A stretch of DNA of 64,000 bases from Gigantopelta aegis (taxonomy: Eukaryota; Mollusca; Gastropoda; Neomphalida; Peltospiridae): positions 8,815,822 to 8,879,821 of the forward strand of contig NC_054701.1 in the NCBI RefSeq assembly GCF_016097555.1, read 5' to 3'. Position numbers and translations under genes: made by a program. Shown here in pieces: positions 1-64,000 of this stretch. Each line of letters begins with the position of its first letter. Position 1 is the stretch's first letter. The notes under the pieces were generated by a model that saw nothing but the letters and a program-made list of their open reading frames with translations, ran no database searches and had not been told where the DNA came from.

Positions 1-12
1 ATTTTGACTCGT

Positions 13-130
13 GGTCATCAGAGGAAACCCGCAAGGGATAATTTATATGCACTTTCCCACAGACAAGAAAGCACATACCTCGCTCTTTAACCAGTTGTGG
101 TACACTGGTTGGAACAAGAAAAAGCCCAAG
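13..130 (-). repeat. SINE fragment (flytrap-region SINE family, tail part)
   Basis: The stretch reads, in reverse, as the middle of the tRNA-derived SINE found throughout the window: the 'cagaggaaacccgc' block, the 'cccacagacag' block and the 'tgtggtacactggttgg' block occur in the usual order. Both the tRNA-like head and the far tail are missing or lie outside the window, so it is a partial copy. Confidence 0.7.
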
Positions 131-1009
131 TGGTGTTCTTCAAATCCACTTGATCAACATATTTTCTGTTATATGTTTGAAAACATGCCGAACCTAACGT
201 CTATTATGTAAAAAAAGGTCTCTGAGAGTGACAAATGTTGGGGTCAACGTTTTGAAACGTCGCCAAAACATGGTCGCATACTACTAACACTATTGGCAGA
301 TGAGATAACAGAAACATCCTTTCAAATGGTAATAAAGTGATGAAACTTGCCACAGATGATCTCTTTGGGGAGTTCTCAAATTCAATCCATGAACAACTTC
401 TAATGTTAATATGGCAGTTATTGTGTCGAGATGGCCGCCATATCAGCACACCAATATCTCTAGTTGACATGTATAATATGTTTTTTAATCATCTCTGTGT
501 GGTTTTATGTATCAGAATTAACCTTTTCTTCTTCAAAATAGCAGCCATGTTGCACCAAATAGTCACCAGCTGCTACGACTATAACAACAATCCAAGAGCA
601 TAATGAAGTACATGTGTACTTTGTTCTGTAACAAAATCAATACATTATTACAAGTTCAAGGTCATGTTTCAATTGTTTATTTACCTCGCGTTTTACAACT
701 CACCAGTGGAATACATAACATACATAATACAACATAGTTATACAAAATATACATCTGCAAAACAATGGCGGCTGTGGTTTATATATAATCACGGATAAAT
801 CAAGTGATATAAGTTAAATGTTCAACATTAACTATCCTGCATTAACCGATCTCTAATTTAAATTTTTAATCGTCCTAAATATTTTCTTAGGTTATTCAAG
901 TTGTTATTGTTACCGATAATTAATAACTGTATAAAGCGATAAACACTTGGCCGCTTATAATAAGTGACAGTAATACCAACTCTTTACGGTGAATATCACT
1001 ACAGTATAC
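131..1009. other. no gene seen
   Basis: AT-rich sequence with only short open frames on both strands and no recognisable domain, splice-bounded exon or repeat family shared with the rest of the window. Confidence 0.6.
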
Positions 1010-1207
1010 AGGGCCGTAGCTAGGATTTTTTGCCTGGGGGGGGGGGGGGGGGGGGCAACTGAGTAGCTTAGTCTAAAACTCCTTAAACAGTTAAGAAGAG
1101 AATTTTCTTTAAGTTTCTATAATGCTTTCCGGATTTTTTTTGATTTTTTTTTTTTTGGGGGGGGGGGGGCAATTGCCCCCCTTGCCCCCCGATAGCTACG
1201 GCCCTGG
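1010..1207. mobile_element. short foldback/MITE with G-run arms
   Basis: The element opens with 'agggccgtagcta' near 1011 and closes with the reverse complement 'tagctacggccct' ending near 1205. It therefore has short terminal inverted repeats around about 170 bp of non-coding sequence. Poly-G runs sit just inside both arms, and the inner parts (G-rich with ttgcc/ggcaa) are also partly inverted. It is non-coding and too short to be autonomous. Confidence 0.65.
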
Positions 1208-1663
1208 CATATAAACTTCTCCGGAAACTTCCAGCTAACCAAAATAGTACATACTCCCACTAAAAACAAATTAATTGTAGTCATCTGATAAAATAATGGT
1301 TTTTCGGGGCATTTTAAAATATATGGTGATCACTGTTAATACCCTACGCCTAGATCCGCAGTCGATTTTTATATTATTATGCATATAAATGTCAAATGAA
1401 ATTTATTTAATTCATCTTACAAACTTTTAAAAAGGATATACTGGTGCTGTATACATGTACACATCCATGAGACATGGTCTTCGTTTTTAGTATAGAAAAA
1501 AAAAATGGATTACTATAATGACAGTTTGGTATAAAAGTCTCTAGAGATAATGCTAACAAATGTATTTTAACCCAAAATAACGTTATATAAATACACAATT
1601 GTTACTGTACCAACATTTTTTGTTTTTATTTAAGAGTCGACTTAATTAATTTTGTTCATTTTA

Positions 1664-2350
1664 TTAAAGGTATTCCGTCATAACAGCAAACACACAATCA
1701 TGTCGTATTTAAAAAGTGTCCCCGATGCCTATCTTAAGAAGAAAAAACGTTTTGGAGAGTTCCGCTACTAATTCCCTCGAACATATCTAAGAACACGTGA
1801 TGTATACAGGTATATGATAGTTGGACATGTGTACGACAACGGAAATATTCATCTACTACATACCCCAAATATGGATACCTAAATTGTTGAAGAATTCGAA
1901 AGACAATGCATTGCAACTGAACATGGCACGTGTGAACGTGACAGAAAATATTAATAACAGCCGTGCGCTTCTCCCCAGTCCTGGAGAAAATTCTCAAATT
2001 CAGGCAAAAACAATAAAGAAATTCGGGCAAATTAAGCTGGCCTGAACACTTTTCACGATTTATTTTCATTACTCTACCCAAAACATTAGTTGTAACCCAT
2101 GTAAACATGTGTGGCGATTCGTTTGCAACACGATATAGCTGTTTGGCAGTGATGCTAATACATGTGTATGACTAAACGTAATCCAGTTTCGGACACTTTT
2201 GTTTAATTCGGGCAAAAATGGGAACGCGTACGCCTTTGACTTCTCCGAATCAACACGTGATCATTAAATATAAGAGTAGGGACTGCGGTCACTTTTAAAA
2301 TATGACAAGAATAATACCGATTTTTTGCTATACTGATGGAATACCTTGAA
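1664..2350. mobile_element. MITE-like DNA transposon with about 27-bp terminal inverted repeats
   Basis: The left end begins 'ttaaaggtattccgtca' and the right end is the near reverse complement, ending 'tggaataccttgaa'. About 22 of 27 terminal positions pair. The 690-bp body holds only short open frames, so this is a non-autonomous element. The TTAA at the left edge would fit a TTAA-targeting superfamily, but the right edge is degenerate, so the superfamily is not settled. Confidence 0.65.
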
Positions 2351-2693
2351 AAGAACTATTAAAAACCCAACACAATTTTGTATTAAGGGGAATAACTCCG
2401 TTTAGCAAAAGTTGACAGACGACCTAACATTCAGAGGATAAAGCCGATAACTTCAGACAGTAACCAGTTATTCTCTATATTTGCAATTTAATTATACATG
2501 TTTCCCCCTCTCCCAATGATTTTTTTTTTATAAGCAATCCTCATATTTGCTGAAAATCGCAATTCCATTTTTGCACATTGCATTGGTTTCAACCTATTGT
2601 GTATACGACGCAACAACAGCATAACAAATAAAAGTGTAATTATTTAGTGCACAAATAATCAGTGTCACATATTACTACCAATCAGAGCCATCC

Positions 2694-2960
2694 TGGTCCC
2701 AGAACAGAACAGAACTTTATTTAAGACACTAGTGTGAAGCAGGGGACCTTGTAATCACTTGGCGCGATCAACCGCAGCTAATCCGGTTTGCGCAAGTCAT
2801 CTACGGCCGGAACCGGCTGCACTCAAACCTGTCATTGACAGAACTCTCTGGCGAAGTCAGAGGTTGTGCCCACGACGGGCGTGTTTGAACAGTTATCTGA
2901 TGGAAGCATGCCAAAAAGTACCCATACCCACCCATCCACACACATACTGCACTCACAAAC
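2694..2960. repeat. probable retroposon 3' end
   Basis: An 'agaacagaacagaactttattt' type start (an A-rich tail seen in reverse) is followed by about 200 bp of GC-rich sequence unlike its surroundings. This is the pattern left by a short retroposed 3' end. No open frame of interest was found and I could not assign a family. Confidence 0.35.
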
Positions 2961-4013
2961 GGTGTTCAGAGTTGCAGCTATTTGACAAACCAACTTTGCT
3001 AATTACAGATATACCCGTCAGTAAATACGTGTGCAGTAATAAAGAACAAACAATGCATTGGAAATATACGTTTGTTACCAACAATTACTGCCGGTACCGG
3101 AAGTCGAATATTCCGTATTATTGAATACCGGTCTAACCAGACAAATAATAAATAAAAACACTACTCTTGGAGATACTTACTATGGACTGGTTATGTATGT
3201 TCGGTTATATAATATATAGCGCAAACATACATAGCCATACTGTCATGTCCATTAAATCATTCCCTTAAAACTCATTTACTGTAATGACCCTGTGTTTTGA
3301 AAGAAATATTTAATGTACATATAGGAACTCTACTAGACAAAACAGTTATAATACATATGGCACTTGAAATAAACACGGAACTTTCTGTTTTTGGCACAAT
3401 GCCACCTATACGTTGATAATGAGAAGCAAATGGAAGGACTATTTAACAACACTTAGCACATTGAAGATTACGGTTAATATTACGAGGTTATATCGAAACA
3501 TGATCTGCAGAATGAGAGAGGCTCCTCTGATACTAAACTGTATCAACTGATCTTGTCTATGCATTTCCTAGCACAACCCGAGCACTCTGACTATTATACA
3601 GTACTAAGGCCAGTACTGTATACTAATTATACATACATACAATTTGTGGTACCTATAATCTGCAGACATTCGAAAATGTATTTTACAATAAGCATAGTGT
3701 TCCGGACGGTACAACATGAAAATTCTAATAGGACATGGCCGTGCATCTTCAATACCACTTTCAATCCAAGATACGATACCTTACACTCAGAGATATTGTA
3801 ACTTTAACGACATACAGTTCATCAAAATTGAATATTATTATGTGCTATTTTTGTCCAGTGTATATTAAATTTGGCCAATTTGTATATTTTTACTATGAAG
3901 AGATGGCTGTCACTGCCATATGTGTTAGTCTTATCTGTTCTTCACAATGTAGACATGTATATACTGTCTTCAGTCAACGTGTTTGCTAAGTAACCGATTT
4001 TGCTCATCGTTTA
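2961..4013. other. no gene seen (downstream of first GT31 gene)
   Basis: Contains only short, unrelated open frames of 80-85 codons. It probably includes the 3' untranslated region of the minus-strand GT31 gene just above it, but no clear poly(A) signal was picked out. Confidence 0.5.
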
Positions 4014-5165
4014 TTACTTCAATTTTGTATTGCTTATTTCTTTGTATTTATGTACATCTTGCTGGAGCCTAATTTCATTTATCTTCAGATCATTCCACAA
4101 AGAGATAAGAGTGCCAATCTGGTGTACATTATAGAACGCATATTGTTTCTTATCATTGCTGTCTAGCTTCCAGTTATAAGCAGCGTCGTGTGCTCTGAGT
4201 GTGATGTTCAGTTTATGTACAAGCCTGCCTGTAATGTAATAATCGTCCACCCAGAAGAACCGAGTGGTCAAAGACGCCCTGTACAATCTCCCTGCGATGT
4301 CCGAGCTCATCAAATAAGCTAAACCAGTACAGTATGTTTTGTAGTAGTCCGATGTAAATTCCTCTTGTGAAACGTACCATTTGGAACGTCTTGAACGAAG
4401 CACCTTTTTTCCAGTCATCAGAAAGCATAGGAGTATGTCCGTTTTTCCATACGATGGTTGAAGAGTTGATTGTATATAGTTCAAGAGGACGTTCATATTA
4501 ACAAAAATGTCGTCATCAGTTTTCAGGACGTAAGTAGTGTGATTACAGAACGTGGACACCCACTTCAATCCAGCGATCGCCTTGTACGTCAAGTTGCGAT
4601 AACTGTCGACGAAATCCTCCTGGACTATGTCGCCATGGATGCCTGACTCCTTCCTCACAGAATTCATCACCTTGCTGTTACCAACTTTTCCTAAGATAAA
4701 AACCACGAGGTTTTTTCGATTGAGAAACATTTTTCTACCTCCCCACGTGTATCTTATGGCTTGTCGTTTCATCAAATTTCTGGGTGCACTGTGGACAAAT
4801 GTTATGATGAAGATATCTTTCTCTGAACAAAACGTCTTTGGATTCAACAGATAGCGAAACGGGTGGGGATTTACAATGGGATCTCGCCCGTATATATGTG
4901 TGTCTGCTATGAGACCTGTGTGTATCCTAGGCATGTCTTTGGACGAATGCATCATTTCAATTTTAGCGGCCGAAGTTATGACGTCATCAATGGATATTAT
5001 TCTCACCACGCCATTCTCGAACATAATACGAGTAAATATAAGCAAACACACTATCACTGTAATACCTATGTACATAGTACGAATTCTCAGCAAACGCATC
5101 TTATGTACGATAAAAGGAGTGGACATTTTCTTATCATATGAGGAGACCAAAATGTACACCATCAT
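4014..5165 (-). CDS. beta-1,3-galactosyltransferase-like protein (GT31), copy 1
   Basis: Predicted type II Golgi glycosyltransferase of 383 residues. GT31 enzymes transfer galactose or N-acetylhexosamine in a beta-1,3 linkage to glycan acceptors, using a UDP-sugar and Mn2+. A short cytosolic tail is followed by one membrane helix (about residues 31-49), a stem, and the catalytic domain from about residue 116. Visible family motifs are RQAIRYTWGG (134-143), VVFILG (154-159), DFVDSYRNLTYK (184-195), the metal-binding KTDDDIF (215-221) and WVDDYYITG (305-313), where most relatives have Glu-Asp rather than Asp-Asp. The coding region has no intron. A 'ttttattttcag' acceptor ends three bases before the first ATG, so an upstream non-coding exon is likely and I chose that first ATG. 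From the HPFRYL block onward it aligns without gaps to the second copy at 8984-10069. The donor and acceptor sugars cannot be told from sequence. Confidence 0.9.
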   Translation of the reverse strand: MMVYILVSSYDKKMSTPFIVHKMRLLRIRTMYIGITVIVCLLIFTRIMFENGVVRIISIDDVITSAAKIEMMHSSKDMPRIHTGLIADTHIYGRDPIVNPHPFRYLLNPKTFCSEKDIFIITFVHSAPRNLMKRQAIRYTWGGRKMFLNRKNLVVFILGKVGNSKVMNSVRKESGIHGDIVQEDFVDSYRNLTYKAIAGLKWVSTFCNHTTYVLKTDDDIFVNMNVLLNYIQSTLQPSYGKTDILLCFLMTGKKVLRSRRSKWYVSQEEFTSDYYKTYCTGLAYLMSSDIAGRLYRASLTTRFFWVDDYYITGRLVHKLNITLRAHDAAYNWKLDSNDKKQYAFYNVHQIGTLISLWNDLKINEIRLQQDVHKYKEISNTKLK

Positions 5166-5175
5166 AAACTGAAAA
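5166..5175 (-). promoter_or_regulatory. predicted 3' splice site before GT31 copy 1 start codon
   Basis: On the minus strand a pyrimidine/AT-rich tract ends in 'tttcag' three bases upstream of the ATG. The second GT31 gene has the same arrangement, which makes a real shared 5'-UTR intron more likely than chance. Confidence 0.55.
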
Positions 5176-5254
5176 TAAAAAATAAAACAATGAATTACGT
5201 TTTTAGTATTTAGTTATATATTTACAGGCCTCCACCCCTCCCTCCAAAATTAAC

Positions 5255-5486
5255 AAAACAGACAGCTAGGCGATGATGTGGACACCTTGGGAGATAGTCC
5301 GAGGAATCTGATAAAACAGACAGCTAGGCGATGATGTGGACACCTTGGGAGATAGTCCGAGGAATCTGATAAAACAGACAGCTAGGCGATGATGTGGACA
5401 CCTTGGGAGATAGTCCGAGGAATCTGATAAAACAGACAGCTAGGCGATGATGTGGACACCTTGGGAGATAGTCCGAGGAATCTGAT
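5255..5486. repeat. 58-bp minisatellite, 4 copies
   Basis: Four virtually identical 58-bp units starting at 5255, 5313, 5371 and 5429, each beginning 'aaaacagacagctaggcgat', plus a short partial fifth. The near-perfect identity implies recent expansion. It lies about 90 bp upstream of the first GT31 gene's start codon, inside its presumed 5' intron or promoter region. Confidence 0.95.
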
Positions 5487-5584
5487 AAAACAGAACTGAA
5501 ACAGACTCAAATTGTAGGAGAAATCCAACTGTGTTTTACAGTAAAACGATGAAACCGGTATATCTGTAAAATGCAAAAACACAA

Positions 5585-5695
<111 letters not shown>

Positions 5696-5930
5696 ATCGA
5701 CACCACTAGAGCACATTGATTAATTAATCATCGGCTATTGGATGTCAAACATTTGGTAACAAGTCATCAGAGGAAACCCGCAACAGTTTTCCGAATGCAG
5801 CAAGGGAACTTTTATAAACACTTTCCCACAGACAGGAAAGCACACACCGCGGCCTTTATCCTGTTGTGGTGTACTGGTTGGAAGGAGAAAACAATAAGTT
5901 GAATGGTTCCACCGAGGTGGTAGATATGGC
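5696..5930 (-). repeat. SINE copy, head missing
   Basis: On the minus strand this carries the shared SINE tail (cgacaccactagagcacattg, catcggctattggatgtcaaac), the 'aaacccgc' block and the central 'cccacagacagg' block. It fades out before the tRNA-like head. Confidence 0.8.
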
Positions 5931-6324
5931 TACAAGGCATACACTAAGGGTGATTTATAAATATTTTCCCTTTACTGATTCATTTATGAATAATTAACAA
6001 GACAACAATACGTTTCTCACCAATTTGGTTGTATCCAACTTGACACATAACTAACAAGTGAATATGTATTCTACGAGATGGTATCTTACTGCTGCCCCTG
6101 AACGCAACAAATGTCACTAGTGGCCAGATGAAAGTGACTTTACATGCAAGTTTTCGATTTCTCTTCGAACAATCACATGTTACCGATTTAATGCAGCATG
6201 ACTTCCTTGTACTCTCGTGTACTACACAGTCCTACAGAAGATTGATTTGTTTGTGATTGTGACTACTAACAATCAATGTGCGACATATATAAATCATGAA
6301 CGTGTAACACGTTTATGTAGCAGA

Positions 6325-6498
6325 GTACTTTTTTGTCCATTAGTAGAAAGGGATCTTTTACATGCACCGTCCTTTCATATACCAGTAGTGGCGCACTGAC
6401 TGGAACGAGAAATAGCCCAACAGGCCCACCGACGTGGATCAATCCCAAAGCGACCGCGCATCAACGAGCGCTTTACCACTGGGCTACGTCACGCTCCA
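6325..6498 (-). repeat. SINE copy with tRNA-like head
   Basis: Read on the minus strand it starts with the tRNA-like head (A box 'tagcccagtgg', B box-like 'ggattgatcc') and the 'gagaaatagccc' block, and runs into the middle of the SINE. The tail half is missing. Confidence 0.75.
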
Positions 6499-6539
6499 TA
6501 TTAAAAATGCATGTGTAAATAAATAAGAAAATAATTAAA

Positions 6540-7090
6540 ATAAACACATTAAAACAACAAACAAACAAACAATAAACAAACAAGCAAACACATAAATAAA
6601 TAAATAAATAAATAAATAAATGTACACTTACAGATGAGTTGAGGATATTTCATTAAGACCGAGATATTACATGTCTATATATTAAAAGACATGTATATAA
6701 TTGAAAAAAAAAATTAATATAACATAACAACCAAACAGTAAATAAATAAACAAACAAACAATAAATACATAAATAAGTGTACTGTTCAAAATTAGTAGAC
6801 GATATTTCATTACGACCACGATATTACATGCATAGCTACAAAACTAATTAAAAGAAGATCTGTAAATGTAATTTAAAAAACAAAATACATAAAAACAAAC
6901 AAATAAATATACTGTTCAAAATATGTAGAGGATATTGGAAGTTTGGTTTGTCGTTAATGTATAGAAAAGGTACATACCTCGGAAAGTAGCATCGGTGATT
7001 TCAGTTGTTTTTGTTATTTTGTTGTTTTTTTGTTGTGTTTTTTTTCTTCTTTTTTGGGGGGGGGGGGGGGGGGGGGGGGTTGTTGGGTTT
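6540..7090. repeat. simple AT-rich repeats and a 30-bp G-run
   Basis: A-rich (AAAC/AAAT)n blocks around 6545-6620 and 6735-6780 are followed by a T-rich stretch and an uninterrupted G run at about 7056-7079. There is an imperfect internal duplication: 'gatatttcattaagaccgagatattacat' style text recurs about 160 bp later. No gene is present. Confidence 0.7.
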
Positions 7091-7596
7091 TTTTTTGTTG
7101 CCCTTTTAATATTTATTCACAGAACCCCTGTTTACATTTGTTATCTGTTTTCAGGAAACTTTACTTAATAATTATGTAAAGAATAAAATCCAGCTACAGA
7201 GCAATTACATTAAACATATATGATAAATTCGTTGAATGACATTAAATATGTATACGAGAAATTAGCTGATACATTCATTGAAAATTAATTACTACGATTC
7301 AAAGTTGATTAAAAAGAGTTTTTAAAATCACTACATTTTCAGTATAGTACAATAGTGGTAGAAAATGGTGTTATTTGTATAACAGCTGTGGGATTCATAC
7401 TGCCATAGTGCATTTCTGGAATCTTCAGATGATGGGCTTATAAAACAACAATGATAGGATATGTACCAAGTTCGGTACCCATATTATAAAATTGGGTCAT
7501 GGCTTATATACCAATGGTATAAATTGTCTTATGTCGATTAAAGGTTATAATTATCTCTTTTTTTTTGCAAATAACGTTTTAATTGGGCCGGATACA
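7091..7596. other. no gene seen
   Basis: AT-rich intergenic DNA between the two GT31 genes; no coding or repeat signal recognised. Confidence 0.5.
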
Positions 7597-7735
7597 AGTT
7601 AGAGTTTGTTTTATTTAACGACACAACTAAAGCACATTGATTTATTAGTCATCGGCTATTGGGTGTCAAACATTTGGTAATTCTGACATAGTCTTAGAGA
7701 GAAAACCCGCTACATTGTTTTCCATTGCCTTACGA
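7597..7735 (-). repeat. SINE tail fragment
   Basis: Contains the SINE tail in reverse orientation (gttttatttaacgacacaact, cattgatttattagtcatcggct, aaacccgctac). It stops before the middle of the element. Confidence 0.75.
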
Positions 7736-7936
7736 AATTTATGAAACTATTAATTGTTCCTTCTCGCTCAGGGAATAAAATAATTCCCAAACTCGTTTCA
7801 CAATTTCATCAATTCCGTATAGCACTCCTGCTCATGCAATAATCGATATTTCTGTCTGTCTGTCTCTCTGTCTCTCTGTCTGTCTATCTATCTACATTAT
7901 ATACACACACACACACACATGTACATGAGTGGCCGT

Positions 7937-8290
7937 TAAATACCATTTATCTCACAACGAGTTGTTTTAAAATGTATCTAACGAGCGAAAGCGAAAGAGT
8001 TGTGAGATAAATGGCATCTAACGGACACGAAAGTATTATTTTATTTCTTACATATCCTCAAAAACCAGATTTTAAGCAAATTTTAACATCTTTTTCGACT
8101 AAAAGTTATTTACAGCCGTTGCATTTGTTGCTGTCAGGTTAACTATACGTCACAGTCTAATCGATTTCCATCGTGTAGTTTGTCATTGGATATATGGCAT
8201 TGGTGACCTGGTCATCACCTAGGAGCAGCCAGTCGTATGTCTTGAAATTGTTAAGAGACGCACCTGTGTTAATAACCATGTGTATCCAAA
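7937..8290. repeat. dispersed repeat with foldback end
   Basis: An imperfect hairpin ('taccatttatctcacaac' near 7941 against 'gttgtgagataaatggcat' near 8015) is followed by about 150 bp that recurs in opposite orientation at 48241-48365, with 'cctaggtgatgaccaggtcacc' and 'atggaaatcgatta' in both. Two diverged copies of the same unclassified repeat. Confidence 0.65.
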
Positions 8291-8414
8291 AATAACGCAT
8301 GGTGCTATATTATTCTCCTAAGCAAATATCACAGTTAAACATATACTACTTTCTGCATGCGATTAGTGAAACAATTAAGAAAGTTTTAAACCGCATGTTT
8401 ACAAGCGATACTTA

Positions 8415-8560
8415 TATGTGACTTAGTGGTTGGACACTTTCCTGAGATGTAATAGGACGTAGGATCGATACCCGAAAGCCGTGTTACGTGTTTTCTGTAT
8501 GAGGGAAAACACGTGTAAACGATCCCTAGCTACTATTCGTCGGGAATAGATTTATTCAGG
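8415..8560 (+). repeat. possible degenerate tRNA-like SINE head
   Basis: 'cttagtggttgg' and 'ggatcgatacccg' resemble a pol III A box and B box at a tRNA-like spacing, but the downstream body does not match the SINEs elsewhere in the window clearly. Confidence 0.3.
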
Positions 8561-8983
8561 TAGTGGATATCCTTTTACTGTAAAAACTAATTTTGTGTGT
8601 TTAATTGTTTTCTAACCTAAATCCGTGTATAAAAAGATAGTATCATAAATTCGTGCTATAGATATGCATGTGTTATATTCTCATTGTATTCTTTAATTTG
8701 TTGACTGCTCTAGTCCACGGATTACATGAAAATTAAATCACCACGAATAAAGCGGTTTGACAGTATTAGGACATATTTTAAAATAAATATTTTGACAACA
8801 TTATATCAGAATATCCTTTATTGTGTAAAAATTGTCCTTTAATGTTTCTCGGCAAGTTTTCATTATGGTATGCCAATAGTATCTGTATCACTACTACAGG
8901 AGTTTGAAATTGTCACAACGGTTAACGACTTTAACGCAGCTTTAGTTGCTACAGGTTGCGTTGATATCACAGATCGTTGTCAG
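8561..8983. other. downstream flank of GT31 copy 2, no gene seen
   Basis: AT-rich DNA immediately downstream of the minus-strand GT31 gene. It presumably includes its 3' untranslated region; the minus strand has AATAAA-like sequence but none is clearly the signal. Confidence 0.45.
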
Positions 8984-10069
8984 TCAAATTATGATTGGTT
9001 TACTTTTGGAATGTTCTCTCTGCAGACTCCTGCGTTCCTTTATCATCAAATCATTCCATAAAGAGAACAGTGTCCCGACCTTGGGTGAAAAATAGAAAAC
9101 GTATTGTTGTCCACTGACGTCTTTAACCTTTGACAAACGGTACGCACTGTTGTATCGTCTGTGAATGATGCTGAGCTTCTGTGCAAGCAATCCTGTGATA
9201 TAATAATCCTCAACCCATAAGAATGGAACAGTATAAGACAGTTTATACATTCTTATTGCAATGTCACTACTCATTAAATAAGCCAAGCCCAAACAGTATG
9301 GTTTGTAATACTCTAATGGATATTCGTCTTTCGCAATGTACCATTTAGCAAGCTTTGAGCGGTACACTTTTCTGTGAGTCATCAAGTAGCCTAGGATTAT
9401 GTCTGTTTTTCCGTGTGATGGTTCAAGAGTTAATTGTATGTAGGTCAAGAGCAGTTTCATATTCACAAAAATGTCGTCATCAGTTTTCAGGACGTAAGCA
9501 GCTTGTCTACAGAACGTGGACACCCACTTCAATCCAGCTATCGACTTGTAGGTTAAGTTACGATAACTGTCGACGAAATCCTCCTGGACTATGTCACCAT
9601 AGATACCTGACTCCTTCTTCACTGACGTCATCACTTTTCTGTCAGCGACTTGTCCCAGGATAAAAACGACGAGAAAACTTTCACTGAAGAATCTGTTCCT
9701 GTTTCCCCATGTGCGTCGTATTCCTTGTCGTCTGATGAGATTTTTCGGTGCACTGAGTACAAATGTAATGATGAAGACATCCTTTCCTGAGCAAAGGGTC
9801 TCTGGATTCATCAGATAGCGAAATGGATGAGGATTCACAACGAAGTCTTTGACATGTGGTGCTTGTGGAAAGGGATTGCGAAGACGAATCGCACCTACGT
9901 CATCAACCGAAGCTATTCTTTCTCCGCCATACTCCAATACCGTAACAGTAAATATGAGTATGCACACTGTTACCATAATACATGTATAAATAGTGCGAAT
10001 TCTAGGCAAAGACATAACACGAATTGAAATTCCTCCCAGATATGTGAAAACAAATGAGTGCGCCATCAT
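8984..10069 (-). CDS. beta-1,3-galactosyltransferase-like protein (GT31), copy 2
   Basis: Tandem paralogue of the gene at 4014-5165, 361 residues, predicted type II Golgi enzyme. A membrane helix lies at about residues 26-45, then a stem about 20 residues shorter than in copy 1, then the catalytic domain. Motifs are RQGIRRTWGN (114-123), VVFILG (134-139), DFVDSYRNLTYK (164-175), KTDDDIF (195-201) and the canonical WVEDYYITG (285-293) with the Glu-Asp pair that copy 1 has changed. Alignment with copy 1 is gap-free for roughly 200 residues around the active site, with long identical blocks. The coding region lacks introns, and 'ttttattttcag' ends just before the ATG-ATG start, as in copy 1. All active-site motifs look intact. 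Substrate unknown. Confidence 0.92.
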   Translation of the reverse strand: MMAHSFVFTYLGGISIRVMSLPRIRTIYTCIMVTVCILIFTVTVLEYGGERIASVDDVGAIRLRNPFPQAPHVKDFVVNPHPFRYLMNPETLCSGKDVFIITFVLSAPKNLIRRQGIRRTWGNRNRFFSESFLVVFILGQVADRKVMTSVKKESGIYGDIVQEDFVDSYRNLTYKSIAGLKWVSTFCRQAAYVLKTDDDIFVNMKLLLTYIQLTLEPSHGKTDIILGYLMTHRKVYRSKLAKWYIAKDEYPLEYYKPYCLGLAYLMSSDIAIRMYKLSYTVPFLWVEDYYITGLLAQKLSIIHRRYNSAYRLSKVKDVSGQQYVFYFSPKVGTLFSLWNDLMIKERRSLQREHSKSKPIII

Positions 10070-10077
10070 AATCTGAA
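10070..10077 (-). promoter_or_regulatory. predicted 3' splice site before GT31 copy 2 start codon
   Basis: The minus strand reads 'ttattttcag' and then three bases before ATG. It matches the layout of copy 1 and suggests both genes keep a leader exon upstream. Confidence 0.55.
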
Positions 10078-10194
10078 AATAAAATAATGAAATACTAATT
10101 TATTGAGAACTATTCTTTAAGGGAACTTTAAAGCTGAATATGTGATTGGTGAGGAGGAGGGGTGAGAAGAAAACAAAAGAAAAGGAAAGGGATA

Positions 10195-10495
10195 TTTGTT
10201 TAATGACACCTCTGCACATTTCAAACTACGACTATTAGGTGTCTAAAATATGATTGTTTGGACACTTGGTCGAGAACTTGAAAGAGAGAAAAGTTGTTGC
10301 CGCTACATCAAGCTACTCCTAATTATAAAACAGCAAGGGATCTATTTTATTAATTTTCCCTTATATATGACAGTATACACAACAGCCTTTGACGTATTAC
10401 GGACAGGAAAAAAGCTCGAATCCATTAATGACTGTTGATCGTGCTATTCATCGCACTTAAGACGAGCGATTTACCACTGGGCTACATGCCGCAAG
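10195..10495 (-). repeat. degenerate SINE
   Basis: In reverse it keeps the start of the tail ('gtttaatgacacctctgcaca'), 'agcaagggatct' in the centre and the head end 'accactgggctacatgccgc', but is much diverged between these. An old copy. Confidence 0.6.
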
Positions 10496-10602
10496 GGAAA
10501 GTAAGTGGAACCAAAATCTAATCAGAATAGAGTATGGAGATAGACACACGACGGACATCCAGACATATTTCTAGTTCCTTGTACAGATTCAGGTCAGATT
10601 AA

Positions 10603-11385
10603 TTAAAGGGACTATCCTGAGTTGTCTGCCATTGTAACATGTGTAGAACTAACAGAGCCTTTTGGATGACTGCAATTACATGTTAAAGATATTGTCTAGT
10701 TTAGAAGTAAAGTTTGGTTTTATTTAACGACGCTACTAGAGCACATTGATTTTTAATCTTATCATCGGCTATTGGACGTTAAACATATGGTCATTCTGAC
10801 ACTGTTTTTAGAGGAAACCCGCTGTCGCCACATAGGCTACTCTTCCTTACGACAGGCAGCAAGGGATTTTTTATTTGCGCTTCCCACAGGCAGGGTAGCA
10901 CAAACCATGGCCTTTGTTGAACCAGTTATGGATCACTGGTCGATGCAAGTGGTTTACACCTACCCATTGAGCCTTGCGGAGCACACACTCAGGGTTTGGA
11001 GTCGGTATCTGGATTAAAAATCCCATGCCTCGACTGGGATCCGAACCCAGTACCTACCAGCCTGTAGACCGATGGCCTGCCACGACGCCGGTTGTCTAGT
11101 TTAGAATACCAGTGTCTGTATTTACAAGGTGTCTGATGTTGTCCTAATGTTTGTAGTAGCCCAAACCGGATTTTACCTTCTAATAATTTCGTACGTAAGA
11201 AAAAATATGCATTGCAAAGCAAAATGAAAAATCACTGTTACTAACCTTAGCACACGACCGCAAACACACTGGATAGACAAACACTGATATTCTAAACAAC
11301 AAAATATATTTAATATGTCATTGTAGTCGCCAAAAAGGCTCTGAAACTGCTTACAATGCTTGCAAATTCAGGACAGCCCCTTCAA
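10603..11385. mobile_element. TTAA-ended MITE, interrupted by a SINE
   Basis: The left end reads 'ttaaagggactatcctgagt' and the right end is its reverse complement with some change ('ttcaggacagccccttcaa'). The same family occurs at 12390, 22108, 51221 and 62430. The element is split by the SINE at 10707-11091, so about 400 bp is MITE sequence. Non-autonomous, no open frame. Confidence 0.75.
10707..11091 (-). mobile_element. full-length SINE with 15-bp target duplication
   Basis: The copy is flanked by the perfect duplication 'ttgtctagtttagaa' (10692-10706 and 11092-11106). On the minus strand it has a tRNA-like head (B box 'ggttcggatcc'), a 'gagtcggtatc'-type middle and the tail ending in 'cgttaaataaaaccaaac'. 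The same head subfamily is at 31459 and 39796. The perfect duplication and good match to those copies suggest relatively recent insertion. It is inserted in a MITE. Confidence 0.92.
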
Positions 11386-12389
11386 CGAAACAAAATCCAT
11401 TTCTCTCACCATTTCAGTCGTACATCCGAATTAATTCATAACTAACGAATATGTTTGACTTTTTCAAGTTCATATTTTACCGCAGCGCATGTGCGCAATG
11501 CGTGTCCTCATGATTTCGATTTCTTACCAAACAATCATGTGTTACACACTTGATGCAGCATGTCTCCCTGACATAGGGATTTAGCCACGACGTGATACGG
11601 CATATTGATGTTGTACGAGGGCGACTGTTACAAATCAAAATCAATCTGTGACATACATAAATCTAAAACCTACTTATTCTTAGTGTTATGCACAGATGAT
11701 TATTTTATCATTTTACATTTACTTTTATATGAACATTGTAAAGCTCTGTGTTACTTTTGAAAGGACAGTCCTGAGTTCTCATCCATTGTAAAGCTCTTGT
11801 TATTTCTAAGCAATAAATACATTTACATTTATTACTGCAATTTATATCTCAGTCATTCTTTTAGATGTTACCTATTGTGGATACTTTTCTGTATCAGCAA
11901 GCGCACCACGACTGACATATTAAGACCATGGTATGTGTTATTTTATCTGTTGGGCAATTACATGCATCAAAGAACATGGCAGCAAACATTAAAGTTCATT
12001 ATTTCATTATACAAAGGAGCAAATTCAATTAACAAGACACCTAATTTGCAGACACACACGTCTTTTCTAATGCTTCTGACATCAACACATAATTTCAAAT
12101 CTAAATCCTACTAAACTTATGATTTGAAACAATGTGCTCGGTCAGTGTAACGTCCGTTATAAAATTGTGAATTCTTTAAGTGAGAAGAAAATCAAAAGGT
12201 GTATGCCCTTTGTAATTCTGTTTGCTCTAGTCAAGGTAAAGATAATAAACATGTCAGTCAGTCTTGTAACGTCTGTCACAGGAAAATGTGGGTCACATCG
12301 TCCGTCACATTCAAGTCAGAAAAAGTCTTCATTTAGCATCTTTACAGCAAAAGGTGGTTTCACTATTTTACCCACAATTCTTTAGTACG
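11386..12389. other. no gene seen; possible MITE remnant
   Basis: A sequence near 11757 ('aaaggacagtcctgagttct') resembles the TTAA-MITE terminus, but no matching right end was found. The rest is AT-rich and non-coding. Confidence 0.45.
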
Positions 12390-12790
12390 TTAAGGGGACT
12401 ATCCTGAGATTTCGTCCTTAGTAAGACTTCTGTTTCTTCCCCCAACAAAATAAACACACATTCTGTTTGTTTCCTGGGGTTTTGTTTTTCGTTTTTGCTT
12501 TTATGTGTGTTTTTTAAACGCTACCTTACCTTACGTTTTACATTTAAAGCTTTATATAGATAAATACATTTGGTATAACCTTTAGCTAAAATATTTCATA
12601 TTTCGTGTGGTCTTTGCAAAAAAAAAACCCATTGATATTGAGATACATGTACTACAAAACATAATGTTGTCCACAAATACATTGATTATAGAGACATTAA
12701 TGTGTAACATGTAAATAAATTTTAATTATGTAAAAATACTTTATTTGCTGAACATTTCTTAAAATGGCTACAAACTGAGAATTGTCCCTT
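12390..12790. mobile_element. TTAA-ended MITE
   Basis: The left end 'ttaaggggactatcctgaga' and right end 'aaactgagaattgtccctt' are inverted repeats of the family also seen at 51221 and 62430. The interior is AT-rich and non-coding. Confidence 0.65.
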
Positions 12791-13442
12791 TCACGCTTGT
12801 TCATATTCTGAGCTATTTTCAATACAATTCAATTTCATTTTCATCAGGCAACATCCTCGAAAATAAATGTATGTACTCAAGAAAAATATAGTGCATCACA
12901 AATTAACCAAAAATACTGTTGTGCCAATCTAAGAAATGATTAATGAACACATGGATAATAATGAACACTTTCCTGATTCGTGATGGAAATCGTAAAATGA
13001 GCAGTATGCACTAAGTAAGTACTACCTGGAAATGACGATCCAGAGAGGACAAGATCGTCTATGTTGTAGAGAAAATGAAGAAATACCTGCCACCACCCAT
13101 CACGATGAATAAAATGGATGGCTGGGGAGAGGCAGACGAGATACCCCAAATTTGATTAACCATAATGTTTTATACACCTATTAATTTTGAATGCATCCAT
13201 ATCATATGACACCAGCAACTACTGTGACATGTATGAAATATCTCCATACAGTGGTAATCTAAACATACACCCGGATAGGACATTGGTAGTCTCGTATCTT
13301 ATCATTTTCGACATAGATTCTGGTTCTTTTCTTTTTGCAGACTCTTTTGAAACCCTTTTAGGCGACAGTATTTGTCTTCAACCTGACAGTGTTTTCATGA
13401 TGTTTACCTTTAAGTTAAATGAATGATATTGAAGAAGTGTTT
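12791..13442. other. no gene seen
   Basis: Short open frames only (69-79 codons) and no motif recognised. Confidence 0.5.
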
Positions 13443-13680
13443 ACGGAAGGAAGGAAATGTTTTATTTAACGACGCACTCAACACATTTTATTTACGGTTA
13501 GATGGCGTCGGACATATGGTAAAAGGACCACAGAGATATTGAGAGAGGAAACCAGATCTCGCCACTTCACGGGCTACTCTTTTCGATTAGCAGCAAATAA
13601 TATTTTATATGCACCATCCCACAGACAGGATAGTACATATCACGGCCTTTGTTACACCAGTTGTGGAGCACTGGCTGCAG
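13443..13680 (-). repeat. SINE, second tail type, head missing
   Basis: Reverse-oriented SINE with the alternative tail ('gttttatttaacgacgcactcaacac', 'tacggttagatggcgtc'), the 'ggctactcttttcgatta' block and the central 'cccacagacaggatag' block. It ends at 'gagcactggctg' without the tRNA-like head. Same subfamily as 34906 and 62100. Confidence 0.85.
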
Positions 13681-14073
13681 TATTTGTATTTGCTGATATA
13701 TTGATAAATCCTCAGTGTTAAAAATCCACAAAATGCACTAAAATGCTTTCTATCATTAATGCAGTGGACAACGTATTGCTTTTTATAGACTCAGAACTTC
13801 ATTTTATGTCAGTGGACAAAATGTAACGTCCGTCATGTAACATCCGTCACACACAATTATGTGATAATTTTCCATACACTTTTAGTTTAGAGCTGAATTG
13901 TAATTGGTAGTCTTTAATAGGCGGGCTACCTTTACTTCAAGGGCAAACATTTATTTGTACACTTTAAGGGTTTCACACAATTTGAAAATGAAGTTAGTTT
14001 TTTTTTTAACCCATATCCTTTTGAAGCAACGTGCGTCACGCACATTTTTCTGATTACCCACCAAGCCATAACT
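13681..14073. other. no gene seen
   Basis: AT-rich, with no coding signal. Confidence 0.5.
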
Positions 14074-14465
14074 ATTTTCTATAAGTTTCATTTATAGCTC
14101 CTTTACAAAACGCAGTGTCAAATAAATGGTATACCAATGATAACGTTCTGAACATTAGTACACCACGTAATAAAGCAATATAGTCTTTTTTTTTCCCAGT
14201 ATGAAATAAACATTTTCTTTATTTCTTAGAGTGTAATGTTTTAGCCCAACAAGTCTAGAGTTCCATGTATAGCTCATTTACAAAACGTAATGTCAAACAA
14301 ATGCTATACCACTGATAACTTTCTTAACATTAGTACACAACGTAATAAAGCGATATATTTATATAGTCTTTTCTCCCAAGATGACATAAACTTTGTGTTT
14401 AGTTCTTAGAGTGTTATGTTGTAGACCAACATGACGAGAGTTCCACTGAAAGCTCCTTTACACGT
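14074..14465. repeat. tandem repeat, about 185-bp unit, two copies
   Basis: Blocks such as 'tagctcctttacaaaacg', 'ggtataccaatgataac', 'acattagtacac' and 'cttagagtgtaatgtt' recur in the same order about 185 bp later with moderate divergence. The start of a third unit ('agctcctttacacg') is visible near 14450. This is a short satellite-like array; the divergence makes it old. Confidence 0.75.
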
Positions 14466-15099
14466 GTTACTGTCCGCTCCACCGCCTATTAACGTCTTGG
14501 GGAGACAGTCCTTAATTTAATAGTCCATGGAGTTGAAGTCGGCGGACTTTGGGAGCACAATTAACAGACGAACGAATAAAAGTTTGTTTTTATCATCGAA
14601 AAAGAAAAGAATGCGGTGTCGTAATCGACCATCGTTCGTAGTATACAAGTATGGTAAATGTTGTATAGGTTCTCATTGGTATAGCATTTTGTGACATTAC
14701 ATTTTATTTGTCAAGTTCTATTGGGAAATACCTGCAGCCTGCCAGGTTTCTCAGACCTCGCCCCCCCCCCCCCCTTCCTCCCCATCCCCATCCACAATCC
14801 TTGCAAGACGAATCATATCAGAGGTAAAAAAAAACAAAAAACAACAAAAAAAACAACAACAACATACAAACGACTTCATCCATAACAACAACAACAATGC
14901 ATTCGAATTTTTCATATAATTTAATAAAACGAATAATACAATGTTAGTAAAATACAATGATTCAATGAACCGCTTTGCATGCCAGAATATCCATGAATAA
15001 TATTAGTTTTATCAGATAGACAGTGGATATGCCATGTCCATGCTCAAAGTTGTTCTCAGTCTGGCCGAACTTAAGAATCGTTATACTCGGCTTAAGTCT
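14466..15099. other. no gene seen; homopolymer runs
   Basis: A poly-C tract lies at about 14761-14774 and an A-rich tract at 14826-14860. No gene. Confidence 0.5.
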
Positions 15100-15409
15100 C
15101 ATGTAGACTGGATGCGGCGCGTGCGTGCGGTCCAACTGTCGCGTCTAATGCGTCTGCGGCTTGTGTTTTGGACATATAAACCATATACCATTATTTTATT
15201 GCAGCTGGCCGCATGCGTTTTGGGCATATACACTACATACGACCATTTCAATCCGGCTGGCCGCATGCGTTTTGGGCATATACACTACATACGACCATTT
15301 CAATCCGGCTGGCCGCATGCGTTTTGCATCCTGTCTAGACGCTCTCACTGAAACTAATATATTTCGATTTGTTTTTAGCCGCACGCACGCGCCGCATCCA
15401 GTCTATATG
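15100..15409. mobile_element. foldback element/MITE with 31-bp inverted ends and internal minisatellite
   Basis: The left arm (15100-15130, beginning 'catgtagactggatgcggcg') and the right arm (15379-15409) pair at 30 of 31 positions. Inside are two complete 52-bp tandem units (from about 15205) and the start of a third, each beginning 'ctggccgcatgcgttttg'. The arms are far more GC-rich than the surroundings. No coding capacity, so probably a non-autonomous DNA transposon. Confidence 0.8.
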
Positions 15410-18400
15410 AACCTCAACACCCGGATAGGTAGTCTGTATGAGAACAGACTGCTGCAGATGTTACCAGTTCTTAGTTAATATTTTTAACATGTCTTGTACT
15501 GTCCTGTCTGGTGAAAGGTGCAAATTGTCTGCCTGTTGATACAAAAAAGTTGTATCTAAACTTGCTGCTACTTTCAGGACCAAAAATGGGGCTAATTTTT
15601 TTATAACAGCACAACGTCAAGACTAGAATATACCATAAAAAAAGACTCGGGGAAACATTTTAGAAGTTTAACCACCATGTTTTAATATATAACGTTCATT
15701 GTAATAAGAACATAATTTAGATTATGGATTTGACATTATGTTTACAAAAAGAGAAGATTAGTGAAAATAAGTTTGTATTTTAATTTATATTTCATTTAAA
15801 ATGACAAATGCAAATATAGTAGCCAAAATGTAGCGGAATAGTGAATTGATATTTTATGGAAAGGGCACGATAATATATCACACTGTACAAACGCTTTATA
15901 GCATGCATCATCATGTATAGATTCCAGTAAGCCAAACTGCCACTTCGCGCCAGAATTGTATATACAACCTATATTCGTTAGGCCGGCCATATATACTCGC
16001 GGAAAAAAGTTCCTGTGCACCAAATAATTGCATAGAGAGTATAATTTATTTGAAATCTTGTCATAAAAAATTCAGTAAATAAACGTGTAACCACTTCCTT
16101 CCATATCCCAGCAGTGCCCAATCAATTGCACGAGCTATTCATGCTTTATGATCATAAGTTGCATTATCAGCATTCTTGGTCACGTGCTCCTGTTTGACAT
16201 CATTTTTCTTATCATTGGACTCCAAGAAAATTAACTTTTTCGAAAGATGGGCATGATTGCAGTTAGAATGGCACAAACTATGTTGCTAGTCATTTTGGTG
16301 TTCATTGGTGTTCATAAGAACACTATGCAGTGTCTGCGGAGATGTTCTCGACAGTTTAGGAATACTAGGGATCTTCCATGTTTAGGGAGTCGACAGGTGA
16401 CGTCACGTTAACAAATCGTCAATATCAAGCGGGTAGACATGTGAAATCATTTCGAAATGACAAGTTTAGCATCCCAATACATCCCTGAGTTAAGACCAAT
16501 CAGTGGAAGAAATGTACGCAACCGATTAGGTGATCACAAAGTATGACCATGACCGTACATCAATACATTGTTCTGTTACATCGTCACCGACGGCGCACTA
16601 AGCATTGTGTAGACCATACTTCAGGTTCAGAAGGCAGGAGAGGATCACTGTACTATTAACAGATAAATAGTACATCTATGTAGAACACAATATGTTTAAA
16701 TTTTAAAAATATAAATCTCATTGATATTTTAATGATGCACAGGAACTTCTTTCCGTGAATATATAAAAAAAAGTCTTTGTGCCTAATCAGTGTCTTACGG
16801 TCACAGCAGTCAGTTTCCTCTCATCACAGACCGTTGATGTTTGTCCCGGGCACCCAATCCAGAAAGGAGGGTTGCGACCCTAGGATAGCGTGCTTTAACC
16901 TTAGGTACATTAAACAAATAAGGAAAATATATTATAACATCAGTCGGAAAGTGGAATTAGTAGACTGAACAGTCTCAAACATTAGGATCCATTCAAACAT
17001 TACATAGGATGCCTTTAACAGTGTATATGTCTGTGATGCCAAGAATGAAAAATATTTACATAACACAACCGGGGTGAGTATATCGCTTCAATGGCTATTT
17101 ACTGGTGCAAAAAGTATCAGGAGATCTGCCAGTGTGAAAATCTAAGCATTTATTTACCACCGGAAATAATTAAGATGATTCGCTTGATATTACAACATAT
17201 TTAAATTACTAGGCCTACACTAAATATCAGCTTTTACGTTGTACAACTTCATCTTCCGAAATTATATAACAATATGGTGTAATGTTTGAATGGCGCCTTA
17301 CTATGTACAAATCGCAATCGCACTCACGCATTCATACACACATACAAACTCACAGCACAAGTAATAGTATACTTATAGACACGTTACAGGCCGAATTTAC
17401 AAAATATGTGTTAGACTTACACGCGTGTAAATGCGTACGGTACATCTACAATGCTCAAACACCCGCGTTTAAGAAAAACAGGCTTCATAAACTCGGAGCG
17501 TAATGTGTGACAATTGCTATTTTGATCAACAACATCGGTACATACATGTGTAAATTATATTATATTTATACAGTTATGGTCTACATACAATGAAACCACC
17601 TCTTCTGATTGTTAAATTATTTTTTCGTTTCTTGGGGATCTTTTAACTTTAACAAACGGCGACCTTTGGATTGTTCTTTTGTACATCAAAATAAAATAAA
17701 TTTAACAGTATTATGCTGAAGTATATCATGTACAAAAAGATGAAAAGAAGGGAAAAAAGACAGAAATAATCAGTGTAATTACCGCTCAGTATGAAAAATA
17801 CCCGAAATAAAAGAAGTCTCATTTAGTTTTGAGTATATTCAGACAGGGGTAGGTAAAATATTACATTCTGCACAATTCTTGCTACAAATGTGTGGTGCCC
17901 ATTAGGAAAATGTTTTCTTTCAGTAGGAATCACGATTTTTGTTTATTCTTATACCTAAACTATAGGGCTGCCAATTTTACAAAAGACTCACAGTGAAATT
18001 GTCAGGGGGCAAGCCCTGTATTGGAAGACTTTGCTCAGTGGAAAGTAGATATGACAGAAACTGCATTTTATATATTTCAAATCGATGGGATTGCATTACT
18101 GTATGTCATTACTAAGCCAAAAACAATGGGCCGAATTAAAACAAAATAGCATGTGACATTACAAAGCTTGTTTTTGACTTACAACTGTCTAACTATATGC
18201 TTTTACAACGCTTAAACACCTGCGTTTCAGATAAACAGGCTTCGTACATTTTGCCCAATATTTTATTAATTTCCAAAGTCTTCAGTTGATTAGGAAAACA
18301 ATGCAAAGATGTACTTATCCTTCAACTTCATAAACACACTGGGATAGAAAATAGTGCCATGAATTATCAACATCAAAATACAATACCGGTATATCAAAGT

Positions 18401-18505
18401 TATGGAATAGCAAATCATTGTCAAACTAACGTTAAATATATCAGAAACACCCAAAATATGATTATTCAATAACAATAATAATTTAAAATATACAGGAAAG
18501 CTAAT
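15410..18505. other. 3.1 kb without recognised gene (downstream of receptor)
   Basis: Open frames are short and unlike known proteins. The part nearest 18505 should hold the receptor's 3' untranslated region. A partial duplication is visible: text around 17457-17500 ('ctcaaacacccgcgtttaagaaaaacaggcttc') recurs diverged near 18208-18245. No SINE or MITE end was recognised. Confidence 0.5.
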
Positions 18506-19630
18506 TTAATAGCTCATGGAAGAGTCAAAATTGGTGATGCTCTTTGGGAAGGTCTTCACAGAAGAGTACGTGCTGGTCATTGTCCCAGGTAAAGAGTAAG
18601 GTCTTTCGAAGAAGAAATCTGGGTCCACCTTGTAACCATTGCTCGCATTGCCCGATGCGTGCTTGGACACATCGTACTTGAGTCTCGACACGAGGTGGAT
18701 CTTGGGAATAAAAATACCCACAAGCATCAGCGTGGCACAGGCCAGGATGGCGATGCATATGGACGCATCAGTGTACTGGCTACTCAACACGAAGACCACG
18801 ATGAGCCACGCCACCCACACCACCACGCACAGCCAGCTACACGTGAGCAGCAGCTTGGCCTCTCCCATATTCTTGCGTTCGTTGCGAACGCCAATACCGT
18901 ACAAGGAGCACGTCACTATGAGAATCATGATGTAAACGAGGTACACTACGAACTCCTTCTTCTCGAAGGAGCACGCGAACATGGCGTCTAAGCCGATGGA
19001 TCGAGTGAGGAGCATGGGCTTGTTCTGAACCCAGTACTGGACACCCACGGCGATCTGCACCCCACTCACGAACAGCACCGACAGCATCTGATTGAGATTT
19101 GAGACCTCGCCTCCAAGGCCGATTAATCGATAATCTCTCAGGGAAGTCAGCTTCACAAGTATAGACGCGAAACACAGGGCGTAGCTGAAGCCTGGTGCGA
19201 AATACCTCAACCCGCAGACTCCTTCCGATGGGGTGAACGTGAAGGGGATCACAGACAGATACAGCAACATGACGCCAGCCAGGAGCATAAATCCCAGCCA
19301 CACGTGCCGTTTGGCGAGAGCTCCAGAGCAGACTTTGTAGAGGACGTATAGCATGAGCACAAACGAGATGAATGCCCCCGATGCTGCTATAGCCAGGATG
19401 ACGGTTGCCCACAGGACACCGTTGAACTGTCCTGACGAGTTGGAGAAGTGGGCAGGGTCGAGTACTTCTACTGCTGGTTCAGTGGTTGGCGGTGTTGTCT
19501 TGATGTTGAGACACATGCAGTCTTCGTAGCATTGGGAATACAGCGTTGATGGCAACACGTCCCCGTTGTTGTCGTAAAACCTCAACTTGTTAAAGTCCAG
19601 TTGCAGATGAAAATCATGCCATTCTCCTAT
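18506..19630 (-). CDS. receptor exon 7: cysteine stub, seven-helix domain, C-tail
   Basis: Last exon, 374 codons plus stop, entered at phase 0 after 'catttcag'. It opens with IGEWHDFH, the closing strand of flytrap 3, then a Pro-Ser...C-x3-C-x-C stub (residues 1337, 1341, 1343) in place of the full nine-cysteine domain, and a Thr/Pro-rich linker. Seven hydrophobic helices follow, the first at about 1375-1401. Class C hallmarks are the [13 protein letters not shown] loop 3/helix 6 region with VVWVAW, and FIPKIHLV in helix 7 (the F-x-PK motif). The cytosolic tail is short and Ser/Tyr-rich. Loop 3 is short, as is usual for the class. Confidence 0.93.
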   Translation of the reverse strand: MGEWHDFHLQLDFNKLRFYDNNGDVLPSTLYSQCYEDCMCLNIKTTPPTTEPAVEVLDPAHFSNSSGQFNGVLWATVILAIAASGAFISFVLMLYVLYKVCSGALAKRHVWLGFMLLAGVMLLYLSVIPFTFTPSEGVCGLRYFAPGFSYALCFASILVKLTSLRDYRLIGLGGEVSNLNQMLSVLFVSGVQIAVGVQYWVQNKPMLLTRSIGLDAMFACSFEKKEFVVYLVYIMILIVTCSLYGIGVRNERKNMGEAKLLLTCSWLCVVVWVAWLIVVFVLSSQYTDASICIAILACATLMLVGIFIPKIHLVSRLKYDVSKHASGNASNGYKVDPDFFFERPYSLPGTMTSTYSSVKTFPKSITNFDSSMSY

Positions 19631-22600
19631 CTGAAATGAAAGAAAAAAGATGACAATACACAACAGAACGAAAATAAACAACTCACAGTATCCGTACATG
19701 CACACACAAACGTATCTATGAACTTACCTACCTGCATGAATGTATGCATGCATATATACATACATACATATATTACATCCATTCATCCGTCCGTATGTCT
19801 GTTCGTACATACATACATACATACATACACTCATTCATGCATGCACACACATAAATGTACATTACATCAATTCATACATACATTGTACATATATTCAGAT
19901 TTTAAACATATTAAATAATATGTGATAAAACATTTCTTGTATGCTTTAGTTTGCATATTTATATTATTTAAATGTATAAATGGTCCTATGTCAAAGTTAA
20001 AACTACAATATTTCTTTGTTTTCACATTTATTTCTAACAAATAACTACAAATTAATCAATCACAAGCATAATTAACTCTAGAATAATAATTTTAAAAAGT
20101 CTTGCACTAGACGACAAGAGGGGTTTCCCGAATAATTTTTGGCTAAATACAGCATGGTCACCATTATTGTTTCTTTTGTTAGGTAAGCGTAGTGTATTGT
20201 ATATGTATGCATAAACCAGTTATGTCACTAGTTAATGCATGTCACGCACTCTACAAATTCTCTCTTAAAATGTTTTTCTACTAGTAATTGGAATTATTTG
20301 CTTGTAATGTTTTATAGGCTTATAGCTGAATATATAAACTTTACGTTTCAAAGCAAAACTTTATAAATATATTTGGTTGGAACCGCCATTTTTGCAACTT
20401 TGACAAGCTATTTATCAACTTAAAATCTTAAATAAAAAGTCATTTGATAGATAATATATCTATAGTATAGTGCACCTATTTATATATGTGTGTCTTATAA
20501 AATGATTATGTCTATATAATGTGTTGTTAGTAAATACAGAAAGATACCTTACCTTAACTGTACCGCGTGGTTGGTGACTCTTTATAACATACGAAGCATC
20601 AAGCCTGTTAGAACCTGCAAACCGGACAGTTTCTTGCTCAAACTCAAACCTAACACTTTTTATAACTGAGGGCAATGCGGGCACGCCCTCGTTTAGAAAC
20701 CTGGCACATAACCCCATGATACTGGGACACAATTCCATATATCGGTCATGGATAGAGTGCAAGATGAGGTCCACTCCTTTAATTATCTTTGCAGCAACTG
20801 TTGAAGGCTCATCCCGAGAATCATAAGCATTTGGACAACTTGCATCATACTTAGAGTTCACCCCTGGCAACTTGCACTGGAACCGCTCCTGCCAGTAATG
20901 CTGCCACCACGGATTGAGACCACTGTCAGTTATTTTAAAGGCGAGCGAGAACTCTTCAAAATGTTTACTGAATTTGCCTTTCTTGTCCAAGAGAATGGAT
21001 CCATAAGGAAAGTGTACATCAGATGTAGATCTCCAGTCGTCACTGGTCACACTCACTAGCCAAGGTCGCGGAAAACGAATGATACCATTGTGTTGAAACA
21101 ACTTCAGAGTGTCTGTTTTATGGGCAAGGACGACAACGGCCATTTTTGGTGAACTATTTAACTCCCGTGCAATGGTATTAAGAGAGCTTGTATTATAATG
21201 TTCGAAATAGATTGTTTTCAAAACACAAATGTTGCTACGAGCCGCAATTACGAATAATGAGTGCACTAACTGAACATGCCTTGTCGAATTTGTGGCCAGG
21301 ATGATTATATCTGTCCAGTTCAAGTGAAAGAGGACAGAAGATATTGCTTCTAATTCACCGGCAGCCTCTTCATTAAGAGTAGGCAGTTCATCTCCATCTG
21401 CATCTGTTGCCAGGACGATTTTTCCAATGTGCCTAATAGCTCTCCAGACATATTGGTTTACCCCTTCACCGCCATCAAGCACGTAGCCCATATTGCTGCT
21501 TGGATCCGGTGCCCACAATTCAGAGTTTGATAATGAGGTGGAACAGGATTCGAAGTTGCCAATGGACTGTACGGCGTGACTAGTATCAGAACAGGAATCG
21601 AACACCAGGCCGCCAACATTGACGGATGGAAGCAGGTATGGATAGCGGGACTGTGATGATTCTATGGCATACATGAATGCTTCCACGGCTCGATCAGAGC
21701 CGAGCATTCCCGACACAAAGCCGCACTTAAAGGATGTGAGACCTCGCTGGTGGATTGGGAAGACTCCACTGATTAGAATATCGCCCTGCAGATACAGCTT
21801 CTGGTCGTCTGATTTCCCCCGCGGTTTACATTGACGACATTTGGAACACCACCCACTGCACTGACTTGATGCAGGAAGAACTACTGATTTGTCGTGGATT
21901 ACTGTCACATCTCCGGTAGTGGACAATTCTCCAATCTGAAATAATCAAGTTAAAAATGGTGTATGTCATTATAAAACCTTAACTGGAACACACACAGCAA
22001 AGTGAAAATAATGACTTTGGATCAGGATTTATGTGTGGTCAATTTGGATATGACCTTTAGGGAGGCTGTATTTGGAAATGTTTGGGTGTGTTTGATATAT
22101 ATAAAATATTATCGACTAACAGACTTTTTAACAATTGTAATTACATATCAAATATATTTTTCTGCATAAAATATTAGTGGCTATATACCAAACGTGTTTC
22201 TGATCGTTCTAATATTTGTACTAGGTGACATTTCATTTTATTTTCTAAAATATAGTTTTTTTGTACATACGAAATTATTTGAAGACAAAATCCAGTTTGG
22301 GCTTCTTAGAAATATTAAGACGACTTAAAACACATTGAATATACAGACATTGATATTCTAAAGAAGAAAATATATTTAATATGTAAGTTTAATCGTAGGA
22401 ATATGTTATTAGTCGGAAACATCTTACAATGGAGCAAACTCAGGAATGTCCCTTTAACATCCCCAAATGGTCATATACAACATAGCTATCCCTTAATATA
22501 TCTGTGTAAACTATATGCTGTGATTGTACGGCAATTGCTTTTTAAGGGACAGATTACGTGTAACATTTCATTGCTGGAACATCACTATTCACATGGACCT

Positions 22601-25600
22601 TGCATCACTATGTGCTCAACAGAAGTTCAGTAGCAATAAACACATAATGAATGATGTATCAACAAATTTGAGGATTTTAAAATTATGATCTAATGGTCAT
22701 GGACATAGAAAAAGAAGAAGAGTATATTAACCATACAGTTACAGCATGTGGCAGCTGATGAATTACCAAACATGACTATCTCACCTGAGCCAGATATTGT
22801 CATATGTGTTAATACAATAGAAAGCGTTTCTTTCTGATTGTTATCTGGCACTGACATAGTCAAAGGGTCGGGACATGAAGACCATTGCAACCTAATCGCA
22901 CCCCAGGTTCTCACCACTGTATTATGTTTGTGTGTCGCCCCATGAAGTGTAAAACAGACACATAGACATAGTGTGTTCCCCACCCTCCTAATGTCAGTGA
23001 CCCGAATATAAAATCCTGGCTACGCCAGTGTTATTTGTTTAATTAATCAATTATTTATTAAATAATCTTTATGCTAATTTTACCTTCTGGACAACTAATT
23101 CACCATCTTTGAAGTCAATCCTGTTAATATAAAATGTGTCCTGTAGATCTTTTATGCCCGACAGCATCAGTGGTCGAACCTCGTCCTTTAAGGACTCAAA
23201 ATCAGTGAATGCTTTACACATTCTGCCTTGTCGAGGACATCTGTTCTTGTAGATAATGGCAAGACTAGATACTAGACTTTCCACAGCTTTATTCATAACT
23301 AATGTTAGTCGCGAGTCCAGGAGCTGTAGGATGTCAACAGTTGATCCATTATTAGTCTGAGGGTTTTGAAACTGCTCGTACCACGGGTTACCCGAAGAAG
23401 GGACGCCAGACCCAGCAGATGTAGCTGGTCTAGGCCATATGACTACCGCCTCGTCGATGATGTTCTCCAAGTTGTTAGTCTGAAGAATGCGAAGATGCCA
23501 AGAAAATATTAACACTTTGAGACCCAATTTTGGAACTGGTTTGTTTAAAAGATTGGTAAACATCTGCATTGTATCATGTTCGGTGGTAAGAAGCAGAAAT
23601 GTCCCTGCGTCTTCTTTTGCTTCATTCAAGGTAGACATGCTTTCCTCGAGCAGGTGTCCTGATGCGTTGTGCTTTAGCGTTATAACTCCACCTATACAAA
23701 TTCCATGTTCAGAAGATTTCATTTTAAACTGATCAGCTTTATTCTTTAGAAATTCAGTGTCAGAAACAATAAAATAGATGTACGTCCATTTGATTTCCTT
23801 TAGAGTTCTAATGACTGAATCTGTATAGTGGTCGTTGGTGGAGTTACCAAACGTTATCCCAGTGTCTGCAATAGTCATACTTAGCTTCGCCGTGTTCGAA
23901 ACGGTGTTAAAACCTGAAAAGGCATCTGTGTTAAAGTAAGCGACAGTCTTCGAGGGCTGAATAACGACAGCCCTGTCATCTGAGTTTTTGTAGTGGTACA
24001 AACAGTTCTCAATTTCGTGGTGTTTAGTGGAAAACCAGGTCTGGTCACCACACGAATCAAACACAACTCCACCAAACGAAATATTGTTAGGGAGAGTCAG
24101 ATTCTTCTGAGAGAGCATTTGGATTGCATTTGTGAAAGCCTGGGCGATTTTGAATCCTCCAACATTTGGCACAGCACATTTTCTACCTGGAGTTGAAGTG
24201 TGTATGGGAAAGACGCCGACAAGAAGTAGATCTGCATCGTTGAACATCACTCGTTCGTCTGAGGAAAAAGATGGCCGACACACCGTACACTCGAAACAGG
24301 CGTCTCCGCAGTGGCTGTTGTAGAATGCAGTTGGTATTGTCACGGGCGTCTCGATGTTTCCCATATCTATGGTCTAGCAGTAGGAACAAAAGAAAGAAAG
24401 ACTTAGTTGTGATGTGACAACTGTGATTATACTATTAAAGATGCAATCTCACCAACACATCCATAAACTAAAGCTTGTTTTGTTTAACGAAACCACTAGA
24501 GCACATCGATTTATTAATCATCGGCTATTTGATGTCAAACATTTTGTAATTTGTGACTGGTAGTCTTAGAGGAAACACGCAAGAAATCTTTTATATACAT
24601 TTGCTCCAGTCAGGACAGCATATATTACGACTTTTGATATATTAGTCGTGATGCACTGGTTGGGACGGAGCAATTCCTATCAGAAATTTGATCCACTGAG
24701 GTTGTTCGATCCTGCGACACAAGCACCTCAGTCGGGAACGGTACCGACCGAGTACTTTTTTTCAAATTTGATCAACTGCATTATTACGACATGCAAGCAT
24801 GTCGTTATTTGTTTCATTACCATATTTACATGAACTAAATATATTAGGATTAAATTATATTTGGAATCTGAGTAACATCCATATTAATGTATATCACATA
24901 ATAAAAGAAAGGATGTATGACGTATTCAAGCAACGATGCTACAGTACAATAACGGCATCTCCCAAGGATTTACTATACCAGCATTTAATAAGAGAATACA
25001 AATTACAAACATATTTAGCTACACCAACAGACTCTCGTAACTTAAAAGAAATAACAAAAATTAGAATCTGTGCACACAAATTAAATATTGAAACTGGCGG
25101 GTATATTAACATAGAGAGATCTCAAAGAACATGTAAGGTATGTAATTCTGATGCAATAGAAGATGAATTTCACTTCATTCTACAGTGCCCACAATATGAA
25201 ACTTTAAGACATAAGTTAATTAAACAATACTATTTTAAACATCCTAGTGTCTTCAAATTAATACAGCTTTTAACTTCTGAAAATAATAAGGAGATAAATA
25301 ACCTTGGAAAATATTTATTACAGGCGAATCGAAGTAGAGACCAGTTCTTACAAACACTATAACTAGTTATACATGGTTATTTATATATTATTATAAATAC
25401 CCATATACCCCATTAATATCAATAGTAGTTAACAATTCTGTACATTTATATTAAATTATATTATATTACCATATTGCTATACTATACTACATGCGATTTT
25501 AATTATAGCTTAACAATAACCTGTTTTAGTCACTCTCCACCTATGTACTGCACTATTGTATATATATTAATTTATATGTTCAATACTGTTTTTATGCCAT

Positions 25601-28470
25601 TAAGCTATAAAGCTTAACGCAATAAAGAACTTGAACTTGAACATAACCTAGATTGGTGATTTCAACCAAAGAATATTGAAGAATAAAATTTAAGACCAGA
25701 TGACATGTTCTAAATGTTTGTTAAATGGAACATATTCGAGACTGCAACTTTAATAAATAAAATTTAGCAAACAGTACATTCACGTCATGAACAGAAACTA
25801 CATATATCGCTATACATGGGTATGTATCAGTGATAGTAAATTACATCTTTCATTTGTAGATTTGCTTATCAACGTTAATGACGAAAACATGACATCGAGT
25901 AAATTACTGCATCAGACAATCGTTTCAGTGCGTAATGCGCTACTTTGTTACAAACTGATGGAGAAATATTAAATTATAGTCCAAAATGCTATACCTCGAG
26001 GACCATACCCAACACCAGACAATTTTCCAGTGAAATAGATGTTAAAAAATGCACTTTTTAATTCAAAATTGTGTGGAGTTTTTTTCTTCTTCTTTAGCTG
26101 AATACGACTTTTATTACTTTGTTCCATTAGTTACATTGCATTGGCTACTATATATTTTAAAATGAATCTAATTACCAGTGTGACTATTAACGTCAAGTTT
26201 ATATAAAAAAGAAAAACGTGCCCTAATATATTTTATCCTAAGTAATACGATGCAAATTCAGTGCAACCAGTAACATTATTTTTCACAACACAGGCTAATT
26301 TATTTAAACTACGAAGGACATTACCTTAGAAATTAGATATTCGCGTACATTATTATTTTATTTTACAATACTACAGTTGCAGTTAAAAAAATTTTTATTA
26401 AAATAATAAGTTAATAATAAAACAAATGTTAATATAAATAAAATTGCATGAAAATCGTTTTGAACATCCAGTTTTCTCAATCTATATTTGGGCAAGAATT
26501 TGAACCAGTGGTTTAACTTGGTGGCTTAGTGAAAATCACTAACCCTTGCATTTTTGTAAAACCCTAGATTATAAAATGCATACATTTAAAACAGCAAACG
26601 GATATAACAATATGTACCTCTGTTTGGTTTGCTGAACTCCGTGGGAATATCAATCTGAATGTCGGTCGTCTCTGGGCTATTCTGCGTCCATTGTACGTAA
26701 AAAATGACATTACATCATTAATAAATGTCAACGATGTCTTTGTACAGCCTGCGACGTCGCCCGAACAGTTCGCTTGTATTCTCTCCTTAGCAACTCTTAG
26801 AAGAAGGAACGTAGCGTCAGCCATGGCCAGGTGTTCATAATTAGTCTTCATCATTCTGAGACATTTTAAATGGATCTCAGAATTATTCACACCCATGTCT
26901 CGAAAACACTCGCTATCGGTTAATAAATAGCCACGCTGGACGTTCAGCGATATGTTGGTGTTTACAAGCTGATACAGGTATTCAGTCAACCCTTCCAACC
27001 TCGGGGTGTTCTCCACAAGAAAGATTACATCATCGCTCTGTTTCTGCAACAACGGCATCTCCGTTGAAACGACCAGAAGCGTTGATGACGTCTCCGGGAC
27101 AGAACGTATGAGAGAATCTCCGGTGAAAAGAAGAGCCGCCTTGGATTTGAAATCGGGGAACCCAGACGAAGACAGGTGATCGGTGTCTAGCTCGTGAGTG
27201 GAAGCAATGCACAGCGATCCTTCTTTTGTCATGTTAACAAATGTTTCCAGATCCGACCGGCCAATCTGCTGCTTCAGGCCTAATGCTGAAACATACGTCC
27301 AGTCCAAGAGCCCAGCCACTGCTATGGCCGCCTGTAAAACAAACTCAATCATATTATAATTTAGTACATTAAATTGCCAATAAATCTAAGCTTAATGTAT
27401 ATCTTTAACCTACATTGTTTCGTTCAGCCCAATAAAACAAACTGTAGTGGCTGTATCACAGATAAAGTAGTCCATATATTATGTTGTTTCTTGATGGAAT
27501 TCATCACACTATTACTATTTATATTTTTAATGACATTTTGATAATATGGTAATGAAAGCGATGCTTTGATTCAGTTTTGCTTAACATACTCTAATGTCTT
27601 TAGTTGTACAAAGGTGATTAATTTCAAGATCTAGACAATCGTCTGGTCTCTACATGAGGTTTTTAATACACAGAGTATCGATCAACTGCGTACTTTAAAT
27701 AGTGGAGGTTATCAAGTCAAGACGGCCGCCAGTATTTTGCGTAGCAATCAAACAAGTCTGGTGTGCGCAATACAAATTACAACCATAAAGACAACTGATC
27801 TGGTGTAACCCACAAGACGTACTATTTTTATGATGTGTAATTATTTCGACTATCTGGAACACAGAAAGTTTACGCTCAATGTATAGCCCATGTATTGATT
27901 ATAATTAGTCTAGACGTTCCTAGAATGTATGGATATTGTTAGCTGCACGTGTCTCCGACAGTATCATATCGCCACTTAATAACAGTTAGTCTCTCTTAAC
28001 TTTTTTTCGTGCTTATATCAAGCACGCTGTCCTGGGCACACACACCTCAGCTTTCTGGGCTGTCTGTCCAGGACAGTAAGTTAGTTATTAGTTGTTAGTG
28101 AGAGAGAAGATGGTGTAGTGGTCTTACATCTACCCACTGAGTCGTTAAAATTCGCAGGGTGGGAGCCCGTATCGGGCTGCGAACCCACTACTTACTAGCC
28201 AAGGGCGGTTTCACAGTTAGACTGACATCAATGATGTTCAGTTCTCACTTAATTTAATTCTGTGTTGCAATAATGATTTGACCAACAACAGCTCTTATGA
28301 CACTAAGATGATTGTCATTATACTGCATGTGGTGTGGTTTTAACCATTTCCTAATTCCTGATTTCTTACATACATTTTCCGATTTCCTACAAAAATATAG
28401 TAGACAATACTTGGAATATACATAATAAATTAATGCAGATGTCTTATTTGGTTCTGTGCGCTATATGTGT

Positions 28471-28557
<87 letters not shown>

Positions 28558-31500
28558 GAAGGCACAGAGCCAGACAGAGAGGTGTTCTTGTTGAAAATGA
28601 CATTTCACGGTGCTGGTGTGAAGAGGAAATTAGATGTTACTTCGTCTACACTGCCCCCGTCTTTTTTCGGTTCAATTATTCATCTAGCTTTCGGTTACCA
28701 TATACAATTCGATCTCCATTAACATTAGAATTTGAAACTATCATGGAAGAACAAATTGCAGCAGTGCAAATGTACTAAAAATGTGTCACGGTGATATTTT
28801 AAATGTTAATCGTTTTACAAAGTAGTAACACCCTTGAGAGATTTGCAATGCATTTGTCTTGTCCTTTCTGCACAGTTGTATGACGTGTATTGAATCGGTT
28901 GTTTCTAAAAATAGGTATAATTTTAGTAATGCAGCTATGGATCTTTTCCTTTATGCCGAATATTCCCTTGACATCGCAAGGTATCTAAACAACGGACCAG
29001 AAATAGCAACTGAAGTGTTTTTCACAGATGATCGAATCTTGAATGTCTCATAGATACAACAGTAGAAAGAGTTGCATTTTAGCACGGTTACGAAAATCTA
29101 AAGAAACGATATGACCTTGTCTCCAAGCTTTAGACTTTGTAATAGAAGACGTAATCAGCTTATCCAAAAAAGTAGTTTAGATCCCTAAATCACCTTCCAA
29201 AAATTTCAGTCCCTTGCCTTGACATAATTCAGAATTGTGTCAATATTATTTTAAAGGGTCTTTTTTAGATTTGCATGGACGTGCAAGATTGGTTGGAAAA
29301 TATGTTATCTATTGTTATTTGTTACATCCTATTAACGTTTTACGTAAGTTTGTAAAGGGGTGCAGACATGTTGGGAATTTTCCATTTTCTGAAATTTCAA
29401 ATGGGTCAGAAATGGTGTGAATTTTGGAAAGTTTTCAATTTTATACATCGATTAACTCTTTTGTTAACCATTAAAAATAGAAACCAGTAACATAATTAAC
29501 TCCAAACAAAAGCGTTTGCTTAAAAATGAAGGATGCTACTGATTGTTTAACTTTAATTGTATTTTAATTATTGCTTAAGTATCGAAAACTCTCACTGATT
29601 TTTCTCGGTGTTATGTTACTAAATATAATAAAACTTTACAAGAGTTAGTTGGTTTCACCTTTTTATAATCTAAAATGTGTAAAGTCCCTTTTATTTCCTG
29701 CAATGTGTCAATGCTACCGACCACTCGCTTACTCATACTCCTGTCGGAGGGTCCCATTGTTATTTTCCCACACTGTACGGGCAGCTAGTTGTGTCTGGCA
29801 CTAGTGCCACTTTACTCACCAAATGCCAAGACCAATCTAGGGTAGGGAAGCAGAAATGATGGGTGCATAATCAGCTTATTTACATCAAATAATGAGAAAT
29901 TATCGCTTTATGGATACTTATTCTGAAACCACTGGATAAAGCAGACACATCCTGCTACTTGCAAGATATGGCATGTGACGTCACCTACACGTGGACAGCT
30001 TAAATAAACAATAATAATGGAGGGGAGGGGGAAGTCTTAAATGTTTAATGAATTACAGGATAAAGGTAACCAGTTCATGACGTAGGCCAAACAGGGACTC
30101 CTTATTCTTATCTACATTCAATAAAGCCGATATCCTACGTCACTAACTAGTTATTCTCTATTGGAAGTGATTGTTGACACAAATTAAATTAGTTTAAACA
30201 ATTTTGAAAGCTAAATAAAATGTTATTAGTTAATTGTCACAGTAGTTGTCATTTAAATGATTTATCTATGTTGATACCAAAAAAATGAAGCTGAAAGAAA
30301 GAATTATATTGTGCAAAAAACTAAATGTTTCTGAATTATTGAAATATATCCAGTATCCTAATTCATTAATATTTTAATGTTTATTATCAATATTTTAATG
30401 TTTTTTATAACTTCAGTGCTTCCGTAAAGGTCCCCCAAATTCCCGTAAATTCCTATAATTTGTCAGTGTACATTTTCCGCTCCTAACGTTTACCGGGCGG
30501 CAGTACACATTGATAAAGATTTGAAATACGGGAGCTATAAATATAAATAATGATTAATACTAAAGCAATTATCATATACACGTGTGTCATGTCCCCTTCT
30601 ATTAAATAAGCCCTATATCCGCCCCTGTTAGGTGTATACGACCTACAAGAGATTTAACCGTGGCCTAGCTCTCTGTCTATTCGCAAAACGTAAACTCACT
30701 GCAGAAGTTCAAGTAATTGGTTACTCAAACTAAAAGAAAATAAGTCGTAAGCTAAAGACAATCGGACGTAATTTCAAATGCATGCGCTAACATAGTTGTA
30801 ATAATCCCCTATCTATTTGGCCTCCAGTCTAAACATTTGAACTGGCAGCCAGATGTGGTGTCCATCTTGAGTTGTCTACACCGTATATGCTGTAAAGATG
30901 TATATATATGTACACTGTACCTCGGCTCTAGTATCCGTGTGTAGAGGGAAGGAAAGACAACTCTCGAATTCTGTCCATCGACATGTTGGCGAATCCCTGT
31001 CCGTGAGTTGCACGTGCATCACATCCATATAACGTAAAATATTATGAACTGCTGACGTCACTTCCGGCGAGGTATAGGTAATCACGCCTGAAAAACAAAA
31101 CATGATGAAATAACTTTAGCCAATCAATTTATACAAAAACACATATCTTTAGATTGTTATTACAATGTGTGCGCGTGTGTTCATGTGAGCTTTATATCAA
31201 TTACGTAATATGTATGTGTTTGCTGCTTTTTGTCGATTGATGTCTGTTTTTATGATTGTGTGTAATGTTTGGTGTGGATGTATAGAGATTTGTTTTATTC
31301 ATTTGCACCAGTTATGAACAAAATATGAAAATCAATATGTATCTTTAACGAAATAAATATAGCAAATATAACAGTAGTACATTATATTTTCATTACATAG
31401 TTTTAACGGTAGAAAAAGAACAACAACATCAACAATGCATTACAATATTGGTAACGGAAAAAAAGAGTAAAGTTTGTTTTATTTAACGACGTCGCTAGAG

Positions 31501-34500
31501 CACATTGATTATTTTATCTTATCATCGGCTATTGGACGTCAGACATATGGTCATTCTGACACTGTTTTTAGAGGAAACCCGCTGTCGCCACATAGGCTAC
31601 TCTTTTTACGACAGGCAGCAAGGGATCTTTTATTTGCGCTTCCCACAGGCAGGATAGCACAAACCATGACCTTTGTTGAACCAGTTATGGATCACTGGTC
31701 GGTGCAAGTGGTTTACACCTACCCATTGAGCCTTGCGGAGCACTCACTCAGGGTTTGGAGTCGGTATCTGGATTAAAAATCCCATGCCTCGACTGGGATC
31801 CGAACCCAGTACCTACCAGCCTGTAGACCGATGGCCTAACACGACGCCACCGAGGCCGGTATATTGGTAACGGAGACTAAACTAAAGTTGTAAACATTTC
31901 GTTTAGGGGTTTTGACTTTATTTTAAGCTACTTTGGTGTTACATTCCAACTCAACTGACCATCGCCTTGTATCACACAATACTCTAAATAGTGATACTGG
32001 GTTGTCAGTAATATTTCCAAGGAATTTCCGTATAAATACACTGATGATCTCAACTTAGCATACCATTATACACAAAGCAAAGGTTACCGACTGTTTACAG
32101 GCCTTTATCTACTTTTGAAAAACTTTCATACCCATTTCCCTGCTCCCCAGTCTCGGTATGAAATCTATACAAATACATCATTGCAAACGATACTATGCGA
32201 CTTTCGTTTACGGAAATCCCAGGGCACCCATAAAACTGTCGAGGAGAGAGAACCACAAACTAATCAGTTTTTGAGTGGAAGGATACACCACTGAATATAG
32301 TTGGTTATCCTGAGTGATATTGATTCATAACCTATGTATGTAACGTATTCCAGAATAAATACACAAACACATTGCTGTGTTTATCCAGATGAAGAGCAGA
32401 CTGCATGAGGGTTATCCAAGCAAATGTTATCAAAACAATTCACGTTTAGTATTTGTTATAACTATCATAATAATCAACATCTGAACCGGTCCAAATATTC
32501 ATTATCTTTTATATATCTACTAATTGTGAATATAGATTAAAAACCTGTATATGTTTTATTTAATTCGTTTTCTTTTTAAAGAAAAGTATAATGATTAATG
32601 TTTGTATTAATTGCAGTTATTTTTTTCCATTAATGAACCAGATTTTAATTAACTAAAATCGTTGATATGTAATTAAATTGTCACCAACATCTATCTATCT
32701 ATCTACCTATCTACCTATCTATACAAAAATAAAATCCAACAACATTACCCAAACGAACTAATGCGTTTTGCATAGCAGTGTAGTAATATATTATTATTAT
32801 TAAATGCGCAATTTGTTAAAACAGCGACGCAATATTTCGCATGCCTCGTATGAATTTTGGGGAGCTTGGGCGCAATCACTCGCCCCCCCCCCCCCCCCCC
32901 CCCCATCCCCACAAAAAACTCACAACAATAAACGAATATCAATATTATCGAACATAGTATATATTGGTATACATTTATACGACAGCACAAGTAATGATAA
33001 TAAATACAATACAAAAATAATCTGAACAACGAAACAGGTATAAACCTTAAAACCCTTGTGCTAATTTAGTAAACTCGTCTGGGAATGGCAGTCCTCTTTG
33101 TGAAGGTCACAATTAAGTATTTTCTAGTAAAGGATCTCCCCGGGAATGGCTGTCTTTCTATAGATGAGACACTAGATAGAGATTCATGAACTCACCCACA
33201 ATGTTACACAGATACGGATAACGATTGTGTCGTTCAGATTTATTCCTTATAATACTATCAGTGAAGCGAGATTCACAAGATGAAGGTTGCAAGAAACGTG
33301 TTTTGTTTGTTGTTGTTTTTTGTTTTTTATTGTTGTTGTTGTCTTAACAGTACTGCTAGAAAACACTGATTAAGCAATAATCAGCTATAGGATGTCAAAT
33401 ACTTGATAATTTTCAGAGAAAACACGCTTCCTGTTTTTTCCATTAGTAGCAAGGAGTCTTTCATATCCACATACTACGGCCTTTCATAACATACTAGTCG
33501 TGGGGTACTGATTGGGGCGTGGTAAACCCAATGGACCCGGCGATGTACAAGCTACACTATGCTAGAATTTGCCAATACTAGTCCTGCACCCTAGAATATG
33601 CATTATTCACACAACACTGCATCCTTGGAAAGATAAATCTGGATCTTTCAATAACTTCAACGAAAATAACAATCCTATTTCATAACTTAAATATCTCAAA
33701 GACAAACCAGTTGACAGAAGGTGCACATTAACAAACATCTTCTATTTAAAACAAATAAAACAAACAGGAAGGAATGGTTTTTCCTACAGTTTATCTCAGG
33801 TATGATTATGAGCCTTCAATTTAACCTCGGAAGTACGTGAACGAATATATATGTTCTGAGACATTAAATCGGGGTCAAGACACTGGGAAGGTTGAGGGAC
33901 TAGAGGAACCGTCCTGTATACGGAACAAACTGGGCCCGCGGCCGATTGTTGGATGTTTGTCCATACACCGTGAATCTGCGGTGATGTCTTCGTTATCGTT
34001 CGATTAATGGGACGGCGTTTCCTCTTCCATTGTGTCCAAATGTTGACATTATTTGGCAGAACGCACAACTTGAAATTCCTCTGGACAGATCGGAACTGGG
34101 AAAAGAATAAAAGATTGCGCTAAACGTTCGGCCGTAACATGAGCGGTATGTGTCGCTAAAGATGCGAATTCCAACACCTGCACATGTTGAAGAGATTAAT
34201 GTATCGCCAGGACCGGCAGCAAGGAAGGTTTTTCTATAGCCGCGTTACCGATTTCGTGGTCCATAGGCACCTGAATAGTGCGTACAGCGTTAAAGAACTT
34301 CTCCTCCATGGCTTGTTTTCAAAATAATTTCATTTTCATTTCACCTTATTTTCGTGCTTATATCCAATTCAGGTTCAAGCACGCTGTTATGGGCACACAC
34401 CTGAGCTATCTGGGCTGTCTGTCAGAGACAGTGGGTTAGAAGTTAAATGTTAGTGCTTAGCGAGAGAGAAGTTACACCTACCCATTGAGTCGTTAAAACT

Positions 34501-37500
34501 CGCTCCAGGCTGCGAACCCTGTACCTACCAGCCTTATGTCCGATGGCCTAACGACGACACCACGGAGGCCGGTTTTCAGAATCATGACTGGGTTATCAAA
34601 GGCCATGGTATGTGCTGTTCTCTGTGGGAAAATGCATATAAAAGATCCCTTGCCGCTAATTGAAAGATGTAGCGAGTTTTCTCCGAAGACTACGGGTCAC
34701 AAACTTCAAATGTTTGTCATCCAATAGCCGATAAATAAATGTGATTTATGCTCCAGTAGTGTCGTTAAATAAAACAAACTGTAAACTTTAATTTTTGCTT
34801 TCAGACTATATAACGTGTGATATATATAGATATATACATGTATATATATTAACATACACTATATGGACTCATAGTTTTGATATTTCCTATCTTCATTGTA
34901 TTTATGTGGGTGGGACGTAGCCCAGTGGTAAGGCGCTCGCTCGATATATAGTCGGTGTGGGATCGATCCCCGTCTGTGGGCCCATTGCGCTACTTCTCGT
35001 TTCAGCCAGTGCACCACGACTGGTATATCAAAAACCGTGGTATGTACTACCCTGTCTGTGGGATGGTGCATATAAAATATCCTTTGCTGCTAATCAAAAA
35101 GAGTAGCACATGAAGTGGCGACAGAAGGTTTCCTATCTCTGTGTGGTCCTTAACCATATGCCCGACGCCATATAACCGTAAAGAAAATGTGTTGAGTGCG
35201 TCGTTAAATAAAACATTTCCTTCATTGTATTTATAAAACTACTAGTATTCCAATGCATTCCGTTGATCAGCAGGCCTCAGGTTGATGCGAAGATCTGTGA
35301 CATTTCAGACGGAAGCTTCACCATTTGAGAACACGCTCAGAATCACCTGCACTAATTACCAGTACCATCACTTTAATTACATGTTTATTTTATTGTAATT
35401 ATTCCTTTCTTTTCTTTTCTTTTTTGTTTCTAAAATTCTTCCTATTTCTCGGGCACCACTTCAACCACTGCAATGTTATGTGGTTTGTGTGCGTTTTGTT
35501 TTGCTTTTGTATTCTTTTTTTACATTTGGTGGCGGGATGGGGGTATTAACCAAAAGATATCCAGGCACTGTAAAATTCCTTTATCATCTTCTTATATTTG
35601 TTGTTTGCTGTCACTCATTTAAATTTTACTGAAAGGGACACAAATTACTTTTATTTGGTTTGAGCCACTTGCATAAATATTTGGTTTAAGCTACTTTATA
35701 TAAAAAAGAGACCTTCATAATCATTCAAATACTTCTATCACTGAGTATCCAACAAAACGAGCAATACAAATAAAACCGTTTTATCTTACTACCAATCGAA
35801 ACCTAACCAACAATTGAGTCTGCATGTTCAGATTTGGAGAAAATGTAAAAGCTCATCAAGACGACAAATCCAATCAGATACACACACACACACGTGTGTA
35901 CAAACACGTCATCTCTTGTTGAAAATATCAGTCGACCACCTTTCTGTGGAAGGAATGTCCGATTCCCACCAACGTCCACACGTGAATCATCGACAGACCT
36001 TCAATTAAATAACCAAAATAAACACGTAGACCCGCCATCAATGCTATCTACCAGAAGCTTCACATTACTTCGCTAACTGGCCACGGCCAACAGATTAAGG
36101 TCGGACCCTATGTTGTTCTGGTCAACAACATGACAACAATGTCCATTGTCAACTCCCGTATACAAATGCCACGTCAAGCGGCTGGGGTGTTGTTCAAGGT
36201 TTAGGGCCATCTTCACCAGTTTGGCGTCAATTCCAATACCACGTCTCCTACCCAAAGTGTCATCCCGCGTCGATGTTATCACGACGTTACGCTATCCTGT
36301 AGACGGCCGGGAAACACACTGCAAACACTAGGTGGCGCTGTGAAGGACAAGGTAAGACGAGGAAGAGGAACAATGCTGCCAGCCGCGGCAGGGAACAAAA
36401 GAAAGTCAGTGTCAATGTCTGTGGGTAAAAGACGAGTGGTATTTCCCCAACAAGGAATGTTTTCTTCCTGTAGACGTACGTTTGTAAATGTGTAATATCT
36501 GTAGCAAGACTGCATTACTGTTTCTTTTAAGGAAAGAAAATCAAAGAAGATGTCTTTGTTTGACGATTCCTCAGCACATTGTTTTAATGGCTGTCTCACA
36601 TACGTAGGGTGCGAATTTGGCGGGGACATGGGTGTACGATGACTAATTTTTAAACACGACCCCACAACTTTCAAATCTCGAAATTGCGTTAAATTGTAAG
36701 TTAAAAGCACTACAACTACCACAATTATGACCTTCCTAAATTCATTTAGTTTAGCATTATTTCTCATCACTATTTTACGCATAATTCCTGCTATTGTAAT
36801 ATGGTTTTCATAGTTTTATTTTTCTCCCATATCCAATAATTTGTATGGCGAGCTCGTAGATTCGGGCAATACCTGGGCCCGGCCTGTCTCTAATACTTAC
36901 GTTTATACTGACACTTTAAATGAGAGAAGAAACACGAAAGCAATTCATTTGATAAGTTGCAAGTACGTCCCTAACATACAACGCACTATACACCTTACAA
37001 CCTTTACTGTAACAGTGTACTATATAACCGAATGGGTAGGATGTCGTTTTATACGCCCTGTCACTGTGACATATATACAATGAACATACATTTTATTTTG
37101 CATTAGGCCCAATATTTTCATATACTTACCATTTGTGACACCCAATAGCCGATGTGTATTTTTGTGCTGGGGTGTCGTTAAACATTCATTCATTCATTTA
37201 GGCCCAATGACCCGTGAGTATTTAATATATACATTTCCACTAACGGGGAGATGGACAAAACTTGCATTGGAGAATCGTAAATGTGATACAGAGATAAAGA
37301 CAAACACAGAGAGAAAGAGAGATAGTGAGAGAGAAACAGACAAAGAGACAGAGCGATACTGAGGTGTAGGGATGACAGCAGATCCAGCACTAGTATTTTA
37401 GCTCTTGTCTGGTGTGAGATGGTAGAATTGACCTCCCGACCCTTCCAGCCATGCTCCGAGATTGTATATCAAAGACGTGGTTTGTGCTGTTGGAAAGTGA

Positions 37501-40500
37501 ACTTAACAATCACAATATTGCTAACCAAAATGTAGATTTGTTCTGTCTCACAAATTGACAACTGTCATTCATACCTACTCTTATTAGTTTGCATTTACCA
37601 TAGTTTGACACCCAACAGCCGATGTATTTTTCATGCTGGGGTGTCGTTAAACATTCATTCATTCATTCATTTACACCTACACCTAATATCGCGGAATAAA
37701 AATTGTATTAAAGGATTGTTTGTTGCTAATCCAAAACGTGTAATTGATTCTTATTCATCAGCATTAACATAATTCAAATGACGTCTAGTAGCTAACAGTT
37801 AAACCACTGTCATAATATACAAAATCTGTGGATCTAATCAAAGAATTCTGTATAATGAATAACAGAAAAATCCAAACAAAATTCGCAAGTATCATGAATA
37901 TTACTAATAAAGCCAAGCATTTTATTCCGGTGTGGTAATCCATTAAACTAGTTTCATTCCGTACGTATGTATACGTACAATGTGCGCGTTCAGGAGACCG
38001 AGCGTCTTCTGCCATATCTCATCCATCTGACGTTAAGCAAAAAAACCCAACAAGTCCAGCGAGCGACCGCCATCACTCGCTCTCCTAAACATGCCTCAGA
38101 TATGATACAATAATAGACTATTTTCGTTCCGTTCCGTATAAATCGATTTAGGTCATAGGTTATCAACCTTAAAATACACTTCAGCTGATAACGGAAAATG
38201 CTGAAGGTTTCAAATCCCGGCTTTGGTAATTATCACTTTACAATTAAAAAGTTGCTTCCTTCAAACAAATCTGTAAAGCAGCCACCAAAGGAAGCCGAAA
38301 CATAAGAAGATATTTTAAAATTGGTGGCTGCATAATACAGATAGCCGATTGAACAGGTTTGCTAGTTTTAACAACGTTATGTTGTCATTTTGGCGTGTTT
38401 GACGTTACTGTCTGAGGTACGAACATTGTACGTAACGTCTAAGCGTTTCAACATAAATTTGCAATAAAGTAATGCAAATTAATTTCTGATTAGATCTTAC
38501 CAATTAGTACATGAGAGCTCTCGTTAGCAATACGGTCGTAATAGAAATACCGACTTCCGGTTTGTTTGTTTGTTTGTTTGTTTTAAGACAATACAGTAAT
38601 ATTATTTTTAAAAACGTGGAGATGCGGCCCTCAAGCTAGATGATAAATGAATGCGAAAGCACTGAACAACACTGTTTGTTAGAAAGCAGTAAGCAACCTG
38701 TATCCCAATTATTCTGTCAATATTTATTCAGGCTCTTCGGAAGATCATCTTGCAAATCTCTGGAGAAAATCACAAACGTGGAATATTTGACTTGCGACCT
38801 TTTTTTGTGTCACACGACATTGTCGTAGCCCTGTCGAACGCAGTCACTGCGTCTCATTTCCGCTTGCACAGAGTGAAATTGTTGGCCAGTAGCGCCACCG
38901 GTGGCTGCCTATAATGTTCATGTTTTAGGAAGATTAAGGAGTTAAGTCTCCTTTCAGACGTTATAGCGATGCTTCTATTTGGTCTAAAATTCTGTAAATA
39001 ATTGAGGAACGAGACACATAGGTTCAGGTACTTGCTTAAACTATTATGCAACGCGGTGTTAACAAATATGTTTTGGAAGGAAAACAAAAATTAAGTTATG
39101 GTGTATTTGTTAAAGTTAGCCTACCCATGTCAGAAGGTACAGACCTCACCGGCGCACGTGCATTAGATACTTTGTTGTCTTGCGTTATTTACCCACAATT
39201 CCGTGGCATGCGACACAACACATGTTCTGCAAAAAATAGCCCGGGATTTTTTATTAGCCATTTATTTTAGGTGCTTTTCTTTAACCACACAAACAAACAA
39301 ACAAACAAAGGGAGAAAACGGTGCCTGAACATTCAGTTTTTAATAACGACAATTATATTATGTTAATGCAATATGTTAAAGATTTGGATATAAATTATGG
39401 TGATTTTATTTACTACTTTTTTTCTTTCTTTTTTTTTACATCAAAACGGAACTAAGGAATACTATTTTAAAGACAAATCAGATACGTTCGGATTTCTAAA
39501 AGGCAACAGAAACAGTGAAAAGACAGACAAAAATAGAAAGATACTGAGATAACAGAAAGTGTGAAAAACAGGGTAGGCGGTGCAAGTTATAGAAAACAAT
39601 ACAACTAAATAGGTAGAGAGAAAAACCTTGAAAATATGTTACTAAATACACATTAGTAACAATTTTGTCACCGTTAAAAATAAAATAAAACAGTAATAAC
39701 ATAAAATAATAAAATAAACAAAAACACACCCCATCCCAAACCTGCCACGATTCACATTTGTCCCGGGTTACAACAAAGCAAACCATTTTTAAGGAAAAGA
39801 AAGAAAGAAATGTTTTATTTAACGACGCACTCAACACATTTTATTTACGGTTATATGGCGTCAGACATATCGTTAAGGACCACACAGATTTTGAGAGGAA
39901 ACCCGCTGTCGCCACTACATGGGCTACTCTTCCGATTAGCAGCAAGGGATCTTTTATTTGCGCTTCCCACAGGCAGGATAGCACAAACCATGGCCTTTGT
40001 CGAACCAGTTATGGATCACTGGTCGGTGCAAGTGGTTTACACCTACCCATTGAGCCTTGCGGAGCACTCACTCAGGGTTTGGAGTCGGTATCTGGATTAA
40101 AAATCCCATGCCTCAACTGGGATCCGAACCCAGTACCTACCAGCCTGTAGACCGATGGCCTGCCACGACGCCACCGAGGCCGGTATTTTTAAGGATGACC
40201 TGAAAACGGCAATACTGAGGCTGGTCCAAGACATTTAGAAAGAAGGCCTCCGTTATACAGTCACTCTTTTGTTCGAGGAACTATAGTTTTCTAACAATAA
40301 ATGTTCTCTTTTTTCAGGCTATTCCACTAAAATAAATGTCGGGGATGTAATAGGAAGCTGCATTCACCATTTATGTTACAGTTATTACTGTGGCTAGTGT
40401 CCACCTTATGAATTGGTCTACTCATATGGTATACAGTAATCGTAATGACAGATATATTGAAACTTATTCCCCAACAATTTGTACAAATCAAATACTTGTC

Positions 40501-42883
40501 AAATCCATCTAATAAAAACAGCCCCATCACAAGTGTGCTGTTTTCTCAACAATTCGCTAAGCTTGCGGTAAATGTCACTCAAGGTGATATAAAGATACAG
40601 TTTCATTTGCGACATAACTTGTGCTTCTCAGCGGCAATGTGTTAGGACAAACAGAGACGTGTTCAGGACGGCGGGCGCTCGCGAATAATTTGACTGGTAC
40701 CATCGTGTTCTATCATATCACATTTATTTTATACTAGGCGCAAAAGCCAGTCTTGCAAGCGACCGTGAGTCCTAGCCATCCTGTCCATGCCTCTGTTATA
40801 TAGATTCGTCCCCTGACTTTACATTCGTAAAAGGTGAAGGGCAAATTATAATATGAGAATATGCTTTGCGTTACAGTTAGCACTTAGCTATATTTTTAAG
40901 AAAATATAAATACCTGGTCAAATATAAGTACATACCATGAGAAGAGTACCCGACAAGGCATATGTATTATATACGACTAAGTAGATACTATCACACTAGT
41001 AGAAATACAATATTGTTAGCTATAAGCACATAACCTAAGAAAAGCCTTTTTAATGCATATTATTCCAACAATATCAAATGGACTGTGGTAAATAATTATA
41101 TACATATTCGGTGACACAAATACAGACCCGTGGGAACGATATCTGGAGGGGGCACGGATTCTAGTCAGGAACACAATCCGTAGTTTTACCTGTATTGATA
41201 TAGAGTGAGACAAAAATGTATATTTCCTTCCATCCTAAAATGGGCCTAAAATATACAATCCGTCAACAAAATGTCAACGAACAAAATCTGTAATCTGTAA
41301 AACGAATGGGGAGAAAGGTGCATGAGAAAACCCCCATAAAATAAAAATATCGTTCCATGTACTAATTATATGTTCCAACAAACAGCGACCGTTTCCAGGT
41401 GTTTGCCGTACTTGACCGCACCGCATTTCTGGAATGTACGAACAAATATGTGTATATATAATTTGTTCGCGAAAACCCTTCTAATGCACGATTCGGTGTT
41501 TCTTTCTCAATAAATAACCAATAAATGGCAAATTGGCAACGAATTTATATTTTGTTCTAACAAACAACAGTCGTGGAGTACAAATACAACATATTACATG
41601 AACTTTACGTGAACTTTCCGTAACACACTGGGCCCAAAATAGAACACAAATATGCAAATGTGTTTATTGGTGAAGGAGTGGGTGGAAAATAGGCTAAAGT
41701 AACACAATGGTTATCGCTGTCAACGTATCCCAGAGTAACACAAAATCAAAGAGATGTTTTGACAGTCATAATTCCATGCTACAGTGAAACACCAAAAATC
41801 AAACATGATATCAGATGTTTGCCAGTCGCTAGCATTAGCCATGAATACAGTCATTTTATTTATTATTTTTATTGTTTGTCACATCCATTGTTTTTATATT
41901 TTAAAAAATGATAAAAGAAAAGGTATATACCATGCCCACACAATGAGACATACTTTCAGTCAGTGATGTGTTATAACGCGAAATGGGCTCTGAATGTCTA
42001 CCATAAAACTTACTTGAAAGACAAAACCCTGATGAAACACATTTTCTACCAGAGTATGCTTGTTGCTTAAAATCTGCATATAATGAAAAGAAAAGGTTAC
42101 GATATGTAGACACCAAAAGCTGGAGCAGAAGGAATATTGTTGAAATACTGATAACTGGTTAACGTTGAAGTCCTCGTTTCTACTTTTTCCCAGCTCTCCC
42201 TCGTGGTACTATTATACAATGACATGTAATATAGTCTTAATTTTTTTAAACATTTGCGTTCGCGCTACCCTTGGCTGGGGTTACCTAAACTGGATTACCG
42301 TGCAATAACAGTATGCGATCAAATGAGCAAACTAAACCCACCGCCAATGCTGGCAAATGGCAGGTGTATGGCAGAGAGCCACAAGAGACAAGCACCTGTC
42401 GTGGTGGGAGAAACAAGGACTGTGATGTGGAGAACGAAAGAAGTGGAAAGATAGGAGCTGCCAGATCGGGGAAGAGATGAAAAGGAAAGAAAGGAAAGGG
42501 GGCAGTGGGATAAAAAAAGAAGAACAAAAAGAGCCATGCTGTGGGATAAGCGCTACCCCGCCTTAAAGAAGTAGTCTCAAAGTTGAATAATGACCAACAC
42601 TATTTATTCTTTTTGCTGTAATATGTAACGTTTATTACTTGTCTTACATACCTAAAATAAACTACTTCCAAATATTTCATTTGTCACGATTTATAGATAT
42701 ATGTTTTTGGTAACCGACAGGCTAATAAGTGACGTCACATTTTTTGACGGTTTCGAATTTAATTTTCTTTTTTTTAAATAAAGTTTATTGACACCAAAAT
42801 CCAAAAATAGTATTGCCAGGTTTGGGGCCCTGGTATCGCTACTTTACAATCATTTAATATGTTAAACATTGTACATAAGTGAA

Positions 42884-42932
<49 letters not shown>

Positions 42933-45900
42933 GCACATTAATCGAACAGTAATAATGGACATAGATACATGCAAAACATAGTTTATAGTTTTATGGGTTT
43001 AAAAGAGAAGCTAGAAATAATAGAAATAAAGAGAAGGAAGGACAGAAAGAAAGATGAAAGAAAGACTGACGGAAAGGAAAAGTAAATTAATTTAAAGAAT
43101 AAATTGAAATAGAAAATAGTACATTTATCATCATTATTATTATCATCACCACTACCTTCATTACCATTACTACTACTGTATTATTATTTCACACGTATAG
43201 CGATAATGTATAAGATGTAATTTAAATTAAAATCAAAATAGAATAGTAAAAGAAGATGGAAAGAAAAAAGAGTGCTTGGAAGGCAAGAAACATGTTGTGT
43301 ATGGAAGAGAAGAAAAAATATTGAAAGAAGGCAATATTGTGAAAAATAATTAAGAAGGTTTGCTTTTGACGAAATCTATTTTCAGACAAGCTAAATTTCT
43401 GCTTTCTTTCCTGTTGATAAAGAGTGGTATTGTTAAGTTTCATTCAATAAAAAGGTTAAACCATGGAATCCATTTTTTATGGAATGTTTCATAGCTACAA
43501 TTTTTAAAGAGAATATATTCGTCGATATCAAATTTAGTTTTTAATTTTTTTTAACGCTATTTATATTTTAAAAACAATTCTGTATTTTCATACTGTAGAT
43601 ATAATACTTGATGTTTATAGTTAACCAATTTTTGAAGCTACTGTTTTTGTTATTAGCTATAGCAGATATGACAATATCTTTGCTGAAATTGATTTTGTTT
43701 CCTGTTTTACATAGCATCCATGATTTTGTCCCCCACTAGAATCAATTGTCCTATACGTATATCTCTACATGTATGTACAAAACGTATTTACTATTATGTC
43801 TTATAATTATAGTACTGCATTGTAGTTACCGTTATTGTTATAATATTTACCATCTTGCCAAAATTTTGTTTCTGATCTAAATGTGTATTATTTAAAAATA
43901 AATGAATTGAAAAACCCCCAACATCTTTCACGCTATGGAAAGGGAGAGTATAAAACGTTTCCCATTCCTGTATATTATATATAAATCCCTTATTTTCATA
44001 TTTTACTTGTGCTTTTGGTATTATTATTCTAGTATTTAGTATATCGTATATATGTTTGCAGCCACTTTAAAAATATCATCCGTTAAGCTGTTTAAGTTAT
44101 GTATAAAGGATTTAGTAGCATTTATTAATGAAGCATATTGCAAAGAATTCGTAGGTATGTGATATTTTGCTATGAAATCTTCGTATTTTGTTCATTCAAT
44201 AGATCACCTATAAATATGATACCAGCTGTAAGATATTTTTTTTTATATATAAAAATGATTTTTATCTATACATATTTACTGTTGTAACAAATATTAATAC
44301 CTAAAATGCCATCTATATTTCGTGGTTGTTGTTTTTGTTGTATCTGTAACCAGCTGTGTAATGTATTTCTCAAACATTTATTTAGTATTCGTTCACGTTT
44401 TAAAATTATCAAACTTTTCAGTACCGTTGTGCCGAATAAATTTAAAGAATATTGTATTTAAATATTTGAGTAGTGGTTGACTTGGGTTAGATAAAGCATA
44501 AAAAAATAGATGTATTACTTTAGGAATGATTAAACTTTGTAGAACAGTTATTCTTCCTAACACAGTAAGCTTTCTAACTGACCATATTTTAGTTAACTTT
44601 TCCATTTCTATTATTTTAAATTCATAGTTTAGTTCAATAATTATTTCTAAATTTACCGAAAAGTTGATACTCAATAAAGTAAACTGATCTGAACCCCATT
44701 CTTGCTTTCATCTGGCATGGTGAAATACTTCCTTTGAATATTTTTACTTCCTATCCATATAACGTTTGATTTAGAATAATTTATTTTGAGGCCAGATATT
44801 TCTGCATAATAGTCTAAAATAGACAGTGTATTGTGTAGAGATTATGGGGAGCCATCAAGAATAAAACTAGTATCATCTGCATATTGTGATATTAAATATT
44901 CCTCTCCATCTATAGTGATACCTTTAATATTAAGTGAATTCCTAACTATGATGTTGAGGATTTCAACACATAAAATAAATATATAAGGAGATAAGGGATG
45001 CCTACAGCCTCTTTTTAATTTAAATGATTCAGAGAGAAATCCATTTTGTATTATACTTGATATGTTTTCCTATGTATCTACCCTTTATAAACCCAATTTG
45101 ATCCGTGTTAATTAATTTATCAAGAACCCTTTTAATTATATTTGCAATACAACCAGAGGCCATTTTATAAGTACAATTTAGAAGAGTTATAGGCCGCCAA
45201 TTTTTAAAGAATTATTTAGGTTTATTCGGTTTAGGAATAATACCCAACTTTTGTACCTTAGGCATTTCTTTAATACTGTAACTATAATTAATAGACCGAA
45301 CTATCTGTCTAACTGTCCTAGATCACTTCAGATAAAAAAATTCATTTGTAACCCCATCCGAACCGGGACTCTTGTCATTTTTCATATTTTTAAGACCAGT
45401 TAATACTTCGAAATATGTTATTTCACGCTCTAGCTCCTCTGTTTTCTTGTGACGTCACATTTTGAGTTTGAATTTCCATATTGAAAAATACCTGTCTTGT
45501 TTTAAAGGATATGCCATGATGATTTTCTTTGCACTATATATTTTTCGGCAAGGATTCTCTGTTCACATATTACAATTTTGAAACTCTTCAGTTAATCATG
45601 CATCGATTGTTAGATATTGGATCGATTAATTGATAGTTAGTTATCACAAATTCATGTAAAAAGGGACAAATACAATACATGCAACTTAGAGAATGCACCT
45701 TTAATGCGGGTCGAGAAAATTACATCCATATATAGTTTAAAATATTCCTTGCTGCTATTCAGTAGGACTAGTCTGTGTGGCTAGAATGATTGCTTCGCTT
45801 ACTGTCGACCATACGTCACAATAATACTATATAAGTGTATGCTTGATGCCACAGAACCGTAATTGAAATGTTTCAAATATCGTTCTGAAACTTTTTTGAA

Positions 45901-47274
45901 AACACTAGTATTTTGGGGCTCCATAACTCCTCCTTAATGACCTGTTATCGTGGCTGCATATCATGTTTCAGGGTTTCTTCTATGTTCCTTACCATGGTAG
46001 GAGTTTTAACAATGGAACCTTGAGTATTCCAAATACACTAATATTTATAATATACTTGGCACATTTCCCCAAAAACACCCAGTCGAACAATATAATACAT
46101 GTACATCTCAGTTACTAAAAATACTTTTTTCCAGTAATGTGTTAGACACTCGAGTTTCGGGAATTTTTCAAGTTCAGAGAGATGGTGCGTACTTCCATCA
46201 CCCATCCTTGGATTCGCGCCTTCTAACGTTCAATCTATAACAATAGCAAACTGCAGGGCTTTTATTTTAGGTCTCCTGACATGTATTCACATGCATTGTC
46301 CAAAGATAGCATGCTATAAAGAAAACCCAGCCCCCACAGACTGGGTGTATGATCGGGCTACAGATACATGCTTATCGCCGTGGGAACCCCTAATTATTCT
46401 GACGATGTATTTTGAAACAAGCTTAGCTGTGATTTATATACATGGCAAGGTGAACTTAATGGTGGCTTTTAGACAGAGAGTGTGAGGCATAATAGTGTGC
46501 TTGTTGTTTGTACTGAAATACTGAGTAAAATTGTTTGTTATAGAGAACATTGTACTTGCCGGGGTTTTATCCACTTAATCTAGCATTTATGATTCATTTG
46601 TATATATTCAATCCATGTTTTCATGCAGGATGGTTTGACTTCTTTTAGTTTAGTTTTAAAGTAAGTTTCTTTTTATGTTTTAAGATTATTTTATTAAATT
46701 TTAATGAATATATTATTATTAGCTGAGCTAGCTCAGTAATTATTTTCATCTAAAGTTACGTTATATTTAGGCCTAATATTAGTACGATTTTTTATTTTAT
46801 TTTACACATATACTCAAATAACTTTTCGTCTTTATTACTTGTAAATTATCCGAGTAATTCATTTTATGTATTCAGATTGGTTTTGCTATTGGTTTATCCA
46901 TTTATGCATTCATTCGTTCATTATTATTTTGTTCATTATTTTGTTCTTTTTTTATTTACCCTTAATTATTATTTTATTCCCCCTACCCACACTTCGTTTT
47001 ACCTCAGTCATAGTGTTACCATAATTTTTATCTTTGACCAGTAGTTTGTTCTACAGCTTTTATCTTACGTTACTTTATTTGTAGGTCCTCGTCTTATACA
47101 GACTTAAGTATATTATTTATTATTTTAGTTACAGCTTTAACTCTGTTTTTGCTAGTGGTTTCATGTGTGTATTTTTATTTTTGTTGACAGATTTCCCTGA
47201 TGAAGCCTGAATAGGCGAAAATTTGAATTAAAGAGGGATATATGACTTTTAAAAGAGGCTTCTGACTTTTTCTT

Positions 47275-47306
<32 letters not shown>

Positions 47307-47428
47307 TATTCAATGACTACCATTAACGATATAGGTAAAAAGATTATCATTCTAGGAATCGACTGATATAAGTTTTGTGGTGTAAATATAATTGTGTACG
47401 TTTTATATTTGTCGTTTTTAGCGACGTG

Positions 47429-47466
<38 letters not shown>

Positions 47467-49440
47467 CGCGTGCGTGCGTGTGTGCGTGCGTGTGTGTGCG
47501 TGCGTGTGTATGTGTACGTGTGTGCGTGCGTGTGCGCGTGTTCGCGTGTGTGTGTGTGTGTATGTGTGTGTGTGTGTCTGTGTGTGTGCGTTTTTGTGTG
47601 CCTGTGTGCGTGCGTGTCTGGATGTGTGTGTGTGTGCGTGTGTGTGTGTGCATGCGTGTGTGCGTGCGCGTGCGTGCGTGCGTGTGCGTGTGCATGTGCG
47701 TATATGCGTGTGTGTGTGTGCGTGTGTGCGTGTGTGTATGTATGTGTGTGTATGTGCGTGTGTACGTGCGTGTGTGTGCGTGCGTGTGTGTGTGTGTGTG
47801 TGTGATCGATCTTCGTTTCCTAACCTCTCTATATATACATGAACAACGGCTATACAGCGTTGCGCGCATCGGTGTTCCATCGACTGGTACTAATCATACA
47901 CTTATAACCGCAGACCATGACCCGAACGTCCGTGCATCCATCCATCGATCCATCCATCCATCCATCCACCCATCCATCCATCAATCCACCTATGCACGTC
48001 CGTGCATCCATCCATTCATCCATCAATCAATCCACCTATGCATCCATCCACCTATCTATCCATCCACGCATCCATCCATCCATCCATCCATCCATCCTTC
48101 CACACATCCATCCATCCACCTATCCATTCACCCATCCCTTGTATGGATTTGTTATTCGGTAGTTCATTCAAAACTTTTAACTTGTCGTCTTCTGTAACCT
48201 CATTATGTTTGATAACACAAGGTTGTTTACACATGTACGTGTGTTAACAATTTCAAGACTGCTCCTAGGTGATGACCAGGTCACCACTGGCACATATCTA
48301 ATGAAAAACTACACAATGGAAATCGATTACATTGTGACGTATAGTGAACCTGACAATCATGCAATGATCCCGCATTTCGGTTATGTAGTAGTTTGGTCCC
48401 ACAATATCACCCTTGTGTTCGGCACTGCAACACGGGATTAAAAGGGCATGCGTAACAAATATTTCATATAATACGTTGATCCCCTTATAATCCTGTCAAA
48501 ATCGGCGCATAATTCTTGAAAAATTATTGTGAAAACATTGTTTCAATACTCAGTCTAGTTCAGACAATAAAAGAATCTTATAATCCCAGACCTGATTACG
48601 TCACAAAATCTATTTACAGAGTTTCGCAGAAGAGTGACCATTTATAAAGATATGTGCGGGTTAATTTTGAAGACACACTTTGTACTGAGAATATTTTGCT
48701 ATCAAGAGTAAACAGACTTGAACTGGAAATCAGAGAAAAGACTGTTCATCAAAGAGGGCACGTCATTCCTCTTGGCAGACGCTGCATTCTTAAAGGAGCA
48801 TAATCCTGTGCAACTGCAGCTAGAAATCCTCACGTAATCTGCAACATGCGCTTATTAAAGATACAGGTTGCAGTTGTTTTTATTGTGGTAAAATATTTGC
48901 ACGTATCAGAACATATGATAGCAATTCTGTATGATCTTGCTTAGGGTATTTAATATCTGAAAAACACACGTGTTTCTAAACGTCACTATGATTAAGTCAT
49001 AAAGGAATGCGAAATATTCGAGACAAAGATTTCGGGCTGCCTTTTATTATGGACGTAATAAACGCCGGACAAGGCACCCATTAGACGTTATATTAAAGGA
49101 ACAGACAAACAATAATTTAATCCGCAATTGGAAAACGTCTTCTGTACCGTATTTTAAATAATGTTACGTTTAATCTTCTCTTTCAAAGATGCGTGTTAAG
49201 CTGATTGTAAGTACGACTTTGCGCTGTTTGAGCGTTATTTACTGTCTGCTCCATGCCAGTTTCGAGTCTTGCATATTAAATATATTTTTTAAAAGATTTT
49301 TGAAAATTGTTCGACATAAGAAGAGCAGTCCTATGTTTCAGCTAATAGTCACTGAGACACAAGAGTTTATTTTGCGCAACATGCAATGCAGTTAATAAAT
49401 AACAACATAGGCACAATAATTTTAAATTAAGTGTGTGTGT

Positions 49441-49471
<31 letters not shown>

Positions 49472-52400
49472 GGGGGGGTATCCCAGTAATAAAGAGCTAA
49501 CTTGATGCGCGGTCTGTCTAGGATTTTTCGTTCCAGTCAGTATACCATGACTGATATATCAAAGGCCGTGGGATGGTGCATATAAAAGATCCCTCGCTAC
49601 TATTGGAAAAGTGTACCGGGTTTCCTCTCTAAAACTATATGTCAAAATTACCAAATGCTTGACATCCAATAGCCGATGAGTAATAAATCAATGTGCTCTA
49701 GTGGTGTCGTTAAACAAAACAAACTTTCTAAGTGAAGTGTGAATGTAACTCACCTTTTCTCTTTTCCTGATTTCTAAGAAAGTGTTTTCCGTTAATTCTT
49801 ACCTGCAATAGATCTTGTCATGGTACTGTTAATTCTTACCTGCAACAGATCTTGTCATGGTACTGTTAATTCTTACCTGCAACAGATCGTCATGGTACTG
49901 TTAATTCTTACCTGCAACAGATCTTATCATGGTACTGTTAATTCTTACCTGCAATAGATCTTGTCATGGTACTGTTAATTCTTACCTGCAATAAATCTTG
50001 TCATGGTACTGTTAATTCTTACCTGCAATAGATCTTGTCATGGTACTGTTGACTAAATAGCCGCTTAGAATCTGGACCACTCGTTTTTCCGAACCGCACG
50101 TGTCATAGACAGTCAAACCTGAAGTGGAAGAAATCACGTTTATCAGTGGCCAATCCTAGTGAATACATGTACATGTACTTGTTTTATCGCGTACATATTG
50201 CTCGACTTTCACTAAGCCTATCTTATACAAAACAAATAATGAAAACTTTAAAATATATGTACGCAATAACACACACACACCGATAGACGAAGAAAATAGA
50301 GGTGGCAGTCCTCCTAGAGATAAAGATTTATAAAAGGTGCATGTTCTACTTTTTTAATAATTTGTATTCTGATTGTATGAGTTGACAAATGTGTTGGGGA
50401 TTTTGTTTTTGTTCTGGTTTCTTTGTTTTTTGTTTTCTTGTTTTTTCATTTACATGATACACAGGTATACACCACATAAACTGATAATACCATGGTTATT
50501 TCTGCATTGAAAAATGTAAACTGTGTTAAAACTGGGTTGGATCAGATTTATACCTCAAAGTGCTCCAGTAATTCAGAAATACTCGTATGTTCGTAGCTGA
50601 TTAAAATAGCATACACAGTGCATAAATGTATGATAATGTGGGAGGTTTTCGGGTATGGAAAGTGATAACACCGGGGTTTTGTTTAGGTTTCTACTGGAAA
50701 TTACTTATTTATTATTGGTTTTACTGGACTTGGAGGGGGGAATCTACTGAAAGAAAAACAGCGTAACATTGTCGGTTTTACGGGACTAGATGTGTGTATG
50801 ATGTTCAAGCCGTTTAAATAAATCTTCTAATGTAAATGGAAAACAAGATGTTTCTGAAATCTATAATAAATAAATACATGTGTATGCTTATTGAACTGGG
50901 TGTGCTACATTGAAAGTTGAACACATTTCTGTACACATAAATTCGCTTGAAGACTTATGTGTTAAAATATTCAGCTTGCTATGAGTGCATTTTCTAAACC
51001 ATGGAGCCGTGGGACATTTTAACACCTGGTCGGTGCAATGCTATTAATTTTTAACACCTGGCGGCTGGAAAGATATTCTTTTCCGTAATGTAGGTATTAC
51101 ATCCCTTCATATTCATATTATACGCTTAAAGCTACAAGGAGATTTATTATTTTATTGGTCAATTTTGAATGTGTTATATAATCTGTAAGCATAATATTAA
51201 AAACTGATTATCGATTCACTTTAAAGGGACATTCACGAGTTTGCTGCAATTTTTAAGATGTTATCGACTAACAGACTTTTTAACGATTGTAATTAAATAT
51301 TAAATATATTTTCTGCATCAAATATTATTGGCTGTATATTAAACGTGTTTCTGATCGTTCTAATATTTGTACTAGGTTAAATATCATCTTATTTCCTAAA
51401 ATATAGGTTTTTTCATACGTACAAAATTATTTGAAGACAAAATCCAGTTTGGGCTTCTTACAAATATTAAGACGACACATTGAATATACAGACACCGATA
51501 TTCTAAACAAGAAAATATAATTAATATGCAAGTTTAATCGTAGAAATATTTTATTAGTGGTAACATCTTATAATGCAGCAAAATCAGGAATGTCTCTTTA
51601 ATTGCATTGCTTAATAATTGTGGATACATGCCAGTTGACACTTTGTGGGGGTTTTAATATTACGGGTGTTTTGTTCTATTGTTTGTTTTTTTTTCAATAT
51701 ATTTGTTCTCTATCAATGGCTACATGAATGCGCAGAATGTTAAGATCCTTACATTTGCTAATTCGCGTATTTACCAGTTATTAGCTCATGGGCTTGAATA
51801 ATCGGACAATAAGATGTAAAAGAGATCTTGTAGAGGCACATATGTTAACAATTACTATGACTGTCTTACTTTTTTAAAAAAACACAGAAAAAACTTGTGG
51901 CGATATGAAAGAAGAGTCACGAGTGGTCTATATGTTGTGTTGTTGAGCACGACCAGTTCTATTAGTGTCGGTCACTACTGGAGATAATACAATGTGGAAA
52001 TGTTCCATCACAGAATCTGATGATCCTGCCCTCTTGTTGTTGGCAGTGGCACGTACGGGAGCCGTCCGGGTCACTGTGTTTGTTGGCTTAGTCGTGGTCA
52101 ACAAACTTACACTACCCTTTATCTTAAGCCAATTTTAAATCGGATTGCCATTCGGTGGGCCAGGCGAAATCTTCTCCAAACAGTCAAAGATGTCACACTT
52201 CCATGTCATCCATAGGTAGGGCTTCCTAGTTTTAACAATATGCTTCATACGGCGATAATTGATTTTTGACATGTCGGTATTGAATTTGTCAAAACAAATA
52301 GTCGAGATAATATTAATATGGTGTGAGACCAACAGTTTGGTGTCACGTGTTAAAACAGGTGTGTGAGGGTTGATTTATGGACGGAAGTGGGTATTAAAAA

Positions 52401-55400
52401 ATAGCTAGAAGTTGGTTATTTTCGTTTTACAGCACGAACTAGCATGGATTTATGTTTACTTTTGAAAAAGTCGATAAATAAAACCATGGCCGAATTTAAA
52501 AAAAAAAGCAAAACCATAAATCTTTGACGCACGCTATTATAAATATGTTAACACCAAAATACTTTTCAAAATGTTCTTTTCTGAGATAAAATACACAAAC
52601 AATGTCTTTTGTGACCTTGATAGATTCTACATTGAACAAATACGCATTACATGGTCATATCGATACTTTCAGAACCTCTCTAATGTGGCATTTTAGCAAA
52701 GCATAACAAATAGGATTTATTACACATGACTGCCTTGTCATTGTTGTCACTGACAGCAATGGACGCGAATTTATGTTGATGTATATCAGTTATCAGTTAC
52801 TAATATAGGCACATATAAAAACGGTAACATTTTATTTCTATTATTATATTTTTTTATTATTAATTTGTTGTTGGGTTGTTGTTGTTGTGGGTTTTTTTGT
52901 GTGGGTTGTTTTTTGTTTGTTTTTTTGTTGTTGTTTTTTTTTGGGGGGGATCTGTTTAATATTTTAAAACTATTTTAGTACAATTAAATGAGAGTACTGG
53001 AGTGAGAGCATAATAATTATCAAGTTCAGACTATGTTACTTTAAAAAAACCCCATAAATATATATATTTTAAATGATCTGTTTTTCAGTTATGTACACAA
53101 GATTCAGATCAAATACAGAATGCCTATGCATGGTGTGTTCTTAGATAAAATAATTGCATTAAATGTTTTAAAATTTTATTTCCAATTTGGTCATATTTAA
53201 ACACATCCATTCAACTGACTGGGTTTTTTCTCGTTCCAACCAGTGCACCACAACTGGTCAAAAGCCGTGGTATGTGCTTTCCTGTTTGTGGGAAAAGTGC
53301 ATATAAAAGATCCCTTGCTGCATTAGAAAACATGTAGCGGGTTTCCTCTGATGACTACATGTCAGAATTATCAAATGTTTGACATCTAATAGCCGATGAT
53401 TAATTAATCAATGTGCTCAAGTGGTGCCGTTAAACAAAACAAACTCTCTATCCAAACACAGTATCAGTATGAACACTCAAAACTTACATGGAAACAAATT
53501 CTCTTACTTGTTCAGAGATTTATGTCGTGTAGTCCACGACACTGATTTAATGATAAATGTCAGATTCAAATGATGAAAAACGAAGTGAAACATCCCTTGT
53601 AGCAGAACACCATGACCACGTTCAGGGAGTATCAATTATGCAACTTTTAGTATGCTGGTAACACCATGAAAATACATGTTAGGGACGCACATATATAGTT
53701 TAAAATTCCTAAAATATAGTTATCAAAAATAAACGTTAATTTTTATTTTTTTTTTTTTTTTTTTTTTAAACGAAATTTGTAGTATATCTTCTTCTTTTTT
53801 TTTTCTTCTAATTTTAAAAAATATATATATTTATTGTCCCAGATATTTATATATTGATATTGTCAGGGTTGGGGCCCTGAAATCATTATCTAACAATAGA
53901 TACATAAATATAAAGTGCATTCAATAAAATTACTAGTTAATTGTAACAGTCAAATTTGGAGCACAAAATTAATGACAGACTAAATATATAATAAAAAAGA
54001 AATTAAACAGATAGACAGAGAGAAAAGAAGAAAAGAAAAATCCATATTTCCAAATATAGAAAACAAACGTTATTGGTTTTTAGGTTAACCCCCCCCCCCA
54101 AAAAAAAAAAAAAAAAAAAAACCCAACCACCAACAGTATGTGTCTTATATTGGAGTTATTTTTAACTATTAAGGCTAAGTTTAATTTTCTAGACATCTTT
54201 GCCAAGGTGCCCAGTTTTCATCAAACTCTTTATGTGAACAGTTTTTATAGAGTATGTATTTCTCTATTTGTAATTTATCTGTAATTACATTTTTAATTCC
54301 AGTTATATGAAGTATATTCTTTTGAAGTTTTGTTCTATATATATAATGCTTTACATTGACAATAAGCCAATTCACAAATTTATGATTTGTATGTATGCTG
54401 CCGAACAGAACCATACTTTTATCAAGCTGAATATATTCGTCTTTTTGCTGTAACCATTGTTCTATAGTTTTCCAAAGTTCACTGACTTTAGGGCAATCAT
54501 AAAACAAGTGTTGCAATGTTTCTGGTTGCTGATTACAAAAGTTACAAGTACTGGAAGCAATATACTTTATTTTATATGAAAACGAATTTGTTGGTCTAAT
54601 CCTATGTAAAATTTGGTACTGAAACCATAGTAGAGATGGGTCTTTCAAAATCATAAATGGAAGACTATAATACTTTGCCCATTTTTAAGTAGGAAAACAG
54701 CATCCTTCACGAGAATATTTCAATTGTGATGTAGGAACTACAGTAGCATTATTCAGTACTTTATATATTTCTCTACTTCCCGATTTGTTTTTCGCAAGAA
54801 GCTTTATTTTCGAAGAAAATACTGGATGTTTAGGCACTTCGTATGTTGTTTATTTAAATTTGTTTTGTTTCGTATAAATAATTTGATTGCACATATTAAA
54901 GACGCATATTCTAAAAAAATTGATCGTATATTATATTTTGCATTAAAAGTGTTATAATCCATAAACTATCTAGTAAATCATATAAAAATATAACGCCTTT
55001 TTCAATGAAATTCTTATATAATATAGGTTTTCTGTCTATTAGTATATTACTATTACTCCAAATGTTCAAACTTAGAATTTCTTCTTCATTTTGAAATGTT
55101 AATTTTTGTTGAAATAAAATCCAACTATTTAATACATCCTTCCAAAACATATTTTTAATTTTCTTTATCCTAAGCTGAATTAAAAAATCACCTTGTATAA
55201 CTAAGTCTCTGGTTGTCAAACCTGTTATAGACTGAAACATATTTGCCAATTTAGAATTTGACCCAAACAGTCTTTTTATCCAAGTCAGTTTTAATGCTGT
55301 AGAGAAATGTATAATATCTATCATTTTAAGCCCACCTTTTTCATAATCTTGCACTAGTATTGTTCTTTTTATCCGGTCAGGTTTGTTTTGCCATACAAAA

Positions 55401-58400
55401 TTAAAAAGTAATTTATTTATTTGTTTTAATATTCTTTCCGGTGGATTTGGTAAAGAAATAAGATAAATAAACGTTAATAACATAGTATGATTACCTGACA
55501 TCTCGTGAGCACATTTCCACAGAAAACCCCCAAAACAAACAAGAGGTGTTTAAATAAGAACTTCAACTTTATCTATCATACTCCTTGTACGGAACATAAA
55601 ATTTTGACATAATTTCTGAAATAAAAAACTAGATTTATTTTAACTAATGACTATAGTATACTTTAAATGTGTGTTTATTTTAACTAATGACTATAGTATA
55701 CTTTAAATGTGTGTTTATTTTAACTAATGACTACAGTATACTTTAAATGTGTGTTTATTTTAACTAATGACTATAGTATACTTTAAATGTGTGTTTATTT
55801 TATTGCATTTGTACTAGGACAATATTGTATAATTTGTGGGAGAGAATACACAGAGGATTCGTCACGAGTATTTTTTAATATGGAAAATATCAACCGAGTC
55901 TATGTTAATCGGTATTTGTCAAGGCTCTGCTGAGACAAATACCGATTAACTAGACGAGGTTGACATTTTAGTTAATGTTTTAGTAAATCACAGTACTAAA
56001 GTCGCCGCCATCGATAATATGACGTCATCACGATTAGCACAGATTAGTTTGATGTCACGCATTTTAAACAAATCTTTGAAAATGTTACACTCAGGTATAC
56101 GGGTTTTGTTAGCTTGTAAGCAAATGACCTATCCACAGCAACACATTACCTAGAGACCTTGCCAATTTGCATACCATTATTAACCGGGTTGATAAAGTAA
56201 ATTATCACATGGGTTTATGACATGGATATCATGGGTAAGTTATAGGATAAATATATATATGTATTTATAAATGTTAGGACCGGAACATATTACCAAGTTT
56301 GATACTGACCAACATAAAAGTCATTGCTCCCTTTACTCACCTCAGAAGAAGAAAGTTAGTAAACAACTGAAACCAACTATACGTCACTAAAATATGTTTT
56401 TTGCAAAGCTCGTTGAGAGAAAAAACCATAAACAGTACCTTTTGCAGCTTTGACATATTCTACATTGAGACAAATGTACAATGCTAATATGTATATTGCC
56501 ACTGTTAGCGATGCAAAGGGGTTGCCGATCGTTTTGCAGCTTTGACATATTCTACATTGAGACAAATGTACAATGCTAATATGTATACTGCCACTGTTAG
56601 CGATGCAAAGGGGTTGCAGATCGTTTTGCAGCTTTGACATATTCTACATGGAGACAAATGTACAATGCTAATATGTATACTGCCACTGTTAGCGATGCAA
56701 AGGGGTTGCCGATCGTTTTGCAGCTTTGACATATTCTACATTGAGACAAATGTACAATGCTAATATGTATATTGCCACTGTTAGCGATGCAAAGGGGTTG
56801 CCGATCGTTTTGTAGCTGCAACCTTTCAGAGCCTAAGTGATTTGGCATCTTATGATAGTAGACTAAACAAGTTGTTGCTTGGTTTTTGATGTCACTGACA
56901 GAAATGGACGTAAGCTGACATAGATGTTTTCCATTAATATTTAGTGGTAATTATAATTAGTATTGCTTCCATTCATCTCGAATCAATAAAATTATCAAAC
57001 TCTGAAATAGTTGGCATTTTTGGTACATTGTATAAAATTTAATGTATTAAACAAACTAATAAACAATATAGAGTTTGCATCTGGCTGAAGATGTATCATA
57101 TTCATTATTACATAAACAATTATATTCCCTATCTTTATACAATGTATATGGATTTCTAAATGAACTGTAATGCCACATGCCTTAACAGGATTAAAAGTTA
57201 AAATGTGTTTTGTTTAACGACATCACTAGAGTACATTGATTTATTAATCATCGGCTATTGGATATCAAACATTTGGTAATTTTCAAATATAGACATAGAG
57301 AGGAATCCCGCTACAGTTTTCCATTAGTAGCAAGGGATCTTTTATATGCACCATCCCTCAGACAGCTTAGCACATACCATGACCTTTGGTATACCAGTCG
57401 TGGTGCACTGGCTGGAACGAAAAATAGCCCAATGGGCCCACCGACGGGCATCGATCCTAGACCGACAACGCACTAAGCGAACGCTTTACCACTGAGCTAG
57501 GTCCCGCCCCTAACACGATTGATCGCCTATATCTTAAAACAGATCACTGGTAAGTAACAGGTTCGCATCTTAGTATCGGATACCTTAACAGTTCAATTTT
57601 AATATGCAAAAGACCACTACCCCGGTCCTTCATGGCTACCAGTAACCTCTTTCCTGGGCATACAAAAACACAATCTAACGTCTGTGTTCAGGACAGCGTG
57701 CTTGAACGTTAAATTGGATAAAAAGACGAACATGGATTAAAATGAATAAATGAAACTGATCATTTAGCCAATCTTGGAAAGTTTTAAATGAAATCAACAT
57801 GTTTGACGGCAGTGTTACTTTCAAGTTGGAAACAGTAAAGAAAACACATTTTGTTAGTTGGATGTTATCAAGACATTTTAATACTTCAGCGTCACCATCC
57901 AACATTTATGATTAAATGTTTGTAAAAGTCCTTACAATATACCGATTAATTTCCAGCCTAGCTAAACCTACAGCACCTGAATTTAAAATTATATTGACTA
58001 AACAGACCTGCTAGCTGTGGATACTGGACGCTATAAATGTTTCCTTTTTATTATTATCTAAAATTGTCAATGGTTTAATTGTAATGATACGGTAACACTT
58101 AATAAATGATATAAAACGCATACAATATATATTATATTTCTCAAGGGGTTCTAGTTCTATCGTCACGCTAGTTCCAATACAGTTCGATACCGTAAACCAT
58201 TCATTTCATTCATTTCAACTTATTTTTGTGCTTATATCCAATTAAGGTTCAAACACGCTGTCCTGGGCACACCCCCCAGCTATCTTGGCTGTCTGTCAAG
58301 GACAGTGGGTTAGTTGTTAGTTGTTAGTGGTTAATGAATGAGAAGAGGGTGTAGTGGATTTACACCTACCCATTGAGTCGTTAAAACTCGCTCTGAGTGG

Positions 58401-59696
58401 GAGCCGGCACCGGGCTACGAACCCTGTGCCTACCAACCTTATGTCCGATGGCTTAACCACTACGCCACCGAGGCCGGTCATGCTTTTGAAAGGTTTTATT
58501 TCAAAGTTTTCATTTACTTGTCTATCCTTTAACTATTTTAAGTCACTGATCCTCGTTTGTATCAAACCCATTACCGGCAGCACACCTTTTAGTAAATATG
58601 CTTATATGTGGTAATTGGTATATATTCAATAAATATTACATAAAATATGTACTAGTATATATCCTATTTGTTTCATATAAAATGTACTTGGGGCTAATAT
58701 AAACACCAGAACGACCAAAAAAACGCGTTGTTTCACCCAAATTGGTAATTTAAACAAATAATAGGTAGTGTTTACTTTCATTGTTTAAAACAATCTGTAA
58801 TAGAACAACAAATATTTGTACTCCTAAAACTATTGTCAGTGGTATTAATAGGCATGCATGTTGTTGTTGTTGTTGTGATGCGCGGTAAGTTTTGGATCGA
58901 TCCCCGTCAGTGGACCCATTGGGCTATTTCTCGTTCCAGCCAGTGCAACACGACTGGAATATAAATGGCTGTGATATGTGCTATTCTGTCTGTGGGATGG
59001 TGCATATAAAAGACCCCTTCCTACTAATGGAAAATGTAGCGTGTTTCTTCTCTAAGACTAATTGTTATTAGTCAATTCAACTGTCAGCACACGACGTAGA
59101 TTTGTCTATTTTAAGAAACATAGAAAATGTGTAATCTCGTAAGGTAATGATACAAACTTGACGATAGTTGTTTGGTTGATTTAGTATAAATACAACCAAA
59201 ATACAAAATATGCCTGCTGATCCAAAACAAACTGACAGGTTTCTTTATGATTTCGAAGATGAATTACGCTTAATGAAGCAAATGTTTGAATTAGATGTTG
59301 AGCAGAACTTGTGTTAACAAAAACAATGTGAGATACAGAAACAGAAATTGTAATTAAAATAATACTTATGCTGTATTTATAAATTGATGGGACAGCCAAC
59401 CAATAAGCAGTGATTTAACCAAAGTATGTGCGCTCCGCTATGATTTCAGACGACAGCGTATCTTTCATGTCTTCACACCACTAACACAAAAAAGCCGATT
59501 CCAAGGACAAATCCAGAAACTTTGGTTAATTGGCGGCATTGAGGTTAGTTTGAAAGGGACTTCCAATCCATAGATAATGAAAATTAGAAGCTATTGAATT
59601 TACTTCTGGGGTATATAAAGTGTTTCATGGCTGCTGACATATTGACCAATTCATGAGAACATTTTGTGTATGAGTGTATGGAAAACGACGACGACA

Positions 59697-59732
<36 letters not shown>

Positions 59733-60639
59733 CAGCAGAACCAGTAGTAGTAGCAGCAGCAGTAGTAGTAGTAATTGTTGTTGTTGTTGTTGTTATAGCC
59801 TATAGTTCGTTTCATCCTACTACAAAAATGTTGGGGGTTTTGAGGGTTTGTTTGACTAAGAATGAATGAATGAATGAATGAATGTTTAACGACACCCCAG
59901 CACGAACAATACATCGGCTATTGGGTGTCAAACTATGGTAATGCAAATAAATAAAGTGATGATCAACATCAATATAAAAATTCAAGACTTAAACAAAAAC
60001 AGTGTAAAGAACTGTGCAAAAGCACAAATATCACAGAATTTTACGGATACTGAATTTTACTAAAAACTTCAATTTTGTGCTGTATTGGCCATTCTCAAAG
60101 AGAATGTTACACCCCTGCACCACAGTGAGGTTACAGCACACGCAGGGGGTGTTTGACTAAGAAGAAAAGTAAAATGTTTTGGAAATAAAACAATAGAATT
60201 TTTGTGTTCAATTTAGAAACCAATCGGCTCAAAAATAAATAACTTGTAGTAAATTCCATAGTATAAAAAACGCCATTCCTTGTGAGATGGACTATAGTAG
60301 TAATAATAATTTTATAAAAGAATTCCCTCTTTTTGTTACTTCTTCCACCCCACCCCCTTATTTTAATTTTGCAGACTTACCTATTTTTTCACCTGGATCC
60401 GAATTATTTGAAACTGTACTCCACTTCCACAATGCCGTTAAAGCCACGAACACTGTCTTGGGGCGAAAATCCGTGCACTTTGCATCCGAGGACGAATACG
60501 ACTTATGTATGTCGAGCAGACAAATGATTTGTACATCGCCATTCTGAGACAAAACAGGTTCATATCCATTGCATAATCCATGTTGATTAAAAAATGTCAG
60601 AAGTGTAAAGACAAACACGTTAAAACTTAGTGCTGACAT
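18506..60639 (-). CDS. class C GPCR with three tandem Venus-flytrap domains (7 exons)
   Basis: Predicted cell-surface receptor of 1677 residues, joined from exons 60639-60381, 50118-50023, 31087-30921, 27331-26618, 24373-23084, 21935-20553 and 19630-18506. All six introns are GT-AG with phases 1,1,0,0,0,0, and the join stays open throughout. Order: signal peptide (about 1-24), flytrap 1 (about 34-420), flytrap 2 (about 457-850), flytrap 3 (about 893-1312), a cysteine stub, seven helices (about 1375-1620) and a 55-residue tail. Each flytrap opens with a Gly-Asp/Asp-Ala...Phe-Pro-Ile-His style strand (weakest in flytrap 1). The closing strand of each flytrap (IGEL, IGEW type) is encoded at the start of the next exon, which shows the exons belong to one protein. 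Class C receptors sense small ligands through the flytrap and couple to G proteins; the usual form has one flytrap plus a nine-cysteine domain. The ligand is unknown. A chain of separate receptors is unlikely because no extra signal peptide or helix domain lies between modules. Confidence 0.85.
19741..19920. repeat. (ACAT/ATTC)n microsatellite in intron 6
   Basis: Impure CATA and TTCA tetranucleotide repeats inside the 922-bp intron 6 (19631-20552). The rest of the intron is AT-rich with no other feature. Confidence 0.8.
20553..21935 (-). CDS. receptor exon 6: third Venus-flytrap domain in one exon
   Basis: 461 codons, phase 0 on both sides, between 'atttcag' and 'AAG|gtaagg'. It begins with IGELSTTG, the closing strand of flytrap 2, then a C-x3-C-x2-C-x2-C knot (residues 868, 872, 875, 878), then the flytrap opening [12 protein letters not shown] and the GLVFDSCSD strand. 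[13 protein letters not shown] corresponds to the start of the second lobe (class C 'W-T-x-V' strand). The serine-rich amino-acid-binding loop of glutamate receptors is not recognisable here. With 1383 bp, skipping this exon would keep the frame. Confidence 0.9.
22108..22457. mobile_element. TTAA-ended MITE, left end lost (intron 5)
   Basis: Matches the complete copy at 51221-51601 over most of its length (shared blocks 'ttatcgactaacagac', 'acgtgtttctgatcgttc', 'aatccagtttgggcttctta') and ends with 'aggaatgtccctttaa'. The left terminal repeat is absent. It lies inside receptor intron 5 (21936-23083). Confidence 0.85.
22458..23083. other. rest of intron 5, nothing recognised
   Basis: Non-coding intron sequence between receptor exons 5 and 6; no repeat or coding signal stands out. 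Confidence 0.5.
23084..24373 (-). CDS. receptor exon 5: second Venus-flytrap domain in one exon
   Basis: 430 codons, phase 0 at both ends, between 'ctgctag' and 'AAG|gtaaaa'. It opens with TIDMGNIE (closing strand of flytrap 1), then C-x3-C-x2-C-x2-C (residues 434, 438, 441, 444), then the flytrap 2 start [10 protein letters not shown] and [22 protein letters not shown] marks the second lobe. The exon ends in VVQK, whose strand is completed by the next exon. An ATG four codons in is internal to the spliced frame and not a real start. Its length and layout parallel exon 6, so the two flytrap exons probably arose by exon duplication. Confidence 0.9.
24473..24745 (-). repeat. SINE copy in intron 4
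   Basis: Reverse-oriented SINE: tail ('tttaacgaaaccactagagcac', 'catcggctatttgatgtcaaac'), 'agaggaaacacgc', then degraded centre ('tagtcgtgatgcactggttggga') and a trace of the 'gtcgggaac' head. Moderately old. Confidence 0.75.
24795..25642 (+). mobile_element. LINE 3' end (non-LTR retrotransposon remnant)
   Basis: An open frame at 24799-25362 encodes the C-terminal part of a LINE reverse-transcriptase polyprotein. The end shows a CCHC-like finger, C-x2-C...[10 protein letters not shown], followed by [12 protein letters not shown] 280-bp 3' untranslated region follows, ending in AATAAA and the short repeat (cttgaa)n at about 25625-25640. The fragment is 5'-truncated and antisense to the receptor, inside intron 4 (24374-26617). 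No target duplication was found. Confidence 0.85.
25643..26617. other. rest of intron 4, nothing recognised
   Basis: AT-rich intron sequence; only chance open frames. Confidence 0.5.
26618..27331 (-). CDS. receptor exon 4: main part of first Venus-flytrap domain
   Basis: 238 codons, phase 0 to phase 0, between 'ttttacag' and 'GAG|gtacat'. It begins [18 protein letters not shown], the class C second-lobe strand with the conserved W-T-Y-V, and continues through the hinge and lobe 2 to the last strands ([12 protein letters not shown]). The closing strand lies in exon 5. This exon alone gives only half a flytrap; exons 1-3 supply lobe 1. Confidence 0.88.
28005..28205 (-). repeat. tRNA-derived SINE, third family
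   Basis: Shares with 34345-34574 and 58205-58480 the blocks 'cttatatc', 'cacgctgtcctgggcac', 'gggctgtctgtc', 'cccactgagtcgttaaaa' and 'cgggctgcgaaccc'. On the minus strand the last is a B-box-like 'gggttcgcagccc'. The head end is degraded here. Confidence 0.75.
28473..28552. repeat. (GA)n microsatellite
   Basis: 80 bp of uninterrupted GA repeat; the Arg-Glu-rich open frame across it is an artefact. Confidence 0.98.
30921..31087 (-). CDS. receptor exon 3: flytrap 1, lobe 1
   Basis: 167 bp, phase 1 in, phase 0 out, between 'tttttcag' and 'GAG|gtacag'. It encodes [20 protein letters not shown]..., the strand-helix corresponding to the class C 'G-x-x-S-S-x-V-x-x-A-V-x-x-L-L' element, and two nearby cysteines (TC and SC). 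The Gly codon is split with exon 2 and is restored exactly by the join. Confidence 0.85.
31459..31860 (-). mobile_element. full-length SINE with target duplication (intron 2)
   Basis: Flanked by 'atattggtaacgga' at 31445-31458 and 31861-31874. The head is ggcctcggtggcgtcgtg with B box 'ggttcggatcc', and the tail ends 'cgttaaataaaacaaac'. It is almost identical to the copy at 10707-11091, so both come from a young subfamily. Confidence 0.93.
32881..32904. repeat. poly-C run
   Basis: A 24-bp C homopolymer, preceded by AT-rich intron 2 sequence from 31875 with no other feature recognised. Confidence 0.95.
33342..33552 (-). repeat. old SINE copy
   Basis: Degenerate reverse-oriented SINE: 'actgctagaaaacactgatt', 'aatcagctataggatgtcaaat', 'ccattagtagcaaggagtctttcat' and 'ctagtcgtggggtactgattgggg' follow the standard order. 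Confidence 0.7.
33796..34317 (-). other. unidentified open frames, possible pseudogene
   Basis: On the minus strand a frame from 34317 reads [15 protein letters not shown] then stops after 37 codons. A neighbouring frame continues with [19 protein letters not shown], and a third at 34068-33796 gives 90 codons. The base composition is more GC-rich than the surrounding intron. I recognise no family. It may be a decayed host gene or transposon piece within receptor intron 2. Confidence 0.3.
34345..34574 (-). repeat. tRNA-derived SINE, third family
   Basis: Reverse-oriented copy with 'cttatatccaattcaggttcaagcac', 'acctacccattgagtcgttaaa' and the head end 'cggaggccggt'. The B box on the minus strand reads 'gggttcgcagcc'. 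Confidence 0.85.
34575..34790 (+). repeat. SINE tail half, abutting an oppositely oriented SINE
   Basis: Forward copy from 'catgactgggttatcaaaggcc' through 'gcatataaaagatccctt' to the tail 'gtgtcgttaaataaaacaaact'. It starts exactly where the reverse-oriented SINE at 34345-34574 ends, giving a head-to-head composite. Confidence 0.8.
34906..35219 (+). mobile_element. full-length SINE, second tail type, with 15-bp target duplication
   Basis: Flanked by 'cttcattgtatttat' at 34891-34905 and 35220-35234. The tRNA-like pol III promoter is plain: A box 'tagcccagtgg' (34918-34928) and B box 'ggatcgatccc' (34960-34970). The body continues through 'gcatataaaatatcctttgctgc' to the tail 'gttgagtgcgtcgttaaataaaac'. 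This is the best reference copy of this SINE in the window. Confidence 0.95.
35235..36072. other. intron 2 sequence, nothing recognised
   Basis: AT-rich, T-rich tracts near 35400-35520, no coding or repeat signal. Confidence 0.45.
36073..36282 (-). other. open frame downstream of the unknown membrane protein frame
   Basis: 69 codons overlapping the 3' end of the frame at 36279-36782. From its [19 protein letters not shown] stretch onward it looks more protein-like than the surrounding intron and could continue that frame after an intron or frameshift. No family recognised. Confidence 0.3.
36279..36782 (-). CDS. unidentified single-pass membrane protein frame (nested in intron 2)
   Basis: 167 codons from an ATG. 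A basic N-terminus ([17 protein letters not shown]) is followed by a strong hydrophobic segment (about residues 18-31) and then a mostly polar part with cysteines at about 43, 69, 93 and 111 and an NTT glycosylation site. This is the layout of a type II Golgi or membrane protein. I recognise no family. It is on the same strand as the receptor, so it would be a nested gene, an exon of one, or a decayed copy. The GC content is higher than in the intron around it. Confidence 0.35.
   Translation of the reverse strand: MRKIVMRNNAKLNEFRKVIIVVVVVLLTYNLTQFRDLKVVGSCLKISHRTPMSPPNSHPTYVRQPLKQCAEESSNKDIFFDFLSLKETVMQSCYRYYTFTNVRLQEENIPCWGNTTRLLPTDIDTDFLLFPAAAGSIVPLPRLTLSFTAPPSVCSVFPGRLQDSVTS
37125..37200 (+). 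repeat. SINE tail with (ATTC)n end
   Basis: 'acacccaatagccgatgtg' then 'gctggggtgtcgttaaacattcattcattcatt'. Other copies are at 37605-37672 (forward) and 59862-59945 (reverse). This is a third tail type ending in ATTC repeats. Confidence 0.75.
37605..37672 (+). repeat. SINE tail with (ATTC)n end
   Basis: Same tail as at 37125-37200 ('acacccaacagccgatgta', 'ctggggtgtcgttaaac', then ATTC repeats). The two copies are about 400 bp apart in the same orientation. Confidence 0.75.
37673..39784. other. intron 2 sequence, nothing recognised
   Basis: 2.1 kb with only short open frames and short (GTTT)n / (AAAC)n runs near 38560 and 39290. Confidence 0.5.
39796..40184 (-). mobile_element. chimeric full-length SINE with target duplication
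   Basis: Flanked by 'atttttaagga' at 39785-39795 and 40185-40195. The tail is the second type ('acgacgcactcaacac', 'tacggttatatggcgtc'), whereas the head is the one found with the first tail type at 10707 and 31459 ('ggcctcggtggcgtcgtgg', B box 'ggttcggatcc'). Near-intact, so young. Confidence 0.93.
40196..42562. other. intron 2 sequence, nothing recognised
   Basis: 2.4 kb with no coding-like frame or repeat end recognised. Confidence 0.5.
42744..45448 (-). mobile_element. degenerate 5'-truncated LINE with target duplication
   Basis: The copy is flanked by 'gtgacgtcacatttt' (42729-42743 and 45449-45463). On the minus strand, conceptual reading gives pieces of a reverse transcriptase: an NWRPITLLN-like block and a [11 protein letters not shown] block near 45100-45220, [12 protein letters not shown] and QYADDTSFI near 44870-44990, and then [23 protein letters not shown] at 44550-44600. 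The 3' untranslated region carries 'ccagggccccaaacctgg' and an AATAAA-type end. Several frame breaks are present, so it is inactive. The motif style suggests an L1/Tx1-like clade (tentative). The 2-kb part from 42790 to 44390 is 3'-end sequence with a (TG)n run. Confidence 0.85.
42884..42930. repeat. (TG)n microsatellite
   Basis: About 45 bp of pure TG repeat within the LINE 3' region. Confidence 0.97.
45705..47425. other. intron 2 sequence with a hammerhead-like motif
   Basis: No gene recognised. At 47197-47220 'ctgatga' and 'gaaa' flank a small GCC/GGC stem, the pattern of a hammerhead ribozyme core. An (AT)n run follows at about 47279-47306. Confidence 0.45.
47426..47804. repeat. (GT)n-rich microsatellite block
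   Basis: About 380 bp of GT repeat broken by many GC, AT and CT dinucleotides. Both strands show long open frames (Cys-Val on plus, Thr-His on minus) that are by-products of the repeat. Confidence 0.98.
47933..48139. repeat. (CATC)n microsatellite
   Basis: About 200 bp of CATC tetranucleotide repeat with some higher-order duplication ('cgtccgtgcatccatccat' occurs twice). The Ser-Ile-His-Pro open frames are artefacts. Confidence 0.97.
48241..48365. repeat. dispersed repeat, second copy
   Basis: Matches 8125-8265 in opposite orientation ('ctcctaggtgatgaccaggtc', 'atggaaatcgatta', 'tgacgtatag'). The short open frame over it is not conserved in the other copy, so it is not coding. Confidence 0.7.
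48442..49440. other. intron 2 sequence, nothing recognised
   Basis: No coding-like exon or repeat end seen. Confidence 0.5.
49441..49478. repeat. poly-G run
   Basis: 38 bp, almost pure G, directly upstream of a SINE. Confidence 0.97.
49479..49728 (+). repeat. SINE, head shortened
   Basis: Forward SINE from the tRNA-like 'cttgatgcgcggtct' through 'ggtgcatataaaagatccct' to the first-type tail 'ctctagtggtgtcgttaaacaaaac'. An internal deletion removes part of the head. Confidence 0.85.
49793..50056 (-). repeat. 37-bp minisatellite spanning the exon 2 splice donor
   Basis: Seven near-identical units, with donor positions near 49801, 49838, 49875, 49910, 49947, 49984 and 50021; one unit is 35 bp. 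On the minus strand each unit carries the end of exon 2 plus its 5' splice site (GCAG|gtaagaatt). Only the first (50022-50023) keeps the frame open. Confidence 0.95.
50023..50118 (-). CDS. receptor exon 2: flytrap 1, VYDTCGS strand
   Basis: 96 bp, phase 1 at both ends, between 'ccacttcag' and 'GCAG|gtaaga'. It encodes [20 protein letters not shown] and on to TRSIA, matching the class C 'G-x-x-x-x-D-T-C-x-S' strand and helix. The split glycine codons on both sides are restored by joining with exons 1 and 3. Too short for a long open frame, but identified by homology and phase. Confidence 0.85.
51221..51601. mobile_element. complete TTAA-ended MITE (intron 1)
   Basis: 381 bp with TTAA at both edges and about 28-bp inverted ends: 'ttaaagggacattcacgagt' at the left, and 'ttaaagagacattcctgatt' as the reverse complement of the right. 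It is the best-preserved member of the family also found at 10603, 12390, 22108 and 62430. The interior is non-coding. Confidence 0.9.
51602..53220. other. intron 1 sequence, nothing recognised
   Basis: AT-rich, with T- and G-rich tracts at 52850-52950; no coding signal. Confidence 0.5.
53221..53447 (+). repeat. SINE, head missing
   Basis: Forward SINE from 'tctcgttccaaccagtgcacc' to the first-type tail ending 'gttaaacaaaacaaac'. Confidence 0.88.
53741..55464 (-). mobile_element. 5'-truncated LINE with 14-bp target duplication (intron 1)
   Basis: Flanked by 'aaataaacgttaat' at 53727-53740 and 55465-55478, with a poly(A) tail (poly-T as shown) at 53741-53767. Minus-strand frames cover the C-terminal part of a LINE polyprotein: [21 protein letters not shown]...GGLKMID near 55300-55450, and a CCHC-like finger C-x2-C...[15 protein letters not shown] at about 54475-54560. 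A gap with stops separates the frames. The 3' untranslated region shares 'cagggccccaacc' with the LINE at 42744, so both belong to related families. Inactive. Confidence 0.9.
55641..55800. repeat. 40-bp minisatellite, 4 copies
   Basis: Four units of exactly 40 bp starting 'taactaatgactatagtata', with one base change in the third. Recent expansion. Confidence 0.95.
55891..55962. repeat. palindromic hairpin
   Basis: A perfect 17-bp inverted repeat ('gttaatcggtatttgtc' at 55904-55920 and its complement at 55934-55950) around a 13-bp loop. It extends outward imperfectly to 55891-55962. Possibly the end of a foldback transposon. Confidence 0.8.
56440..56807. repeat. 92-bp minisatellite, 4 copies
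   Basis: Units start at 56440, 56532, 56624 and 56716 and are nearly identical (begins 'ttttgcagctttgacatatt'). Because 92 is not a multiple of three, the overlapping minus-strand open frames cannot be one conserved protein repeat. Confidence 0.95.
57205..57509 (-). mobile_element. near full-length SINE, first tail type
   Basis: Reverse orientation. The head at 57509 has 'ctagctcagtggtaaagcg' (A box) and 'ggatcgatgccc' (B-box-like), and the tail at 57205 has 'gttttgtttaacgacatcac'. About 305 bp. Confidence 0.92.
58205..58480 (-). mobile_element. near full-length SINE, third family
   Basis: On the minus strand, 'ggcctcggtggcgtagtggtt' (A box region) and 'gggttcgtagccc' (B box) start the element. 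It ends with 'ggatataagcac' and an (ATGAA)n-like tail near 58200. Best copy of this family in the window. Confidence 0.9.
58875..59072 (+). repeat. SINE, tail missing
   Basis: Forward, from 'gatgcgcggt' and B box 'ggatcgatccc' through 'gcatataaaagacccctt' to 'tctctaagacta', where it stops. Confidence 0.85.
59696..59795. repeat. (AGT)n/(TTG)n microsatellite
   Basis: Trinucleotide AGT/AGC repeat followed by TTG repeat. The poly-Val and poly-Tyr open frames over it are artefacts. Confidence 0.96.
59862..59945 (-). repeat. SINE tail with (ATTC)n end
   Basis: Reverse copy of the tail seen at 37125 and 37605: AATG repeats, then 'tttaacgacaccccagcac' and 'catcggctattgggtgtcaaa'. Confidence 0.8.
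60381..60639 (-). CDS. receptor exon 1: signal peptide and start of flytrap 1
   Basis: 86 codons plus one base, from the ATG at 60639 to the consensus donor 'ATAG|gtaagt'. [17 protein letters not shown] is a plausible signal peptide with cleavage around residues 22-25. Then [14 protein letters not shown] (residue 55) and the WKWSTVSNN helix match the first strand and helix of a class C flytrap. Joining to exon 2 gives [13 protein letters not shown] without gap, so no exon is missing between them. The first strand departs from the FPIH consensus of the other two modules (LDIH). Confidence 0.85.
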
Positions 60640-61730
60640 ATTTATATATGTGTATATGTCGCGCTCGCTCGGAGCGAGTCATATAGATATTGCTTCTTCT
60701 GCTACTGTTGTCGTCTGCTGATGAAGTTTGGAACCGACGTAGTTTTCAATGACGTAGTTTGATTGACAGGTGGTCTCCCATTCGACTGCTATGCTATGTC
60801 AACACATTACAATGTGTCGCTCTTTCATCCAACGCTTTGAAGACCTAAAAAAAAATACAGAGAGAAGTGGAAAAAATGATTGCGGTGTAATTATTTACAG
60901 TTTTTAAAACAAATTAGAGGAAAAGGGGATCAAACGAGGCTGCTGACCACATACACACAAGCGAAGAGAAATTGTTTCGACTGGACTTCAAACACAGGTG
61001 ACAAATGTTGTCGCTCTCTGGCTTTAGCGGGCACAACAACAGTTAAACAAGCGACGTCGTTGTGGATGGGAAAACGAAACCTCTGCCTCTGGTGTTTGCT
61101 TTTCGGTGATTTGCTTTTCTAGATCGTTATAAGGTCGTTGAGTCGCGCTGCTCGGCCACTCGAGACGGCTACGTTGTTACTCCCACGTTGTACAGTAAGG
61201 CAAACATTATTAACAGGAACACTGCACATCGCCAGGAAGCCAGAAATAACATATCGGGAGGGTCCGATAGTCCAATAACACATAAAATGTATAGAAATGA
61301 ATTTTCTCTTTTCTAATTAATTAATTAATTTAAAAATTAAAATTAAACATTTTTTTTAAAAGAAAACCCCCAGACTCACTGAGAATTAAATTTGTATTTG
61401 CATTAAGTGTCCATATTTTTCTTGATATTAAAACGAATACATTTATTATAAATTGCAGTGTGTTTTGTACTGATGTCTACATAAGACCGATATTAGAAAG
61501 AAGATGACAATAAGTATGAATATTTGGGTTGAACACGGGCGTCGGAAATCCCCCAACTCCCCCAAAATTATGCACGGTAACACTAAAAGGCGAATTAATA
61601 TATATTTCAACAACATTAACATCTCATTAACAACTAACGCATTGTCCTGGACAGACTGTTCAGATTGCTGATGTGTATATCCAGGACAACGTGCTTCAAC
61701 CTTAACTGGATGTACCAGTGAGCTTTGAGG
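60640..61730. other. 5' flank of receptor gene
   Basis: Presumed promoter and 5' untranslated region. AT-rich just before the start codon, with a short GC-rich palindrome 'cgctcgctcggagcgag' at about 60662-60678. No TATA element can be assigned with confidence, and no upstream coding exon was recognised. Confidence 0.4.
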
Positions 61731-61731
61731 A

Positions 61732-61812
61732 CTTGTATTGTATTGTGTTGTGTTGTGTTGTGTTGTGCTGTGTTGTGTTTTGCTGTGGTGTGTTGCATTG
61801 AGTTGCGTTGTA
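61732..61812. repeat. (GTTGT)n repeat
   Basis: Pentanucleotide repeat of TGTTG type with several substitutions. Confidence 0.9.
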
Positions 61813-62099
61813 CAGTAATGGAATGAGATCACTGTCCTGCGGAGCCGGTTTAAGGATCCGCGGAGCCTGTAGCACAAATAACAGGGTGCCCCTTCCCAGG
61901 ATATATATTTTGCAACCCCCTCGGGGAGAGGAGAAAAATTACCTGGGGGAACTAAATGTACACATCAGCGTGGGGCTCCCTGAAGCGCGAGGCCCGTAGC
62001 ACGTGCTACATATGCTACTAGGATAAATCGGCTCTGCTGTCCTGGCTGCCATCTCAGTGAGATATTATTAATCAGTGGTTTGTTTAACTTTTAAAGGGA

Positions 62100-62424
62100 A
62101 GGAAGGAAATGTTTTATTTAACGACGCACTCATCACATTTTATTTACGGTTATATGGCGCCAGACATATGGTTAAAGACCACACAGATATTGAGAGAAGA
62201 AACCCGCTGTTGCCACTTCATGGGCTACTCTTTTCGACTAGCAGCAAGGGATCTTTTATATGCACCATCCCACAGACAGGATAGTACATACAACGGTCTT
62301 TCTTACACCAGTTGTGGAGCACTGGCTGGAAAGAGAAATAGCACAATGGGTCCACCGACGGGGATCGATCCTAGACCGACCGCGCATCAAGCGAACGCTT
62401 TACCACTGGGCTACGTCCCGCCCC
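62100..62424 (-). mobile_element. full-length SINE, second tail type
   Basis: Reverse orientation. Head near 62424 (A box 'tagcccagtggtaaagcg', B box 'ggatcgatcccc'), centre 'gggatcttttatatgcacc', tail 'gttttatttaacgacgcactc' with a GGAAG-type end at 62097. Close to the copy at 34906-35219. Confidence 0.95.
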
Positions 62425-62429
62425 AACTG

Positions 62430-63047
62430 TTAAAGGGACTATCCCGAGTTTGCTGCACTGTAAGCTATTTCTGAATAATAAAAATGTCTTACCACTAGTA
62501 TTACATATTAAATGTATATTTCTTTGAATATCAGTATACGAAAACATATATATGTTAGAAACGAAAATAAAGTTTTTCCTAGTGCAAACACTAGGACGAT
62601 CAGAAACACGTTAGATATACAATCACTGATATTTTAATACATATTTAATATGCAATTCTAGTCCAGTGGTAAAGCGCTCGCTTGGTGTGCGGTCAGACTA
62701 CGATCGATCCCTGTCGGTAGACCCATTGTGCTATTTTTCGTCCCATCCCAGTATATGAAAGGCCGTGGTTTGTGCTATCATGTCATTGAGATAGTGCATA
62801 TAAAAGATCCCATGCTACTAATGGAAAATATAGCGGGTTTCCTCACTAAGACTGTATTATGTCAGAATTACCAAATGTCTGAAATCCAATAGCCGATTGT
62901 CTGAAATCCAATAGCCGATTGTCTGAAATCCAATAGCCGATGCTTAATAAGTGAATGTACTCCAGGGGTGTCGTTAAACAAATCAAAATTTAACTGTTGG
63001 TCTGAATCATCTTAAAAATCACCGAAAACTCACGATAGTCCATTTAA
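62430..63047. mobile_element. TTAA-ended MITE interrupted by a SINE
   Basis: Left end 'ttaaagggactatcccgagt'; the right end at 63047 is its reverse complement ('aactcacgatagtccatttaa'). The forward SINE at 62664-62996 splits it. Second case here of a SINE inside this MITE family. Confidence 0.85.
62664..62996 (+). mobile_element. SINE with internal triplication
   Basis: Forward copy from 'ccagtggtaaagcgctcgc' and 'cgatcgatccc' to the tail 'gtgtcgttaaacaaatc'. The unit 'tgtctgaaatccaatagccga' occurs three times in a row at about 62876-62941 instead of once. Confidence 0.9.
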
Positions 63048-63194
63048 CATGATCGCCAACATCATCATCACAATCAAAATGATAACCATAAGTATGAGGG
63101 AAAATATATTGAAAAAAATCCAACAAATCAATACTTATGAATGTAAATTATAAACACACACGCACATGACATTCTAAAAGAAACACAAGGAATG

Positions 63195-63394
63195 ATTTAA
63201 CGACTCCTCAAAACATTTTGAACTACGACTATTTAGTGTCTAACATGTATGGTCTGAACAGTGAAAGAGGAAACACGCTGCCGTCATACGGGCTACTCAT
63301 ACGAATAGCGTCAAGGAATCTGTCCACGCGCTTTGCCACAGACAGAACAGTACATACCATGGCTTTGGGTACACCAGTCAAGGGACATTCCTTG

Positions 63395-63400
<6 letters not shown>
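63195..63400 (-). repeat. degenerate SINE next to GA microsatellite
   Basis: Reverse SINE with diverged second-type tail ('tttaacgactcctcaaaac'), 'cgggctactcatacgaatagc' and 'gccacagacagaacag'. It runs into a (GA)n/(GACA)n microsatellite at about 63397-63526, with a trace of the head near 63750. Confidence 0.65.
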
Positions 63401-63466
<66 letters not shown>

Positions 63467-63526
63467 GACAGACAGAGTGAGACAGAGAGACAGACAGACA
63501 GACAGATAGACAGACAGACAGACAGA
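63397..63526. repeat. (GA)n then (GACA)n microsatellite
   Basis: GA repeat followed by GACA repeats; the Glu-Arg open frame is an artefact. Confidence 0.97.
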
Positions 63527-64000
63527 CCAGGTTCACTACAGGCGATCGATCCTATGACAAACCACACCTCAGAACATGTTAGCATGGGTTTTGTATTTCC
63601 TCTGCATTGTAAGGAGATGCGACTTGTGTTCATTTCATGCAGACATTTGTGGGACGAACAAAACAATAAAATAAAACCCCGTCAGTCGATCCACTGCGGT
63701 GATTCAATTCCAGTATAAATATATCACACCGAGTGGGTACTCCAGCACTGGGCTATTTCCGGCTCCCTGGTTTAGAACACTATTTGCGATTTAGCACTTC
63801 CATGCACGTAGACAAAAACAGCACCTTTCTGAAAGTGAAACTAATAGTAGAATGTATCAAGATCCTTGGGGTCGGTGCCAGCGTCTCTGCAGGATATGCC
63901 TATTATACGTATTATGTCCCCTGGCAGTGTGTGAAAGGGTTAGCGGATAATTAAACAATGTCCCTGGCCAAATTCGTAGAAAAACCGTAATCTCTGGCGA

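What the first reader, a model, noticed from the sequence alone, without database searches (positions are those of the whole stretch)
18506..60639. Class C GPCR with three tandem Venus-flytrap domains
Seven exons with GT-AG borders and fully compatible phases join into a 1677-residue receptor with three ligand-binding flytrap domains ahead of one seven-helix domain. Known class C receptors (glutamate, GABA-B, calcium-sensing, taste) have one flytrap per chain and work as dimers. A triple design would give six flytraps per dimer and raises the question of how a distal flytrap signals through two others. The closing strand of each flytrap is encoded at the start of the following exon, so the modules cannot easily be separate genes. 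To my knowledge this arrangement is not standard, but I could not search for prior reports.
Basis: partly seen in the sequence, partly recalled or inferred. Interest (0 to 1): 0.88.

Follow-up and report, generated by a model that had tools for sequence, protein, structure and literature searches.

The report
Three-flytrap class C receptor in molluscs
A deep-sea snail carries a cell-surface receptor of the glutamate-receptor type whose single protein chain appears to bear three clam-shaped sensor domains instead of one; gene models of other molluscs share the design, so one receptor may read several chemical cues at once.

Summary
Confirmed at gene level: seven minus-strand exons with AG/GT borders and compatible phases encode 1677 aa with three ANF_receptor stretches and one 7tm_3 domain. 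The DNA is Gigantopelta aegis. Gene models covering 98-100% of the chain exist in six other mollusc species (6 of 10 hits), so chance joining is excluded. Dreissena and Mercenaria models lack the middle flytrap. Against: the public G. aegis model P0011 (845 aa) starts at exon 6 from an alternative first exon, without a hydrophobic leader; no transcript was available. The flytraps keep at most 2 of 5 amino-acid-site positions in 29 rows; the nine-cysteine domain is reduced to 3-4 cysteines. The 7TM separates from five mGluR rows. Likely origin: duplication of a symmetric phase-0 exon [closing strand + mini-Cys + flytrap]. A like border recurs in two loci of this genome with five flytrap units before one 7TM, and in a single-flytrap neighbour. 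Ten searches of open-access papers listed no earlier report. New variant of class C GPCR; ligand and coupling unknown.

The parts
60381..60639 (-). Exon 1: ATG, hydrophobic leader, start of flytrap 1 lobe 1; ends in phase 1
   Evidence: leader hydropathy 2.11
50023..50118 (-). Exon 2: flytrap 1, '[10 protein letters not shown]' segment; phase 1 to phase 1
   Evidence: aligned with the Haliotis proteins in A1
30921..31087 (-). Exon 3: flytrap 1, '[14 protein letters not shown]' segment; ends in phase 0
26618..27331 (-). Exon 4: flytrap 1, second half; phase 0 to 0
   Evidence: the best ANF_receptor stretch of the joined protein, residues 80-223, reaches from exon 1 into exon 4
23084..24373 (-). 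Exon 5: closing strand of flytrap 1, mini-cysteine segment (C434, C438, C441, C444), flytrap 2; phase 0 to 0
   Evidence: homologous to exon 6, blastp 1.8e-16
20553..21935 (-). Exon 6: closing strand of flytrap 2, mini-cysteine segment (C868, C872, C875, C878), flytrap 3; phase 0 to 0
18506..19630 (-). Exon 7: closing strand of flytrap 3, mini-cysteine segment (C1337, C1341, C1343), seven-helix domain, conserved cytoplasmic tail, stop
22856..22885 (-). Alternative first exon (10 codons) used by the public 845-aa model P0011, inside intron 5

Best explanation
The gene encodes a molluscan class C GPCR whose ectodomain is an array of three Venus flytraps, each ended by a short 3-4 cysteine segment in place of the nine-cysteine domain of mGluR/CaSR. 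SHOWN by sequence: one open chain of seven phase-compatible exons; the same layout in gene models of other molluscs; loss of most of the amino-acid site in all three flytraps; a class C 7TM that separates from the canonical mGluR rows. INFERRED: it arose when a symmetric phase-0 exon [closing strand + mini-Cys + flytrap body] was duplicated in tandem. INFERRED mechanism: the chain dimerises like other class C receptors; flytrap 3, next to the membrane and closest to mGluR, couples to the 7TM through the third mini-Cys segment; flytraps 1 and 2 are distal modules that bind other, non-amino-acid ligands or partner ectodomains and bias flytrap 3 through the short linkers, much as the two tandem flytraps of BvgS together set the state of its transmembrane helices. 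The slowly changing 7TM and tail and faster changing flytraps fit one fixed intracellular partner and shifting external cues (chemosensory or peptide recognition).
For: Exon chain and 1677 aa. Domains. Homologs covering 98-100% of the query: Haliotis rubra 40%, H. rufescens 40%, Patella caerulea 35%, Lottia gigantea 35%, Mytilus coruscus 29%, Saccostrea cucullata 28%. Pfam counts three ANF stretches (each at E up to 1) plus 7tm_3 in 5 of 6 homologs scanned, two in Biomphalaria; the table does not place every stretch. Profiles built without the protein tested (and without its close relative where there was one) find flytraps 1, 2, 3 in order in the window protein and in 7 of 8 near-full-length homologs; flytrap 1 of Biomphalaria is borderline (1e-4); the domain slices were cut from one alignment that held all of them. 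Exon 5 and exon 6 are homologous, 1.8e-16; profiles of flytraps 2 and 3 match at 1.4e-37. Exon 5 searched in the whole genome finds itself, exon 6 (9.6e-13), then two units of a five-flytrap locus (1.4e-4, 4.5e-4). At the two five-flytrap loci 9 of 9 unit or 7TM starts tested follow an AG at phase 0, and 8 of 9 open with V/I-G-x-[W/Y/F]; a single-flytrap neighbour has L-G-D-W there; one canonical mGluR (L001) reads through this point without an intron. Tail 77% and 7TM 64% identical to H. rubra against 32-39% for the flytraps. Model of flytrap 3 + 7TM: pLDDT 69, mGluR matches.
Against: P0011, the public G. aegis model, has only exons 6-7, so the annotation of this very gene does not join them. 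The homologs appear to be gene predictions (named uncharacterized, hypothetical or unnamed), not transcripts. No ligand, dimer, G protein or expression evidence. The flytrap 2 model is poor (pLDDT 56, pTM 0.43; TM 0.30 to mGluR2). The P0011 model matches full-length mGluRs only at TM 0.35-0.43 and rmsd 23-28, so the placing of flytrap 3 against the 7TM is not supported. Flytrap 1 matches the other two more weakly (3e-13, 3e-16). One unit start reads V-M-E-Y, the second single-flytrap neighbour reads R-F-V-W, and 2 of 10 unit ends tested have no clear donor.
Confidence: 0.65

Rival explanations
1. Two overlapping transcripts: a long three-flytrap chain and a short VFT3-7TM chain started from the exon in intron 5, the short form being an intracellular or poorly exported subunit.
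For: P0011 joins 10 codons at 22885-22856 to exon 6. A 251-base stretch around them has only its own match in the genome, so it is not an obvious dispersed repeat, although the tool skips very common words.
Against: The highest hydropathy near the start of P0011 is 1.18, against 1.88-3.11 in ten homologs and 2.11 in the long model: no leader. Residues 11-56 of P0011 are the orphaned closing strand and mini-Cys of flytrap 2 and are modelled at pLDDT under 50, mostly near 30. Its donor reads GTCAGT.
Confidence: 0.2
2. VFT1-VFT2 is a separate secreted protein (a soluble decoy or binding protein) and the receptor proper is VFT3-7TM; gene finders fuse them.
For: Retaining intron 5 would stop the chain four codons after the donor of exon 5, giving a secreted two-flytrap protein. 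P0011 has the second half alone.
Against: Seven gene models of other species (P0001-P0005, P0007, P0008) join all three flytraps to the 7TM. Each half would be left with a broken flytrap 2, whose closing strand lies in exon 6. The Dreissena and Mercenaria models join VFT1 directly to VFT3-7TM, though the Mercenaria record is marked low quality.
Confidence: 0.08
3. An ordinary amino-acid receptor: one of the three flytraps binds an amino acid and the others are scaffolds.
For: Nearest solved relatives of flytrap 3 and the 7TM are mGluR3 and mGluR2.
Against: At most 2 of 5 backbone-binding positions are kept in any of 29 flytrap rows, while the G. aegis mGluR flytrap L031 keeps 5 of 5. The stretch holding some of these positions is shortened or rebuilt in flytraps 2 and 3, so the alignment there is uncertain.
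Confidence: 0.12

Closest known systems
Metabotropic glutamate receptors (mGluR1-8)
   Same: Flytrap fold, closing strand, then Cys segment, then 7tm_3; best solved-structure matches by sequence and fold
   Different: One flytrap, full nine-Cys domain and intact amino-acid site in mGluRs; the 7TM of this gene lies across a 100/100 branch from five mGluR rows
GABA-B receptors
   Same: A flytrap joined to a class C 7TM without the nine-Cys domain (PMC12716839, passages)
   Different: One flytrap per subunit (recalled); 7TM similarity only E 0.41 to GABA-B1
BvgS-type sensor kinase with tandem flytraps (PMC4352136, abstract and outline)
   Same: Tandem flytraps on one chain, membrane-distal and membrane-proximal ones with different conformations
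   Different: Bacterial sensor kinase with periplasmic flytraps; no comparison was run
Five-flytrap loci C3:10.90-10.92 and 10.94-10.96 Mb of the same genome
   Same: Same kind of unit and phase-0 border, short Cys segment, one terminal 7TM
   Different: Five units; four of the eight units aligned keep 4 or 5 of 5 amino-acid positions; separate 7TM branch
Venus kinase receptors (PMC3703292, search listing only)
   Same: Invertebrate receptors with a class C type flytrap
   Different: Tyrosine kinase instead of 7TM; one flytrap module in the listing's description

Membership tests
Class C (family 3) GPCR | 7tm_3 seven-helix domain | tested here: met
   3.1e-27, residues 1377-1613
Class C (family 3) GPCR | N-terminal flytrap ectodomain | tested here: met
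Class C (family 3) GPCR | Dimer | not testable with these tools
   Needs an experiment
mGluR/CaSR/T1R group | Nine-cysteine domain (NCD3G) between flytrap and 7TM | tested here: not met
   No NCD3G hit in the joined protein at E up to 1; 4, 4 and 3 cysteines; the G. aegis mGluR L001 shows nine, counted by eye
mGluR | Amino-acid backbone residues (S165, T188, D208, Y236, D318 in mGluR1 numbering; numbers and roles recalled) | tested here: not met
   Window flytraps keep 0, 1 and 1 of 5; G. aegis mGluR flytrap L031 keeps 5 of 5
mGluR | 7TM inside the mGluR branch | tested here: not met
   Five mGluR rows (four G. aegis, one nematode) form one side of a 100/100 branch; the nine two- and three-flytrap rows form another, 100/99; midpoint root, no vertebrate, CaSR or GABA-B row
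GABA-B receptor | 7TM of GABA-B type | tested here: inconclusive
   GABA-B1 at E 0.41, behind mGluRs and CaSR; not in the tree
Three-flytrap molluscan receptor family (proposed here) | Three flytraps plus 7TM on one chain in other species | tested here: met
   Seven of eight near-full-length homologs by profile, Biomphalaria borderline; gene models, not transcripts

The most novel reading that the evidence does not exclude
Molluscs have evolved flytrap-array class C GPCRs: duplication or loss of a symmetric phase-0 exon adds or removes whole ligand-binding modules on one chain, giving receptors with two (Dreissena, Mercenaria), three (the other molluscs seen) and five flytraps (two G. aegis loci). 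In the five-flytrap chains intact amino-acid sites (5 of 5 positions in units F1B and F2E) sit beside units that lost them, so a single receptor could combine amino-acid sensing with other cues and act as a coincidence detector; in-frame exon skipping would tune the number of sensors.
Probability: 0.5. Interest if true: 0.87.

Novelty: new variant of a known kind. Interest (0 to 1): 0.78.

Why it matters
The class C receptors described in the papers seen, and those I recall, carry at most one flytrap per chain. A conserved family with three, and candidate relatives with five, gives a natural experiment on how a ligand-binding clamshell far from the membrane can signal through others, and shows a simple genetic route (a symmetric exon) for adding sensor modules to a GPCR. 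It also marks a molluscan receptor family, annotated as 'uncharacterized' or 'metabotropic glutamate receptor', that by its binding residues is unlikely to sense glutamate.

Tried and rejected
Rejected: chance joining of unrelated frames (six homologs cover 98-100% of the chain). Set aside: the open frame at 36815-36279 as an exon of this gene; the chain closes without it and I did not search it. Rejected: filing the protein as an mGluR (three features tested and not met).

Papers: ten searches in an open-access library; no listed title or abstract start reports a class C GPCR with more than one flytrap. Lists were cut (20 of 35; 15 of 22; 5 of 5,888); subscription papers and preprints are not held. 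Seen as passages: PMC12716839, PMC6307864, PMC4302439, PMC9138782; abstract and outline: PMC4352136; the rest as listings.

Full report
WHAT IS THERE. On the minus strand seven exons (60639-60381, 50118-50023, 31087-30921, 27331-26618, 24373-23084, 21935-20553, 19630-18506) join with AG acceptors, GT donors and cumulative phases 1,1,0,0,0,0 into one 1677-residue chain. Pfam finds ANF_receptor (4.2e-21, three stretches at E up to 1 each) and 7tm_3 (3.1e-27). Exon 6 and exon 7 match mGluRs of known structure at 7.7e-27 and 9.6e-17; exon 5 only at 6e-5.

WHERE IT COMES FROM. A public record identical to exons 6-7 over 835 residues is from Gigantopelta aegis, on a contig of 96,789,575 bases; contig C3, which holds the window, has that length. 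G. aegis is a peltospirid gastropod.

IS IT REAL. The joined chain was searched against 5.8 billion proteins: 10 hits among 5142 candidates. Six align over 98-100% of it: P0001 Haliotis rubra, P0002 H. rufescens, P0003 Patella caerulea, P0004 Lottia gigantea, P0005 Mytilus coruscus, P0007 Saccostrea cucullata. P0008 (species not named, 1663 aa, 74%) and P0009 Biomphalaria pfeifferi (1596 aa, 48%) have similar length; P0006 Mytilus edulis (1401 aa, 74%) lacks the start; P0010 Dreissena (1263 aa) covers 50%. The alignment runs through exons 2 and 3. With profiles built without the protein tested (and its close relative, where there was one), flytraps 1, 2 and 3 are found in order in the window protein and in 7 of 8 near-full-length homologs; in Biomphalaria flytrap 1 is borderline (E 1e-4). 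Pfam counts three ANF stretches in 5 of 6 homologs scanned and two in Biomphalaria. The Dreissena and Mercenaria models have flytrap 1 followed by flytrap 3; an exon missed by the gene finder is not excluded. The records look like predictions, not transcripts.

EVIDENCE AGAINST ONE CHAIN. The public G. aegis model P0011 begins with ten codons at 22885-22856 in intron 5 and continues with exon 6. It lacks a hydrophobic start (1.18, against 1.88-3.11 in ten homologs and 2.11 in the long model), begins inside the closing strand of flytrap 2, and that piece is unordered in the model (residues 1-56 under pLDDT 50). I read it as a split annotation, with a real short isoform as the rival. A 251-base stretch around the alternative exon has no second copy found in the genome.

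LIGAND SITE. Aligned with the G. aegis mGluR flytrap (L031), the five positions that hold an amino-acid backbone (numbers and roles recalled; Arg78 and Lys409 as glutamate determinants from passages of PMC6307864) are kept 0, 1 and 1 of 5 in window flytraps 1-3, and at most 2 of 5 in any of 29 flytrap rows (9 flytrap 1, 10 flytrap 2, 10 flytrap 3); L031 keeps 5 of 5. The region around some of them is rebuilt in flytraps 2 and 3, so the alignment there is uncertain. Hence an amino acid is an unlikely ligand. Identity to Haliotis rubra is 64% in the 7TM and 77% in the tail, against 32%, 35% and 39% in flytraps 1-3; between the two Haliotis species 95% and 98% against 82%, 86% and 90%. Fast ectodomain, fixed cytoplasmic face.

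ORIGIN. Exon 5 and exon 6 are homologous (blastp 1.8e-16); profiles of flytraps 2 and 3 match at 1.4e-37, flytrap 1 matches them at 3.1e-13 and 3.1e-16, and the three match the single mGluR sequence at 5.8e-14, 5.5e-20 and 2.1e-25 (the last three are profile to one sequence, so not on an equal footing). Exon 5 searched against the whole genome finds itself, exon 6 (9.6e-13) and two units of the locus at C3:10.94 Mb (1.4e-4, 4.5e-4). The 7TM finds itself, then the same locus (7.5e-19), then an mGluR-like exon (5.4e-16). In an 18-row 7TM tree the nine two- and three-flytrap rows form one branch (100/99), the five mGluR rows another (100/100), two five-flytrap and two single-flytrap rows lie between; one single-flytrap row is partial, and there are no vertebrate, CaSR or GABA-B rows.

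A LARGER FAMILY. At C3:10,904,501-10,923,716 and 10,939,001-10,963,690 the genome search and the reading frames show five flytrap units in a row before one 7tm_3 exon. Eight of the ten units were scanned with Pfam and all eight give ANF_receptor (4.1e-16 to 6.3e-46); the other two are ANF hits (8.8e-13; 5.1e-13 and 2.4e-11). The first unit of each locus is split over several exons and was read only in part. Nine unit or 7TM starts at the two loci were tested: 9 of 9 follow an AG at phase 0 and 8 of 9 open with V/I-G-x-[WYF], one with V-M-E-Y; the start of the fourth unit of the first locus was not found. One single-flytrap neighbour (10.98 Mb) has the border at L-G-D-W, the other (10.99 Mb) reads R-F-V-W; the mGluR L001 needs no intron there. 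Ends, chosen by eye: 8 of 10 have a plausible GT donor in phase; one reads GTGCCC and one has no GT. Units F1B and F2E keep 5 of 5 amino-acid positions, F1D and F2D 4, F2B and F2C 2, F1C and F1E 1; the single-flytrap neighbours keep 3 each. These gene models are mine and have no cross-species or RNA check.

HOW IT MOST LIKELY WORKS. Inferred: dimeric class C receptor; flytrap 3 drives the 7TM; flytraps 1 and 2 add binding surfaces for non-amino-acid ligands and bias flytrap 3. In BvgS tandem flytraps with different conformations strain the transmembrane helices together (PMC4352136 abstract). My odds: about 0.4 for this mechanism, above 0.9 for the three-flytrap architecture at the level of the gene; 0.65 is given for the whole statement.

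NOVELTY. Ten searches of an open-access library (three lists cut short) listed no class C GPCR with more than one flytrap; a 2025 account draws one ANF domain for mGluR, CaSR, T1R and GABA-B (PMC12716839 passages). New variant of a known kind.

Noticed in passing
G000 C3:10904501-10923716 and 10939001-10963690 (L061, L041, L054, L038, L062, L013; L063, L050, L051, L064, L046, L036, L010): Two loci with five consecutive flytrap units ahead of one 7tm_3 exon, about 2 Mb from the window; four of the eight units aligned keep 4 or 5 of 5 amino-acid-site positions.
   Followed up: partly
G000 C3:10977454-10981462 and 10992081-10996963 (L056, L028, L047, L025): Single-flytrap receptors beside the five-flytrap loci, with short cysteine segments, one with a like phase-0 border.
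   Followed up: partly
window 49940-50060: The end of exon 2 with its splice donor is present three times in tandem (about 37 bases per copy); read by eye, use of the later donors would bring in a stop.
   Followed up: no
window 23069-23084: Retention of intron 5 would end the chain after four more codons, giving a secreted two-flytrap protein.
   Followed up: no
window 4014-5213 and 8984-10099, minus strand: Two long open frames with a galactosyltransferase domain (PF01762, 1.5e-47 and 9.7e-50) downstream of the receptor.
   Followed up: no
window 44396-45454, 54184-55549 (minus), 24772-25362 (plus): Frames resembling parts of non-LTR retrotransposons (motifs recalled, no search) inside introns 2, 1 and 4.
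   Followed up: no
G000 contigs C611, C873, C782, C1747, C2802 (L005, L007, L034, L022, L039, L006, L017, L030): Small contigs of 31-35% G+C with class C receptor hits, many interrupted by stops, against 42-46% in the three chromosome loci measured; possibly another eukaryote in the assembly.
   Followed up: no
window 18506-18680, minus strand; homologs P0001-P0010: The cytoplasmic tail ('[15 protein letters not shown]...FDSS.SY' type) is as well conserved as the 7TM or better, suggesting a fixed intracellular partner.
   Followed up: no
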